NCBI RefSeq assembly: GCF_035046485.1
Contig: NC_085137.1
Location: 481,424,252-481,488,251 of the forward strand
Length of the DNA stretch: 64,000 nt
DNA from: Aedes albopictus
Taxonomy: Eukaryota; Arthropoda; Insecta; Diptera; Culicidae
Direction of reading: 5' to 3'
The notes beneath the pieces are model-generated. The model searched no databases and was not told the DNA's origin. It saw only the letters and a list, made by a program, of their open reading frames with translations. Positions 1 through 64,000 of the stretch are shown piece after piece. Position numbers and translations under genes: made by a program. The first letter of the stretch is position 1. Each line of letters starts with the position of its first letter.

Positions 1-560
1 TCAGATATATTAGAGCCTATTTAGATTGAAGGAAGAACACATTTAGTATTTTTTGTGTGGTATTGTAAATTTGATTTATTTTACTCTATATGGGTAAAAA
101 TTAAAATCCGGTATAACTTAATTCGCCGTGGAAAAATATTACAATTAATAACGTCGTATTGAGTATTAATATATTGTTGATAAACGTTAAAAAATTCATT
201 CAATTCGGTTCACTGGTTTCCGAGATATGACAGTTCAAAAATTAGTTGGCTAAATAATAGTGTTTTACCCGAACGGTTCTAACTTCGCGAAAAATTGATC
301 AATCGAGCCCAAATTTGTACCAATGATGCATATATAATAGGTTGACAAACAGTCAAAGTTTGAGATTTTTTGATGCACTCTATGAAAAGTTACAGCATGT
401 TGAATTTTTTTGTGGGAGAAAAAAAGTTGCCTATCCCAAATATTTTGGCCATCCCCTGTACATAGTCACAGTTGTAAAGACGAGAGAATTCAGCATGCCC
501 ATGCTGAGAGTAGTAGTCTCGCTTCCTGTTCGGTTCAGGAACATTTAGTAATGCAAATTT
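1..560. other. AT-rich stretch without a recognised gene
   Basis: I see only short, low-complexity open frames (68 and 85 codons) with no recognisable motif. A fragment near 493-520 reads like the ATTCAGCATG...CATGCTGAG hairpin of the Feilai-type SINE seen at 19850-20137, so a SINE scrap may lie here. Nothing else is supported. Confidence 0.5.
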
Positions 561-960
561 CCTTTATCTCCTTGGACATAGATTATTTCAGGAGGTCTCA
601 TGGGGTTTCAGAACCGTTTCAGGGAGCCTCAGGGCACTTCAGGAGGTCAAAAAAGGGGTTAAGATGATTTTCAGAGGCATTTCAAAGGCCTATGTATAGA
701 TGTCAGGGGTCTCAATGTTTAGGAACGTTTTAGGAGGTTTCCGGAGGTTTCAGAGGCATTTGGATTTTTGTTTGCGGCATTTAAGAAAGTTTCATGGTGC
801 TTCTGGGCATCTCAGAAGGTCTAAGGAGCGTTTCATGAGATCTCTGGAGTTTTTTTTTTGAATTTCAAGGGTTGTGAGGGGTTCATGGGGTTTCTCTGAG
901 TAATAGAGCATTTCAGGTCGTATCATGAGGTCACAGGGGGTTAAGGGCATTCAGGCCCCG
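561..960 (+). repeat. Degenerate GGTTTCAGGGGCGTTTCA-type array, plus orientation
   Basis: The stretch is an irregular run of short G/T-rich units of the GTTTCAGGGG and GCGTTTCAAGG kind, without exact periodicity. The same class recurs at 7445-7563, 8490-8720, 42900-43528 and, in opposite orientation, at 961-1090, 1480-1660 and 48970-49230. No coding signal is seen; the 85-codon frame crossing it is a product of the repeat. Confidence 0.7.
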
Positions 961-1096
961 GAGATCTATTTTTTTTTTAATTTCCCCTAAACACCTATAA
1001 TGGCATTCGTAAGCAAGTCTGAAATCCTTTCTGATCCTCTCCTGGACGCTCCTAGAAGCCCCTGATATTCCCTTGAAACCTTATGCACAGGGATTT

Positions 1097-1446
1097 AAGA
1101 GTTACACTCACTTGTTCTTTTTTTTTTAGTTCAGAAGCGTTCTATCAAGAAACGATGTATGAACGACTTTTGCCTTGTGGTTTTGTCTAAAAGTTTGCCG
1201 AATAAAGTAGGGGTCGCACACGCATACCAAAAGTCGAGACGGAGCTGTGAAAGCGAGTTTTCACGAGGTGAGTGTAATTTAAAGAGAGAGTTGCCTTCGT
1301 AGCTCCCTCACGACTCCGGTATGCGTGTGCGACCCCTACTTTATTCGGCAAACTTTTAGACAAAACCACAAGGCAAAAGTCGTCTATACAACGTTTCATA
1401 ATTGCACGCTTCTGAGCTGAGAAAATAGCAAGTGAGTGTAACTCTT
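1097..1446. mobile_element. MITE with long imperfect inverted repeats (350 bp)
   Basis: The ends AAGAGTTACACTCACTTG and CAAGTGAGTGTAACTCTT are perfect inverted repeats of 18 bp. Inner blocks containing GTAGGGGTCGCACACGCATA and its complement make the element a foldback structure around 1240-1310. No clear target-site duplication was found. The 93-codon minus-strand frame here lies wholly in the foldback and is not a gene. Confidence 0.75.
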
Positions 1447-3264
1447 TGCAAGTAAATGTCTCCATCATTGTTGAAGCAACGCCTCTGGAATACTCAGAAC
1501 ACCCTGAAATCGTTAAATACCACTTAAATGCTCATGGGGCATAACTTATCGATTCCCTGAAACGTACAAGAATTCTTTCTTTTAGGCTCCCCTGACACAC
1601 CTAGAGCTCTCCTTATAGCATCATCTCAAGCCTCGAGGAATATAACTTAATCTCGTCAAGTTCTCATAAAGCACTGATTTATTTTATGCCTATTATTTTC
1701 TCTTTTTATGCTTTTTTCAATTTATGCACATTTTCAACTTATGTACTCCCAGTACGTGGCTTACAAAAAGATGCCAGTAGGATCATTCTCCGACGAAATT
1801 TTGGAGAATTTTTAATTAACTTCGCGAGCGTTTTGCTTATGACCTGTTATAGGAATTTATTAGAAAACCCCCAAAAATATTTCAGTTTAAATCATGGTTA
1901 AATTTCAAGACGAAATCCTAGAAAATTTCATATTGAGTTACAGGAGGAATTTCTTCAAGTGACTTCAAGAACATATCGAACATGATATCAAAGAATTTCC
2001 TGGATGAATTTCATAAAAAAAAAAACTGGAAGTATTTTGCGGAGAATTCATAAGAAAACGTCAGACCCATTCTTAGAACATTTTGTTTTTTCGAAGCACT
2101 TCTTGATGATTTTTTCCTGGTGGAGTTCCTCAAGAGACTCCTGAATGAATTGTCCGAGGAACTTTTGAAAGAACTTTCCGATAAATCATTTGAAGTAATT
2201 TGTGAAGAAAGTCCTAGATGGGTTTACCAACAATTTTCTGAAGGCTTTTTTGAGGAATTGTTCTAGCAGCTTTGGAAATAATTGCTTATAAGTAGCTATT
2301 AAAGATTTTTCCGTAAAATTTTCAGGTAATCATGTATCTCTCCCAAAGGAGAGACATTTTCTGAAGAACTCCTGGTAGAATTTTCTAATGGAATCATGCA
2401 GAAAATTCTCAACGATAATACACATAATTGAGAATTTTCTTAAGAAACTCCTTAGGAAATTGGAGAGTAATTCTTAGATATATTGTTCATGGAATTGATT
2501 AGGAATTTTCCGGTGAGCTTCTGAAGAAATGACCTACACATTTCCAATGAAAATCTAGCAGAGCTCGTAGAGGACCTTTACGGAGAACTGTCAATAATAG
2601 TAATAGTAAGTAATTTTTGGAATAAAATTTTGGCTGGAGAGCTCCTTGAGGATCTTTGCTTGAGGAACTGCTGGACAAATTTGTCCAAGAAAACCTGAAG
2701 GCATTTGCCGAATCTTCTGAAACTAATTTTATGAATTAGTTCTGTTGGAGACATTTTTTATTCAATATCTGGATGAACTTCCCAAAGATATTTTTGGAAA
2801 ACTGCCAAACTAGTTATCCGAATAACTTCTGGAAGGTGTTTTCGAATTGTTTGAAAAACATCTAAGAAAGCTCTGAAGGAATTCCCCAAGAAATTCTTAA
2901 AGGAATTTGCCGAGCAATCAATAGAATATTTTTACTTAGAACTTAAGAAGTAATTATAAAAAGGTTTAGACGGATCCCCCATCAAATTTCTGAAGAAATT
3001 TTCCGAATTACAGTTAACGAATTTTGTCGATGTTTATGAAAGAATATCCTACCGCAGTCCTTAAGAAATTCTTCAATTATTTCTTTAACACATTTTCCAA
3101 ATAACTCCTACTCGGAAATTTACTGCAAGTGATTACCGAAGGAGTTTTAGGAGAAAAGCCCAGAAAGTTTTCTTGATGAACTCATTGGATAATTTTACGA
3201 GAAACTTTTAAAGTAATTTCTTGAGTAATTTCCGGAGGAAACATTTTTGTTTTGAGATTTTTAG
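1447..3264. repeat. Degenerate GAATTTCTTGAAGAAATTCC-type array
   Basis: From about 1480 to 1660 the sequence is of the AACGCCCCTGAAA class in minus orientation. From about 1900 to 3250 it is a long run of diverged units of the kind GAATTTCCTGAAGAAATT. Units drift too much for a fixed period. The same class covers 35360-36200 and 60600-64000. No gene is supported. Confidence 0.65.
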
Positions 3265-3410
3265 CCCGGGGCTAGTTCATCTCGGGACCAACGGCTACTT
3301 TCATTCCTAAGGAAGAACCCACAATTTGCGAGTTTGTCGGGAGTGAGATTCGATCCCAGATTCTCGGTGTGAAAGTCAGATGTTCTAATCATTACACCAG
3401 GTTCGCTCCA
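3265..3410 (-). mobile_element. tRNA-derived SINE head
   Basis: On the minus strand, GGTGTAATGATTAGAAC resembles an RNA polymerase III A box, and GGGATCGAATCTCAC about 30 bp downstream resembles a B box. The surroundings do not fold into a complete tRNA cloverleaf with intact acceptor stem, so this is a SINE head rather than a tRNA gene. The 3' limit is uncertain. Confidence 0.6.
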
Positions 3411-3494
3411 TTTTTTCTTGGAATACAATCTCAGAGAAATCTTCCGATGAGCTCATGGAAAAATTTTTGCAAATTTTTCGAAGGAACTCCTGAC

Positions 3495-3690
3495 AAAAAA
3501 ACTTAAAGGTAAGACAATGACACCGTCTTCAGCCAGAGGCTTAACGAAACTTAACGCTAGACAACGGACACGACATACATTAAATGCACCAGTGAATACG
3601 AAGAAGAATATTTCTTTCTCGCGAAAAGTTTCATCGCGGGAATCGGACGGTGACCCTAACCGCACGGCCACGATGCTCCAAGAAGCTTGC
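3495..3690 (-). mobile_element. SINE-like repeat, copy 1 of a pair
   Basis: Read on the minus strand, this begins GGCCGTGCGGTTAGGGTCAC and contains GATTCCCGCGATGAAACTTT, then ends near the words CTCTGGCTGAAGACGG. The stretch at 5930-6110 on the plus strand has the same order of words (GCCGTGCGGTTTCTAATAGC, GATGAAACTTTTCGTGAGAA, CACTGGCTGAAGATGC). The B-box-like GATTCCC suggests a tRNA-derived SINE family. The two copies flank the UDP-glycosyltransferase gene in opposite orientation. Confidence 0.6.
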
Positions 3691-3985
3691 ATAGCATTTT
3701 CCGAGAAATTTCTGTTAATTTCATTAAACAATATTACTACTACTATAAGCAAGTAACTCCTGTAGGAATTTTCCAGGAAAAAAACAAACAATTCCCCGTA
3801 TAACTCACAAATCAATGTTCTAAAGAAATCCTAAAGATTTTTTCTGAAGATCATCGTGAATGATCGTGTAATATGCAGAGTAAGATTTTCGACGGAATAT
3901 CGTCAACCATTTGACAGGCATTGGCTGAATGATGTGAAAATCGCTTTATGTATCATTCACATGATTACTTATTACTTTTTTACAG

Positions 3986-5599
3986 CTTCCAAAACTCATC
4001 CCCCTTCTGCTGTTCAGTGCCCTGGCATGGCACCAAACGGATTCTTCCCGAATTCTGGGGGTGTTCGTGTTTCCCAGCCGCAGCCACTGGATGATGATCG
4101 ATGCCATCCTGAATGGACTGCTGGACCGGGGCCATCAGGTCACCGTCATTGCCAACTATCCGCTGTCCAGAAGGCACGAAAACTACACCGATCTACGGGT
4201 GGCCCCTATCTATGACTTCTGGAAGAAATCGGTCAACGTGGATTCGCTGTACGATCTGACGGAAATTTCCATCCATCAGATGTTGATGGGATTTCTGTAC
4301 AATATGGGACTGGAGACGGCACATCATGGGTTCACCCGGGATGGGGTACGGCATTTCATTCAGACCGACGAGAGCCATTTCGATCTGATTTTGGCCGAGC
4401 AGTTCTACCAGGAGGCGTACCTAATGTTTGCCCACAAGTATGAGGCGCCCATTGTGACTGTTGGTGAGTTTGCCGGTTGTAATTCCTCGTTGAGAGTTAT
4501 ATTAGCGACTTCTATTTGAATTTCAGGTACATTTGGGTTTGCCCACTACATGGGCCCACTGATGGGCATGATGAATATGTACTCTCATGTTCCACATGAG
4601 TTTTTACCCTTCATGGACAAGATGAGCTTCTCGCAACGAATGTACAACACGGGAGTATCACTGTACGAACAGTTGTTGAGAACAATTTACTACCTGCCCA
4701 GACAAGAAGCGATGGCACGACATTATTTTGGACATCTGCCTGGTCCACTGCCAAAGATTGCAGCTCTTGAGCGACAGATTTCTGTTGTACTCCTGAACAG
4801 TTACTACCCCTTGACAACGTCCCGACCACGAGTACCCGGAATGATTCAGGTCGGAGGACTTCACATCAAGGAACCTAAGGCGCTGCCAAAGGACTTGCAG
4901 AAATTCTTGGACGAAGCGGAGCATGGAGCCATCTATTTCAGCTTGGGTACGAACGTGAAGAGCTCAGATATGCCCCGGGATAAGCTGGAAGCTATCCTTA
5001 ACGTGTTCCGATCGATAAAACAACGTGTAGTGTGGAAATATGAGGACGAATCGGTGAAGGGCCTGCCAAGCAACGTACTGATCAAAACGTGGATGCCGCA
5101 GAATGACATCCTGGCGCATCCGAACGTAAAGGTGTTCATCACGCATGGAGGTCTTCTGGGCACACAGGAGGGAGTTCACAGAGCGGTTCCCATGCTGGGT
5201 ATACCGATCTACGCCGATCAGCACTTGAATATGAATAAGGCCGTGCTGGGAGGTTACGCGGTTCGGTTGCACTTCCCGAACGTAACCGAGACTTCGTTCC
5301 GATGGGCTTTGGATGAGCTGTTACACAAGCCGCAGTACCAGGAGAATATGAACAGGGTTTCCGCAGTGTTTAGGGATCGTCCAGTGCCGGCATTGGATGA
5401 GGCTCTCTACTGGGTAGAGTATGTAATTCGACATAAGGGAGCGCCACAACTGCGATCGGCAGGATTAGACCTCCCTTGGGTAAGCTTTGCTATGCTGGAT
5501 GTGATGGCGTTAGTTCTTGGTGTTTTATTGTTGACTGTATGGCTTGTTCGGAAGCTATTGCGTGTTGTCTTGGGTGACAAAAAACGTAAGACAGATTAA
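3986..5599 (+). CDS. UDP-glycosyltransferase (UGT), first coding exon not found
   Basis: UGTs move a sugar from a UDP-sugar to small lipophilic molecules; in insects they are ER-membrane detoxification and pigment enzymes that usually use UDP-glucose. Exons seen: 3986-4463 and 4527-5599, with a 63-bp GTGAGT...TTTCAG intron splitting a Gly codon. Exon 3986 opens after TTTTTTACAG with the hydrophobic run LPKLIPLLLFSALAWH (signal-peptide core), then FVFPSRSHW and RGHQVTV of the acceptor-binding half. The second exon carries the UGT signature: WMPQNDILAHPNVKVFITHGG, then GTQEG and, near its end, DQHLN, which contact the UDP-sugar. A C-terminal membrane segment (LDVMALVLGVLLLTVWLV) is followed by a basic tail KKRKTD. 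About 516 residues are visible against a usual 510-530, so only a few start residues are missing. No in-frame ATG precedes WMMID, so an upstream exon is needed. Otherwise intact. Confidence 0.92.
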
Positions 5600-5603
5600 T
5601 AAA
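5598..5603 (+). terminator. Poly(A) signal of the UGT gene
   Basis: AATAAA overlaps the UGT stop codon (TTAATAAAG), implying a very short 3' UTR or use of a later weaker signal. Based on sequence only. Confidence 0.6.
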
Positions 5604-5929
5604 GTAGTTTTTCAATGTTTCCATAAGCAACGAGTTAGCTTTTGTTAATATGACAATGAAGATACAAAGCTCTGTACATTTAGTGATATGAAAATAGAAT
5701 TGTAATGTTATGCAAAGTGTCTATGAAATTGTGTATGCATATTTCAATTCGTTCGAAGTCCAAAATCCGAAACACATGCTGCTCATATTTTTCAGCTTTG
5801 ATAGAAAAACTCGACATCACCTATGGAACTCTCTTGTGTTGGTAGAGAAAAAAGATCTCGTAGCACGCTTTAATTTGCGAGGGTCAAAGCTAAAACAAAA
5901 ACCTTACATTTAGTTTATCCTTGTGAAGC
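5604..5929. other. Intergenic stretch, nothing recognised
   Basis: AT-rich sequence after the UGT gene. A 67-codon frame has no recognisable motif or promoter. Confidence 0.5.
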
Positions 5930-6110
5930 CTCGCAGCCGTGCGGTTTCTAATAGCACCATGCTGTGGGGTAAGGGCTCAATTCCTGCTGCGGGCGATGAT
6001 GAAACTTTTCGTGAGAATAGTTTCTTCTCCGTATCCACTTGTACATGCTCAAGTGTTATGTTTCGTTCAGTCTGAACAGCCACTGGCTGAAGATGCTGAT
6101 AAATAGAACG
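5930..6110 (+). mobile_element. SINE-like repeat, copy 2 of a pair
   Basis: Same word order as the minus-strand copy at 3495-3690: GCCGTGCGG, an AATTCC-containing B-box-like site near 5970-5982, GATGAAACTTTTCG, and CTGGCTGAAGATGC. It is diverged and lacks visible target-site duplications. Confidence 0.55.
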
Positions 6111-6718
6111 CCGCTTTCATCTGAAGTTACATCATTATAATTTATGTTAAAGGTTTTAGGTGCACTTCATACCTGTCTACCATGATTAACAGAAAATAAT
6201 CATAATTAATCATTAATGATGAAATTCCAATTTCTGTGATTAATAATTAAGATTAATGATTAATTTGACTTAAGGGAAAGCCTTACTTTTCCTTACGGTA
6301 TAATAGAATGGACTATTTTCCGCGAGGATTGCAATCTGCGAACCGTTCAAGTCATTTTGAAGCGGAGTCATTACATACTTGTCATATCTTAAGTGCCTTA
6401 AAAAGGTAACTCTATATTGAAGATTTTTGAAAAAAGGAATCATAACTTACATTACAACGAAAGGGGGTTCCTCGAATTCAGGGACGTTTCATGGAATTTC
6501 AGAAGCATTTTAACCCTTTATAAGGCCGAAGAAGAGTTGCCAACTATTATGGAAATAATTATATACATGATAACATGTACAAAACAATTTTTGTTTGAAG
6601 GAAACTCTCTAAAATCTAGGTTGCAATATAGTTATAACTGTGTAGTTCAGCTCATATCAACCCGCATTTTAATTATTTTTTTAAACATTTACCAAATCTA
6701 TAGTTTTACAATAAGTTT
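6111..6718. other. AT-rich stretch without a recognised gene
   Basis: Contains runs of TTAATGATTAAT-like words around 6180-6260 and a 102-codon frame (6417-6725) with no motif, signal peptide or promoter. I see no supported gene. Confidence 0.5.
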
Positions 6719-6726
6719 GAGCTAAC

Positions 6727-7231
6727 CAAGGATGGCAGAAAATCACTTCAAGCGATAAATGATACAGGATACGAATAATCCAAGATAGCCTTGTTCTTGC
6801 AGTAGCATGATGCCGACGCCTCACACCGTGCTCGTATCACAGAACATTTAAAGCATCTGATGCACGCTTTATCGTGTGATGACCCGTTATCGGATCATGT
6901 TACAAGTCATGATAAATTGTATTCATCACATTTTTTGCCACTTATGCACCCGTAAGCTGCATTCATGATTCGAAATGGTACGTTCATAAGCATATCTGGA
7001 AGCTAAATCACCAAGAATGCTCAAAAAGTGAATAAAATCACTAATTTATCATTTCGACTTCATGATAACGATCGCATCGCGCCCGCACATGCCGAGCGAA
7101 TCATTCTTCTCGGACCGAAGTTTGTTATGTTGCTTGACGACAAAATGTTATCGTTGTTGCTATGATCGCGCGATGCCGTTCGACCGCGACACATTCGAAA
7201 TCTGATCATGATCACTAGATTTCCATCCTTG
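6727..7231. mobile_element. hAT-type non-autonomous element, copy 1 (505 bp)
   Basis: The ends are CAAGGATGG and CCATCCTTG. The element is flanked by a perfect 8-bp duplication GAGCTAAC (6719-6726 and 7232-7239). An 8-bp duplication with short terminal repeats is typical of hAT elements. A second copy in opposite orientation is at 54980-55485 with its own 8-bp duplication. No transposase is encoded. Confidence 0.85.
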
Positions 7232-7239
7232 GAGCTAAC

Positions 7240-7563
7240 TTTTTTCACGCGGTCAAATTTAGCCATTTTTGAGACTACTACTGGCTCTCAAATAGTCGTT
7301 TAAGCTTTGTTTAGAATAAAAACAAAATACCAGGCGTTGTTAGTAATCCCCATTTTGCGTAAACCAAAGAAGAAGTTCGAAATAAATTGATATAAAACAG
7401 AGAAAAATAAAAACAGTAGGTGGCAATATAGTTGCCACTGCCTTATAAAGGGTTAAGGGCGTCCCGTCAGGTTTCATTGGCGTTTTACGAGGATTTTAGG
7501 GGGTTTTCAATATCATAAAGGGAATTTAAGAGAGTTTCAAGGGCGTTCCACGGGGTTTATCTT
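7240..7563 (+). repeat. AT-rich sequence ending in GGGGTTTCA-type array
   Basis: After about 7445 the sequence becomes the G/T-rich degenerate class seen at 561-960 (GGCGTTTTACGAGG, GGGGTTTTCAA). The array continues at 8490 beyond the inserted element, which shows that the 7564-8479 element landed in it. Confidence 0.6.
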
Positions 7564-8479
7564 AAGGGGGGAGACAGCTTTTGCTCTCGGTGCTGATCTT
7601 GAGTAGATTTTGAGCAACTCTGAGCAGCTCACTTTGCTCGGCACGGCGAAAGCCTTGGCGATAGCTGTACATAGCAACCAAAGGAATTATTTGTTTACGA
7701 AGTGAAAAATATTCGCACCGTCTGCAGGATACCCTTCAGCTAACCCTTCAGTAGTGGTCCTTTATGTTTCTTCGTTAAAATGTGATAAATGATAAGTTTT
7801 CAAACCTGTGAGCGAATACGGCGCGCAATTTCTTTCAAAAGAAGAAAAAAAATCTTGCTTGTGAGCAACGTAAGAAAATGTCCTCTCTGCGAAGAATTTG
7901 TACGCTGGAATTCGCCCACTGGCTGGTGTGGGAAAAAGAGTGTCTGCACTCTGCACTACCTATGCTTATTTCATTGCTTGTGCGCCCAGCCGGGTTTTCA
8001 TGCAATCCTGCGATAAGGTGGGCAATTAAGCAATTCTCTCACTGCCATCGGACTTGAAGACAGTACTATAGAGTCTAGGAAATTTTTTCGGCAATTACGT
8101 ATGGCTCAGAGCGTAAAAGGATTGGGAACATGCACAATGATTTTCCCCGACCAACGTACATAATCTCTCGGTATAGCGAAAGGTGTCGGTAGCTAATTTT
8201 ATGATTAAAATATTTCAAAATCACTAGCATCATTGTCGCAAAAAAGTGTCACATTCCGGGACTATTTTCACTTATATGAAACCATTACGATTAAGATAGA
8301 TTGATATTTAGAGACTTTCAAGCTTTCAATCCAACCAAAATTGACGGGTTGAGAATTTGGTATACGTGTGACTACTTGGATCAGCGAAAAATGTTTGAGC
8401 AAATGGGAGCAAGCTTGGGAGCAACTCTCAGTTGCTCGAGCAACAAAAGCTTGCTCTGAGCAAAGCTGTCTTCCCCCTT
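7564..8479. mobile_element. 916-bp inverted-repeat element with 10-bp target duplication
   Basis: Starts AAGGGGGGAGACAGCTTTTG and ends with the imperfect complement GCTGTCTTCCCCCTT. The flanks carry an exact 10-bp duplication GGTTTATCTT (7554-7563 and 8480-8489). Sub-terminal zones are rich in repeated GAGCAA/TTGCTC words in both directions. The interior has no transposase-like frame; frames of 64-84 codons are unremarkable. A 9-10-bp duplication would fit a MULE-type element, but the superfamily is not established. Confidence 0.75.
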
Positions 8480-8489
8480 GGTTTATCTT

Positions 8490-8734
8490 TTTTTTTTTAA
8501 ATTGATTATTAGGGCGTTTCAATCGGATAATGGAGGCCTAAGGAGCGTTTCAAGGCATTGCAGGTAGGGTCATATCAGGGGGTTTCAGCAACATTTTAGG
8601 ATTTCAGGGGCGTTTTAAATAGATTACGGATATTTCAAGGGCGTTTCAATGAGATTTTAGAGGTTTCAAGAGCTTTTCAAGACATTTCCTGGCCGTTTCA
8701 AGGGTTTTCGTGAAGAGGTCTTTGAGGCCGTAAA
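8490..8734 (+). repeat. GGGGTTTCAGGGGCGTTTC-type degenerate array
   Basis: Continuation of the array interrupted at 7563; units such as TTCAGGGGCGTTTTA and TTTCAAGGGCGTTTCAA are visible. No gene. Confidence 0.65.
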
Positions 8735-9105
8735 ACGTCGCTTGGTTGATTTTCAAACCGAGAATTTACTTACTCCAAAGTCATATTTCTTTACTCTCAC
8801 TTAGATTTTATCGATAAAAACAACCATTTACAATCATTCCATATAACGTTAGAAACTATATTTGTTTCTACAAAATGGGAACCATAAGCAGCATGAACAC
8901 ACGCAGAAAAATGACGCTTGTTTAAATCAACAAAACGCATGGTTGATTTTCAAACTGAGAATTAACTTATTCCAAAGTTTTATTTCTGTGTTCTAACTTA
9001 GAGTTTATAAATAAAAAAAACTACAAATTACCATTATTCCACATAACATTAGCAACTTAATTTGTTTTTACAAAATAGGAACCACAAATATGATTTCCGA
9101 GCTGC
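8735..9105 (+). repeat. Diverged tandem duplication of a unit of about 200 bp
   Basis: The block starting CTTGGTTGATTTTCAAACCG (about 8741) recurs as ATGGTTGATTTTCAAACTGA (about 8939). The same ordered words follow: GAATTTACTTACTCCAAAGT / GAATTAACTTATTCCAAAGT, then CATTCCATATAACGTTAG / TTATTCCACATAACATTAG, then TACAAAATGGGAACCA / TACAAAATAGGAACCA. No coding potential is seen. Confidence 0.7.
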
Positions 9106-9240
9106 CGCAAGCTGCCTTCACCAACACAATCACAATCTGGCTTTGTTAGTTGCAAAAGTGCAGTCGTTTAAAATAATAAATTATTTTTGTTGAAACTACC
9201 AAATCTTTGTTTGTTCTAACAAACTGTCAAAAATTTCGAC
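9085..9240 (+). repeat. Dispersed direct repeat, copy 1
   Basis: The run GATTTCCGAGCTGCCGCAAG ... AACACAATCACA ... CGTTTAAAATAATAAATTAT ... CAAACTGTCAAAAATTTCG matches 10028-10180 in order, with substitutions and small gaps. It abuts the tandem unit at 8735-9105. Confidence 0.65.
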
Positions 9241-10024
9241 AATTGATAATATTTGTATTATCAAACAATGTAACAGTTTAGTTTAAACTAGAAATCAGTT
9301 TGTCGCTATAGTAAATTGAAAAATCATTTGATTAGATCTAAAATTTTGTTGTGTTTGCAATTTATTACTCTACACACTTAAAAATTCTTAAATTTGCACG
9401 GGACAGAACCATCAAAAAACGTAAACATTTTCAAGACTGAATCACGAATCGGACTCAATTTTACGCGCATCATGTTGGTTTCGTTAGATGTCAATAAATT
9501 CACTTCACCAGAAACGTAGAATTAGTATCATATTCATCAGCCACCTTCTAACTCGGTGAAATAGCCGAGAGGTAAGAGACGTGGCTCACAATCAGCGGAT
9601 CCGGAGTTTGAATCCAGGCATGTCAATATTTTACTTTTATATGTTTTATCTATCAGATCGGTTCTAGCGGTTGCTAGACGCTAAGAAAATGTAAGTCCTG
9701 GAAGACGTACATTTACATGTTTTGATCTCTAAATTTGTGTCTTTGAAGACGCTCGTATATGTCAGGTTCAGAACACGTAAAATTACATGATTTTTTCTAG
9801 GTGTGTACGTGCATGACCCGGAAGCACTCACACAAAATTCTTACCCCAACTTCGCCACAACGAGGAAGGTATAGCAAATCCATTTCCGCAGCTTTCAAGT
9901 GCAGTTTTGGCCGTGATGGATAACGCGCAGGTACTCAAGATAGCATCTACAAACGTTGGTTTCGCCTTTATTTATTCGTACTACCTTCGTACGTTCTACT
10001 TTCAATTCGCTTACCGAGTGTATA
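9241..10024 (+). mobile_element. AT-rich interval holding a tRNA-derived SINE head at about 9555-9625
   Basis: AAATAGCCGAGAGGTAAGAG (A-box-like) and GGAGTTTGAATCCAG (B-box-like) sit about 45 bp apart, as in a tRNA-derived SINE; the 3' end is not defined. The rest of the interval is AT-rich without a recognised gene. The 60-65-codon frames near 9900-10090 overlap on both strands and are not supported. Confidence 0.5.
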
Positions 10025-10027
10025 AAA

Positions 10028-10180
10028 ATAGATTTCCGAGGTGCCGCAGGAGCTGCCGTCATCAACACAATCACATTCCAGCTTGTTAGCAAGAGAAGTG
10101 CATTCGTTTAAAACAATCCATTATTTTATGTTGACACTACCAGTTTGGTCTTTGTTTAACGAACTGCCAAACATTTCGGC
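10028..10180 (+). repeat. Dispersed direct repeat, copy 2
   Basis: Second copy of the 9085-9240 unit (GATTTCCGAGGTGCCGCAGG ... CAACACAATCACATTCCAG ... GAACTGCCAAACATTTCGG). It is followed at once by the 10182-10340 palindrome. Confidence 0.65.
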
Positions 10181-10181
10181 A

Positions 10182-10340
10182 GTACGGTCGGTCACCAAAT
10201 CTTTGTAGCAAACACTTATATTAGGGTTGAACGCTTTAAGCTAGAATGGTTTTAATCAGTTATTGGATAAAAACATTCTAGCTTAAAGCGTTCAACCCTA
10301 ATATTAGTGTTTACTACAAAGATTTAGTGACCGACCGTAC
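10182..10340. repeat. 159-bp palindromic MITE-like hairpin
   Basis: The tips are GTACGGTCGGTCAC and GTGACCGACCGTAC. The arms of about 65 bp pair almost fully (AATATTAGGGTTGAACGC... and complement) around a short loop near 10245-10268. No target duplication is assured. Confidence 0.75.
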
Positions 10341-10519
10341 AGAATGGTTTATTCAGTTATTGGTTAGGATCGATAGTGTTACAAAGGTTTGAGTCACAGT
10401 TTTGGTGTTCTACCGTGGGATAAATTTTTAGACCGTTCTGGGTTCGGCAACTGGGCTGCAAAATTGTGAGTCGAGAAGGAGAGCGTCCAATATTGCCCGT
10501 TGTGAAGATTTATAGATTC

Positions 10520-10820
10520 TTCTTCTTCTTCTTATTTCTGGCGAGCCGACACCGTTCAGCATCAGCTCTAGTTTAACGTCCGCCTATTTCTGGTACTAAG
10601 CCTAAACACGGACGGTCAGGGAGACATCCACACACACCTGACACCCTACATATCGAACCCATCAACACATGGGCTGGGACCTACGGCTTTACTTCCTATC
10701 CGAGGGAAGGCGTGATCAGATATTTTTGTCTCAGAAATACCGACGGCGTCGACTAGGATTGAACCTAGACCGACTGGGGTGAGAGGCAACCACGCTTACC
10801 ACTACACCACCGACGCCGCT
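10520..10820 (-). mobile_element. tRNA-derived SINE with 13-bp target duplication (301 bp)
   Basis: On the minus strand the head reads GGTGGTGTAGTGGTAAGCG (A box) and GGTTCAATCCTAG (B box). The 3' end on that strand is an AAGAAGAAGAAG tail (10520-10533). Both ends are flanked by GATTTATAGATTC (10507-10519 and 10821-10833), the signature of a LINE-driven insertion. Confidence 0.85.
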
Positions 10821-11582
10821 GATTTATAGATTCCGACGCAAATCAATGATTAGGCTCATTTTCAGCGTAGGTGCGTTATAAATGTTTGTTTACAATGCAA
10901 AACTATCACCAAATGTGTACCTAACAACACAGCGTAAAAAATTCACCAGGACGCGGTCTGGTTTTATATCTGTGGGCCCACGCAACAAAAATCCACGCAA
11001 CTAATTTTCGCGCAGGAGTCTAAACAGGTGGAATCTCCGCAATATAGCTCTGGTCCTCACAAGTTTCTACCTCATGCTTCCACGAGTCAAGCGATGACAA
11101 AGACTCCCAGCTAAGAGTTGTGTGCTTAGCTGGTAGTGCAGCCTGGGCACTGTTGTCCTTCTGACTTCAGCTAGATTGAGGAGGTACGATCCGAGCGTCT
11201 GTTCACCAAGGAGGTGCGGCTCAAACAGCGTATGTTCTGGCATCCAGTGGCTGAGTAAGAAACGCTGCACCACGCCCAGCTAGATCCAAGGTGGTAGCCC
11301 CATCAGCGTGGTCGTCCCAGTGTTGGTTGGGACGTTAAACAGAACTGGCACCATGGCCCTCCAGCGAGACAGGAGCGTTGGCATAGGCCCAATAAGCCAC
11401 CCGTAAAAATCCCCATTGCGAATAACATAGGAGAAAATACGACTCGGTACAATCGGCAAAGACTCACGCGACGAAATAAGGACTACGATTGGAAACTTGG
11501 AACATGGAATTGCAAGTCACTAGGTTTCGCAGGATGTGACAGGATAATCTACGACGAACTACATCCCCGCAACTTCGACATC

Positions 11583-12299
11583 GTGGCGATGCAGGAACTT
11601 TGTTGGACTGGACAGAAAGTGTGGAAAAGCGGGCATCGAGCGGCTACCTTCTACCAAAGCTGTGGCACCACCAATGAACTGGGAACAGGATTTATAGTGT
11701 TGGGCAAGATGCGACAACGTGTGATCGGGTGGCAGCCGATCAACGCAAGGATGTGCATGTTGAGAGTTAAGGGCCGTTTCTTCAACTACAGCATCATCAA
11801 CGTCCACTGCCCACACGAAGGGAGATCCGATGACGAGAAAGAAGCGTTCTACGCGCAGTTAGAGCAAACATACGATGGTTGCTCGCCGCGTGACGTGAAA
11901 ATCGTTGTCGGCGACATGAACGCGCAGGTAGGAAGGGAGGAAATGTACAGACCGGTAATTGGGCGAAACAGCCTGCACGCCGTATCGAATGATAACGGCC
12001 AGCGATGCGTAAACTTTGCAGCCTCCTGTGGCATGGTAGTCCGAAACACCTTGTTCCCCCGCAAAGACATCTACAAAGCCACCTGGAGATCACCCGACCA
12101 TCAAACAGAAAACCAAATCGACCACGTTCTAATCGACGGTAAATTCTTCTCGGATATAACCAATGTCCGCACATTACCGCAGTGCGAATATAGATTCGGA
12201 TCACTACTTAGTAGCTGTATGCATGCGCTCAAAACTTTCGACAGTTATCACCACGCATCGAAGTCGAACGCCGCGATTCAACATCGAGCAGCTGCGTAA
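11583..12299 (+). pseudogene. Endonuclease domain of the RTE-type element
   Basis: Apurinic-endonuclease-like motifs are in order: NFDIVAMQELCW, then NYSIINVHCPH, then KIVVGDMNAQVG, and WRSPDHQTENQIDHVLIDG. A final NIDSDHYLVAV block is found only in the overlapping frame that starts at 12163, so a frameshift lies near 12180. This domain nicks target DNA for reverse transcription. No valid start codon is seen: upstream codons remain open to about 11514 and then lose frame near GGAACATGG. Confidence 0.8.
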
Positions 12300-12435
12300 C
12301 GTAGAAGTGGCTCAAGACCAGGCGCAGCAGTTAGCAGTGGCCCTACCAACGGAAGAGCAGCTTGGCGCAGCTACACTTGAAGATGGCAGGAGGGACATCC
12401 GATCCGCCACGGGTAGTACCTCGGCTACAGCACTA

Positions 12436-13709
12436 AGGACTGTTCATTTTATAAAGAGGACAACTTTGCAAGGCTATAAAAAGAAAACGCGTAGTTCAAA
12501 TTTGAGCAGCCTTGGTTGGTTGTTCAGTACATTATATTAGCAGATAATAACTATATTTAAATTGGGTTAAAATTGTTGGAATTCATAGAAATGTGGCAAA
12601 GTGTTAGGAGAGGTCAATTTTTCGATCCCCAAAAACTAAAGATAAACACAAAATTACTGTAAAACATCGGTGTATCGTTTTTAATTTCATAAAAGTGTTT
12701 GCCATACTGCAGCAGTATGAGTGATACATATTCTGGCAAAATATAGACATAATCGGAATATTAGTTGTTGAGATATTAAAGTTACAAGTTGGTCTCGATT
12801 TTCAGAACAAAATTTATTTGTTAAACAAAAAATATGAGAATATTAAATTTTGAATGTTTTCAATGGATCTAGCCGAAAGTACTAATAATGCAATTTCAAA
12901 TGCAGAAAACCGCTTCTTGATAGCATTGTTGGCTTGGTTACTGTGCTTCATGGCAGTTACCGGAGGAAAAACAGCTTCGTTCTTTGAAGGTTCTTCTAAA
13001 TAACGATGTAACCCATTGCAAATACAACATAACAATGATGTCGAAAATAAAACTTTACATGTAGTTATTTTGAAATAAGGTATATAATCACATAGGATCA
13101 AGCCTTGCTGAAAATAAATAATAATAAGCTTCTCTAGAATCGAAAACTTGCATTTATGGGGCAAGAAAATATGAAATTTTTCACTATGACCATAATTAAG
13201 GATTAAATTTATGATGAAGAATGTACTTTAAAGCATATTTTTCTTCGGTATAATTTAGAATGCGACTCTCTTCTATACTGGACAAATTTTAAACTGAATC
13301 CGTAGTGTTATTGCATCACTGGACTTAAATAAGTATGTTTTATCAATTTCATTGATAACAAGGCAACTTACTATATCAAGCTGTATAATGCTTGGTGCAT
13401 TATTATTGACCAACTATTACGTTCTACCTTTAGTAGAATAGTATTAGATCCCAATACATTGAAAAGTTCATAAAAATTTAAAAGTTATGTATGTGGAAAG
13501 TTATGTAGAATTTTGAGAAATTGGTTTTTACTGAGTTTTAACGAAAACCACTCCAGTTCCATCACCAAGGACAATTTGTATAATGTTATATTTTTCCTAC
13601 ACTGTAGAATAGCTATGGAAGTTTATGCAAAAAACTGGTAATGATTTTATTGAAAAATAAAAAAGATATCACACAAATAAGGTGTCCTCTTTATAAAATG
13701 AACAGTCCT
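12436..13709. mobile_element. Tc1/mariner-type non-autonomous element inside the RTE (1274 bp)
   Basis: Terminal inverted repeats of about 26 bp begin AGGACTGTTCATTTTATAAA; the right end is the exact complement. The flanking TA dinucleotides (12434-12435 and 13710-13711) form the expected duplication. The interior is AT-rich; the 116-codon minus frame (12814-13164) shows no DDE transposase motif. It may carry a very decayed transposase. Confidence 0.85.
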
Positions 13710-13779
13710 TAGGCATCGCGACTCCGAATCACAGAAACGACTGGTACGACGGCGAATGTGAACTGTTGAAAAACGAGAA

Positions 13780-15585
13780 GTGTGGGCGAGAATGCTGCAA
13801 CACCGTACGAGAGCGAATGAGGCACGTTACAGACAGGCGCGAAACAGGCAGAACTCAGTCTTCCGGATGAAGAAGCGCCAGCAGGAAGAACGAGATCGCG
13901 AAGCGATGGAAGAGCTGTACCGCGCTAAGGACACACGAAAGTTCTACGAGAAGCTGAACCGCTCGCGCAGAGGCATTGTGCCACAAGCCGACATGTGCCG
14001 AGATAATCACGGGAATATTCTCACGAGCGAGCGTGAGGTGGTCGAGAGGTGGCGGCAGCATTACGATGAGCACCTCAATGGCGACGTTGCAAGTACCGAA
14101 GGTGGCGTGGTAACAGATCTAGGAGTATGTGCACAGGACGAAAGACTTCCGGCCCCTGACCTCCAAGAGATTGGGGAGGAGGTCGGCCGGTTGAAAAACA
14201 ACAAAGCCGCTGGAGCAGATCAACTACCAAGCGAGCTTCTAAAATACGGTGGAGAAGCACTGGTGAGAGCACTACACTGGGTCATTACCAAGATTTGGGA
14301 GGAGGAAGTATTAGCGGAGGATTGGATGGAAGGTATCGTGTATTCCATCTACAAAAAGGGCGACAAGCGCTGCCTACAAGATACTCTCTTAAATTTTATG
14401 CCGGCACCTATCACCGATTGCAAAGAGAGTTCATGGAGCAATATCAGGCTGGATTCATGGGTGAACGCGCTACAACGGAGCAGATGTTCGCCATCCGCCA
14501 GGTGTTGCAAAAAATGCCGCGAATACAACGTGCCCACACATCACTTGTTCATCGATTTCTAATCGGCGTATGATACAATCGGTCGAGAACAGCTATGGCA
14601 GATTATGCACGAATACGGATTCCCGGATCCGTTGATCAAGGCGACGATGGATCGAGTGATGTGCGTAGTTCGAGTATCAGGGACACTCCCGAGTCCCTTC
14701 GAATCTCGCAGAGGGCTACGGCAAGGTAAGGGTCTTTCGTGCTTGCTGTTCAACATTGCTTTAGAGGGTGTAATTAGGAGAGCGGAGATAATCACGAGTT
14801 AAACGATTATCACGAAGTTCGTTCAGCTGCTTGGTTTCGCTGATGATATTGATATTATTGTTCGTAAATTTGAGACAATGGCGGCAACGTACATCCGACT
14901 AAAGAGTGAAGCCAGGCGAATCAGATTAGTCATTAATGTGTCGAAGACAAAGTACATGATGGCAGAAGGCTCCAGGGAGGAATCACTGCGCCCGCCACCG
15001 CGAATTTATATCGACGGTGATGAAATCGAGGCGGTTGAAGAATTCGTGTACTTGGGCTCACTGGTGACCGCCGACAACGACACCAGCAGAGAAATTCAGA
15101 GGCACATTGTGGCAGGAAATCGAGCTAACCTTTGACTCCACAGAACTCTACGATCGAATAAAGTTCGCCGTAATACGAAGTTGACTATCTACAAAACGCT
15201 GATTAGACGTGCCGAGAACCAACGCGCCCTTGTAGTTTCCAAACGGAAGGTGTTGCTTACCATCTACGGCGGAGTGCAGATGGAAGACGGGACTTGGAGA
15301 AGGCGAATGAATCACGAGCTGCATCAGCTGCTGAGAAAGCCAACCATCGTCCACACCGCGAAAATCAGGAGGCTACGGTGGATGGGTCACGTCATCAGGA
15401 TGTCGGATAGCAACCCGACTAAAATGGTTCTCGAGAGTCATCCGACCGGTACAAGAAGACGAGCTAGCGAGCTAGATGGGTCAAACAGGTGGAGGACGAT
15501 CTGCGGACCCTTCGCAGAGTGCGGAACTGGAGACACAGCCATGGATCGAGTGGAGGCGATTCCTACTTACAGCAGAGGACACTGA
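13780..15585 (+). pseudogene. Reverse transcriptase region of the RTE-type element
   Basis: Pieces in three frames: an N-terminal basic zone (RKFYEKLNRSRRG), NNKAAGADQLPSELLK and WMEGIVYSIYKKGDKR (fingers), then a gap with lost sequence near 14370. LFIDF ends in a stop; QIMHEYGFPDPLIKATMDRV and FESRRGLRQGKGLSCLLFNI follow. FADDIDII near 14836 is the catalytic motif. The C-terminal part has YIDGDEIEAVEEFVYLGS, RRRMNHELHQLL and RRLRWMGHVIRM. RQG is read as RQGKGLSC, with Lys where Asp is usual. Stops and frameshifts make it inactive. Confidence 0.85.
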
Positions 15586-15760
15586 GAGCTTAGTCTTAGG
15601 TAAGGTAAGTAAGTATCCTTGCGGGCATGATACCCATAGCACTAGTGGTGACACTCCTTCAACGAGCTTAGTCTATAGTAATAGCCAGGACTCAATCTTC
15701 CAGGGGGATTTCCAGGAAAATTTGAGGCGGTTCCTGATAGAACGCTTACCAAAGAGAATA

Positions 15761-16490
15761 CCGTAAACCGGGGTAAAATTGATCCCATTAAAACAACTTT
15801 TGCTGAAAACATGAGCACCAGTTCAAATATTGTCAAAAGTCAGTTCTGGGTGGACCTCTTTAAAACTACGTGACACAATTTTGGTTCAACAAACTAACAT
15901 GAATTTAAATAACTTCAAACCCTCAATATTGAACATCAGTTAAAATTTAAAATTGCCTTTTTTACTTAATTTCGACCTTCTGAACACAAATAACGCGTCA
16001 AAACTCTAATATCTTAAGAATTCGACTGTTAAAAAGCTAAATTACCTTTTGAAATTGACGCTTAAACGTCTGAAGGTAGGCAATTTCCTATGAAATAAAC
16101 GAGTTCCACCACATTGCATTACTTTTTGAACTGAATCTTACAGTTTAATACATGATTCTTGTCTAAAATAGTTACATTACAACACAATAAAGGTTGCAAT
16201 AAAATGTTAACACGAAAAGTTCACAGGTAATACTAGGAGCAATCGATTGTTTAGTACCAACGATTTTATCTCAATAAGCAACACATTGGAAAACCTTAGA
16301 AAAAGTAAAGTAAGACTAAATAACTTTTTAAAAAAACTGATAAGTCCACACTCATCTTTAGGCATCTATAAACTAACGAGGTAAGAATTTTATGATCATA
16401 ACGACGTATAGAAGTTACTAGACTGGAATTACAATTTAGTCCGCGATTGATCAATTTCACCCCGCTGATCAATTTGACCCTGGTTCACGG
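15761..16490. mobile_element. TA-flanked inverted-repeat element with GGGGTAAAATTGATC ends (730 bp)
   Basis: Ends: CCGTAAACCGGGGTAAAATT and the complement of AATTTGACCCTGGTTCACGG, flanked by TA (15759-15760 and 16491-16492). An extra inverted copy of the GGGGT(G/A)AAATTGATC word lies just inside the right end. The interior is AT-rich and non-coding. See also 27284-27466, 31541-32448 and 39140-39995. Confidence 0.75.
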
Positions 16491-16492
16491 TA

Positions 16493-16798
16493 CTCATGTA
16501 CGCCTCCCTCTTGAAGTCATCCCTCACGGGTGTACCGCGAAGGTAAGTAAGAGAGAGAATGGGATTTTAGTGGGTCAACCCCCACATAACCCGAGGACCC
16601 ATTTCTGGGTCTTAAATCAGCAGATTTCCTCATTCTTTAAAAAGGTGGTAGATTAATCATTATCAACAACGACTTTGTGAATTTAGGCAAAAACTGCTTT
16701 TGAATAGTTGATGAATGCTGATTATTGAATAATGGTTACTTGAATCTTAATACATAATCGAGCTGTGTAGCAATTGTTTTTTTTTCGTCAGTTCATTA
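16493..16798. other. Intergenic; possible retroelement 3' tail
   Basis: CACGGGTGTACCGCGAAGG followed by TAAGTAAG at about 16525-16550 resembles ATGGGCGTACCGCGAAGG at about 53504-53521, so both may be 3' scraps of one non-LTR family. Nothing else is recognised. Confidence 0.4.
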
Positions 16799-17052
16799 GG
16801 CTGACACAAATTTATTTTTGACTTTTTGTCTCCCCCCCCTTCAAAAATTTTTTGCTCAAAATGGCATTTTGAGGGGGCAGATAAAAAAATATTTATCAAA
16901 ATATTGAGTCTTGCTAAAAATTCTTTAACAAATCCGATGAGTTTTTAATATTTTTCAGATTAAATGTTTTATTATTTTTATCCCCCCCCCCCCTCGACCA
17001 GCCAAAGAGTGGTGGGACAAAAAGTGAAATAAATATTTGTAACGGCCTTATC
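16799..17052. mobile_element. MITE copy 1 with C-run/G-run arms
   Basis: Imperfect inverted ends: GGCTGACACAAATTTATTTT ... ACTTTTTGTC against GGACAAAAAGTGAAATAAAT ... ACGGCC. Inside are a TCCCCCCCC run and a C-run/CTCGACCAGCCAAAGAGTGG block. A second copy with the same internal order starts at 32883, so the boundaries are supported by comparison. Confidence 0.7.
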
Positions 17053-17099
17053 AGTTGGAAAATAATGCCAAGAAGAGAAAATAGAAGTAGAAGAAGAAG

Positions 17100-17460
17100 G
17101 TTTCATGACGGTTCACACAACCTCATCGACACCAATTTGCCTTCAAATTGTTGCTGGGGTTAGAAGTGTATTAAGGAAAACGATATTGTCAAGCTAATGA
17201 AACACGACAGGCTGTGTTGGGCTGATCACGTCACAAGGATGCCGGAAGGACGACAGTCGAAGATAATATTTCAGTAAAAAAAAAAAACAGGTAGAGACCT
17301 GCCCCTTCATGGCAGGCAGTGCATAAGATGGCTGTGAACGGTTGAAGAGGATCCATGAGCACTTCAAGGGGACGGAGAACTATTGGATCAGGACCGTGTT
17401 AGGTGGAGAATGATGCTTTATTCAACAAAGCGGATTGTAGCCCTACAAGTGTCCAAGTAA
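17100..17460 (+). pseudogene. 3' relic of an RTE-like reverse transcriptase
   Basis: Frames contain DIVKLMKHDRLCWADHVTRM and PEGRQSK, the C-terminal R(I/L)xWxGHVxRM motif seen in the RTE elements at 15370 and 59900, then DQDRVRWRM. A poly(A)-like run (17275-17287) and stops show a dead fragment. Confidence 0.6.
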
Positions 17461-17576
17461 ATATTTATTGATTCAGAGTACTGGGAAATGCTGTATTGCA
17501 GAATAATGAGTTTTAAGGTACACCTGCTTGTGGCATAAAAGTTTAAACAAATTCAAATCATTCAATACTGCGTATG

Positions 17577-17582
17577 TTTATT
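17577..17582 (-). terminator. Poly(A) signal of gene A
   Basis: AATAAA on the minus strand, 40 bp after the stop codon. Confidence 0.7.
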
Positions 17583-17621
17583 TCAATTTCGCACAACGTG
17601 CTAAATAAACAATTGTAGAGC

Positions 17622-18542
17622 TTACCATGGATACACGCATTGCCCGAACTCTCTCATGATGTTTGCCGTGATATCCTGGACGTTGTACTTGATCAGCTCT
17701 CCGCAAAACTGATTGCGATCCATGAAAGCTTCGTACTGGTAGAAATGCAGAAAATCGGAGACCAGCGACAGTTCCATGTTGATCCTCATGAGCTCCGAAT
17801 GGGCGTCATTGAAATACTGTAATTAAATGAGGTGTGTTAAATTCAGCAACACAAGCCAGAATGAGTTATGGGAAGGAACAATTACCTCATTGATGCAGTT
17901 GGTAGACGTAGTAGCGCAAATCTTCAGCTGTTTGATCAGGGAAATAAAGTCATTCTTTATCAGAGTGAACATTTCCAGCACAGTAGGGACAACCGTTGGG
18001 ATGGTATCCACCTCCGTCTGCAGACACGCTCCGAACTTTGTCAACTGGTTGGGCAGATTGGTGGTAACACTGGTGTATTGCAATGTACAAGATTCTGCAT
18101 TTGCTTGATACCATAACGAGTTGAGCAGAGAGCTGTAGCTTTGCATGATCTGGTCCATGGTTTGTTGGAGTTCGCTGTTCAAACGGGACAGGTCGTTACC
18201 AATGGCTGTGATCACCATCTGTTCGGCGTAATAGAATTGCCTTGTGAACATATCAACGTTGTTTATCACGCCGAACATGTTGGGTTGCGTTTCACCGTAG
18301 GTTGCGTTCAACACTGTGTAGGTGGTGTTGACGTACTCCGTGAGGCCGTCGACTTTTGGCATAATTTTGTTGCGGGCGTTGTTAAGGTTTCTGTAGTGTG
18401 CAGTCATGATGGGTCCAATGCTTTTCAGACTTGCGGCCATTACATCTAGTCCTTCCGATCCGATAGATAGGGAAGCGTACATCGTGAAGACTCCTTCGCT
18501 CAAGAAGCCTAGCATGCAAACTACCGCCAAATAAAGCTTCAT
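17622..18542 (-). CDS. Secreted six-cysteine protein, gene A (subfamily 1)
   Basis: Function unknown. Exon 1 is 18542-17886, exon 2 is 17816-17622, with a 69-bp GTAATT...TTACAG intron; product 283 residues. I start at the ATG of MKLYLAVVCMLGFLSEG, a signal peptide, rather than the ATG 14 codons earlier, because the paralogues start here. The mature chain is mostly predicted helix, with NTTY and NATY glycosylation sites. Cysteines at about 152, 173, 209 and 216, then 257 and 279 in exon 2. The intron is phase 0, between CINE and YFND. Ends GQCVYPW. Close paralogues are genes B and C on the same strand; genes D and E share the cysteine and intron plan. Possible membership of DUF725/TsetseEP is a guess from length and cysteine pattern. 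Confidence 0.88.
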
Positions 18543-18598
18543 CGTGGGGTTGGATGTTCTGCTGTAGAGGAAGTCGGTTGGCACACTTGATAGGAACT

Positions 18599-18637
18599 AC
18601 TGTCGAACGTCTGGTGAAAAGGGAGAGTATTTATATA
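18599..18637 (-). promoter_or_regulatory. Core promoter of gene A
   Basis: On the minus strand TATATAAATA (18637-18628) lies about 34 bp before ACAGT (18603-18599), an initiator-like site, and about 86 bp before the ATG. The other four family members have the same layout. Confidence 0.65.
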
Positions 18638-18639
18638 GC

Positions 18640-18968
18640 CTGTGAAACATTCATGAAGAAACAATGAAGTTTGTGTATTTTAGCTTGCTGGATATTTTTG
18701 TACGGTATCAGGTGATGGAGGATGGCAGTTTGAAAGAATGCTTAGTCTTACGTACGTCATAAGTAGGGGGTTCCATAAAATATTCCGGCTATGAAACAAT
18801 GAAATTCCTTGTTGTAATAAAAGTTAAAACTGTTCCAACCTCGTGGATCTAATCGGAAAACATATGATGGAATTTTTTTTACAGTAGTGGATTTTTGCTA
18901 CCAAGCATAATTCAAACGTACTCATATCCGTATTAATTTGGATACAAAAACACGTTAACACTTCCACT
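18640..18968. other. Upstream region of gene A
   Basis: No gene is recognised. It holds the likely distal promoter of gene A; no clear binding motif is identified. Confidence 0.4.
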
Positions 18969-19050
18969 GGCCGGGGCCCATGGTGTAGTGGCTACACGTT
19001 CACTTCATAACTGGATGGTCATGGGTTCGATCCCAGTCTGAGTCCCCATT
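18969..19050 (+). mobile_element. tRNA-derived SINE head
   Basis: CCATGGTGTAGTGGCTACAC (A box) and GGGTTCGATCCCAGTC (B box) are spaced as in a tRNA. It is different from the other SINE heads in the window. The 3' end is unclear because the long repeat at 19101 follows. Confidence 0.6.
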
Positions 19051-19100
19051 CAACACTTATAATTGTATTATAAGAAAAACACGTTTATAGTGACTAGTTT

Positions 19101-21256
19101 TGCCTTTCTCGTACACTAAGTGTACTGGAAAGGCTATATGTTCACTCCAAAAATGACTTTTTGATAGAAGGCCCGGAGGGTCGAGTCACATATACCAATC
19201 GACTCAGCTCGACGAATTGAGGTGATGTCTGTGTGTATGTGTGTGTACAAAAAACTCACATCACTTTTTGGCAGTAAACCTCAACCGATTTTAATGACCG
19301 ACAGTTTATTCGACGTGGCATATAGTCCCATTGTTTCCTATTGAAAATGGTTCGGATCGGTCCAGCCGTTCCGGAGTCATGGCCATTTAGGTGTTCCGGA
19401 CCGGTACCCCTAGGAGGGACCGTACATGAAAATGCAACAAACCCATGTATGCGACATATCAAACCACGGAATTTTCGATCACCTGATGAATGGTAAGCAG
19501 GAAAATAGTCTCAGACCATATTAGAACCGGTAGTGTTCCGGAACCGGTTCCGGATGTCCCGCCGGAAGTAGCCAAATATAAAAGAGAACCAAACCCATGC
19601 ATGCGACACATCAAACCACGGCATTTTCGATAATCTGATGAACGGTAAGCAGGAAAATAGTCTCAGACCATATCAGAATCGGTAGTGTTCTGGAACCGGT
19701 TCCGGATGTCCCGCTGGAAGTTGCCAAATATAAAAGAGAACCAAACCCATGCATGCGACACATCAAACAGCGGCATTTTCGATAACCTGATGAACGGTTA
19801 GCTGGAAAATAGTATAAGACCATATCTGAACTGGTAGTGTTCCGGAACCCAGGGGCCATATAGCCGAGGCGGTAAACGCACGGGTATTCAGCATGACCAT
19901 GCTGAGGGTGACGGGTTCGATTTCCGGTCGGTCCAGGATCTTTTCGTAAAGGAAATTTCCTTGACTTCCTTGGGCATAGAGTATCTTCGTGCCTGCCACA
20001 CGATATACACATGCAAAATGGCCATTGGCAGAGGAAGCTCTCAGTTAATAACTGTGGAAGTGCACATAGAATACTAAGCTGAGAAGCAGGCTTTGTCCCA
20101 GTGAGGACGTTACGCCAAGAAGAGAGAGAGAGAGAGTGTGTTCCGGAACCGGTTCTGGGTGTCCCGCCGAAAGTGGCCAAATATAAAAGATAACCATTTT
20201 CGGTAACCTGATGGACGGTTAGCAGGAAAATAGTATCAGACCATATCTAAACCGGTAGTGTTCCGGAACCGGTTCCGGATGTCCTGCCGAAAGTGGCCAA
20301 ATATAAAAGTGAACCAAACCCATGCATGCGACACATCAAACAGCGGCATTTTCGATAACCTGATGAACGGTTAGCACGAAAAAGGTATCAGACCATACTT
20401 GAGCTAGTAGTGTTCCGGAACCGGTTCTGGGTGTCCCACCGGAATTGACCACATATAAAATTGAACATAACTCATTCATGCGACACATCAAACAGCGGCA
20501 TTTTCGGTAACCTGATGAACGGTTAGCAGGAAAACGGTATCAGACCATATCAGAACCGGTAGTATTCCGGATCCGCTTCCAGTGACTCCAGATGGATGAA
20601 TGCAAGCTTTTTAAGAAGTGATAGAGGATCATAAATGGTGATAAAAATGTATACCCATAGGCTCTAAAACCATGCAATATGGGTATATCTGGTATTGGGA
20701 CGAAGTCTGGAGTCCAAAAATGTCGAATAAAATATCCAAGATGGCGACCAAAATATTCAAGGTGGCGTCTCAAAATTCAAGATGAAAGCATAAACATCTA
20801 GATGGCAGCTGTTTAATGGAGGTTTAGACTCTAAAACCGTTCAATATGGGTATATTTTGTATGGTGAAGACAGCCGGAGTTCAAACATAGCTACCAGAAT
20901 ATCCAAGAAGGCGTCTCAACATTTAAAATGGCGGTTGATGGAGTTTTGTGCTCTAAAACCATTCAATGTATCTGGTATGGGGAAAAAGTCTGGACTCTAA
21001 AAAATAGCGACCAGAATTTCCAACCTGCCGGACATTAATCCTAAATGGCGGGTAAAAATTCCAGATTGCGGCTGTTTTTTAAGAGTTTTAGGCTCAAAAA
21101 TCAAAAACCAGATAAACGATGATGCCATGAAATGGATTTCTGTTAAACGTATGAAAGTGCGATATTCATCAACACGTCACTTGAGTTGTGTTGAATGTGT
21201 TTTCGAAGGCACGAGAAAGGCGTCATCACCGCTAGGTGGATTAATTAGGGTTTTTT
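19101..21256 (+). repeat. Long composite repeat family, copy 1
   Basis: Begins TGCCTTTCTCGTACACTAAG with a small hairpin (GTACACTAAGTGTAC) and ends near GGCACGAGAAAGGCGTCATC, so the outer ends are short inverted repeats. Zone 1 holds GTGTGTGT and CTCAACCGATTTTAATGACC. Zone 2 is a tandem array of units of about 150 bp with GTTCCGGAACCGGTTCCGG, CATGCGACACATCAAAC and GATAACCTGATGAACGG. Zone 3 is an array with AAGATGGCG and CTAAAACCATTCAATATGGG words. A Feilai-type SINE is inserted at 19850-20137. Other copies: 38069-36340 (minus) and 53701-57185 (plus). No coding function is supported. Confidence 0.85.
19850..20137 (+). mobile_element. Feilai-type SINE (288 bp) with 13-bp target duplication
   Basis: The tRNA-like head has ATAGCCGAGGCGGTAAACGC (A box) and GACGGGTTCGATTTCCGG (B box). 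The body includes CTTGGGCATAGAGTATCTTC and GGAAGTGCACATAGAA, ending in AAGAGAGAGAGAG. GTGTTCCGGAACC flanks both ends (19837-19849 and 20138-20150). I recognise the body as the Feilai family of Aedes aegypti; that name is from memory, the insertion itself is seen in sequence. Confidence 0.88.
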
Positions 21257-21780
21257 TTTGCTTTAGTATTGTGATTTTTAACATAAGCTAATGTTTACCT
21301 TCCTGTTTGTTTACCATTTCCTGGAAAATACCTTCCTCATTTTCATCTTAAATAATTATGTAGATGGTGTCGTTTACCTTTGCCTTTTATATATATTATA
21401 CAAAGTTTTCCATAACTAGACATAATGATTACATCTTTTTAAGGAGAGTGCCTGATCTGATGTTTTTTTTCTCGATATGAGTTCTGTGTATTTTAACAGA
21501 GATTTGGGCGCTCTAAGGCGCATCTGAATGCGAATCAAATGTTCCACTTCTAAAGTTACCCGGATAAAAAACTACCATTCATTACATGGTAAATATTATT
21601 ATCGTATTTTCACGATGTACGGTTTTATTGTTCACAAGAAAACACACAGTAGATATATTGTTACTTTTTACAATAGATAGCAAGCCCACATAATTCGTAC
21701 AATATAAGTGAACATTAGTTTTGTTAGTGACTAATTGATTCGATTGTTTTTCAATTGTTCTTTAATAATTTAATACAAAT
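21257..21780. other. AT-rich stretch, nothing recognised
   Basis: T-rich and A-rich sequence with no supported frame or repeat boundary. Confidence 0.5.
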
Positions 21781-21989
21781 TTAAGGACAAGGTATTTGGA
21801 GTACATAGCTCAAAATTTCTAGAGCACCGTTTTGTAGAACCGTTGAACAGATTTTGATGGAAATGCATCACGCTAATTGTTCAGTGGTTGTCAACAGCGT
21901 GATGCATTTTAATCCAAATCCGTTCAACGGTTCTAGAAAACGGTGCTCTAGAAATTTTGAGCAATGTACTCCAAATACCTTGTCCTTAA
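21781..21989. mobile_element. TTAA-bounded palindromic MITE (209 bp)
   Basis: The ends TTAAGGACAAGGTATTTGGA and TCCAAATACCTTGTCCTTAA are exact complements, and the arms of about 95 bp pair closely (GAGCACCGTTTTGTAGAACC against GGTTCTAGAAAACGGTGCTC). TTAA at both ends suggests a piggyBac-like TTAA duplication. The 70-codon frame across it is not a gene. Confidence 0.8.
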
Positions 21990-24900
21990 TATCAGTGAAA
22001 ATTAATTTAAGTTGTTTTTATACAGTTGGAAAAGTGCCTGGAAAATTCTCATGGACTTTTTATTGAAAAAGAGTTTATTTCTCAATTACAATTAAAAATA
22101 ATTCGTAACAAATAAATAACAATAAATATTTTTGTTGCTTGGACCATGTTGTTCTACTCTGTATAAGTTTTCGTTGAGGTTTTCGTTTTAAATTTGAGTA
22201 CACTAGATGTTTCGGTTATCTAATGTTATTCGCTAAACTACAATGACTTGTACTAGTCCTATTGTTCACGTGTTGATTAGAGAACTTGCTATTGATGATC
22301 CGCAGAGTAGAGTTTTTACACCGGCAGACTTACGAAGCACTAGACTGAGAACTAGTCATACTTTGACTTCCGTTGACACACGCGTACCGAACAGGGAGGT
22401 GATATCTCAGTGAATTGTGAACGATTTATGGTATGGATCATATGACCTAAGGTCTGACTTGTGATATTTGGCCATTGTTTGAAATGATTGATGATAGATC
22501 TTATCAACAGCTGCCAAGCAATACATACCAGGCAGACATCAGAGTGTTTGATTCTTATCATAAAATGTGCATATCATTCTTACGACCGCTAATGCTTGTG
22601 AATGCTGGATATTAATGTTAGCGGGAAATATAAAAGCGAAAACTGATTACAAATAACAACAAATATTATTAAATTTTCATTATAACAACGTTTCATTTGA
22701 CACCATTAATTGTATTTGTATTGTAAGATCAATGAAAAAACATTAGGATGTATTGTTTTCTTTTGAAAATTGCCCTAAAAATGTCTCATAAAAACACAAT
22801 ACAGTCTATAGTTTTCCGCGGAAAAATGTATGAAAATTTTCTTAAAAATTTTATGATTAAGATACATAACGACAGATAACGACCACCGTTTTTTATTGTA
22901 AAGTGCCAATTACCATTCGCCGAATGGCTTATAACAATAAGGGTGATGGTGAGTGTGCTGTGCAAATTATAATACGTTTAATGGTGAATAATTTTCGAAA
23001 AAAATGGTGTTGTACCAATAAAAATTATCGTATTTTTATGATATTTTTTTTATCAGGGTGGGTTTCTTACATATACTTTAAAAAAATCCATTTTCGGTGA
23101 AAGCCATTTCTAAAGTTCTTCACACACCGACGATACTTGTTTTATTCAATCATGTCCAATATGTTCTTTTTGTTCGGCAAATGTTCGGAATTTCCACCTT
23201 CATAAATTGTTTTAGCTCGTATCATGCGAAGTTAAAGTTTAGAAACCGTTGCCAACGAGCTAGAGCACATTTGGCACCCCCTGTTCCAGAATCGCGCGCG
23301 CTGGATGTAATGCAGCACGCGCGCACTGCATTGTCCGAATATCTCTAGCTGGGCAAGTTGTTCCCAGCCCAGGATATAGGTATGATAAAATGGAGACCAT
23401 ATGCGTGCATGCCGCCATTGGGCGCATGTAAAATGTACGCATATCGCCTCTACTTCAACATCCTATTCAACATCTTATACGAGCACTGGTTGACTAGGAT
23501 TTTATTATGGGCTTGGCAAAAATCCAAGGCACATCTTCTAATTATATATAGCTTACCCTGAAGCGCGGTTCAGCATCATCGTCAACCCGAAGATCGAATC
23601 TTATTTGGTCGAATTCAGCAAAGAAAACATCAACGGCAGTTCAGAACGTGCCCCAAGCCATATATTTTGATTTTAAAAATTTTGATTCCATCGTGTTTAT
23701 CAGACGTTTTCCGATCGAAAAAGTTTAACTCCCCAAGGTAATTTGCGTCGTTCCTGAGATATAGCGTTTTTAAGAAAAAATATTCATTTTTTTTCATATA
23801 ATGTATCATATAAAATCAGGTGCAGTTTACAAATTTCGCAAAAAAAACATTATTCGATGCCATATAAAGACGTTTTGTGCTGATTTAAACAATATCAAGT
23901 ACAATAAGGATTAAAAAAATGTGACAGTGTTGCCAGTTCATCTATTATGAGTCTGTCGTAATGGACTAGCATAACCTGTTGAACTAAAAAATGTATCTAT
24001 TGAGATCATCAATTCTAAACAAATTTCATATATTTTAACATTATCTGAAGTGCTGCCAAATGTAATATTTATTGTAGAAATCTTAATTTTATGAGAACTA
24101 TAGTATAAAATCTAATTAACAGGCCAAAAGTATTTTTTTTTTCATTTGGGTTTAGTACATTTGGCAACATCGACGTAAAATATACTCAGGAAAACATTTG
24201 ATGGATGTATTTATAAGCAACAGTGCTGAAAATGTCATTTCAATTTAACTACATTCAATGACCCACAGCTAATTTCAAAAGCTGAACCTGAAAATATGGA
24301 ATATGATAAAACATGAAGTATGATATCCTTTGGAATTAGATAATATTAGAAACTACGCACCGTCGCGCAACTGGTAACTCAACTTTTCAGTATTTTTTTT
24401 TTTATATTCGAAGGTTCAACTCCTTATAAAAATCCCTGTAAAAATATCTTTTGATTAATTTTTACGGCAGTGTTGCCAAGTATGCTAGTATTCCGTGGAA
24501 ACGCAAACAATAGGTGCGGGGATGCTTAGTATTGCGTTTACCCTTACTGTGAATGCATCACCCCTATGAGGGGATCGCAGAATAATAGATCATGTCCTTT
24601 ATTGTCCCAGGCAGAGAAGTGAAGAACAGTGCTGAGTATTGTGTTGTCTCTTGATGTGATTGCATATGGTATGAGTTTTTGTTTGTTCTTCGTGGCGATG
24701 AATGAAATAAAATTTCTGAGTGAAATGGATTAGTGACGTTTGCTCCCTAGAGGGATGGTAACTACTTTTATTAGGCTTTTTTAGCATGGAAAAGAGATCG
24801 GTTGTACGCGAAGGTTGATTCCGGTAAATCAAATCGATTGTTCGATCAATTATAGGTGACTCCCAGATCGACAATGTATCGTATCATATTAAGGATCGGT

Positions 24901-25368
24901 ATATTCGCCTCACTCCATTCATATTCACTCCTCTTTGCTGAATCGAATCGAGAAAGATGCAGCAAACGAATTGTCGTAATCAAACACGCAACCCCATCAC
25001 CAGTGGGAAGCCATGCGCAAGTTGCTTGACATGGATATTCGTTGCCGTTCGTCGCAGTTTGGATCGCAAGCGAATGAAAGAAAGGCGAATGGTGAAGAAT
25101 GCTGGTGAGTGATCGAAGTGGCTGCTGTCGTAGCTGACAAGCAAACACACAAACTAAAGCGACAATCGTTCGCTGCGACCAATCACGGAGTAACAATCAT
25201 AAATTGTGTTGCCATCTATCAGGGGGCTGTTATGGTCTTCTTGTTTTCTTACCCCGCATTAAAATTATGCTGCTGTGTTCAAAGATAGGTCGTCAGCTTG
25301 AGCCCTACGCTTGAGCCGCTGTTATGCTGGCTACGAAAACTTTGCATTGGTGGGATGCTCATACTCAT
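21990..25368. other. Gene-poor interval of about 3.4 kb
   Basis: AT-rich with no supported coding frame, promoter or long repeat. Short GC-rich words (GCGCGCGC, CACGCGCGCACTGC) occur at 23290-23330. From 23930 onward TGTTGCCA/TGGCAACA words recur (about 23930, 24163, 24470), hinting at scattered MITE ends. Frames up to 116 codons near 24846-25196 overlap each other on one strand and show no motif. Confidence 0.5.
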
Positions 25369-25497
25369 GCAGTGTTGCCAATTATGCTCGATATGTATAA
25401 AAAAACATAAATCATTTGTTTTCATTTGGTGTTATCTATTTACGGAAGCTTTCGTATAAATTAGATGTTTACAATAAAAATGACATGTGTGGCAACA
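25369..25497. mobile_element. Small MITE with CAGTGTTGCCA ends
   Basis: CAGTGTTGCCA at the left and TGGCAACACTT at the right are inverted repeats of about 10 bp around 110 bp of AT-rich DNA. Target duplication is not clear. Confidence 0.5.
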
Positions 25498-25630
25498 CTT
25501 CCGTCTACAACATTGTAGTCATTGAATAAAATGACAATTGAAAAGAATTTCACAATAGATACAATTTATATTTTAACAGTTTATCCTATTCGTTTGCAAT
25601 AAACGTATTTTTTTATTGCTAACTATCGAA

Positions 25631-25808
25631 CCCAAGTAACACACTTGTCACCGAAGAGTCACGGCGGCGCAGGTTTTTGTTGCGCAGAAGTTACTGTGAC
25701 TTACTTCTAGCAAGTAAGTGTTTATTTGTTAGAAGTAAGTCACAGTGACTTATGCGCAACAAAAACCTGCGCCGCCGTCACTCTTCGGTGACAAGTGTGT
25801 TACTTGGG
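25631..25808. mobile_element. Near-perfect palindromic MITE (178 bp)
   Basis: The ends CCCAAGTAACACACTTGTCA and TGACAAGTGTGTTACTTGGG are exact complements. The inner arms (GGCGGCGCAGGTTTTTGTTG and its complement) also pair, around a loop near 25710-25730. No certain target duplication. Confidence 0.8.
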
Positions 25809-26075
25809 AACTAACAATAAGGCAATCCATGAGACAGATGCGATCAGCTGATTTTTTTTGTTTACCATGTATTTTTGACAATCGATGATCGGGGTGACAG
25901 TTGAACACAAAGGAATTTGTTAAGCACCGACGACACTTGACGAAACTTTGTTAAGTTGTACTCACACTGTGTTTACAGTTTTGGCTGTAACCCCCATTGC
26001 GAAAAGTCGTCATGGATTGCCTTATAACTGTCCATTATCGGGTCATTTTGTCAGATAGGACCATGAACAAGAAAA
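25809..26075. other. Intergenic, nothing recognised
   Basis: No gene or repeat boundary is supported. Confidence 0.4.
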
Positions 26076-26326
26076 CACAGACAAACAGGCGTAACATTGG
26101 CAAAATTTCCATCGACCACGGTTTTACCGATTTTTTTAAAGCTTCATAGTTGTAGCTTTCACAATCAGAAATGTGCGCATCGTTTGACGTTTCACACTAG
26201 TGCCTTCTGTTGACGATATTGCACAATGCAGTGTATCGTGAAACATTTCCACCAGGTGATGGTAGTGTGAATTAGGCGATGGATTTTCACGAAAATTGTT
26301 CTAGGTGTTACGTCTGTTTGTCTGTG
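26076..26326. mobile_element. MITE with CACAGACAAACAGGCGTAAC ends (251 bp)
   Basis: The right end GTTACGTCTGTTTGTCTGTG pairs with the left end at 19 of 20 positions. Inner words CCATCGACC and GGCGATGG extend the pairing. No coding frame. Confidence 0.7.
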
Positions 26327-27283
26327 AAGAAAAGGTCAACAACAAGGTCGTTAGAGAAGATGTGTATCGTTTTATCTTGCTTACACATCTTGCAATCCAC
26401 ATGGTGCGATTTTTCAGAATAACCTGTACATTGTCAAACACTTGAAGGTTAGGTTTCATGGTACAATAAAAAAGGTAAACTGGCAAAATTGAAAAATATG
26501 ATATCTGGCAACACTGTATCAAAAAAAATTATATTTTTTATGGATTCCCTGAACGATTTCCTTCAAAAAAGCCGAAGGTCGGAAATGTGTATGTGCAATC
26601 GTTTCAATGATAAAAATAAAAGAAAGAGAGTATAATTTTCATATCGGACAAAACGAGGGGTGCTGCCACGGGCCGAGGGGTGATCCGATCGGCACCAAAA
26701 TTTGGATTTTTTCCTTTTTCCATCTAAACAAATGTTTCAGCCAAATTTGGTTCAAATCCGTGATGGTCGATTGCAAGCGGTCGGTCACTTGGCGCGGAAT
26801 GACCCATATACGGTAGATTAGCATTTAATGACCTGCTGTTAAGGCACATGTAGTGCCGAATTAAGGTTCAATTGAGAACGGCAAATGTTCCAGAACTAGA
26901 AAAGCACTTTTTCCCTAAATGATCCACAAATCGAATAAAATAAGAATGTCTGATTGTTTATTTAGTCAATTATGACAATCGGACACGCTGGTTTTTTTTC
27001 GCTTCTTCGTCGTTTTGGAGAAAAGTGCTTTTTCAGTTTTGAATAATATGTGATTCTCATTTGAGCCTTAATGCCTTTTTAACTGCTTATTGGTTACCTG
27101 TGTAGGCTTAAGCGCCTTTACCCGCTCTCTGAAATGAAACAAAACAAAATACGGTTCTCTGGGAGTAGGGGAAGTGCAACCAAACAAAAATATATGCAAT
27201 AGTTATTATGTTCCTAACGACCACTCATAGGCGCTGTCCATAAACTAAACTAAATGTTGTTGATTTGTTTAAATTTTCACCTA
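26327..27283. other. Intergenic with a small inverted repeat
   Basis: GAAAAGCACTTTTTCC (about 26896-26912) and GGAGAAAAGTGCTTTTTC (about 27017-27034) form an inverted pair about 140 bp across. The block GGGTGATCCGATCGGCACCA (about 26679) sits in a 69-codon frame that I do not recognise. No gene is supported. Confidence 0.45.
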
Positions 27284-27466
27284 GGGGAAATTACCTATTC
27301 TCGGCCGTTTTGTTCTCTTCGTCTTTGGGGTTTTTTTGGAATCTATTGAACTCAGAGTTGGTCTCAAATCCTTCCCAACTAAGCTGAACTATATGGCCAA
27401 GTTTCAGGCAATTTTGCTGACGAAAACCCCTCATGACGAAGAGAACAAACCTGCCGATAATCACCC
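27284..27466. mobile_element. TA-flanked small inverted-repeat element (183 bp)
   Basis: The ends GGGGAAATTACC and GGTGATTATC (complement of the right end) are followed by the shared word TTTGTTCTCTTCGTC, which is exact in both arms. TA flanks both sides (27282-27283 and 27467-27468). Confidence 0.7.
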
Positions 27467-27574
27467 TATATGGATTTGCATTATGCGATTTTCACAGTTA
27501 TTCTGTGTATCCTCGGAGTTTTCCAACCGATACCGATCTGGTTTGCTGTTGTTATTTTTTGTGCTATGGATCGC

Positions 27575-27760
27575 AAAGAGTTTTATGCAATTCAGTATCA
27601 TAATTTCTATTTTATATAACTTATTTCAGTATCATAATGGCCAATTTATCCGAACTGGTTCATTATGCAACTGAAATGAGTTGCATAATGAAAAATAGTT
27701 GCATAAAGTTCATTATGCAACTCATGTGAGTAGCATTATGAACATCTTTGCGACCTTCAT
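27575..27760 (+). repeat. TTGCATAATG palindromic repeat, copy 1
   Basis: Several copies of TTGCATAATG/CATTATGCAA in both directions, followed on the other strand by AATTGGCCATTATGATACTG. The copy at 56040-56400 is in opposite orientation and is interrupted by a small MITE, so this copy serves as its empty site. Confidence 0.65.
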
Positions 27761-27789
27761 AATGGAAGCTTTTGAAAAAGCTTGCCCTA

Positions 27790-28142
27790 TACGGTCTGTG
27801 AAGACCATATGAGGTACCCCTTGGTGCAACTCTGATCTGGTGAAGTTCAGGAAACAGTGCAGAAAGAACTGGAACAGCCGACGTTCGGCTGATTCGGAGG
27901 CTTTCAGGTCGGCTCGCAGGGCCTACAAGAAAACTCTCCGGTCTGCTCAACGATCCAGCTGGAAAAACCTTCGTACAAATGATTCCATAGTTTGAGTGAA
28001 GTCAGTCGGTTAAATAAAATCCTTGCGAAGTCTAAGGATTTTCTATTGAACGAACTTCGTTTGCCAAATGGCAATCTGATTTCCTCTGATGAGCAATTTC
28101 TGAAATGCTTATTCAGCACACACTTTTTCGAAACTTTGGATA
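27790..28142 (+). pseudogene. LOA-like non-LTR relic, linker before reverse transcriptase
   Basis: Frames contain SEAFRSARRAYKKTLRSAQR and, after a frame loss, EVSRLNKILAKSKDF and LRLPNGNLISSDEQFLKC, which I associate with the zone before the reverse transcriptase of LOA/Lian-type elements. It continues after the MITE at 28143-28357. Confidence 0.65.
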
Positions 28143-28357
28143 GGGTATCGCGCCACTTGGGCGGTGGCTTCTATATTCGTCTGTTTTCCACTATAACTCA
28201 GTCAATTTTGAACCAGTTGACTTGAAATGTTGTACACGGGTAGATACTATACCTATCACATCGCATTACAAAAATTGTGTCAATTGGTTCATATTTGACT
28301 GAGTTATAGCGGAAAACAGACGAAAATAGAAGCCACCGCCCAAGTAGCGCGATTCCC
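28143..28357. mobile_element. TA-flanked palindromic MITE inside the LOA-like relic (215 bp)
   Basis: The arms start GGGTATCGCGCCACTTGGGC; the right end is the complement of GGGAATCGCGCTACTTGGGC. Inner words TCTGTTTTCC and ACTATAACTCAGTCAA pair too. TA duplications lie at 28141-28142 and 28358-28359. Confidence 0.8.
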
Positions 28358-28359
28358 TA

Positions 28360-29100
28360 TAACATTTTCGGATGAACCTGATGTCTTTACTTGTAGTTTT
28401 GATTCTTTGGCTCCGACACGGTGTATTGTAACTATAGAATCGGTTGAGTGGCACTAAATAGATTTGCAGTTTTGCTATTTAAAAATCTTGGCGGGATATT
28501 ACTGTAAAGTTTGTTCCATAAGTGGGTCGTGCGTCGTATAATGAACCAAAGTGTTTCAGGCCTATCATTTTGACCTCTTCTCTTCTGAAATGCTTAGAAC
28601 GCATTGTGGATCATCACATCCATGATGTTCATCTCCCTAACGTGCCTCTTCATGTGAATCAACATGCCTACCAATCTGGTCAGTCCGCTGTGACTCTTTT
28701 ACACAAGGTTGTTTACGATATCGAGAAGGCATTCGCTTCGGGTGTTTTCTTAGATATCGAGGGTGCCTTTGACAACGTGCCTTTCGATGCCATATTGGAA
28801 GCCGCACGGGGTCATGGTATATCTCTAATGATTTCCAACTGGATTCATAAAATGCTCAAAAACCGAAATCTCTTCTCGATATTGCATCGAGCGGCGATTA
28901 GGAAACTGAGTGTTTGTGGATGCTCCCAGTCCCAAGGGGGAGTCTTGTTACCGCTTTCGTGGAATCTCGTAGCAGATACGCTATTGAGGCCACTCATTAA
29001 AAGCGGTTGATTCTGAAATGAATTTAACTGAACATCGGCATCGGATCGTATGGCAGTGGAGGAAGCATTATGACCTGCTCTCTGAAGAGGAAGACAGCAA
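28360..29100 (+). pseudogene. LOA-like reverse transcriptase relic
   Basis: The frame 28522-29010 holds CFRPIILTSSLLKCLERIVD, NQHAYQSGQSAVTLLHKVVY and FLDIEGAFDNVPFDAILEAA (catalytic Asp motif A), plus SQGGVLLPLSWNLVADTLL. The YADD box expected next is not found; the sequence decays after 29010. Extra residues in CSQSQGG and a stop confirm decay. LOA clade (Lian-like) is inferred. Confidence 0.75.
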
Positions 29101-29296
29101 GGATTAGCTGGAAAATAAACTCGACCAGGACGAAATACATGTTTGCGGGTAGAGACAGAGGCAGACATAGTGATGAATTTGTTGGTGATATTGATTGATA
29201 GGGAAAGAATTATTTGTTTTATGATCAGATCCCTTTAAGAAGATTTGGAATTTGGAAAGTTTGACCAAGTCTTTGAATTTCAGACAATATTGTGCA

Positions 29297-29302
29297 TTTA
29301 TT
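29297..29302 (-). terminator. Poly(A) signal of gene B
   Basis: AATAAA on the minus strand, 46 bp past the stop codon. Confidence 0.7.
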
Positions 29303-29347
29303 TCGGTTTGGTTTGACTCAATAACAAAATATGAATATTCAAACTTT

Positions 29348-30270
29348 TTAGACGTATGGTGGATACATGCATTGGCTGAACTTCATCGACAAGTTCATGG
29401 TGATATCCTGCACATTTTGCTTGATCAACTCTCCGCACAGCTGGTTGCGATTCATGGCGTCGTACTGGTAGTACTGGAGCAGGTTAGCTGCCATGGACAG
29501 CATATAGTTGATGTTGCTAAGCTCCTGGTAGATGTTGTTGAAGTACTAAAATCAGTTGAGAAACGTTTATCTGTTAATTGGTCATGAAAATTTGAAGACT
29601 ATAAAAATGTTACCTCGTTGATGCAGTTAGCGGAAGTGGTAGCGCAGATCTTCAGTTGTTTGTTCATTGAAGTCAAATCACTCTTTGCCGTAGTCAGGAT
29701 TTCCTGCACAGGAGCAACCACAGTGGGAACAGTATCAACCTCAGTCTGCAGGCAGGTTCCGAACTTGGTCAGCTGGGTGGGTACGCTAGAGGCCTGATCA
29801 GCCATCTGTGTCACACAGGTTTCCGCATTTTGTTGATAGGCGTACGAGTTGAGCAGGTTGTTGTAGTACTGCATCATCTGGTCCATGGTTTGTTGGAGAT
29901 CGTTGTTCAAATGGGACAGATCGTTTCCAATGGCCGAGTTGACCTGCTGTTCACCGTAGTAGAACTGCCTGGTGAACCACTCCAGGTTCCACATCATGTT
30001 CACCATGTTGGGCTGTGTGGCTCCATAGGAATCGTTCAACGCTTTGTAGGTGGTGTTCACGTATAGCGAAAGGGAATCGATTTTCGGCATGATTTTAGTG
30101 CGGGCACTGTTCAGGTTCTTGTAGAAAGAGTTCATAACGGTTCCGATGCTTTTCAAGCTGGCCGACATGGAGGTCAAGCCTTGCGATCCGATGGAGATGG
30201 ACGTGTACATCGTGAAGACGCTTCCGCTCAGGAAACCCAGCACACAAACTACGGACAACCAAAGCTTCAT
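29348..30270 (-). CDS. Secreted six-cysteine protein, gene B (subfamily 1)
   Basis: Function unknown. Exon 1 is 30270-29614, exon 2 is 29545-29348, with a 68-bp GTAAC...TTTTAG intron; product 284 residues. Starts MKLWLSVVCVLGFLSGSVFT (signal peptide). Conserved words with gene A: SISIGSQGL, KIMPKIDSL, YVNTTYKALN, FTRQFYYGEQQV and NDLSHLNNDLQQTMDQMMQY. Cysteines at 152, 173, 209 and 216 match gene A exactly; the last two, in NQLCGELIKQNVQ and FSQCMYPPYV, keep the 21-residue gap. The phase-0 intron lies between CINE and YFNN. Start, splice sites and stop are intact. Secreted or lumenal location is inferred from the leader. Confidence 0.9.
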
Positions 30271-30319
30271 TGTTACGTTCGCTGATCTGCAGTTGAGATA
30301 CTAGAAACACCGAATGGGG

Positions 30320-30357
30320 AATGATATCGAAGGTCTGCAGTGCCATGAGTATTTATA
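30320..30357 (-). promoter_or_regulatory. Core promoter of gene B
   Basis: The minus strand has TATAAATA (30357-30350) and TCATT (30324-30320) about 33 bp downstream, then about 50 bp of leader before the ATG. Same geometry as genes A and C. Confidence 0.6.
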
Positions 30358-31540
30358 TCGAGCTGAGGTACAATGAAGAACTTTCATGTAGAACAATTCT
30401 TGGCGGTGGAATGTGAATGACGCAAGTTCAGATGGATGCTTGATGGTTCAGCTTTTAACGATAATCTCCAATGTACCATTTCAGGCAGATTGTTTTCAAA
30501 AATGTGGCGTGTTATCCGAATAGAAACATTTTGATTGTTTTCAAACAGAAACACTAACGAAATGGGAATCCCACTCATGGCCGATAGAAACATGACGAAA
30601 CAAATTAAGAACAATGAAATTATCTTGTTGTCCTCAGTGTTTGAAGGTAATCAATGGAGGAGGTTGAGCGGTTTTCCAAAAATGATGAACAAAGAGCAGT
30701 GCTATTCTTATTATTTTATTTCATTTTCATTTAAGAATAGCTAATGACAAGTTAGTTTATGAACTTTTCACGGAACTTGTCGTTTATATATTTTAGCAGT
30801 TACTTTAATTTTTATATGTTTGAAGATTCTATAACATGCAACAGATAAGCATTTACCAGAACTCAATTCCGCAGCATTAAAGAGAAAAGAGCAGAAAAAA
30901 AATCTGAAAATTTCTGAACAAAAACAGAGTTCTAGAGATTATTTGGAGAAGTATCGAAGTGTTCTTTTGAATAAAGTTGATAGTTTTGGTGCTGTGCGAA
31001 TGAGAAAAATCCGAAAATATGTTCTTATTTTTTTTTGCCCTAAAACAATTTTCCATATGACTGGAACTATTTATGAACCCTCTAATACCCAATCCCGCCT
31101 TAAGACGGGGTATAGATTGAAAATTTTTGTACTTCTTATCTTCTGGACAATTAAAACTTTTATATTTTTGTCTGGAAGTGAGGACTGTTCTATATCTCAA
31201 AATCACCTTTTACCTGAGTGTAGAATTAGCATTTAAGTTAAAATACACAGAAATAAAAATTAAAAAAAAAAACCTTTTACCTCACCTTTCAGATGTCCTT
31301 GTTTCTTTTGTATTGAATTGCAACAATTAACATATTTTCCCCCAATCGTTCTATTAAAGTAAAAGAGTTTAGGGGAGTTGAATACACTTATAAATTATTT
31401 TCCTCAAAATTACATGGATGCGCCTTTCTCGTGCCTTCAAAAAAACCATCCAAACAAAACTTAAGTGACATGTTGTTGAATATCGCTTTTTCATACGTTT
31501 AACAAAAAACCATTTAGGCCGTTTAACAAAAAACCATTTA
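30358..31540. other. AT-rich interval upstream of gene B
   Basis: No supported gene. Frames up to 109 codons on both strands overlap each other and are lysine/isoleucine/phenylalanine rich, as expected of AT-rich DNA. Confidence 0.5.
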
Positions 31541-32448
31541 GAGTAAAGTGGGGCAAAAGTTCGATTGGGGCAAGAGTTTCTTTTGAAGTTTTTGAGCTCA
31601 ATTCTAATTATTTCTTTTGGGTGTCAAGGTTGTTCGACCCCTTTTTGAAAAAGAGTCTTTCACTCCAAAAATTATGAAAATTGATCAATATTTCGAAAAG
31701 TTGGTTGGTTTTTGATAAAAAAAATTGTAACATCCGATGGTCTTTCCAACGCATGGAATGGAATTGTAATGAAATCGAGTTCGATATTTTATTTCGGGGT
31801 GTAACTAGGTATATTTTGAAGATGCTTTAGCATGTATAACTTTTTGCAAAAAAAAAAATTGGAAATCATATTTTACACATAGTGGGGCAAAAGTTCGAAT
31901 TGTGGGGCAAAAGTTCGAGTCATGTGGCAACTTTAGGTATACATAAACCTAAAATTCTGCAAAATGTACATATTATCTCTAAGAGTAATGGAATGATTGA
32001 GAAAATTTGATTAAAGTTTAAAAAAAAAATTGTTTCATCTGAATTTGGCGGAAAACTACTAATTTTTGGTGTAGTAAATTTAACCCTGATTTGGGTAAAA
32101 TCCAGATCGAATTTTAAAGTGTATTCCAGTTCTAACATCAAATATTAAGTGGTTTCAGGTATTCCTATTACCAAAGTGTCAAAATAGTGTGCTACGGTTG
32201 GCGAAATTCCACAAACACTAGATTCGAACTTTTGCCCCAGTGGTGGGGCAAGAGTTCGAATAAAACACACACATACAAAAAGTGTTGTAACTCAAAATTG
32301 AAAAGACATTTGGCGTAACTTTGTTCAGCAAAATTTTAGCTCATGGATGGTAGAATCACCACACGGTATTTATTTATTTTTATCTGCTGCGATTTTTTGA
32401 AATAGGTTGAATTTTCAACTAGGGTCGAACTTTTGCCCCACCTTACTC
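31541..32448. mobile_element. TA-flanked element with GTGGGGCAAAAGTTCGA ends (908 bp)
   Basis: The left end GAGTAAAGTGGGGCAAAAGT and the right end TTTTGCCCCACCTTACTC are inverted repeats with one mismatch; TA at 31539-31540 and 32449-32450. The word GGGGCAAAAGTTCGA or GGGGCAAGAGTTCGA recurs near both ends (about 31568, 31882, 31901, 32243). No transposase frame. Confidence 0.8.
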
Positions 32449-32882
32449 TATTGGCACCAGAAATTATACACTTTATCTGTCTTTTGATGTTTGAGCCTTA
32501 ACCCGTTAACGCCCAAGGTGTCTCACAATTTGAATCTTTCAATAAATTTGTTATCAAAGGTCAAGTTCCAATAAAATAAGCATGATTTGATGAAAGAATT
32601 GGAAGTCTATGGTGTAGTTCCAAAAAAATCTTCATTGTAGGTCCTCAATATCTGATAATTTTCTCGAGTTCTATTTCAGTACAACTTCTACGCTATTGTT
32701 ATATTCTGATCCGTATTGATACAATGCAGCTCTAAACAAGTGAGAGAGATGATAACCACTCATAAAGAATAGAAAAAGGACTTATAAATTGGGGCAAAAA
32801 TATAACCCGATAGACGCCTGAAAGTATGCAATGCATGGTCCATATAATTTCAGTGTTGCAGTGTTCAACATTTCTCAAATTA
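32449..32882. other. Intergenic, nothing recognised
   Basis: No supported frame or repeat. Confidence 0.4.
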
Positions 32883-34433
32883 GGCTGATGCAAATTTAAT
32901 TTTGACTTTTAGTTTACCCCCTCCTCAAAAATGTTTGGATGGATTTTGCATTTTGAGGGGCAGATAAAAAAATATTTATCAAAACTTTGCGTCTTGCTCA
33001 AAATTCTTTAACAAATCCGATGAGTTTTTAATATTTTCTAAATTAAATACTTCATTATTTTTATCCCCCCCTCGACCAACCAAAGAGTGGTGGGACAAAC
33101 AGTGAAATAAATATTTGTATAGACTGTTTCAGAAATTAAAAATACACTTTGTTTATTCAATTAAATGAACTGTTCTAATGGTTTTTACCAACTTGTTTCA
33201 GAGCATAGCATATAGTACTCCATATTTTCATCTTTCCTTTCAATTGGGTTTTTAAATTAAGAAAAATGTATCGATTTTTTTGATTTTATACGAAAGAGCA
33301 CCTTTTTCTGAGCCACTATGATTTTTTTCAGATTTTTAGAACTTTATTTTGGTACCTAAAATCAATTTCAAAGAGATTTTTTGAAATCACCTTTTGACAG
33401 CTTGACAGCTGGGTAACTGTTTGACAGCTCCACCCAGTACAAAATGCGACGAGGGGTGATTCGACAAATCGCTTCCATACAAACTTCAAATTGATTTTTA
33501 AATAGCTTCCAGGGCACCAAAATTCATGAAAATTTGGATTTCGGCTCAGTTTCGCATGTAGATTCAGAATATGGAATTATCTCAACACCGTTAAAGAAGC
33601 CAATTGTCTTAATATTTTAAAGAACAGTCGAGTTCTCTAACAAATAACTTAATTTTTCAAATTTGCATTTGCACAAAGGTGTTATTTAATGATTTCTTTC
33701 AACATTATTTATCACTAAATACCAAAAATTATCTAAATTTTTATCACATTCGCTTTCTCAACAAGTTGTCTAAGGAATGCCTTGATCAAAATTTGGGAAA
33801 AATCGATAAAGGCATTTCCACAACATTTTTTCGGAGATCAAGTTTCTTATTTTTTATGGTTTTCTACGGAACATAAGAACTACCACACAGTTTCTTAGCT
33901 TTTCTGAACGCATTTAATCTAAACAAACTTATTTTTTTAGCTCATTCGATCCTTCAGATGGCAACGCTTGTCATACCATAAAAACAAATGCAGTAAGCAG
34001 TAATTAAAACTTTCGTTTTCTTAACGTTTGTTGCTACTGGTGTTGTTGAGAAATTTGAAACAAAAAAAATGTACTTAGAAGGCCCGTAATGGTGGTTCTT
34101 GATCAAATATTCCAGTACAAATTGCTCTTACCAATCGAAAAATATCTTTTATTATCGATACAGCCATTTTTATTGTGTTTGAAAATTAAATATTTTATCT
34201 GTGAGATTTTTTTCTTTTCTACTATGCTATATTTTTTGAGCACTTTGTGCAAATTTTAATCATCTAGTTTATAGAGCCCTATTTTTTAACATTTGTCAGA
34301 AAAAATCAACAAAATTGGTATTATTTGCTTCGTCAGCATGTTTACTATAATAGCTAGGGATATTATGTTCAAATTGAAATGCCAGTTAATCGTTAGTGTA
34401 TTTATAATTTCTGAAACAGTCTATAATGCCTTA
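32883..34433. mobile_element. MITE copy 2, split by a Tc1-like insertion
   Basis: Same internal order as 16799-17052: GGCTGATGCAAATTTAATTT, GAGGGGCAGATAAAAAAATA, AATCCGATGAGTTTTTAATA, CTCGACCAACCAAAGAGTGG, AGTGAAATAAATATTTGTA. It stops at 33117-33119 and its last bases (ATGCCTTAT against ACGGCCTTAT in copy 1) resume at 34426, after the inserted element. Confidence 0.75.
33120..34423. mobile_element. Tc1/mariner-type element nested in the MITE (1304 bp)
   Basis: Inverted ends TAGACTGTTTCAGAAATTA and its exact complement, flanked by TA (33118-33119 and 34424-34425). Comparison with the MITE at 16799-17052 shows the empty site. The interior is very AT-rich, and I find no intact or clearly recognisable transposase. 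Confidence 0.8.
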
Positions 34434-34890
34434 TTTTTTTTAAGAAATCAAATAAAAAGTGCTCATTATGTGTAGCATAACCAAACGTTAAAATACTGTA
34501 GAAGTTAGATTTTACACAGATAATGATTTCTTATAAACTTATTGAGTTTATCCTTCAATAACCCCACAAATTCTCTTTACGTATTCACCATACGTAAACT
34601 TTTCAGAAACTTTACATGTTTTAAAAGGAAAATCGTGTTGAGTACTGTTCCTTTTAATTTGTCCTTTGAATGTGTCTCGTACTTACAAGTATTCTAACAC
34701 GCTCAGGTTCATCATCATTCCATGTTTTGATATAAAATTTCAACCACTCTACACGGCTTCTTCATTTGTGTTTGTACTACTCCATGACTTTTTATTCGTG
34801 AACAATATGTGGGTTTTATGGTGTTATTCTGGACACTATCAAAGTTACATCGAAAAGATAATGTGTCTTTCGGCTACATGAAAAGTTTTT
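34434..34890. other. Intergenic, nothing recognised
   Basis: AT-rich; the frame of 71 codons at 34666 shows no motif. Confidence 0.4.
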
Positions 34891-35234
34891 TCAAACTCTA
34901 GTTTAATTTAAAAACACTTCATTAATACTTCACTTTTGCAAAAGAAAATAAAAAATGAATAACTCTTTTAAAGAAAAACTAGAAAGGACGAGCAAATTCC
35001 TTTTAATTCTACTACTGTGCTTATCTTCGGACAGATAGGCCTATTTTGTCTGTGACTTACAGACTTCTTCAGTGTCAAGTGCTCGACAGTCTGTCCGAAG
35101 ATAAGCACAGTAGTAGAATTAAAAGGAATTTGCTCGTCCTTTCTAGTTTTTCTTTAAAAGAGTTATTCATTTTTTATTTTCTTTTGCAAAAGTGAAGTAT
35201 TAATGAAGTGTTTTTAAATTAAACTAGAGTTTGA
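34891..35234. repeat. 344-bp near-perfect palindrome
   Basis: Arms of about 145 bp run from TCAAACTCTAGTTTAATTTA to its complement. They include TTTTCTTTTGCAAAAGTGAA, GGACGAGCAAATTCCTTTTA and ACTACTGTGCTTATCTTCGG in both directions, around a loop near 35030-35090 (GGCCTATTTTGTCTGTGACT). Arms look almost identical, so it is young or homogenised. Confidence 0.85.
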
Positions 35235-35359
35235 AGTAACAAGTTCTACTAAAAGCTCTAAAGTAATAGTAAAGTACATGAAAAGTGATAAACCACCCAA
35301 AAATTCAATTTTATTCGATCTACCAATTGCAATTTAGAACTAGGTACTAAAGTCTGAAA

Positions 35360-36215
35360 AACATAACGCTGGGGGAAGAACATTCCAGGTAGAAACCCCT
35401 GAAGGAATCCTGGGAGGATTTACTGTAGGAATTCTAAGAAGCATATCTAGAAGAATTCTGAAGGAATCTGAACTAAAAGCTTGGTAGGAATCCCTGAAAT
35501 AATCATAGAAGAAATCGCGAGATAAACTGCTGTATAAATCCTGAAGATCCTGATTCGTAGAACGAATTCCATTAGGATTCTCTGAATACGTTTTTCAAAG
35601 TGTTCGGAAAGTACTAAAATGAATCTATGATGTATTTCAGCGGAAATCTATGAAAAAATGCTGGTTAAAATTTCTGAAAGAATCCTTTCAGGGCTTTCTA
35701 AAATAACTTTGGCAGAAATCCCTGAAGTTATTCCTGAAGGAATTCCGTGAAGAATACCTGATGGAATCCTTAGAGAGATCTAAGCACAGGACAGTCATGC
35801 CGGCCAGAAGCTAAGCAGGTATTCCTGCAAAAACCATAGAAGATGTCTCTATGATTTAGGATTGCCTGAAAAAAAATCTTGGAAGAAATATATTTTTTTC
35901 ATATTTTTTACGGGAGGAATCCCTTAAGGAATCACAGCAGGAATCCTGAAAGGAATCTCTAAAGGAATTCCAGCACAAATCTCTAAAGGAATGCAGAAAA
36001 GAATAACTAAAAGAATCCTTTTAGGATTTCCCAAAGTAGCCCCTGCAAAAATCCCTGAAGAGAACTTCGGAGCAATCCGTACAGCAATCTCCGAAGCAAT
36101 ATCTGAAGGAATCCTTGGAATAAATCTGTGAAGATCCTCGAAGGAATGCCTGAAGAAATCCTGAGAAGAATTCCTGAAGGTATGTCGAAAAAAAAACCTC
36201 AGTTCATCTAATCCC
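35360..36215. repeat. Degenerate GGAATCCCTGAAGG-type array
   Basis: Irregular units such as GAAGGAATCCT and AAGGAATTCC continue for about 800 bp. Same class as 60600-64000, here G/A-rich on the plus strand. The 97-codon minus frame in it is a repeat artefact. Confidence 0.7.
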
Positions 36216-36339
36216 ATCTTAATTCCTCACCCTACTCTCTAGCCTCTACCTTACTGTCTTCTTTGCCCTCTATTCCAACCTACCCTATCCATCTACCCTA
36301 TCCTTTACCATAATCACTGCCGTATCCTTTACCGTACTG

Positions 36340-38069
36340 GCATTCCGTGGCTGCCATCTTATGTAGTCTGCCATCTTGAATTTCAAAATGGCGTTAAATA
36401 TCGATTTTTGACTTCTACTTATCAAGCCCGATCGATTGATACCCACATTGTATGGTATTATAGCTCAAACTACCATTCCATGGCCGTCATCTTGGATATG
36501 GTCCGCCATCTTGGATTTTGAAATAGGGTCAAATATCGATTTTTTACTTCTACTCAACAAGCCCGATCGATTGATACCCATATTGCATGGTGTCATAGCT
36601 CATTCCGTGGCCGCCATCTTGAATATGGTCCGCCATCTTGGATTTCAAAATGGCGTTTAATATCGATTTTTGACTTCTACTTATCAAGCCCGATCGATAG
36701 ATACTCATATTGCATGGTATTATAGATCAAACTACTGATTAACAACTCTGCCGAAGAAATGAACTTTAAATTATTAACCATTGTCAAGATTCCAGGGAAA
36801 TCTTTTGTTTTCCGCATTGAAAATGAAGCTCTTAGATCGTGACAATATGTATTCTTTGCAGCATCGTTTACGCCACCTAGTGAACCAGTCACGAACTATA
36901 TTGTCCACTATGAGCAAGGTATGGGTGGGGAGAACATCTTCTCTGAAGAAAGCATTCTAAAATGTTGCGTTATTTTGGAGATATTGACATCAAAAGGACT
37001 GTCCTATTTATAGGACGCATTTTAAATCACTCAAAGGGGGTTTTCCCTCTTTCAAAATTTAAAGTTAAAATAAATAATAATAATAATAATAATAATTTAT
37101 AGGACGCTGGGCGTTCGGGCTTCGGGGCATCTGTCCTATAAATAGGACGCTGGGCGGATATGGGTTAAACTCTTAAAAGAAAGTCACAATCTTGAATTTT
37201 GAGCCATCATTTTGGATTTAAGTTCGCCATCTTGGAAATTCATGTCGTCATTTTTGGACTCAAGACTTCTTCCCAATAACTGATATAACCATATTGAATG
37301 GTTTTAGAGCCTAAAAGTCCATCAACCTGTCGCCATCTTGTGGCCGACATTGAAGGACTCCGGACATATACTCATACACCCAATATACCTATGTTTCATT
37401 ATTTTAGAGCCTAAATCTCCATTGAACAGCCACCATCTTGAATTTCGAGACGCCATCTTAGATGTTATGGTTGCATTTTTGAACTTCGGTCATTTTCCTC
37501 ATACCAAATATACCCAAATTGCATGGTTTTAGAGCATAAACACCATTACACAGCTACCGTCTTGGATATGGAGCCGCCATTTTGGATTTTAGACGGCCAT
37601 CTTGAATTTTAGATAGCCATGTTGGATGTTCTGGTCGCCTTTTGGAGTCCAGACTTCTTACACATACCAATGAGACCTATATTGCATAATTTTAGAGCCT
37701 AAAACTCTGTTAAACAGACGACATCTGGAATTTGCAGCCGCCTTCTTGAATATTAGGCTACCATCTTGAATTTTGGGTCGGCGCCGTGGAATTTGTGGTC
37801 TCCAGTGTTGATTTCTGCAAAATTCAAAATTCAAATTCAAAATTCGCCAACTATACTAAAGGTTACAAAAATCGCTGCAGTTTGATGTGTTGCACGATAG
37901 GGCTTGGTTCACTTTTATTTACGGCCAGTTCTACCGGATCACTGAAATTACTCCGCTGTTCTACCGGATCACTGAAATTTAACGCTTTGACCGATCCGGA
38001 CCATTTTCGTTTTTTGAGTTAACATAAAGCCTTTCAGTACACTTTGGTGTACGAAAAAGGGAAAAAGTA
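36340..38069 (-). repeat. Long composite repeat family, copy 2 (minus)
   Basis: The outer end on the minus strand is CCTTTTTCGTACACCAAAGT near 38069-38030, matching the start of copies 1 and 3. Inward, only a short remnant of the GATCCGGTAGAAC zone (37930-37990) is left. Most of the length is the third zone: CCATCTTGGATATGG, GAGCCTAAAACTC and TACCCATATTGCATGG words in many diverged copies. Confidence 0.75.
37000..37170. repeat. AAT microsatellite and repeated TCCTATAAATAGGAC words
   Basis: A run of about ten AAT units at 37070-37097 is flanked by TCCTATTTATAGGACGC (about 37003) and TCCTATAAATAGGACGCTGG (about 37133). The intervening TTTATAGGACGCTGGGCG (about 37098) is a third partial copy, so the microsatellite sits inside a small duplicated unit. 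Confidence 0.7.
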
Positions 38070-39139
38070 AACGCGCAAAAAGTAAACAGTGCCCAGTAAA
38101 TCTCTCTATTTTTCCGGTTTATCCTTCGTTCGACGACTTCGGAAATTCAGCAAGTGGTGTGAACTAGTGAACATTCGATATGGTTTGGAGGGCATCCTTA
38201 GCCTATTGAATGCAGCAGCCAAAGACAAAAATAGAAAACCAGCTAAATATGATTATCTGGTGAGCAGGGATGGGACATGTCATAAAAATGTCTTTTCATT
38301 ATTTGCTAATTTCACTGCACTTAGTCGAAAATGTTAATCGATAACATCATCGATTATCCATAACTAATCAGCGTTATGGACTGGTGATCCGTACAAACAG
38401 AAATTTACACTGAAAGTAGTGGAAATAGAAAAATGTCATGACAGTTTTTCCATGTAACTCCGCGACTTTTTCCATCCCTGCTGATGAGTTGGATCATTGT
38501 TCTTCTCTTTTTTATATTTGAACGTGACATATCTTCACTAACAAGAGGCCAACTAAAAAGTACTGCTTGCTCATAGAAAAAAAAGGGTGATGCATAGGTC
38601 CCAAAATCATAGAAATGAACTCTGATATCACAAATTGCTGGAAACGTGATTTTGATTCAATTGGAAAGGCTTATTACAGATTAAATTCATATATGTTCTT
38701 TAATGGCTGTAGGACAGAAGGTCTTAGGGTTCAATTCACCGTAACGCAACACAAAAAGGTGATCTACCTACGCTTTAGGCTTCGTTAAAGAACGAGTATC
38801 TTTTAAACCCCCTCAACCATTTATCCATCAGCACGGGTCGCCTGACACCTTGGGTTGGAATTCCCTCTTTAGTGGACTTTTACCCCCGGAACAACTCCGT
38901 CGTGCCGGCAACTACACGGCTGATACGCAGAAGGAAGGGGGAGGGGGTTAGTTGTTTCAAGCCCCTGGACTACTGTCCCAGCTGACCCATGGCTGAAACT
39001 ATTCGAATTATTAATAAATTTTCGAAAGTTTGCCTGAAGACATTTTAAAATACCATTATTTTTCTTTTGAAAAAAAAACCGCCTCCAATTTAAAACAACT
39101 AGTATAATAAAGCACAATAAATAATTATTATATATTATA
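38070..39139. other. Interval without recognised gene; possible retroelement scrap
   Basis: The block near 38825-38960 (GGGTCGCCTGACACCTTGGG, TCCGTCGTGCCGGCAACTAC, GGAAGGGGGAGGGGG) is GC-richer than its surroundings and may be a non-LTR UTR piece. No gene is supported; the 82-codon frames have no motif. Confidence 0.4.
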
Positions 39140-39995
39140 GGGGTATTAGGGGCATAATGGACACCCTAAGCAAATGAGTATGTTAGGCCTGTATAACAGA
39201 CAAAAACTTAACATATTATCAGTTGGCTTACTACTTTAATTTGTTTCCTACGTATTTCAATCATTTACAGCTGGTGGAATGTCATGATTGTGAAGAAATA
39301 ATGAATTGAAAACCGTGTGTTTTTTGGGGCTGGCAGCAAAGGTACGGGGCGAAATGGACACCCATCGGGGCATAATGGACACCCCTGCATATTTTTTGCT
39401 GTATCTTTGAGAATATCGACCAGTTAAGTAATTTGCCAACGGAGATTAATACCACAGATATAATACTCCATCTTAGGCGAGTTTACATAACTTAAAAGTT
39501 AATTAAACAAATTTTGGGCTAAAAAAATCGGATTGAATTTTTTCTAACCCTCTAAAACGCCTAACAGTATGCAACGCGTGTACATCCATTCATAATTGCC
39601 AGTGTTCGTTTCGCCCCGAATAGACTACAACATTGAAATTGCTATTTTCAGTGTGTTCTGATCAAAAATATAATACTTCATCCATTACTAAATCTACGTA
39701 TATATGTAGATAAGCTTAAAATTCACTTGTTTGTATGGTGGACACACTCAATCACTCGTAATACTTTATTTACTGCTGCTTCGAAATTATAAGAAATCCA
39801 CCATATGAAAAACATACTTCAATTTCAATGATATTTTGGTTATTTTAAAGGAATATAAATGGTATTTTCGAAAAATAGAACAATGGCTTGATCCTTTACA
39901 CTTATGCATTGAAAGTTTTACATAAAAGTCAACGGTTTCGGCAAAAACAGGGGTGTCCATTTCGCCCCGGGTGTCCATTATGCCCCTAATCCCCC
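39140..39995. mobile_element. TA-flanked element with GGGGCATAATGGACACCC ends (856 bp)
   Basis: Left GGGGTATTAGGGGCATAATG; right, complemented, GGGGGATTAGGGGCATAATG; TA at 39138-39139 and 39996-39997. GGGGCGAAATGGACACCC and GGGGCATAATGGACACCCC are repeated inside (about 39347-39388), and the right end carries GGGTGTCCATTTCGCCCC. No transposase. Confidence 0.8.
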
Positions 39996-39997
39996 TA

Positions 39998-40797
39998 TTA
40001 TATTAATAATAATAAACTCATATGGGAGCGTCCATAAATGACGTAGCATATCTATTAAATTTGATTTGGTAAAGCGAAATATTTTGCATGAGTCATTAAT
40101 TTAGATGTTAATGGACCAATTTATCCTTTGATTGCATAAAAAATATATTTTTATGCTTAATGGCTTGCAGTCAAAAAAGCCCAAAATCGCATATTTTGCC
40201 CTATAAATTGAGGTATAGCTCAAAATTGTGACGTGCTGGAGCAAATCTGATTCAGATTCAGCGGCCCAAAATCTGTCAGAGATACATAGGTTTGCTCTTG
40301 AGACAAAAAATGTTACGCTGTGTAATAGGTGCATTATTAATACTTATCATAAAAGTCCACGTGAATATATGACGGACCCCCACACACCCCCTTCATGAAC
40401 AAGCGTGGTTTTTTTTTCCGAGCCCCCTTTTCCCTTATTTGCTGCAATATTCTTATTTTCTGCGAGTTTAAACCGAGTGAAAATTCACGAAAACATTAGT
40501 TCTGAATTTAAACTTAACGGTTATTTTAATTCAAATATTATTTTTTTTTTATTAGCTTTATCATATAAGTTTTGAAACGATTGACGTAGACATTTTTTTA
40601 CTATTTGGTCAACTGAAGTTCATAAGAAATGTTCTGTATCGAATATCCCAAACACAATCTTGGTATTCATACATAGGTATTCAGAATAGTATGGCATCCA
40701 CATCGAGCCCTCGCCAACGGAAATTTCCATTACTCACGCCGGTAGCTCACCCGCTCAAACAATGCTTCCATTTAGACGAAAGCATTCCATGTCCAGG
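39998..40797. other. Interval upstream of gene D with a weak inverted repeat
   Basis: GGGAGCGTCCATAAATGACG (about 40025) and the complement of GTGAATATATGACGGACCCC (about 40361) form an imperfect inverted pair about 360 bp across, a possible MITE. The rest is AT-rich with no gene. Confidence 0.45.
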
Positions 40798-40835
40798 TAT
40801 AAAAGCTTCACCGCCATCCTAATTCAATCATCAGT
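40798..40835 (+). promoter_or_regulatory. Core promoter of gene D
   Basis: TATAAAAG at 40798-40805 and TCAGT at 40831-40835, 33 bp apart, then a leader of about 50 bp to the ATG at 40882. TCAGT is the arthropod initiator. Confidence 0.75.
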
Positions 40836-40881
40836 TAGTTTCAAAGCGTTGGTGTTCTATCCTCGTTGCACCTTAGCCATC

Positions 40882-41822
40882 ATGAAGTTTTTCCTCGTTC
40901 TTGTAGGGGCTGTCTGCCTTGCAGGCTCCATCCACGCCCAGTCTACCCTTGGCACTACCGTGACTAATGCCATCAACACTTCCAAGGCCAGTGTGAACAC
41001 AGCGATTCAGCAACTGAACAGCACCATCAACGCTGCCGATCAATCCGTTGCGACAGCATACACCCAATTCACCCAGTCCTTGGCAGCCTTGTACCAGACG
41101 TACTACACCCGTTTCCAGAACTACACCACGATCGATTTGAGCACTCTCAGCCAAACCATCCAGAATTTGCCAACCATGATGAGCCCACCTCAGCCAATCC
41201 AAGACTGGAGCACCAATCAGATCTTCACCGATGTCCAAAGCAGTGTTCAGCAGGTCGAAACTACCCTCAACGCAGCTGTCCAGACTATGACCAACTCCTG
41301 TGCGCCACCCTGCGCCAACGCTGCCAAGGTTGCCACCTGCACAACCAAGTGGGGCCCTAAGCTGTCGACTGCCCCGATCACCATTGACCGCATCACCGAC
41401 TGCGTCACCGCCGAATTGGTTCGCTTCTCTGACATCGGATCCAACATGGCTTCCATGTACACCAACCTGCTCACCAGTGCTTCGAACTACCTCAAGGTTG
41501 TGGACGTTTGCGACACTCCGGCTGCCGATGTCCTGAACAACCCATCCCCGATGTACGGATCTCCGTCTATCCAGTGTCTGAATACTGTAAGTTTATTGTA
41601 CGTTGGAAGGTCTTTTCATCATCTAACTACCTGTATTATTCTACCCAACAGTACCTCCAGAGAATCAGCTACATGCCGGTCAACTCCTACGTAGTCGACA
41701 GCATGCGTTATCCCCAGACGTACCTGATCCAATTCCGTGTGCAGCGTTGCGCCAAGCTGGTTGAGCTGGATGTCAAGGACCGTGTCGCCAAGGTGCTGGA
41801 AAGTTTCCAGAGCTGCCTGTAA
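40882..41822 (+). CDS. Secreted multi-cysteine protein, gene D (subfamily 2)
   Basis: Function unknown. Exon 1 is 40882-41586, exon 2 is 41652-41822, with a 65-bp GTAAGT...CAACAG intron; product 291 residues. I start at MKFFLVLVGAVCLAGSIHAQ, a clear signal peptide, not at the in-frame ATG 40 codons earlier, which lies before the TATA box. The chain is rich in Thr, Ser, Asn and Gln, with NSTI and NYTT sites, then SCAPPCANAAKVATC. Cysteines at 153, 174, 210 and 232, then two in exon 2 (RC and SCL), copy the spacing of subfamily 1 (20, 35 and 21 residues between); C140 and C144 are extra. The phase-0 intron follows QCLNT, before YLQR. Gene E is a close paralogue. Confidence 0.9.
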
Positions 41823-41950
41823 ATTGGTGGACGGATGCCAGAGTTATCACGAAGACTTGAACCATGGTAACGTTGCTGCAAGATGACTAACGATGTTCGA
41901 AATTTGGTGATCTGTTTAAGACACAACCTTGTGCTACATCTTGAATGGCA

Positions 41951-41956
41951 AATAAA
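41951..41956 (+). terminator. Poly(A) signal of gene D
   Basis: AATAAA in GGCAAATAAACAC, 129 bp after the stop codon. Confidence 0.75.
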
Positions 41957-41984
41957 CACATTATTTTATTATTATAAACGTATT

Positions 41985-42195
41985 ATTTTATCTAGTAAGG
42001 TCTGGCTTTCTCTGTCTAGGGAACCCAAATGATTAAATTGGCATTGTCCGACGTTTCGGCCTATTTTTTGGCCTTTTTCAAATGAAAATCTGCCTATCGC
42101 TTTTCCCTTAAAAAAGACCAAATAAATTGGGTCGAAACGTCGGGCAATGCCAATATAATCGTTAGGATTCTCTAGACTGAGAATGCCAGAATACA
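41985..42195. repeat. Imperfect inverted repeat with GAAACGTCGG words
   Basis: GGCATTGTCCGACGTTTCGG (about 42041) and GGTCGAAACGTCGGGCAATG (about 42130) are inverted, and the pairing extends outward to TCTGTCTAGGGAACCC and its diverged complement. The GAAACGT(C/T)GGG word is also at the core of the palindrome at 57331-57767. No CTGATGA box is kept here. Confidence 0.65.
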
Positions 42196-42740
42196 TTATG
42201 TTCAGTCGAAAATTTCCAGCACATCATTTGATAATACATATTTCTGATAGTGGTAGTTCGGACATTCCGAATGTCAAGTCCGTGTTAGCAGGACTGTGAT
42301 AATGGCAAAAGTCTCAGATCATCCGAGTAGAGACCCTCCCAAGAATCGTATTATGTAGTTCACATTTATTCTATTACATGGCACAAATTTCCCAAATGGA
42401 GGATAACGTGCCTCTGGCACCGGCCTTCTGATCATACTATCAAAATTGGAAGTCAAAACTTCGGCGAAGTTTGGCGTCGGCATTGTAATTTGGGATTCGC
42501 CGAGGCATAAGAATTGCCTGTGTCGGCGACGCTTCAACTAAAATGCCGACGTTTTTACTTCGGCGAACTTTTGTTGGGGATATTTGATTTCACATATCGA
42601 CTTCGGTCTAAAATATATCAATATGTACATAATTGTTTATCACGAAGCGCCGACACGGGAAAATCAGCTCATCTATTGCATTCAATTATCTCTTTCCGCG
42701 TCATGATCCGAGTCCTTAGTCTCATTTCGTAGGACCACTG
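42196..42740. other. Intergenic with a small hairpin
   Basis: ACTTCGGCGAAG...GGCGTCGGCATTGTAA (about 42457) and AAATGCCGACGTTTTTACTTCGGCGAA (in parts, about 42541) form an inverted pair of about 110 bp. No gene. Confidence 0.45.
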
Positions 42741-42743
42741 GGA

Positions 42744-42870
42744 CTGGCAATGAGGGGAGAGTCACCGATGAGGAACTAGCGGAGATTGCCAAATTCTTTA
42801 GCATAGGTGAGGCCTCAGGTCCAAACGGAATTCCGAACCTGGTACTATTGCCAAATGATGGCCATGATTC
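42744..42870 (+). pseudogene. Short non-LTR reverse transcriptase scrap
   Basis: One frame reads RVTDEELAEIAKFFSIGEAS then GPNGIPNLVL, the EEL..IAK and GPDGIPN motif before RT block 1 in LOA/R1/Jockey-type elements. Only about 40 codons remain. Confidence 0.6.
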
Positions 42871-42899
42871 GACTATCATCATCAACAGCAATAATCATC

Positions 42900-43528
42900 A
42901 AATCTCGTGTTTTTAGAATATAGTGTCAGAAAAGGGAGGTTGTAGGAACGTTTCAGGGGTCCCGAGAGGTTTCAGTGGAGTACAAGGATATCTCAGAAGC
43001 ATTTCAAGAGGGCTTAAAGGGTCCTATCAAAGAGCTTCAGAGAGTGTCAGGGGTGGAAATTGCGTGAGATTATGGGGACATTGATTTTCTGAGCAGGTTT
43101 CTGGAACGTTTTCGGTGGTTTGACGGGGGTTTTGAAGGTATTGCAGTGAGTTTCAGTAAATTTTTGACGGGTTTGAAGGCATTACGGAAACTCTTTCGAT
43201 GGCTTTGTAGGGTTTCAGGAGCGTTACATGGGGTCCGAGAGGGCTAGGGTGGTGCTAATTGCAAAAAAATCTCTCCGGGATACGATTTCACAAGTGGAAA
43301 GTGATCTACTAGTAGAAATAAGTGAGCTGTACAAAAATGAGCGATTTCGGTTGATATTTAGGGGTGGCGCAAAGGGTTCAAGTGAAATTTTTGCTAGAAT
43401 AAACCTTAAAAAAACATTTCAAATTTGATTTAATTATCTCAGGTGCGTTACATGGGGTTCGAGGGGATTTTAGGGGCATCTTGGAAGCATTTCAGGAAAT
43501 TCCAGAGGAAACTTTTTGAAATGCAACT
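42900..43528 (+). repeat. GTTTCAGGGG-type degenerate array, plus orientation
   Basis: Units such as GTTTCAGTGGAGTACAAGG, TTTCAAGAGGGCTTAAAGGG and GTTTCAGGAGCGTTACATGG. This flanks the 5.4-kb transposon; the other flank (48970-49230) is the same class in reverse. Confidence 0.65.
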
Positions 43529-44129
43529 GAGCGATTCCAAGCAACAGCATCAAAATTTAGGACTTTTTTTAATTCATGATTTTCTATTGAGCTGAAACTT
43601 TGCACAGTTTTTCAGTTCCATCTAAATCACCATTTTTCGATATCATATCTTCATGTTGAGTCACGACTAACTTTTCAAAAGGGTGTATATGAAAATGGTT
43701 GAAAAATATTCAAAAAGCTGCACAGCAAAAACGGTTCGTTCGATTGTTATGATTTTTTCAGCAAAGTTAGATAACTAAATGGTGATTACTAAAAAAATAT
43801 ACACTGTAAAAAAAATATTTTTTTTGCATTAAAAAATATAATTTTTGTCACAAAAACTTAAATATCTCAAAACCCTATCTTTTTACCAACGTCATTTTTT
43901 TAGGGAAAATGGTCCGTTATATTAGCTATCTACCATAAAAATTTGGTGATGGTAAACTAATAAACAAAAAAGTTATGACATTTCAAACATTTCACATTTT
44001 TTTACATTTAGTAGAAAAAAATTTTTTTACCGTGTAAATTATTTCGAGAATCACAGTTTGGTGCTGTTTTTTTTGTTAAGGGTCTTGCGGGAGTTAAACA
44101 AGTTGTTTTTACGATATTCAATATTTGTG

Positions 44130-44250
44130 TATTCATTTGTATTATGTATATTATATGTATAAATATTATATGTATTTATATTATATGTATATACATGTAA
44201 TATATATACATATAATATATATACATATAATATTTATACATATAAATGAA
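44130..44250. repeat. AT microsatellite
   Basis: Repeats of ATATGTATATAC and ATATAATAT over about 120 bp inside the 5.4-kb transposon, near its left arm. Confidence 0.8.
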
Positions 44251-44384
44251 TTCTCAAATTACACAACAATAATCATAGATTTGACACAATAAAGGTAAGA
44301 GAGGGCTAAGAGTTTTGGGTTTGGACTTTATTATGGGTTATGAGATCATGAAAACAGTTTTACTTATTTTTTATTTGATTTTAT

Positions 44385-45608
44385 TTATTTTTTTACAATA
44401 TCGAACACTTTGGCATTATTGTCAGAACAGTTTGAGTATAGTTTTGCTTTAATTTTATTTTCTGACAATGGAATGAAACAATGGAATTTTTGGGTTCCTT
44501 GGATCGTTTTCGCGTTATTATATTGCTCGCTGAGCTCTGAAGCCTTTATTTCGTACTCTTCCGTAGTAGTAAAACAAAATGATAATTTGGTTAAGTCTTC
44601 TTCTTTTCTACGATTCGCCCATTCAAAAAGTTCTTTCGCAGTTTTAATTGGATGCTCACGTTCTTTGGCTAAACTTGCTCTTGTGGCCATGCGCTTTATT
44701 GTTCCTCCAATAGCATCACAAGGACCTTTGCCATGTGACGTAGCAAAAAAATGCCATTCTGCATCAATTCCGTACATTGATTTAAATTGACATAGGCTCG
44801 AAAAATTCTTACGGTTTTTGTACTGCGACGCTGCTCCATCAGACATAAAATATATCTTTTTGACTTCTTTATGTTTATCAACGCGTAAAAAGTTAATCAT
44901 TTTGGCAATGAACAAGTTTACGGATATTGAATCGTGCCTTAAATCTTCGGAAATTACAATGAAACTAAAGTGTTCAATTTGCGAACTTCCATTAAAATAA
45001 ATAACGAATGGATGAATTGTAGCTTGTTGCACGTTCCAGTGATGGGACTGAACTTCATCTTGCAATACAAAACTGTAATTTTCAGAAAAATCACAAATGA
45101 CTAAAAATTCACCATTTTGTAACGTATTTTTCGTATTTTTTAAAAAGCTAGATTGCTCTGTTTTAATGAAATCGTGAGGAATTAAACTTTCTAATTTCAA
45201 GCAAAAATATGACACAAACTCATCTACAGGTTTTACAATTGTTTCTAGGTCACACCTATCCGTGGTTACCCATTGCTCAAATGATAACTGATCAATATAT
45301 TTTTCTTCAAACTCACCGAATAAAGTATTTTCCAATAATGAAGAATCTGGACAATCCGAACAAGATCGTAGATAGCAATTTGATGTTGTATTTTCACACA
45401 AAAGACTACCAGTTAACATTTTAATATCCTTTGTTAAATTTATTCTTTTCAAACTATGTAAAATAAGGTTAATATTCTCATGGGTTGTGCACACACAAAC
45501 ATTATGTGTTCCTGAATTGGAAAGAAGCTTGAATTGCCTTGGCCGAAGGCTTGCAAATGAGGAAAAACCTACTTTAATATTATTGTGAATTTCCTTGAAG
45601 CGTGTGTA
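44385..45608 (-). pseudogene. Transposase of the 5.4-kb element, C-terminal half
   Basis: 407 codons plus stop, continuing the frame broken at 46955 (joined words LKEA + YTRF). Candidate catalytic acids: CDFSENY, then YFMSDGAASQYKN, then THGKGPCDAIGG, spaced as in an RNase H-fold DDE/D transposase. Conserved-looking zones are VGFSSFASLRPRQ and THNVCVCTTHENINLILH. The start at MCFVNP (45650) is not real; it lies in the inserted LTR. Length when joined is about 697 residues. No other lesion is seen. Confidence 0.78.
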
Positions 45609-45613
45609 AGCTT

Positions 45614-45878
45614 TGTTGGCGCGAGTTTCTTTCGGATTAACGAAACACATACTGAAAGCAGCGTTTTCACGGCAGCTTCAATGCTATATTAAATACAATA
45701 AATTTCAATAGTTTTACAACGTGTTTTAACTTAAAATTACTTACATGATAGTTTCTTAATCACTACCGAACTGTCTCACTCGACGCACAACTTAACACTA
45801 AATATTCTAATTAATTAATTCCTATTGGACAATACAGTTGCCAGTTTCACTCCAAATACACGCGATACCGTCGCAACA
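45614..45878 (-). repeat. LTR (265 bp) of a copia-like element, minus orientation
   Basis: Read on the minus strand it runs TGTTGCGACGGTATCGCGTG ... CGCGCCAACA, preceded by the polypurine tract GGGGGGGAGAA (45889-45879). The purine tract joined to TGTTG is usual for Ty1/copia LTRs. A short coding-like scrap (MYKDLKDHKKIFSYQF) sits upstream of the tract. Family assignment is tentative. Confidence 0.65.
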
Positions 45879-45989
45879 TTCTCCCCCCCGTGAAACTGGT
45901 AACTAAATATCTTCTTATGATCTTTCAAATCTTTGTACATTTTGATTACAATGTCCCGCATTAAATATCCCCAATAACACCTTTCTGTG

Positions 45990-46403
45990 CCACTGTGCAC
46001 TGTAATGCGCAAAGCAGCCCCGCCGGGGTCGAAAACAACACATCTAGAAACAGCGTTGCGGGACCTCTACAAGCGATCGCAGGCACTGGCAGACCGCCTG
46101 TGGAAGCGATGGGTAGCGGAGTACGTGCCAGCAATCAACCAGCGTACCAGGTGGCACGCAGAGGTACAACCGATCAGCCAGGGCGACCTGGTGTATATAG
46201 CGGACGAAGGAGCGAGGAAGAGTTGGACGCGAGGTGTGGTCAGCGAGGTGTACCCAGGCCCTGATGGACGAGTACGGCAAGCACTGGTCAAGACGGTGAA
46301 AGGGGAGTTCAGGCGTCCGGTGGCGAAGCTGGCTGTGCTGGAGGTTCAAGAGCGTAACTCTGGTGCTGCTGGAGGATCCCCCCAGAATTACGGGGAGGGG
46401 GTA
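45990..46403 (+). pseudogene. BEL/Pao integrase C-terminal fragment
   Basis: The frame reads ALRDLYKRSQALADRLWKRW, then VAEYVPAINQRTRWH and GDLVYIADEGARKSWTRGVV, and RRPVAKLAVLEV. This is the C-terminal integrase domain (DUF5641 type) of BEL/Pao elements. It is followed by ACGGGGAGGGGGTA, a polypurine tract, directly before the LTR. The rest of gag-pol is missing. Confidence 0.82.
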
Positions 46404-46954
46404 TGTACGCACCACCCAGCATCGAAAACCCGTCAGCAGCGAGCGCCCTGCTGTGACGACTAGGTGCAGAAAAGGTAGGCGAAAATTTGGTAGCTGAATT
46501 CAGACAGGACAGGACGAGCTAAAATGTAAATATAAATAAGAAGAGTTGTAAACAGTGAAGTAGAGTAGCCATTGCAAGTAGTGAAGATTGAATTCCCTTA
46601 CGGACTGTGATTTGCAGTTTAAAAATAATTTTACGTTGAAGTGGAGAGAAAGCCAGCACAAATTATTAGTTTGTGATACGATTTGATTTGAGGTATTTCG
46701 GAAACTAGCTGTAAGTAAATAAATTTCTTGAATTAGTTTGATTTTTATTCATGATAAATTGTAGTGATTCCAAAGCGAGTCCTGTGCAGCGAAACGCAAC
46801 CTGAAAAGGAGAAAGGGGTGAAACGCACTATAAAATGTAAGTTGGAAATAATTATAAGTTTGTAAGCGGTAATTAATAGAATACATTTCAGTTTCAAGCT
46901 GTTGTAACAAAGTACACTGCTGTGGAAATTTTATTTCAAGAACTGGTCCGAACA
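46404..46954 (+). repeat. BEL/Pao LTR (551 bp)
   Basis: Starts TGTACGCACCACCCAGCATC right after the purine tract and ends GAACTGGTCCGAACA at the AGCTT duplication. It holds AATAAATTTCTTG (about 46719). Seen as a single 3' LTR; no partner LTR is present. Confidence 0.75.
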
Positions 46955-47824
46955 AGCTTCTTTCAATGTCGTCATCATTAATCGTTTTTGGATTGCTTGA
47001 CGCTTTCCATCTTGTTTTACTGATACATAATCTTTCTGGCCAGGCATAGCTCGACTTACTTCATCATCTTCAAAATATTGAACTACTATTTCTTTTGCCT
47101 CGTCTGTTAACGCATTACTAGACCTAGTATTTTTGGTTGAAAGACAGTTATTCTTAAATAGTTTTGGCTCTTTTACTGTATATCTATTGGTTTCGAACTC
47201 ATCAATGGCATCTTGAATAGACCACGAACTTGGCAGCATCGACAAAATCAATAATTTTTCTTTCCTTGTCGTGGCTGGATTCGAGAACCTTTCCTTCATA
47301 TTCATAATTACCTCATCGTAGTCTGTATTTTCCACATTCTCAGGTCCTAATTTGAAGAGGTTTCTACGTACAGCTTCGTTTATTTCACGGTATTTTTTCT
47401 CTGGATAATAAACGTAGTCCATCTTCGTCCATTTAATCGGAGTCACTTTTATCCCAGCTATGCCCTCGTTAAAGCGTTCGATGTTTACCTTTTGAATACA
47501 CTCATCTTCCGATTGATTTGTTGAAACAGATGTCGCTGATGGTACGGTGGCAAGGCTCTCTGCACTTGGAACTTCTAGTAATTCCTCAGTTGTTGTCGTT
47601 TTCGAACTTCCTGCGCCCTGCTCTTCCGATGATATACAGATTGCTCGTTTGTCAACGTTTAGACGGCAGGACGTGCAAATGCGTAAATTTGTATTCAATG
47701 TGGACATTGGAGCATAACCTGTCGCTTTCAGTTTATCTATGGTGCTTTCGGTGAGATTTCGTAACTCTTTTGAGCACTTTTTTTCTGCAAACGGCCTACA
47801 ACAGTTGAGAAAGCGACTACTCAT
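46955..47824 (-). pseudogene. Transposase of the 5.4-kb element, N-terminal half
   Basis: About 290 codons are open from MSSRFLNCCRPF to ...MMTTLKEA, where the retroelement begins; the frame runs seven codons into the LTR and stops. It has an N-terminal Cys cluster (NCCRPF...C, then RICTSCRLNVDKRAIC), likely a zinc-binding DNA-recognition module, and an acidic/Ser/Thr linker. The later part has LLILSMLPSSWSIQDAIDEF (helix-turn-helix-like) and SRAMPGQKDYVSVKQDGKRQ. I know this arrangement from uncharacterised transposon-like proteins of arthropods; no superfamily name is claimed. No internal stop or frameshift. Confidence 0.75.
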
Positions 47825-48969
47825 GTTGTTCGTTAGATTTTAATAAACAAAATCACTTTCAAGTTTTTACTGACTAGTTTGGTGTCGTTTACTTGACTGA
47901 AGAAAACTTTTACTTTACAATCCTTAATAACCATAGCGGTAGTAATTTTTTGCTTTTTCGTGAGCATTGTCATGGTACCTATCATGCATTTGTTGTTGTT
48001 GAAGTTACTCGCTTCCTCCCGATATTTATGATTCTATTCTCTGATAGGTAAATTTTTGCAGGTAAACTAGACGTCTAGAGCATTGTCGTGGTATGCACCT
48101 ATTATGTATTTGTTGGTGTTGCAGTTACTCGCTTTCTCTCCATCATAAAATCTATTATCTAAGAGGTAAGTTTTTTGCAGGTAAACTAGACGCATTCGTC
48201 TATATAAAACTTTTGTTTTGCAGCTTTTATCTTAAAAATAATATTACTTATGTTTCTTATTATCAACAGGTTTTAACCCTATTAACAGAATTTTTCGCCA
48301 GTCACGTACAAAAAAAATAATGACACTATCAATACTTTTGATCACTACACTGGATCGCGTCTAAGTTTCTAATAGATGCTATAATAGTTATGAATAATTA
48401 AATAAAAATATCATGAAAATAACTTGTTTAATTCATGCGGTAGCCTTAACAATAAAATCAGCATCATAATGCGATTCTCTGAATAATGTACACGGTAAAA
48501 AAAAACATATTTTTTTTACTAAATGTAAAAATTGTGAAATGTTTGAAATATCATAACTTTTTTGTTTATTAGTTTACCATCACCAAATTTTTATGGTAGA
48601 TAGCTAATATAATGGACCGTTTTCCCTGAAAAAATCACGTTGGTAAAAAGATAGGGTTTTGAGATATTTGAGTTTGTGTGACAAAAATGATATTTTTTTA
48701 ATGCAAAAAAAAAAAAATTTTTTACAGTGTATATTTTCTTAGCAATCCCCATTAAGTTATCTAACTTTGCTGAAAAAATCATAACAATCGAACGAACCGT
48801 TTTTGCTGTGCAGCTTTTTGAATATTTTTCAACCATTTTCACATATACCCTTTTGAAAAGTTAGACGTGACTCTATATGAAGATTTGATATCGAAAAATG
48901 ACGTTTTAGATGAAATTGAAAAACTGTGCAAAGTTTCAGATATTTTTGAAATGGTCGCTCAGGATCGAC

Positions 48970-49235
48970 TTGCGTGCCTCCGTGGAATCCCTCAACTGGA
49001 ATGCCCTGTAACGCCCTTTAAAAACTCCTGATACCCCCTAAATCGTCCTTACATTTCCTGAAATCCTTATATGTTGTATTGGAACGCTCCAAAAATCTCC
49101 GTAATCCCATTAGAACCTTAACAAAACCTGACGGAATCCCCCCAAAACCTCATGAAATCGCCTGAAACCCCTTGCAACCTTTGGGCAAACAGGGGAACTT
49201 CTGGGAAATCCCCTTGACCCCATCTCAAACGCCCA
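48970..49235 (-). repeat. AACGCCCCTGAAA-type degenerate array, minus orientation
   Basis: Units such as CCTGTAACGCCC, CTCCTGATACCCCCTAAA and CCTGAAACCCC are the reverse of the 42900-43528 array. Confidence 0.65.
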
Positions 49236-50200
49236 GGAGCAATACTTGTTTTTGCGAACCATCAGAAGGCCGGCTCCAAGAAGGACAATCTTGTCCAGAA
49301 GATGTGTCAAGACGAGCTTGTCTGGAGTGCCTTAACTAAGTGGGATCCCTTCATAAAGATTACACCGTGTAACCGGTTGGTTCCAAGCCTTTAGATTTTC
49401 GTTGGTATGAGTGTTTGTCGTTGAGAAAATTCACGTTTTTAATTATAAATAACAGCAGGTACACCCTAGCGAGAACAATGTACCGTGCTCAACAAAAAAA
49501 CGTTGCCAAAGAGTTGTAAAGGAAGCTCCCATGAAAAGAGAGCTAAGATGGCATAATCTAATAGGGAAATTAGGAGATGAGTGCTCATGGGCGCAGCCAT
49601 CTTCAATTTTGGAAGATTGGCCGGAAAAGAAACAGGCGTCCGTGTGTAAAGACTTGTGTAGTGCAGTGCTAATATTAACGCCCCGCCCTTTTAAGGGCAG
49701 GAATTGGGATGCAGGCCTGCCTCCGTTCAGGACTTCGTATCCGTTGAATAGAACGGTCAACACACGGCGGCTCGGAAGTCAATATGGCTTCCGAGCCTAA
49801 TCGCTAACGAACCGCCATCGTCCCCTGCAGGACGATTCCCTCAGGCCATTGGCCTTAATCGCCAAGGAGGGACCCTTCTCGGCACGGTCGTTCCGGTCTC
49901 GTCCTGGGCCGTGCCGATTTCGTCAAGGAAGGGAGACGCCTGTCACCAGAACACCACCCCGCAATGCCTGCTGGGTCCGTCGGCCAAGTACCGGTCCGAC
50001 AAACCTGCCGTTACGATCCCAAGCTGCCCCGGCGGCGAGATTCCGGCCACACGGTAGTGCAGGAGCAGCCGTGTGGGCCAAAGCGAAGAGAGAGAGTCTG
50101 CAGCAACGGTAGTGAGTACACCTTCCATTGTCCACGTCTCGCTTACACGCCACACAAAAATGTACACCCACACCCACACGCCACACTAGGAACCTTTAAT
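49236..50200. other. GC-rich interval, probably non-LTR retroelement UTR
   Basis: From about 49680 to 50190 the base composition is far richer in G and C than its surroundings, with blocks CCGCCCTTTTAAGGGCAGGA, CGGCTCGGAAGTCAATATGG, CTCGGCACGGTCGTTCCGG and CGCCACACAAAAATGTACAC. Overlapping open frames on both strands (about 80 codons each) reflect composition. I suspect a 5' or 3' UTR of an R1/LOA-type element, but no protein motif proves it. Confidence 0.45.
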
Positions 50201-50594
50201 AAATTGTGAAATTTCCTTGGGTTTCATATGCTGTCGCGAAGCCCCTCTGATTACCAAGTAGCATGCCGGCCCTGAGACCCAGCTCGAGGGGTCTCATGCT
50301 ACTGAGATTGTTCCCGGGTGTAATTGGGAACCACTGTGGCTGCAGAGCAGCCCCATAACTCTGTGTAGTTACAACCGATTCCAATCCTTTTGGCAATATC
50401 GAATCTATCGAGTGGCATTAATGAAAGAAAATAACTGTACTGGAACAGCAGGTGAGGTTGCTCACAAAACAAAACAAATGGCTGGTTAGGCAAGTTGAAA
50501 AATAGTTGCTGGTACTCAGTAATTCGTATTGTTGAATGAAATCTGCTCAAAAAAATCAGCAAAGTTTGCTGAAAGCCAGCAAACAGGTTTTGCA
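50201..50594. other. Intergenic, nothing recognised
   Basis: No supported frame or repeat boundary; CCCTGAGACCCAGCTCGAGG (about 50261) is a GC-rich scrap. Confidence 0.4.
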
Positions 50595-50870
50595 GGGTTT
50601 CCAGTTAGCCTGGTAAAGGCTATGGATCGCCAATCCGGAGACGGCGGGCTCGATTCCTGTTCCAGCCGGGAAAATTTTTCTTGACTCCCTGGGCATAGTG
50701 TATCATTGTACTTGCCACACAATGTACAAATTCATGCAATAGCAGGCAAAGAAAGCCCTTCAATAAATAACCGTGGGAAGTGCTCAAAGAACACTGAGTT
50801 GAAAAGAGAGGCCGGCCAAGTTCCAATGTGAACGTAGAGCCATAAAGAAGAAGAAAAACATTTTGCAGTA
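50595..50870 (+). mobile_element. SINE related to the Feilai type, diverged
   Basis: The head has ATCGCCAATCCGGAGACGG and GGCTCGATTCCTG (B-box-like). The body shares CTGGGCATAGTGTATC and GTGGGAAGTGCTCAAAGAAC with the SINE at 19850-20137, and the end is AAAGAAGAAGAAAAAC. No clear target duplication. Confidence 0.65.
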
Positions 50871-51179
50871 TAAACAAAATGATTACTTATCTTCGCCGGT
50901 TGAAAGTCAAAATAGTAGTGGAAGGAAGGGGTAACTCCATGCACCAGAAAGGCGACCATTTCCAATGTGAAAACTTTCAAGCGATCACCGTTTGGCCACC
51001 TACAAAGTGCTACTCTAGATCATCTTTCGTCGTTTGTCACTTAAAACGAATGAGTTCATGTGAAGTTATTCATCGACGGCCGAACGACAACGGAACTGAT
51101 CTGATTTGAATGAATAGTGCAAATATTTCACTGTAAGCCACTGCACCAACGAGTCAGCCTCGTCGGACATTTTTTTGCG
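50871..51179. other. Intergenic, downstream of gene C
   Basis: Nothing recognised; the 76-codon frame at 50879 has no motif. Confidence 0.4.
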
Positions 51180-51185
51180 TTTATT
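51180..51185 (-). terminator. Poly(A) signal of gene C
   Basis: AATAAA on the minus strand, 52 bp beyond the stop codon. Confidence 0.7.
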
Positions 51186-51236
51186 TCATCTATATCCTGC
51201 ATATAACATAGTGGGGAATGTTGTTCACATTCACAT

Positions 51237-52143
51237 TCACATTGGGTACATACACTGAGACGACTGCACCATCAAATCATTCGCCTTATCCTGGACGTTT
51301 TGTTTGATCAAATTTCCACACAGTTGATTGCTTTCTCTGAATGTATACTGGTAGCTATAGAGCAGGCTGTACGCCATGTATAATATCTGGTTTATATTGT
51401 TTTGCTCGTAGGTGATGGTATTGAAGTACTGAAAAAAAAACCAATCATCATTTAAAGCAGTTCCCAAACATATGACATATTACCTCATTGATGCAGTTGG
51501 TAGAGGTGGGAGCGCAGATCTTCAGTTGTTTGTTGAGCGAAATGAAGTCACTCTTGGTCAGCTTGAAGATGTCCTGCAAAGGAGCCACTAGAGTTGGAAC
51601 GGTGTCCACTTCGGTCTGCAGACACGTTCCGAACTTGGCCAGTTGATCTGGAATAGCGGCGGCTGCTGCTGCGAGCTGCGAGGTACAGGTTTCCCCATTT
51701 TGTTGATAAGCATAGGCCATGATGAGCTGATTGTAATACTGAAGCATTTGGTCCATGGTGTCTTTTAGCTCGTAGATCTGAGCGCTCAGATCGTAGCCCA
51801 GATGATAGGTGACCTGCTGTTCACCATAGAAGAACTGCTTGCCGAACCACTCCAAATTCATCATCACGTTACCCATGTTCTGGGATTGCGAGACACCATA
51901 GGAATCGTTCATCGTTTTGTAGGTGGTATTCACGTAGTCGACAAGGTTGTCAATCGTTGGCATAACTTTGTTGCGAGCATTGTTGAAGTTCTTGTAGAGA
52001 GAGTTCATGACGGGTGCGATGCTTTTCAGGCTGGCCGCCATGGAATTCAGGCCTTGCGATCCGATGGAGATGCTCGAGTACATGGTGAAGACTCCTCCGG
52101 ACAGGAAGCCTAGCACACAAACTACGGATAACCAAAGCTTCAT
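51237..52143 (-). CDS. Secreted six-cysteine protein, gene C (subfamily 1)
   Basis: Function unknown. Exon 1 is 52143-51484, exon 2 is 51428-51237, with a 55-bp GTAATA...TTTCAG intron; product 283 residues. Starts MKLWLSVVCVLGFLSGGVFT (signal peptide). It shares SISIGSQGLNSM, NNARNKVMP, YVNTTYKTMNDSYGV, YGEQQVTYHLGYD and KDTMDQMLQYYNQL with genes A and B, and has one extra exon-1 residue (SQSQ). Cysteines follow the family plan: GETC, FGTC, KICAPTSTNC, then NQLCGNLI and SSQCMYPM. Phase-0 intron between CINE and YFNT. The C-terminus is two residues shorter than gene B. Intact. Confidence 0.9.
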
Positions 52144-52194
52144 CGTTGCAAACGCTGATCTGCGGTAGAGATGCTGGAATCGGGTTAAACAGGG

Positions 52195-52232
52195 ACTGAT
52201 GTCGAATGGGTTGAAATGTGTGAGTATTTATA
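52195..52232 (-). promoter_or_regulatory. Core promoter of gene C
   Basis: TATAAATA (52232-52225, minus) and TCAGT (52199-52195) about 33 bp downstream; the leader is about 55 bp. Confidence 0.7.
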
Positions 52233-53203
52233 GCAAGTTCGGTAACTGATGAGAAACAGTAAAGGCAAACATATCATGAGGAATGTCGGATGACGTAAAC
52301 TAAGAGGGCAATTGATACTTTTGGCAAAGAATTAGAATAGCTACAACATCATCAAACAGGTTTGATTGAGCTGCCAAGATGATCGAACAACAGAATAGGA
52401 CATCTCATCGGAGTTTAATGAATTTCTTTGTTGTCGTAGTAGTAAACAAAACCACGGGGAAGCACATTTTCGGTAGATCTCAAAATTTTCAACAACATTT
52501 CCACCTTCTTTTTTGCCAGTCATTCAGTTCTATAATACAATCACGTCATTGTTACATGAGCTGAACCGATGGTTTATCAAGATTGTGATAATAATATGGT
52601 GTTGCATCTTTACATACCTAGGGTTTTAGGTAATGTCATGTTTTCCATAAGTTAAAAGATAATCGGGTTAAGTACTGTTCTTTCTAGTTCTACTAACGAA
52701 TTCCATCCTTTGACAGACACGTATTCCGACCTCAACTGTTAAGTCGTCTCGTACTTGACTCTTGTTTCATATTTTATCTAAACAGCCAAGCCCATTCTTT
52801 GAGCCGCTATGGTTTTTTTTTTAAAGATTTTCAAAATATTATTGGATTGGATTTAAATATTCATTGGATAAGTGTTTCCCGAAACTTGTCGGAGCGATCG
52901 TCCCCTGGAAGCTGGCAAAACAAGTTCCAACCCCCTAAGTTTGAGTTTGTGAACAAACATTCAAAGCCATGGATCAGTGGTCCCCAAACTATTTTCTATT
53001 GCGTTTTTTTACAATTAATATTTATTCAATTTCCAGCTTGCCATTTCAATTACAGAATTGTAAATAGGGTAGAAATCTACTGCGCCATATGCGCTAATTC
53101 CCGTCATATCGGACGGAAAATAGCCAGTAATTACAGTCATTCTAACTTTCCCTTGCCAATGGCTCATCAGTAGACTATCAATAATCAGCCTCTATAGCAC
53201 TTT
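52233..53203. other. Interval upstream of gene C
   Basis: No supported gene; the 124-codon frame at 52799 shows no motif or promoter. Confidence 0.45.
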
Positions 53204-53320
53204 ACCCTTCAGGACGCGCGCCGTTGTAAAAAGTACAACACTACCAAAAAACCTCACACGTCGTATACAGCGCGAGCGTGGTGCAGTTTCAGTTACTTGA
53301 TGGCGCGCTTCCTGAAAGGT
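53204..53320. mobile_element. Small MITE with ACCCTTCAGGACGCGCGCC end
   Basis: The right end, complemented, is ACCTTTCAGGAAGCGCGCCA, giving inverted ends of about 19 bp with two mismatches over 117 bp. An inner GC-rich word CAGCGCGAGCGTGGTGCAG is present. Confidence 0.6.
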
Positions 53321-53827
53321 TTTAACCTTTCATGGCGTTTCATGGCGTTTGAGAAGGTTTCAGAGAGGTTTGAGGGTAAACAGCACTGAACCAGAACACA
53401 AACAAACTCTGAGTGGAGACATGGAGGACACCTGAAGGCGGTAGCTGACGAAACGAGCCTTCATGTACATGTACATACGTCCATCCATCTCGAAGTTATC
53501 TCCGATGGGCGTACCGCGAAGGAAAAGAAGAGAAAAGGTAAGGTTTAAGTTTGGCATTCTTTTAGCTGCAAGAATTATAAATTAGTTACATTAGGGGTAT
53601 GATTCAGATTATTTATGGTCAACTACTGCATATTGACAACAATTAACAGATTGATTTGAAAGCACTATTACGGTGGATCTCCAGATTTTCCAAACACATT
53701 TTTGCCTTTCTCGTACACTAAGTGTACTGGAAAGGCTATATGTTCACTCCAAAAATGACTTTTTGATAGAAGATCCGGAGGGTCAAATCACATATACCAA
53801 TCGACTCAGCTCGACGAATTGAAGTGA

Positions 53828-53907
53828 TGTCTGTGTGTGTGTATGTGTGTATGTGTGTATGTATGTGTGCGTGTGTGTGTGCGTGTGTGTGTCTGTATGT
53901 GTGTGAG
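53828..53907 (+). repeat. GT microsatellite
   Basis: GTGTGTGTATGTGTGTATGTG-type run (shown in part) of about 80 bp inside copy 3 of the long repeat; copy 1 has a shorter run at about 19229-19247. Confidence 0.85.
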
Positions 53908-54979
53908 CAAAAAACTCACATCACTTTTTGGCAGTTAACCTCAACCGATTTTAATGACCGGCGGTTCATTCGACACGGAATCTGGTCCCATTGTTTCCTA
54001 TTGAAAATGGTTCGGATCGGTCTAGCCGTGCCGGAGTTATGGCCATTTAGGTGTTCCGGACACGTACCCTTGGAAGGGGCCATACATAAAAATGTAACAA
54101 ACACATACATGCGACACATCAAACTACGGCATTTTCGATTATCTGATAAACAGTTAGCAAGAAAACAATCTCAGACCATATCTTTACCGGTAAAATTCCG
54201 GAATCGGTTCCGGATGTCCCGCTGGAAGTGGTCAAATATAAGTGATCCAAAACTATGCAAGCGACACATCGACCTGCGGCATTTTCGAAAACTTGATGAA
54301 CAGTTAGCAAAAAAACACTCTCAGACCATATCTGAACCGGTAATGTTCTGGAACCGGTTCCGGGTGTCCCGGCGGAAGTGGCCGTATATAAGAATGAAAA
54401 AAAAGCTTGCATGCGGCACATCAAATCACGACTTTTCCGATAACTTGAGGACTGCTAATCTAGGAAGTAGGCTAAGACCACATTAGGGACTGCCAATAGT
54501 GCCGAAACTAGTTCCGAGTTTCCCTCCAAAAGCGGCTAAATATAAAATTGAACCAAACCCATGCATAACAGCAAAGCGCGGCTTTTTTGATAGCCTAATA
54601 AACTTAGCAAGCAACAGGTTCAAACCAAACCCATGCATTGAGGTATCGTGGCTTTTTAGGTAACATGATGAACAGTTGCAAAAAAAAAATAGACGCAAGC
54701 CATATCAGTGTGTTTCGGAACCGATTACGGGTGTCCCGCCAGAAATGGTCAAATGTAAAACAAAACCAATACATGCGACATATCAATGACTTATTCGTTA
54801 ACATGATAAACGGTTAGCCAGCAAATAATCACAGACCATATTTGGGGGAACCGGTAGTGTTCCAGAGCTGGTGATGAGACGAGTAACTCGCCAGAAGTGG
54901 TAAAATATACAGGGAAGCCAAACCAGAGCGGCGTTTTTGATAATCTGATGAACGGTCAACAAGAAAATAGTCTCAGGCC

Positions 54980-55485
54980 CAAGGATGGAAATCTAGTGAT
55001 CATGATCAGATCTCGAATGTGTCGCGGTTGAAAGGCATCGCGCGATCATAGCAACAACGATAACATTTTGTCGTCAAGCATCATAACAAACTACGGTCCG
55101 AGAAGAATGATTCGCTCGGTATGTGCAGGCGCGATGCGATCGCTATCATGAAGTTGAAATGATAAATTCGCGATTTCATTCACTTTTTGAGCATTCTTAC
55201 TTATTTAACTTCAAGATATGCTTATGAATGTATTATTTCTAATAATGAATGCGGTTTACGGGTACATTAAGTGGCCTAAATTGTGATGAATAAAATTTAT
55301 CACGACTTGTAACATGATCCGATAACGGGTCATCACGCGATAAAGCGTGCATCAGATGCTTTGATTGCTCTGTGATACGAGTACGATGTGAAGTGTCGGC
55401 ATCATGCTACTGCAAGAACAAGGCTATCTTGGATTATTCGTATCCTGTATCATTTATCGCTTGAAGTGATTTTCTTCCATCCTTG
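54980..55485. mobile_element. hAT-type non-autonomous element, copy 2 (506 bp)
   Basis: Ends CAAGGATGG and CCATCCTTG; exact 8-bp duplication CTCAGGCC at 54972-54979 and 55486-55493. It is opposite in orientation to the copy at 6727-7231; shared words include CATGATCAGATC, GATAACATTTTGTCGTCAAG, CCGAGAAGAATGATTCGCTC and TGATCCGATAACGGGTCATC. Confidence 0.88.
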
Positions 55486-56039
55486 CTCAGGCCACATCTA
55501 GAACTAGTAATAGTATTTCGGAATCGGTTGCGGATGTTCCATTAGAAGCGATTAAACAGAAGTGAACCAAAATCATGCATATGCGACACATAAAATCGTG
55601 GCGTTTTCAAAAATTTGCCGAACGGTTAGCGAGAAAATAACCTCAGATCACTTTAATATTCGGCTTTTTAGATAACCCGATGAACAGTTGACAGGAACAT
55701 ACTCTCAGACCATATTTGCGATAATCGAAATCGATCCCGCCGGAAGTGGACAAACGTTAAATTGAATAAAACCCATGCAAGCTGCACATCAAATATCGGA
55801 ATTATAAAAGTGAACAAAATAAACGTCAAAGCGATAAACGTTGGGTAAGATTATAAGTAAAGAAATGGTGAAAGTCTTCATATATGCAAGAGAAAAAAAT
55901 CGTGACCAAAGCGATATCATCAAATCACACCATTTCAAATTCCTGCGGTGTAAATATATAGTAGGATGGATCAACGTTTTATGGAAAATTTATAATTTGA
56001 TCGCATCAACACCAAATTAGTTATTTAGTAGTTATTTCC

Positions 56040-56400
56040 ATACAAAATTTTATGCAATGTTTTTTTTTTCATAATGCAACCACTTGAGTTGCATAATGTT
56101 CATAATGCAACTCAAATGAGTTGCATTATGAAAATTATGCAACTATTTTTCATTATGCAACTCATTTCGGTTACATAACCCGAGCAGAAGGAAATAACAA
56201 GTGAATAACATATCAAGGTATTGTACATTTCGTACAATAACGCAGCAATAACAATTTTAGGTGTTAGAGCACATGTTGTTCTTCGTATGGTATTTGTAAG
56301 GTATGCCCTTCTGCTCGGGAACGAACATGTTTGAAAAAATGGCCATTATAATATCAAAAAGAGTTAGATAAAATAAAAATTATGATACTGAATTGCATCA
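56040..56400 (-). repeat. TTGCATAATG palindromic repeat, copy 2, interrupted
   Basis: Reverse-oriented copy of 27575-27760, with CATTATGCAACTCATTT, ATGGCCATTATAATATC and ATTATGATACTGAATTGCAT in matching order. A 141-bp MITE (56179-56319) splits it. Confidence 0.65.
56179..56319. mobile_element. Small MITE with CCCGAGCAGAAGG ends (141 bp)
   Basis: Left CCCGAGCAGAAGG and right CCTTCTGCTCGGG are exact complements. Copy 1 of the host repeat gives the empty site (CATAATGAAC against CATAA/AACGAAC here), supporting a short AA-type duplication. Confidence 0.8.
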
Positions 56401-57330
56401 AGAGATTTTTCAATCTTCAATCTCCTTTTGCTTCTAAAATTACAGCTCACAATTTGGGTGCGGCTGGTTGAACCCTCGCTCTTCTCAATGCGATTGAAAT
56501 TTGAATGGAAAATTTCCATTTTTGGCATTTTTCTCGTAAGGAGGTCAAATTTCACATGGATCGTGTTACCAATTATTATACATACAATATAGCCTAAAGT
56601 GTGCTATAAAAACTTTGTCGAAGATCACAAAGTGCATTATTTTTTAGTTCTGTTTTGCTGTTGAACATAACATTGGAACATTTTTTTAAAATTTGTATTT
56701 CTGTATATTTTAACTTATGCAAATTCTACACTTATAACATCGGAATATGTATCACACTTAATTCAGATTGCCGGGATATCAGCATATTTCCATTCTTTTG
56801 CCGAGATTTGCACAGCCGAGTAATCAGCAAACAACAATTTTGCTGAGATCTCAGCAATTTTGCCAGTTCATTGCTGAGCTTCGGCAATCGTTTTGCTGAG
56901 AGTCAGCTAACAAATGTCATTTTTTGCTGGGATATCAGCTGATAGTTTTACTGAGCAGACGGCTGTGCGCGTTTTTGCCGAGCCCGCAAATCTGTTTTGA
57001 GTGTGTACCACCAAGTAGTTTCCCAAATCGATGATGGCTTTGATAAAATTGTTGCTATTCTATATAAAGGACTCTGGAACATTTTGGCTAACGTCGACGG
57101 CAAGATCATGAGTATTTATTCGACGAGAAAGGCACTATCACCACTAGGTGGATTAATCTGGGTTTTTTCTTCCATACGGCAGCTTAATATTACAATCAAA
57201 TCTTTGTTTCAGTTGTTAGGTGAGTGTTTTTGTCACAATCGTGGTAAACGGCGGAGGGACACTGGCTTAACTACGAGACAAAAGATTTTAAGCTAAGTCA
57301 GTACTGGAAAACTATACCTTAAAATTAAGT

Positions 57331-57767
57331 GGAAACTTTTAGTGGCTACGCAGTCTTTATTCTTAAAACGGGTTTATTGTTTACCCAACGTTTCGGCACT
57401 TAGGGATGGTGCCTTCATCAGGGGGAAAATAATGTTCTCGTTTTGTCTCTAGTGTTTCGGCTAACTTTAACTGTCCTGATTTTAGTTTTTTGGTACATGA
57501 CTGGGTAACACTTCGTGAACCTACGTGGACTTTTTACTAATGGCGAGTTTTGCGCCATTAGTAAAAAGTCCACGTAGGTTCACGAAGTGTTACCCAGTCA
57601 TGTACCAAAAAACTAAAATCAGGACAGTTAAAGTTAGCCGAAACACTAGAGACAAAACGAGAACATTATTTTCCCCCTGATGAAGGCACCATCCCTAAGT
57701 GCCGAAACGTTGGGTAAACAATAAACCCGTTTTAAGAATAAAGACTGCGTAGCCACTAAAAGTTTCC
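57331..57767. repeat. 437-bp near-perfect palindrome with hammerhead-like cores
   Basis: The arms of about 210 bp begin GGAAACTTTTAGTGGCTACG and are complementary throughout to a centre near 57540-57560 (GGCGAGTTTTGCGCC). Each arm carries CTGATGA, then a GGCAC/GTGCC hairpin, then GAAACGTTGGG, on the plus strand at about 57678-57714 and on the minus strand in the left arm. This order equals the conserved core of a hammerhead ribozyme (CUGAUGA, stem II, GAAA), as found in Penelope-like element ends. One extra A precedes stem II, so activity is uncertain. Confidence 0.8.
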
Positions 57768-58003
57768 AGTTAAAGTAACAGTCGTTCCCTTAAAAGCTTA
57801 AAATTAAGTTTATTCATCAATCAAAGTTTGGATATGGGATTGACGTAAATGATTATTGAATGGAACAAAAATCTATTATTGGATGCGGCTCATAATATCA
57901 AAAATATATTCACGAGCCCATCCAGAAAAATTCCCCTTCAACTACGTCAAACGATCGTTCACAGAAACAATGCTTTCATTCAGACAGTCGCCAGCTTTCG
58001 AAA

Positions 58004-58041
58004 TATAAAAACTTCGCAGCCAGCTTCTCTCAACCATCAGT
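58004..58041 (+). promoter_or_regulatory. Core promoter of gene E
   Basis: TATAAAA at 58004-58010 and TCAGT at 58037-58041, 33 bp apart as in gene D; the leader is about 60 bp. Confidence 0.75.
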
Positions 58042-58099
58042 AAGTATCAATCCGTTGGCGTTACATTCCCTCAGCTCCTCAACGGAACATCCGCAAACC

Positions 58100-59044
58100 A
58101 TGAAGTTTCTCCTCGCTCTTGTTGGTGCCGTCTGTTTGGTTGGCGGAATCCATGCTCAAACCTCTACCCTTGGCACTACGGTTACTAGCGCCATCAACAT
58201 CTCCAAGAACAGCCTTTCGACTGCAATCCAACAGCTAAATGGCACGATCAACATTGCCGATCAGTCGGTGTCGACAGCATACACCCAGTTCGTTCAGAAC
58301 GTGGCAGCCCTGTACACGTCGTACTACAACCGTTTCTCCAACTATACCACCATCGACTTGAGCGGTCTCAACCAAACCATCTGCAATTTGCAAAACACCA
58401 TGAGCCCACCCCAGCCAATTCAAGATTGGTCCACCACTCAAATCTTCACCGACGTTCAAGCCAGTGCTCAGCAGATCGAAAGTACCCTCAATGCAGCTGT
58501 CCAGACCATGACCAACTCCTGTGCGCCACCCTGCGCCAACGCTGCCAAGGTTGCCACCTGCACAACCAAATGGGGCCCTAAGCTGTCGACTGCTCCGATC
58601 ACCATTGACCGCATTACCGACTGCGTCACCGCCGAACTGGTTCGCTTCTCTGACATCGGATCCAACATGGCTTCGATGTACAACAACCTGTTGACCAGTG
58701 CATCGAACTACCTTAAGGTGGTGGACGTCTGCGACACTCCGGCTCCGGAAGTGCTAAACAACCCATCCCCGATGTACGGATCTCCGTCTACACAATGTCT
58801 GAATACTGTAAGTACATTTTCCTGTTCAAAGAACGTCGAATCAATTAATGTTCTGTAATTTTCTGTTCAACAGTACCTCCAGAGAATCAGCTACATGCCG
58901 ATCAACTCCTACGTAGTCGACAGCATGCGTTATCCCCAGACGTACCTGATCCAATTCCGTGTGCAGCGTTGCGCCAAACTGGTTGAGCTGGATGTCAAGG
59001 ATCGTGTCGCCAAGGTGCTAGAAAGTTTCCAGAGCTGTCTGTAG
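58100..59044 (+). CDS. Secreted multi-cysteine protein, gene E (subfamily 2)
   Basis: Function unknown. Exon 1 is 58100-58807, exon 2 is 58874-59044, with a 66-bp GTAAGT...CAACAG intron; product 292 residues. Starts MKFLLALVGAVCLVGGIHAQ (signal peptide), not at the in-frame ATG 15 codons upstream, which is in the leader. NGTI and NYTT glycosylation sites. From about residue 135 to the end it is almost identical to gene D (exon 2 differs at six of 171 bases), while the N-terminal third and the intron differ more. It has one cysteine not in D (NQTICNLQ), the SCAPPC pair and the six family cysteines. Phase-0 intron after QCLNT. Intact. Confidence 0.9.
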
Positions 59045-59162
59045 ATTCGAACGATATGGAATCAGCTAACGCTATGATGATATCATCTGTGAGAAAAATA
59101 ATCTAACGCTTACCGTTGAACTTGGAATTATAGTGCAGCGGAATTAAGTATTTCGAAATGCA

Positions 59163-59168
59163 AATAAA
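59163..59168 (+). terminator. Poly(A) signal of gene E
   Basis: AATAAA in GCAAATAAAATACC, about 119 bp after the stop codon. Confidence 0.75.
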
Positions 59169-59569
59169 ATACCAAAACAGTTCAATAATAATAATCGAAT
59201 TATTTATTATAATGAAATACTCCGTATGGTTCCACCAATTTATGGTGAAATTTTCGTGGATCGTTTTCACGTGAAACTTAAAAAAATGCTATTATTTCCA
59301 ACTTTTTTGCCATGATGACCGATTATGACGCACCGAGTAGTTTTATTATTAATAGCTCAACCTAATTTACTGCTCTATTGTCCACCAGGGCGCTATGTGA
59401 GCGATTGCAATTGGCTACTGCACTCATACTTTGTATAGCGACCAAATGTATTCATTTCTACGTTATCCAGTTGCCTATGTGCAGCTTTCACTTTTCTACT
59501 GTTGCTCTTCTTCCAGTCCGATTGAGTTGCCGTTCACCGATATCCAATTATCCGGGTCAGCTAGAGCTA
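59169..59569. other. Intergenic, nothing recognised
   Basis: No supported gene; it may include the body of the SINE whose head is at 59610-59695. Confidence 0.4.
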
Positions 59570-59697
59570 TGAGCTCCGAAGAGGGTCAGTCTCCGCCGCT
59601 TTTTGGGTGGAAGAGCAACTGATGAATTACTGGGGATCGAACCCATAACCATCCGTTTATGAAACGAACGTGCGATCACTGTGCCACAGGGCACATA
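59570..59697 (-). mobile_element. tRNA-derived SINE head
   Basis: On the minus strand TGTGGCACAGTGATCGCACG (A-box-like) and ATGGGTTCGATCCCCAG (B box) follow directly after the ATGTAAATGTATGTATG tail of an RTE-type relic. Its body may continue to lower coordinates; the end is not defined. Confidence 0.6.
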
Positions 59698-60215
59698 CAT
59701 ACATTTACATAAGATAAATAGACATCATCAACAATAGCACGGCACAATATTTGGTTTGTGGCTGCCGCTCTCGATACACGCCCAATGCTCTCCAATTCAC
59801 GCTCCACCTGATCCGCCCATCGTGCTCTCTGCGCTCCACGCCTTCTTGTGCCAACCGGATCAGTAGCAAACACCAGCTTTGCAGGGTTGTTGTCCGGCAT
59901 TCTTGCAAAGTGCCCTGCCCACCGTATCCTTCCGGCTTTGACCACCTTCTGGATGCTGGGTTCGCTGTAGAGTGCAGCGAGCTCGTGGTTCATCCTTCTC
60001 CGCCACACACCGTTCTCCTGCACACCGCCGAAGATCCTATAGCACGCGTCACTCGGAAACACCGAGTGCTTGCACATCCTCCTCGAGTAAGGTACATGCG
60101 CCTTCCATTTATTCACACTCCGTTTCTTCGGCGATTTTTCTCCCGAACGAGACGGGTCGGCTGTTTGCGCTTCTGTTTGTAACGTTCCACGTTCTGTCGG
60201 GTCCCTTGCTGCCAC
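59698..60215 (-). pseudogene. 3' part of an RTE-type retrotransposon
   Basis: One open frame reads IFGGVQENGVWRRRMNHELA, then GRIRWAGHFARMPDNNPAKL and TDPVGTRRRGAQRARWADQV, the C-terminal tail of RTE-type reverse transcriptases (compare 15280-15450). The N-terminal part before IFGG does not match and may be rearranged. It is 5' truncated, with a short tandem ATGT tail. Confidence 0.8.
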
Positions 60216-60599
60216 TAGCGTGCGCAGGGTTCTTGCTTAGGGGGGGCACTATAATAATGGTGCAATATATGTATGATCATGGTGCAAAATAGAATAATGG
60301 TGTTACACGCAATATGAATTCACAAGTAGGGGTTTCAACATGGTGTGGTGCCAACATCACCAAGTACTTCATATTGGGATTCTAGAGAAGGCTTCGGATG
60401 GTAATGATTTCAAGGCAATACGAAACTTAAACATGAAGTCATTATCTCGACTCTTATAAAATTTTATAAACGTATCAAATACAATGGAGAATATCTGGAA
60501 AATTATCAATTATAGGAAAAAAAATTTTGTCGTTGTGAAAGAATTTTGATCCTAGATTGTCTAGGATGATGCTGGGAGAATGTCAGAACTCCTAGATAG
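60216..60599. other. Intergenic, nothing recognised
   Basis: No gene or repeat boundary is supported. Confidence 0.4.
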
Positions 60600-63500
60600 A
60601 ACATTTTGATCGGAATCCTTATTGCAATTTACAGAGATTCCTCCAGGATTTCTCCAAAGATTCGTGCATGAGTTCCTCCAGGAATTCCCTCAAAAAATCT
60701 TCCAATAATTCCTTCAGAAATTCCTCCAGAAAGTCTCATATATTTCTCCAGAAATTCCTCAAATAATTCCTCCGGGAATTCCTCCAGTAAATACTCCAGG
60801 AATTCCGCCTGAAATTTCTTCTAGGAAAAATCCACTAGAAATGTCTGCCCCCAATATTTCCTCCAGTGATTCCTCTAGGAGTTGCCCCACTAAAACCCCC
60901 AGAAAATCCTAAAGGATTTTTTGAAGAATATCTTCCTGGAATTCCTTGAGAAATTGCTCCAGGAGTTCCTTCAGAAAATTATCCAGGAAATTCTCAACGA
61001 ATTTCTTCAGGAATTCCTTCATGAATTCATCCATGAATCATTTCAAAAAATCCTTCTAAAATTCCTCAACAAATTCCTCTAGAAATTTCTCAAAAAATAA
61101 CGCCAGAAATTCCTACAGGAATTCCTAGAAAAAATCCTCCAAGAACTCCTCATGAAATTCCTCCAGGGATTTCTCCAGAAAATCCTCTAGGAATTTCAGC
61201 CAGAATTTCTTCAAAGAATCCTAAAAGAATGTCTCCCGGAACTCTTCCAAAAATTTCGCGAGGAATCTCTACAGGAAATCCTCCACAGATCCCTCCAGTA
61301 GTTTCTCCAGGATTTTTCCAGGATTTTTTTCAGGAATTCTTTCAGGCATTCAATAATAAATTTCTTCTGAAATTCCTCCAGATATTCCTTTAGAAATTCC
61401 TCGAGGGGTTCCTTCAGACATTTCTTTAGAAATTCGTCCAATATGCAACCAGTGATTTCTTTCAGGAATCCCTCCACGGATTCTTGCAGAAAATCCTAAA
61501 GGAATTTCTTCCAAAACTCTTCTAGGAATACCTCCAAGCAACCCTATAGGAATTTCTTTAGGATTTTTTCCAAAAATTTCTTAAGGAATTTCTCCAGGGA
61601 TTCATTACTGAATTTCTTCAGAAATTCCTCAGAAACTTCTTCCAGAAATTCCTCCAGGAATTCCTTCAGAAATTCCTCGAGGAGTTCTTTCAGACATTTC
61701 TCCAAGAAGCCTAATATATTTCTCCAGAAATTCTTCAAATAAAACCCCCAGGAATTCCTCCAGTAAATACTCCTAAAATTCCTCCAGAGATCCCTCCTGA
61801 CATTTTTCTAGGAAAACTCCTGAATGTCTGTCTGTCAGAATTCCCCCAATATTTCCTCCACGGATGCCTCCATAACATGCTAAAGGAATTTCTCAGGGAA
61901 TTCTTCCAGGTATTCCTCAAGAAATTTCTCCAAGGATTTTTCCATGGAGTCCTTTAGGGGATTCTCAAACAATTTCATCAGAAATTCCTTCATGGATTTC
62001 TTCAGAAATTCCACAAAAAAACCTCCAGAAATTCTACCAGGAATTCTTTCAGAAATTTGTCGAGGAAGAACTCCTGAAATTCCTCCAGCAGTTCCTCCAG
62101 GCATTCCTCCAGAAAATCCTCTAGGAATTTCTGCCTGAGTTCCCCAAGAATGTCTCCCTGAACCCTTCCAAGAATTCCTTGAGGAATTTCGCAAGGAAGT
62201 TGTCCAGGAAATCCTCCACGGATTCCTTCAGGAATTTCTTCAGGATTTTTTCCAGCAATTTATCCAGCAATTCCTGAATTTCCCCAAATAATTCCTCCAG
62301 TAAATCCTCCAGAAATTTCTCCAGAATTACCTCCAGGAATTCCTCCAGAGATTCCTCATGAAATTTCTTCTAGAAAAAATCCATTAGGAATGTCTGCCAG
62401 AATTTCTTCAATATTTCCTCGCGGGATCCTTCAAGGAATTGCTCTACAAATTCCTCCAGAAAATCCTAAAGGAATTTCTCCCGGAATTCTTCCAGGAATT
62501 CCTCCTGGAATTTCTCCAGCAATTCTTCCATGGATTCCTCCAGGACATTCTACAGGAAATTCTCAAGGACTTCTTCAGGGATTCATTCCTTCAAAGATTT
62601 ATTCATGAATTTCTTTAAAAATTCATCCAGAAATATCTCTAGGAATTACTCCAGAAAATCCTCTAGGAATTTCTGTCAGAATTCCTCCAGAGAATCTTAA
62701 AGGAATGTTTCCCGGAACCCTTCCAAGAATTCCTTCAGGGATACCTCCATGGATTCCTCCAGGATTTTTTTCAGGAATTCCTTCAGAAATTCCTCCCTCC
62801 ATGGATTTCACCAGAAATTTCTCAAGGCATTCATCCAGGGATTTTTCCAGGAAATCCTTCACGGAATCCTCCACATAACCCTAAATCAATTTCTCCTAGA
62901 ACTCTTCTAGGAATTCCTCCAGGGATACTTCCATGGAATCCTCATGAAATACCTCCAGGGATTGCTGCCGGAATTCCTACAGAAATTTCTCTCAGAATTT
63001 CTGCCAGAATTCCTCCAATATTGTCTCCAGGGATTCTTCCAGAAATTCCTCGATTATTTCCTCCAGAAAATCCTAAAATATTTTTTCCGGATCTTTTCCG
63101 GGAATTTCTCTAGGAATTCCTCCAGAGATTTCTTCATGGATCCCTCCGAAATTTCTTCGGGAATTCATCCATGAGTTTCTTCAGAAATTTCTCAAAAAAA
63201 AAACCTTTATTAATTCCTCGAGGACATTCCTCCAGGAAGCTTTAAATATTTGTCCAGAAATTCCTTGAAGAAGTCATCCTGGAATTTCTCTAGTTATTCC
63301 TCTAAGAATTCATAAATAAATTCCTCCAAAAAAAATCTGGAGGAATTTATCCAGAAATACCTCCCGGAATGCACACATACCTCAAAGAATTCTTTCGGGA
63401 ACTCCTCCAGAAATTCCTCCATTCAATTTCTTCAGTAATTCCATCTTGAATTTCTACAGGGATTCCTCCAGGAATTTCTGCAAGGATACCTTAAGGAAGT

Positions 63501-64000
63501 CCTGCTCGGATTTCTCCAGAAAAACCTGAAGAAATTTGTCCCGGAACTCTTCCTGGAATTCCTCGTGAATTTTTTCCAGGGATTTCTACAGAATTTTTTT
63601 CAGGATTTTTTTTCTAGAATTTTTCCAGGAATCTCCTGGAACAACTATAAAAATTTCTCTAGTTTTTGCTCCAGAAAATTCTCTTAAAAAATCTTCATGG
63701 ATACCCCCAAGAATTCCTCTAGGTATTCCTCCAAGAGTCCATCCACGGATTTCTCCAGAAAAAAAAACATCTCCCGAAACTGTTCCAGAAATTTTTCAAA
63801 GAATTCCTTCAGGAAATCCTCCAGATTTTTTTCCAGGAATTACTTCATTTTTTCAGGAATTTCTTCAGGAAAACCTTTAAAGATTCTTCCAGAATTATTT
63901 CTAGGAATTCTCCAGGGATTCATCCTTGAATTCCTTCACAGATTCGTTCAGGAATCCCTCCTAAGATTACAGCAGGGATTTTCCCGGATTTTTCCCGGAT
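60600..64000. repeat. Degenerate GGAATTCCTCCAGAAATTCC-type array, over 3.4 kb
   Basis: Diverged units near 12 bp (GGAATTCCTCCA, GAAATTCCTTCA, GGATTTCTCCAG) run to the window edge and beyond. The plus strand is pyrimidine-biased between AATT cores. It creates minus frames of EEFLKEFLEE type and plus/minus frames of GIPGGISGG type, none with a promoter or conserved start. I regard all of them as repeat artefacts. Confidence 0.85.

What the first reader, a model, noticed from the sequence alone, without database searches (positions are those of the whole stretch)
17622..59044. Five secreted-protein genes in two dissimilar sets form one family by cysteine spacing and intron position
Genes A, B and C (minus) and D and E (plus) share little obvious sequence. 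Yet the gap between cysteines 1 and 2 is 20 residues in A, B and D, the gap between 2 and 3 is 35 in A, B and D, and the last two are 21 apart in A and D. The only intron is phase 0 and sits exactly three residues after cysteine 4, before a Tyr (CINE|YF and CLNT|YL). Matching at all these points by chance is unlikely. I know of no described function; DUF725/TsetseEP is a candidate label only.
Basis: partly seen in the sequence, partly recalled or inferred. Interest (0 to 1): 0.75.

Follow-up and report, generated by a model that had tools for sequence, protein, structure and literature searches.

The report
Mosquito family of disulfide-braced secreted proteins
Five genes in an Asian tiger mosquito chromosome, in two very different-looking sets, belong to one uncharacterised family of probably secreted helical proteins with a shared pattern of cysteines; their job is still unknown.

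Summary
All five are two-exon genes of Aedes albopictus; A, D and E are identical to annotated but uncharacterised proteins. The stated cysteine gaps and the phase-0 intron three residues after cysteine 4 occur in all five; the intron also in two further copies just past the window. Set 1 (A, B, C) and set 2 (D, E) are related: BLASTP B/D E=2e-5 with all six cysteines aligned; best cross-set HMM scores 23.0 and 24.4 bits, against at most 10.8 for shuffles that keep the cysteines, though 4 of 23 real rows fall within the shuffle range. Separate AlphaFold models of middling confidence give the same helix order with cysteines in corresponding places. New here: the spacing is near-palindromic (set 2: 21-36-22-36-22), which fits an antiparallel helical hairpin stapled by three nested disulfides. 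That pairing is inferred, not measured. DUF725/TsetseEP is not supported by any profile match, though remote kinship is not excluded. All named relatives are Aedini. Function was not determined; my leading guess, weakly held, is a luminal structural or barrier protein.

The parts
17886..18542 (-). gene A (set 1), exon 1, 219 codons
   Evidence: protein identical to P0008, LOC109399259
17817..17885 (-). gene A intron, 69 nt, GT-AG, phase 0
17622..17816 (-). gene A exon 2 including stop
29614..30270 (-). gene B (set 1), exon 1
   Evidence: best relative P0001, 89% identity
29546..29613 (-). gene B intron, 68 nt, phase 0
29348..29545 (-). gene B exon 2 including stop
40882..41586 (+). gene D (set 2), exon 1, 235 codons
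   Evidence: protein identical to P0017, LOC109429061
41587..41651 (+). gene D intron, 65 nt, phase 0
41652..41822 (+). gene D exon 2 including stop
51484..52143 (-). gene C (set 1), exon 1
   Evidence: 9 mismatches to P0006, LOC109399260
51429..51483 (-). gene C intron, 55 nt, phase 0
51237..51428 (-). gene C exon 2 including stop
58100..58807 (+). gene E (set 2), exon 1, 236 codons
   Evidence: protein identical to P0019, LOC109399265
58808..58873 (+). gene E intron, 66 nt, phase 0
58874..59044 (+). gene E exon 2 including stop

Best explanation
The five genes are paralogues of one family of secreted all-helical proteins, restricted to Aedini as far as named relatives show, made by tandem duplication in one interleaved chromosome-2 cluster of seven copies (five in the window, two just beyond). 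Each protein is exported by a signal peptide and forms a long helical bundle. Its C-terminal half is most likely an antiparallel helical hairpin held by three nested disulfides (C1-C6, C2-C5, C3-C4), which explains the near-palindromic spacing; the two sets differ chiefly in the C3-C4 turn (7 against 22 residues). Shown: gene models, homology, intron, cluster, spacing. Predicted: helices. Inferred: secretion and disulfide pairing. Guessed (about 35%): the proteins work as stable, protease-resistant luminal components in the gut (peritrophic matrix or proventriculus), diversified by duplication and gene conversion.
For: Gene models match database proteins. Cross-set homology: E 2e-5; hhalign E 1.4e-5 over 58 columns; best 23.0 and 24.4 bits; top of 900 and 1400 Cys-held shuffles 7.6 and 10.8; 31.7 against at most 23.2. 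Intron at C4+3 in 5 of 5 window genes, in both further copies F and G, and in 9 of 9 unspliced relatives, which read into Val (codons GTN) right after C4+3 (some of the nine are near-copies of cluster genes, so not independent). Helix order and Cys placement match: set 1 H30-82, H87-145, H149-160, H165-212, H214-280; set 2 H3-78, H87-99/H109-138, H147-162, H169-176/H179-210, H231-241/H245-290. C5 and C6 lie 22 residues apart in one predicted helix in both models, so C5-C6 pairing is unlikely. Distances from the C3/C4 midpoint in D are 68/47/11 and 11/47/69; such symmetry arises in 0.12% of random six-Cys sets, a post hoc figure. Both sets occur in Ae. aegypti and Armigeres, and each set is one side of a 100/100 branch.
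Against: With cysteines masked, cross-set scores fall to at most 4.8 and 6.4 bits; 3 of 9 set-2 rows and 1 of 14 set-1 rows score within the range of Cys-held shuffles. So most of the sequence signal is tied to the cysteine columns. On alignments trimmed of the signal peptide hhalign gives probability 22% (local) and 4% (global). Models are middling (pLDDT 71.7 and 77.1, pTM 0.58 and 0.69) and low around the turn; set 1 shows only a one-residue break there. Symmetry is looser in set 1 (39.5 against 43.5-44.5). No tissue data for the family: only LOC110675455 in a list of differentially expressed genes of adult females (PMC10085034). The gut guess leans on DUF725/TsetseEP proteins, kinship to which failed the profile test.
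Confidence: 0.55

Rival explanations
1. The family is a remote, unrecognised branch of the DUF725/TsetseEP family (PF05267), whose mosquito members are peritrophic-matrix proteins.
For: PF05267 has 121 positions, near the length of the C1-C6 span (127 residues in A, 137 in D). Two mosquito members, AAEL010338 and AGAP009313, are in peritrophic-matrix proteomes (PMC5865745 Table 2, passage).
Against: PF05267 not listed at E<=10 for A-E or four consensus sequences, or at E<=0.1 for eight relatives. The genome search with PF05267 gave two chance places only, but it showed no counterpart of AAEL010338 either, so that arm is uninformative.
Confidence: 0.25
2. The proteins act in reproduction (seminal fluid, spermatheca or eggshell) rather than in the gut.
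For: Tandem, fast-evolving, lineage-restricted secreted families are typical of reproductive tracts (general knowledge, not from a call). Acidic mature chains rich in N, Q, S and T.
Against: No tissue data found. AAEL014239, AAEL014240 and AAEL014241 are not named in the main text of an Ae. aegypti eggshell study (PMC4234484, term search only); its supplements were not seen.
Confidence: 0.3
3. Set 2 is a threefold repeat of a two-cysteine unit (period about 58) rather than a palindromic hairpin; set 1 lost part of the middle unit.
For: Spacing 21,36,22,36,22 is also periodic. The second Cys is followed by similar motifs (CVTAEL, CLNTYL); anchored comparison of units 1 and 2 gives p=0.008 over 13 residues, 0.019 and 0.044 over two 31-residue frames.
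Against: p is 0.22 over the third 31-residue frame. In the models C5-C6 lie in one helix while C1-C2 span a break.
Confidence: 0.15
4. The two sets are unrelated and converged on similar cysteine spacing.
For: Only 13-18% identity; signal largely in the cysteine columns.
Against: Same intron position and phase, interleaved cluster, best scores above Cys-held shuffles, nearly equal length upstream of C1 (151 and 152 residues in A and D).
Confidence: 0.05

Closest known systems
DUF725 / TsetseEP (PF05267; mosquito AAEL010338, AGAP009313)
   Same: Secreted dipteran proteins; domain length near the six-Cys span
   Different: PF05267 not listed at E<=10 for any window protein; cysteine pattern and fold of DUF725 not compared here
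Uncharacterised Aedini proteins: Ae. aegypti AAEL014239-241, LOC5572897, LOC110675455, LOC110675456; Armigeres LOC134214246-250, 252, 260 and LOC134208922; Ochlerotatus LOC135705048
   Same: Direct homologues; 13 of 14 set-1 rows and 9 of 9 set-2 rows keep the spacing
   Different: They are the same family; databases name them only as uncharacterised
Baculo_PEP_C (PF04513), weak match
   Same: 16 of 18 members match at E<=10, best 8.3e-5; P0016 4.3e-7, and the database's own annotation of P0016 lists PF04513.18 and PF26039.2
   Different: No match seen (first member) or 84 reaches the curated cut-off of 38 bits, and matched positions shift between members; I read it as generic long-helix similarity. 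PF26039 did not appear in our scan of P0016 at E<=0.1 and was not followed further

Membership tests
DUF725/TsetseEP (PF05267) | Match to the Pfam profile (cut-off 22 bits) | tested here: not met
   Not listed at E<=10 for 5 of 5 window proteins or 4 of 4 consensus sequences or pieces; not at E<=0.1 for 8 of 8 relatives.
DUF725/TsetseEP (PF05267) | Same cysteine pattern and fold as DUF725 | not tested
   No DUF725 sequence or structure was at hand
DUF725/TsetseEP (PF05267) | Peritrophic-matrix location of mosquito members | not testable with these tools
   Localisation of the window proteins is unknown; DUF725 location from a PMC5865745 passage
Single family set 1 + set 2 | Detectable sequence homology between sets | tested here: met
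   weak without the cysteines
Single family set 1 + set 2 | Intron phase 0 at C4+3 | tested here: met
   5 of 5 in the window, F and G beyond it, 9 of 9 unspliced relatives
Single family set 1 + set 2 | Same predicted helix order | tested here: met
   middling confidence, compared by helix boundaries only, no superposition possible
Single family set 1 + set 2 | Same three disulfides | not testable with these tools
   Model coordinates are not given
Known solved fold | Clear structural match in the PDB | tested here: inconclusive
   0 of 1122 and 0 of 478 Foldseek matches at E<=0.001; best VIA-align Z for set 1 11.7 (6tgz, rmsd 5.6, 231 aligned; 8ugc_A, rmsd 3.1, 150 aligned), for set 2 13.2 (8ugc_A, rmsd 2.2, 128 aligned), common for helical bundles

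The most novel reading that the evidence does not exclude
The two interleaved sets are co-evolving partner subfamilies: a short-turn and a long-turn version of one disulfide-ladder helical rod that assemble with each other into an Aedini-specific extracellular matrix, which would explain why both sets persist side by side in Aedes and Armigeres.
Probability: 0.1. Interest if true: 0.6.

Novelty: new member of a known kind. Interest (0 to 1): 0.38.

Why it matters
It joins two groups of uncharacterised proteins of Aedes mosquitoes, which carry dengue and Zika viruses, into one family with a testable architecture, and gives a concrete reason (a stapled hairpin) for the spacing. It also shows that intron position and cysteine spacing can reveal kinship at 13-18% identity.

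Tried and rejected
DUF725 in the own genome: (E<=0.001) gave nothing; (E<=10) gave two places whose open frames look like retroelement or repeat sequence, not this kind of gene. NCBIfam on 18 members: scattered weak matches (25 of 30 families shown), none convincing.

PDB sequence searches with B and D: best E 0.45 and 0.66. Fold searches of both models: generic helical bundles (cytomegalovirus IE1, BAR domains, designed repeats); no function read from them, and a missing match is not taken as proof of a new fold.

Literature: searches of main texts for AAEL014239-241, LOC109429061, LOC109399259, 260 and 265, LOC5572897, LOC110675455, LOC110675456, RP20_CCG006026, AAEL014238 and six neighbouring LOC numbers found five papers, all: one lists LOC110675455 (PMC10085034), four hold only AAEL014238, which is not of this family. 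A wider term search gave nothing relevant from its listing. Supplements were not open. Synteny with AAEL014238, guessed from adjacent numbering: the nearest PF00282 places on C2 are over 20 Mb away, so dropped. The threefold-repeat reading was weighed and kept only as a rival.
Full report
What is there. The window is C2:481424252-481488251 of a 1.34 Gb genome. Proteins A, D and E are letter-identical to Aedes albopictus proteins LOC109399259, LOC109429061 and LOC109399265, and the contig length given for them equals that of C2, 518,725,454; so this is Ae. albopictus chromosome 2. Five two-exon genes are present: A, B and C on the minus strand, D and E on the plus strand. Their coding introns are 55-69 nt, GT-AG, phase 0. 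Each protein begins with one strongly hydrophobic stretch (10-residue mean hydropathy 2.8-3.1) and has none as strong later (at most 1.6), as expected for secreted proteins (inference; no signal-peptide program was run). A TATAAA-like box lies 84-96 bases before each ATG (read by eye).

Check of the claim. The spacings C1-21-C2-36-C3 and C5-22-C6 hold in all five proteins, and the intron sits three residues after C4 in all five. Across relatives they hold in 13 of 14 set-1 rows (window genes B and C counted among the 14; P0015 has 22 for C1-C2) and 9 of 9 set-2 rows; 11 of the 32 retrieved proteins, ten incomplete and one near-copy of D, were left out of that count. Random placement of 8 cysteines reproduces the two shared pieces in 6.5e-5 of 200,000 trials. 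Two qualifications: D and E have two and three more mature cysteines upstream, and the stretch around C4 differs (7 and 40/41 against 22 and 36).

Are the two sets one family? B against D by BLASTP gives E 2e-5 with all six cysteines aligned. The set-1 HMM scores set-2 proteins 2.7-23.0 bits (9 rows) and the set-2 HMM scores set-1 proteins 8.1-24.4 bits (14 rows). Shuffles that keep every cysteine in place reach at most 7.6 (of 900) and 10.8 (of 1400); free shuffles reach 7.4 and 9.1. So 3 of 9 and 1 of 14 real rows lie inside the shuffle range. Removing the signal peptide leaves best scores of 18.0 and 22.7. Masking the cysteines drops the best scores to 4.8 and 6.4 bits (all), so the cysteine columns carry most of the signal. 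Profile-profile: E 1.4e-5, probability 80%, over 58 columns (that set-2 alignment included unspliced rows); on trimmed alignments E 0.00097, probability 22%, score 31.7 against at most 23.2 in two sets of 150 column shuffles, and probability 4% in global mode. Added to this are the shared intron, nearly equal lengths before C1, and interleaving in one cluster. I hold common ancestry at about 0.95.

The cluster. Searches of the whole genome with B and with D found only this cluster: 8 matching stretches for set 1 and 7 for set 2, exons counted separately; the tool says its counts for large families are lower bounds. Two more genes lie just past the window end: F (set 2, plus, C2:481495866-481496747), frameshifted in this assembly while the closely similar P0022 from another source reads open through that stretch, and G (set 1, minus, C2:481500104-481501013). 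Both have the intron at C4+3. Nine of nine unspliced relatives read straight into Val (codons GTN) after C4+3; some are near-copies of cluster genes, so they are not nine independent cases. In the tree of 23 proteins each set is one side of a 100/100 branch, and both contain Aedes and Armigeres, so the split is older than those genera (inference; P0014 and P0015 sit on long branches). Armigeres LOC numbers alternate between the sets (246, 248, 250 set 1; 247, 249, 252 set 2), which suggests the same interleaving there (inference from numbering).

Gene conversion. D and E differ at dS 0.72 over codons 1-130 but 0.21 over codons 131-293 (Fisher p 2.6e-5 on rounded counts, split chosen after looking), while the intron is only 65% identical and codons 201-236 have dS 0.45. 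Patchy gene conversion of the cysteine half is the likely cause.

Architecture. Models built from separate alignments (12 and 9 rows) give pLDDT 71.7 / pTM 0.58 for A and 77.1 / 0.69 for D. Both are all-helical in the same order: two long N-terminal helical stretches (the second broken in D), a short helix with C1, a helix with C2 near its start and C3 at its end (broken once in D), then a final helical stretch with C4 at its start and C5 and C6 further on. Confidence is low around the turn (64 for residues 211-220 of A; 51-62 for residues 201-250 of D), and in A only one residue breaks the helix there. The spacing is nearly symmetric about the C3-C4 midpoint: 68/47/11 against 11/47/69 in D, and 60.5/39.5/3.5 against 3.5/44.5/66.5 in A. 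A hairpin stapled by nested disulfides explains this, and explains why the sets can differ in turn length; the intron then falls at the start of the return helix. Random six-cysteine sets are as symmetric in 0.12% (set 2) and 1.2% (set 1) of 500,000 trials, a test framed after seeing the pattern. The pairing itself is inference.

Known families. PF05267 is not listed for the window proteins or consensus sequences at E<=10, or for eight relatives at E<=0.1; the scan's filters drop most matches above about 0.1. The genome-wide PF05267 search is not informative. In mosquitoes, the DUF725 proteins AAEL010338 and AGAP009313 are in peritrophic-matrix proteomes (PMC5865745, passages); AGAP009313, called Tsetse EP, is one of the three highest expressed genes of the Anopheles gambiae proventriculus (PMC9113746, passage) and is microbiota-regulated (PMC5448818, passage). 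Tsetse EP itself is found in the tsetse peritrophic matrix (PMC3998921, passages). These are the only ground for my gut guess, and it is weak because kinship was not shown. Weak PF04513 matches run through the family (16 of 18 members at E<=10) but none seen reaches the cut-off. No close structural relative stood out.

Function. No call gives tissue or function. LOC110675455, a set-2 gene of Ae. aegypti, is listed among uncharacterised genes with lower expression in Wolbachia-carrying mosquitoes; the RNA came from pools of five adult females on day 4 after emergence (PMC10085034, one passage and the sample section). That shows only that it is transcribed in adult females. I put about 35% on a gut luminal role, 30% on a reproductive role, and the rest elsewhere.

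Noticed in passing
window 40882-41822 and 58100-59044: Genes D and E are much closer in their cysteine-bearing half (dS 0.21) than in the first 130 codons (dS 0.72), a sign of patchy gene conversion.
   Followed up: partly
L018 7615-8496 (C2:481495866-481496747): A third set-2 gene just past the window is frameshifted in this assembly, while the closely similar P0022 from another source reads open there; pseudogene, polymorphism or assembly error.
   Followed up: partly
window 29348-30270: Gene B is only 89% identical to its nearest database protein P0001 of the same species, more than I would expect between alleles, yet the two pair in the tree and the genome search showed no further close copy.
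   Followed up: no
window 60632-63171: A long degenerate tandem array of 12/24-base units (about 59-60% matches) with strong negative GC skew.
   Followed up: no
window 19438-19849, 20195-20580, 54111-54392: Arrays of a 150-152 base unit that looks related in all three occur between the genes.
   Followed up: no
window 4061-5599: A UDP-glycosyltransferase gene (PF00201, E 2.2e-79 for the open frame 4550-5599) lies upstream of the cluster.
   Followed up: no
window 11583-12299, 28522-29010, 45987-46463: Likely remains of transposable elements: endonuclease-like (PF03372), reverse transcriptase (PF00078) and DUF5641 (PF18701) open frames.
   Followed up: no
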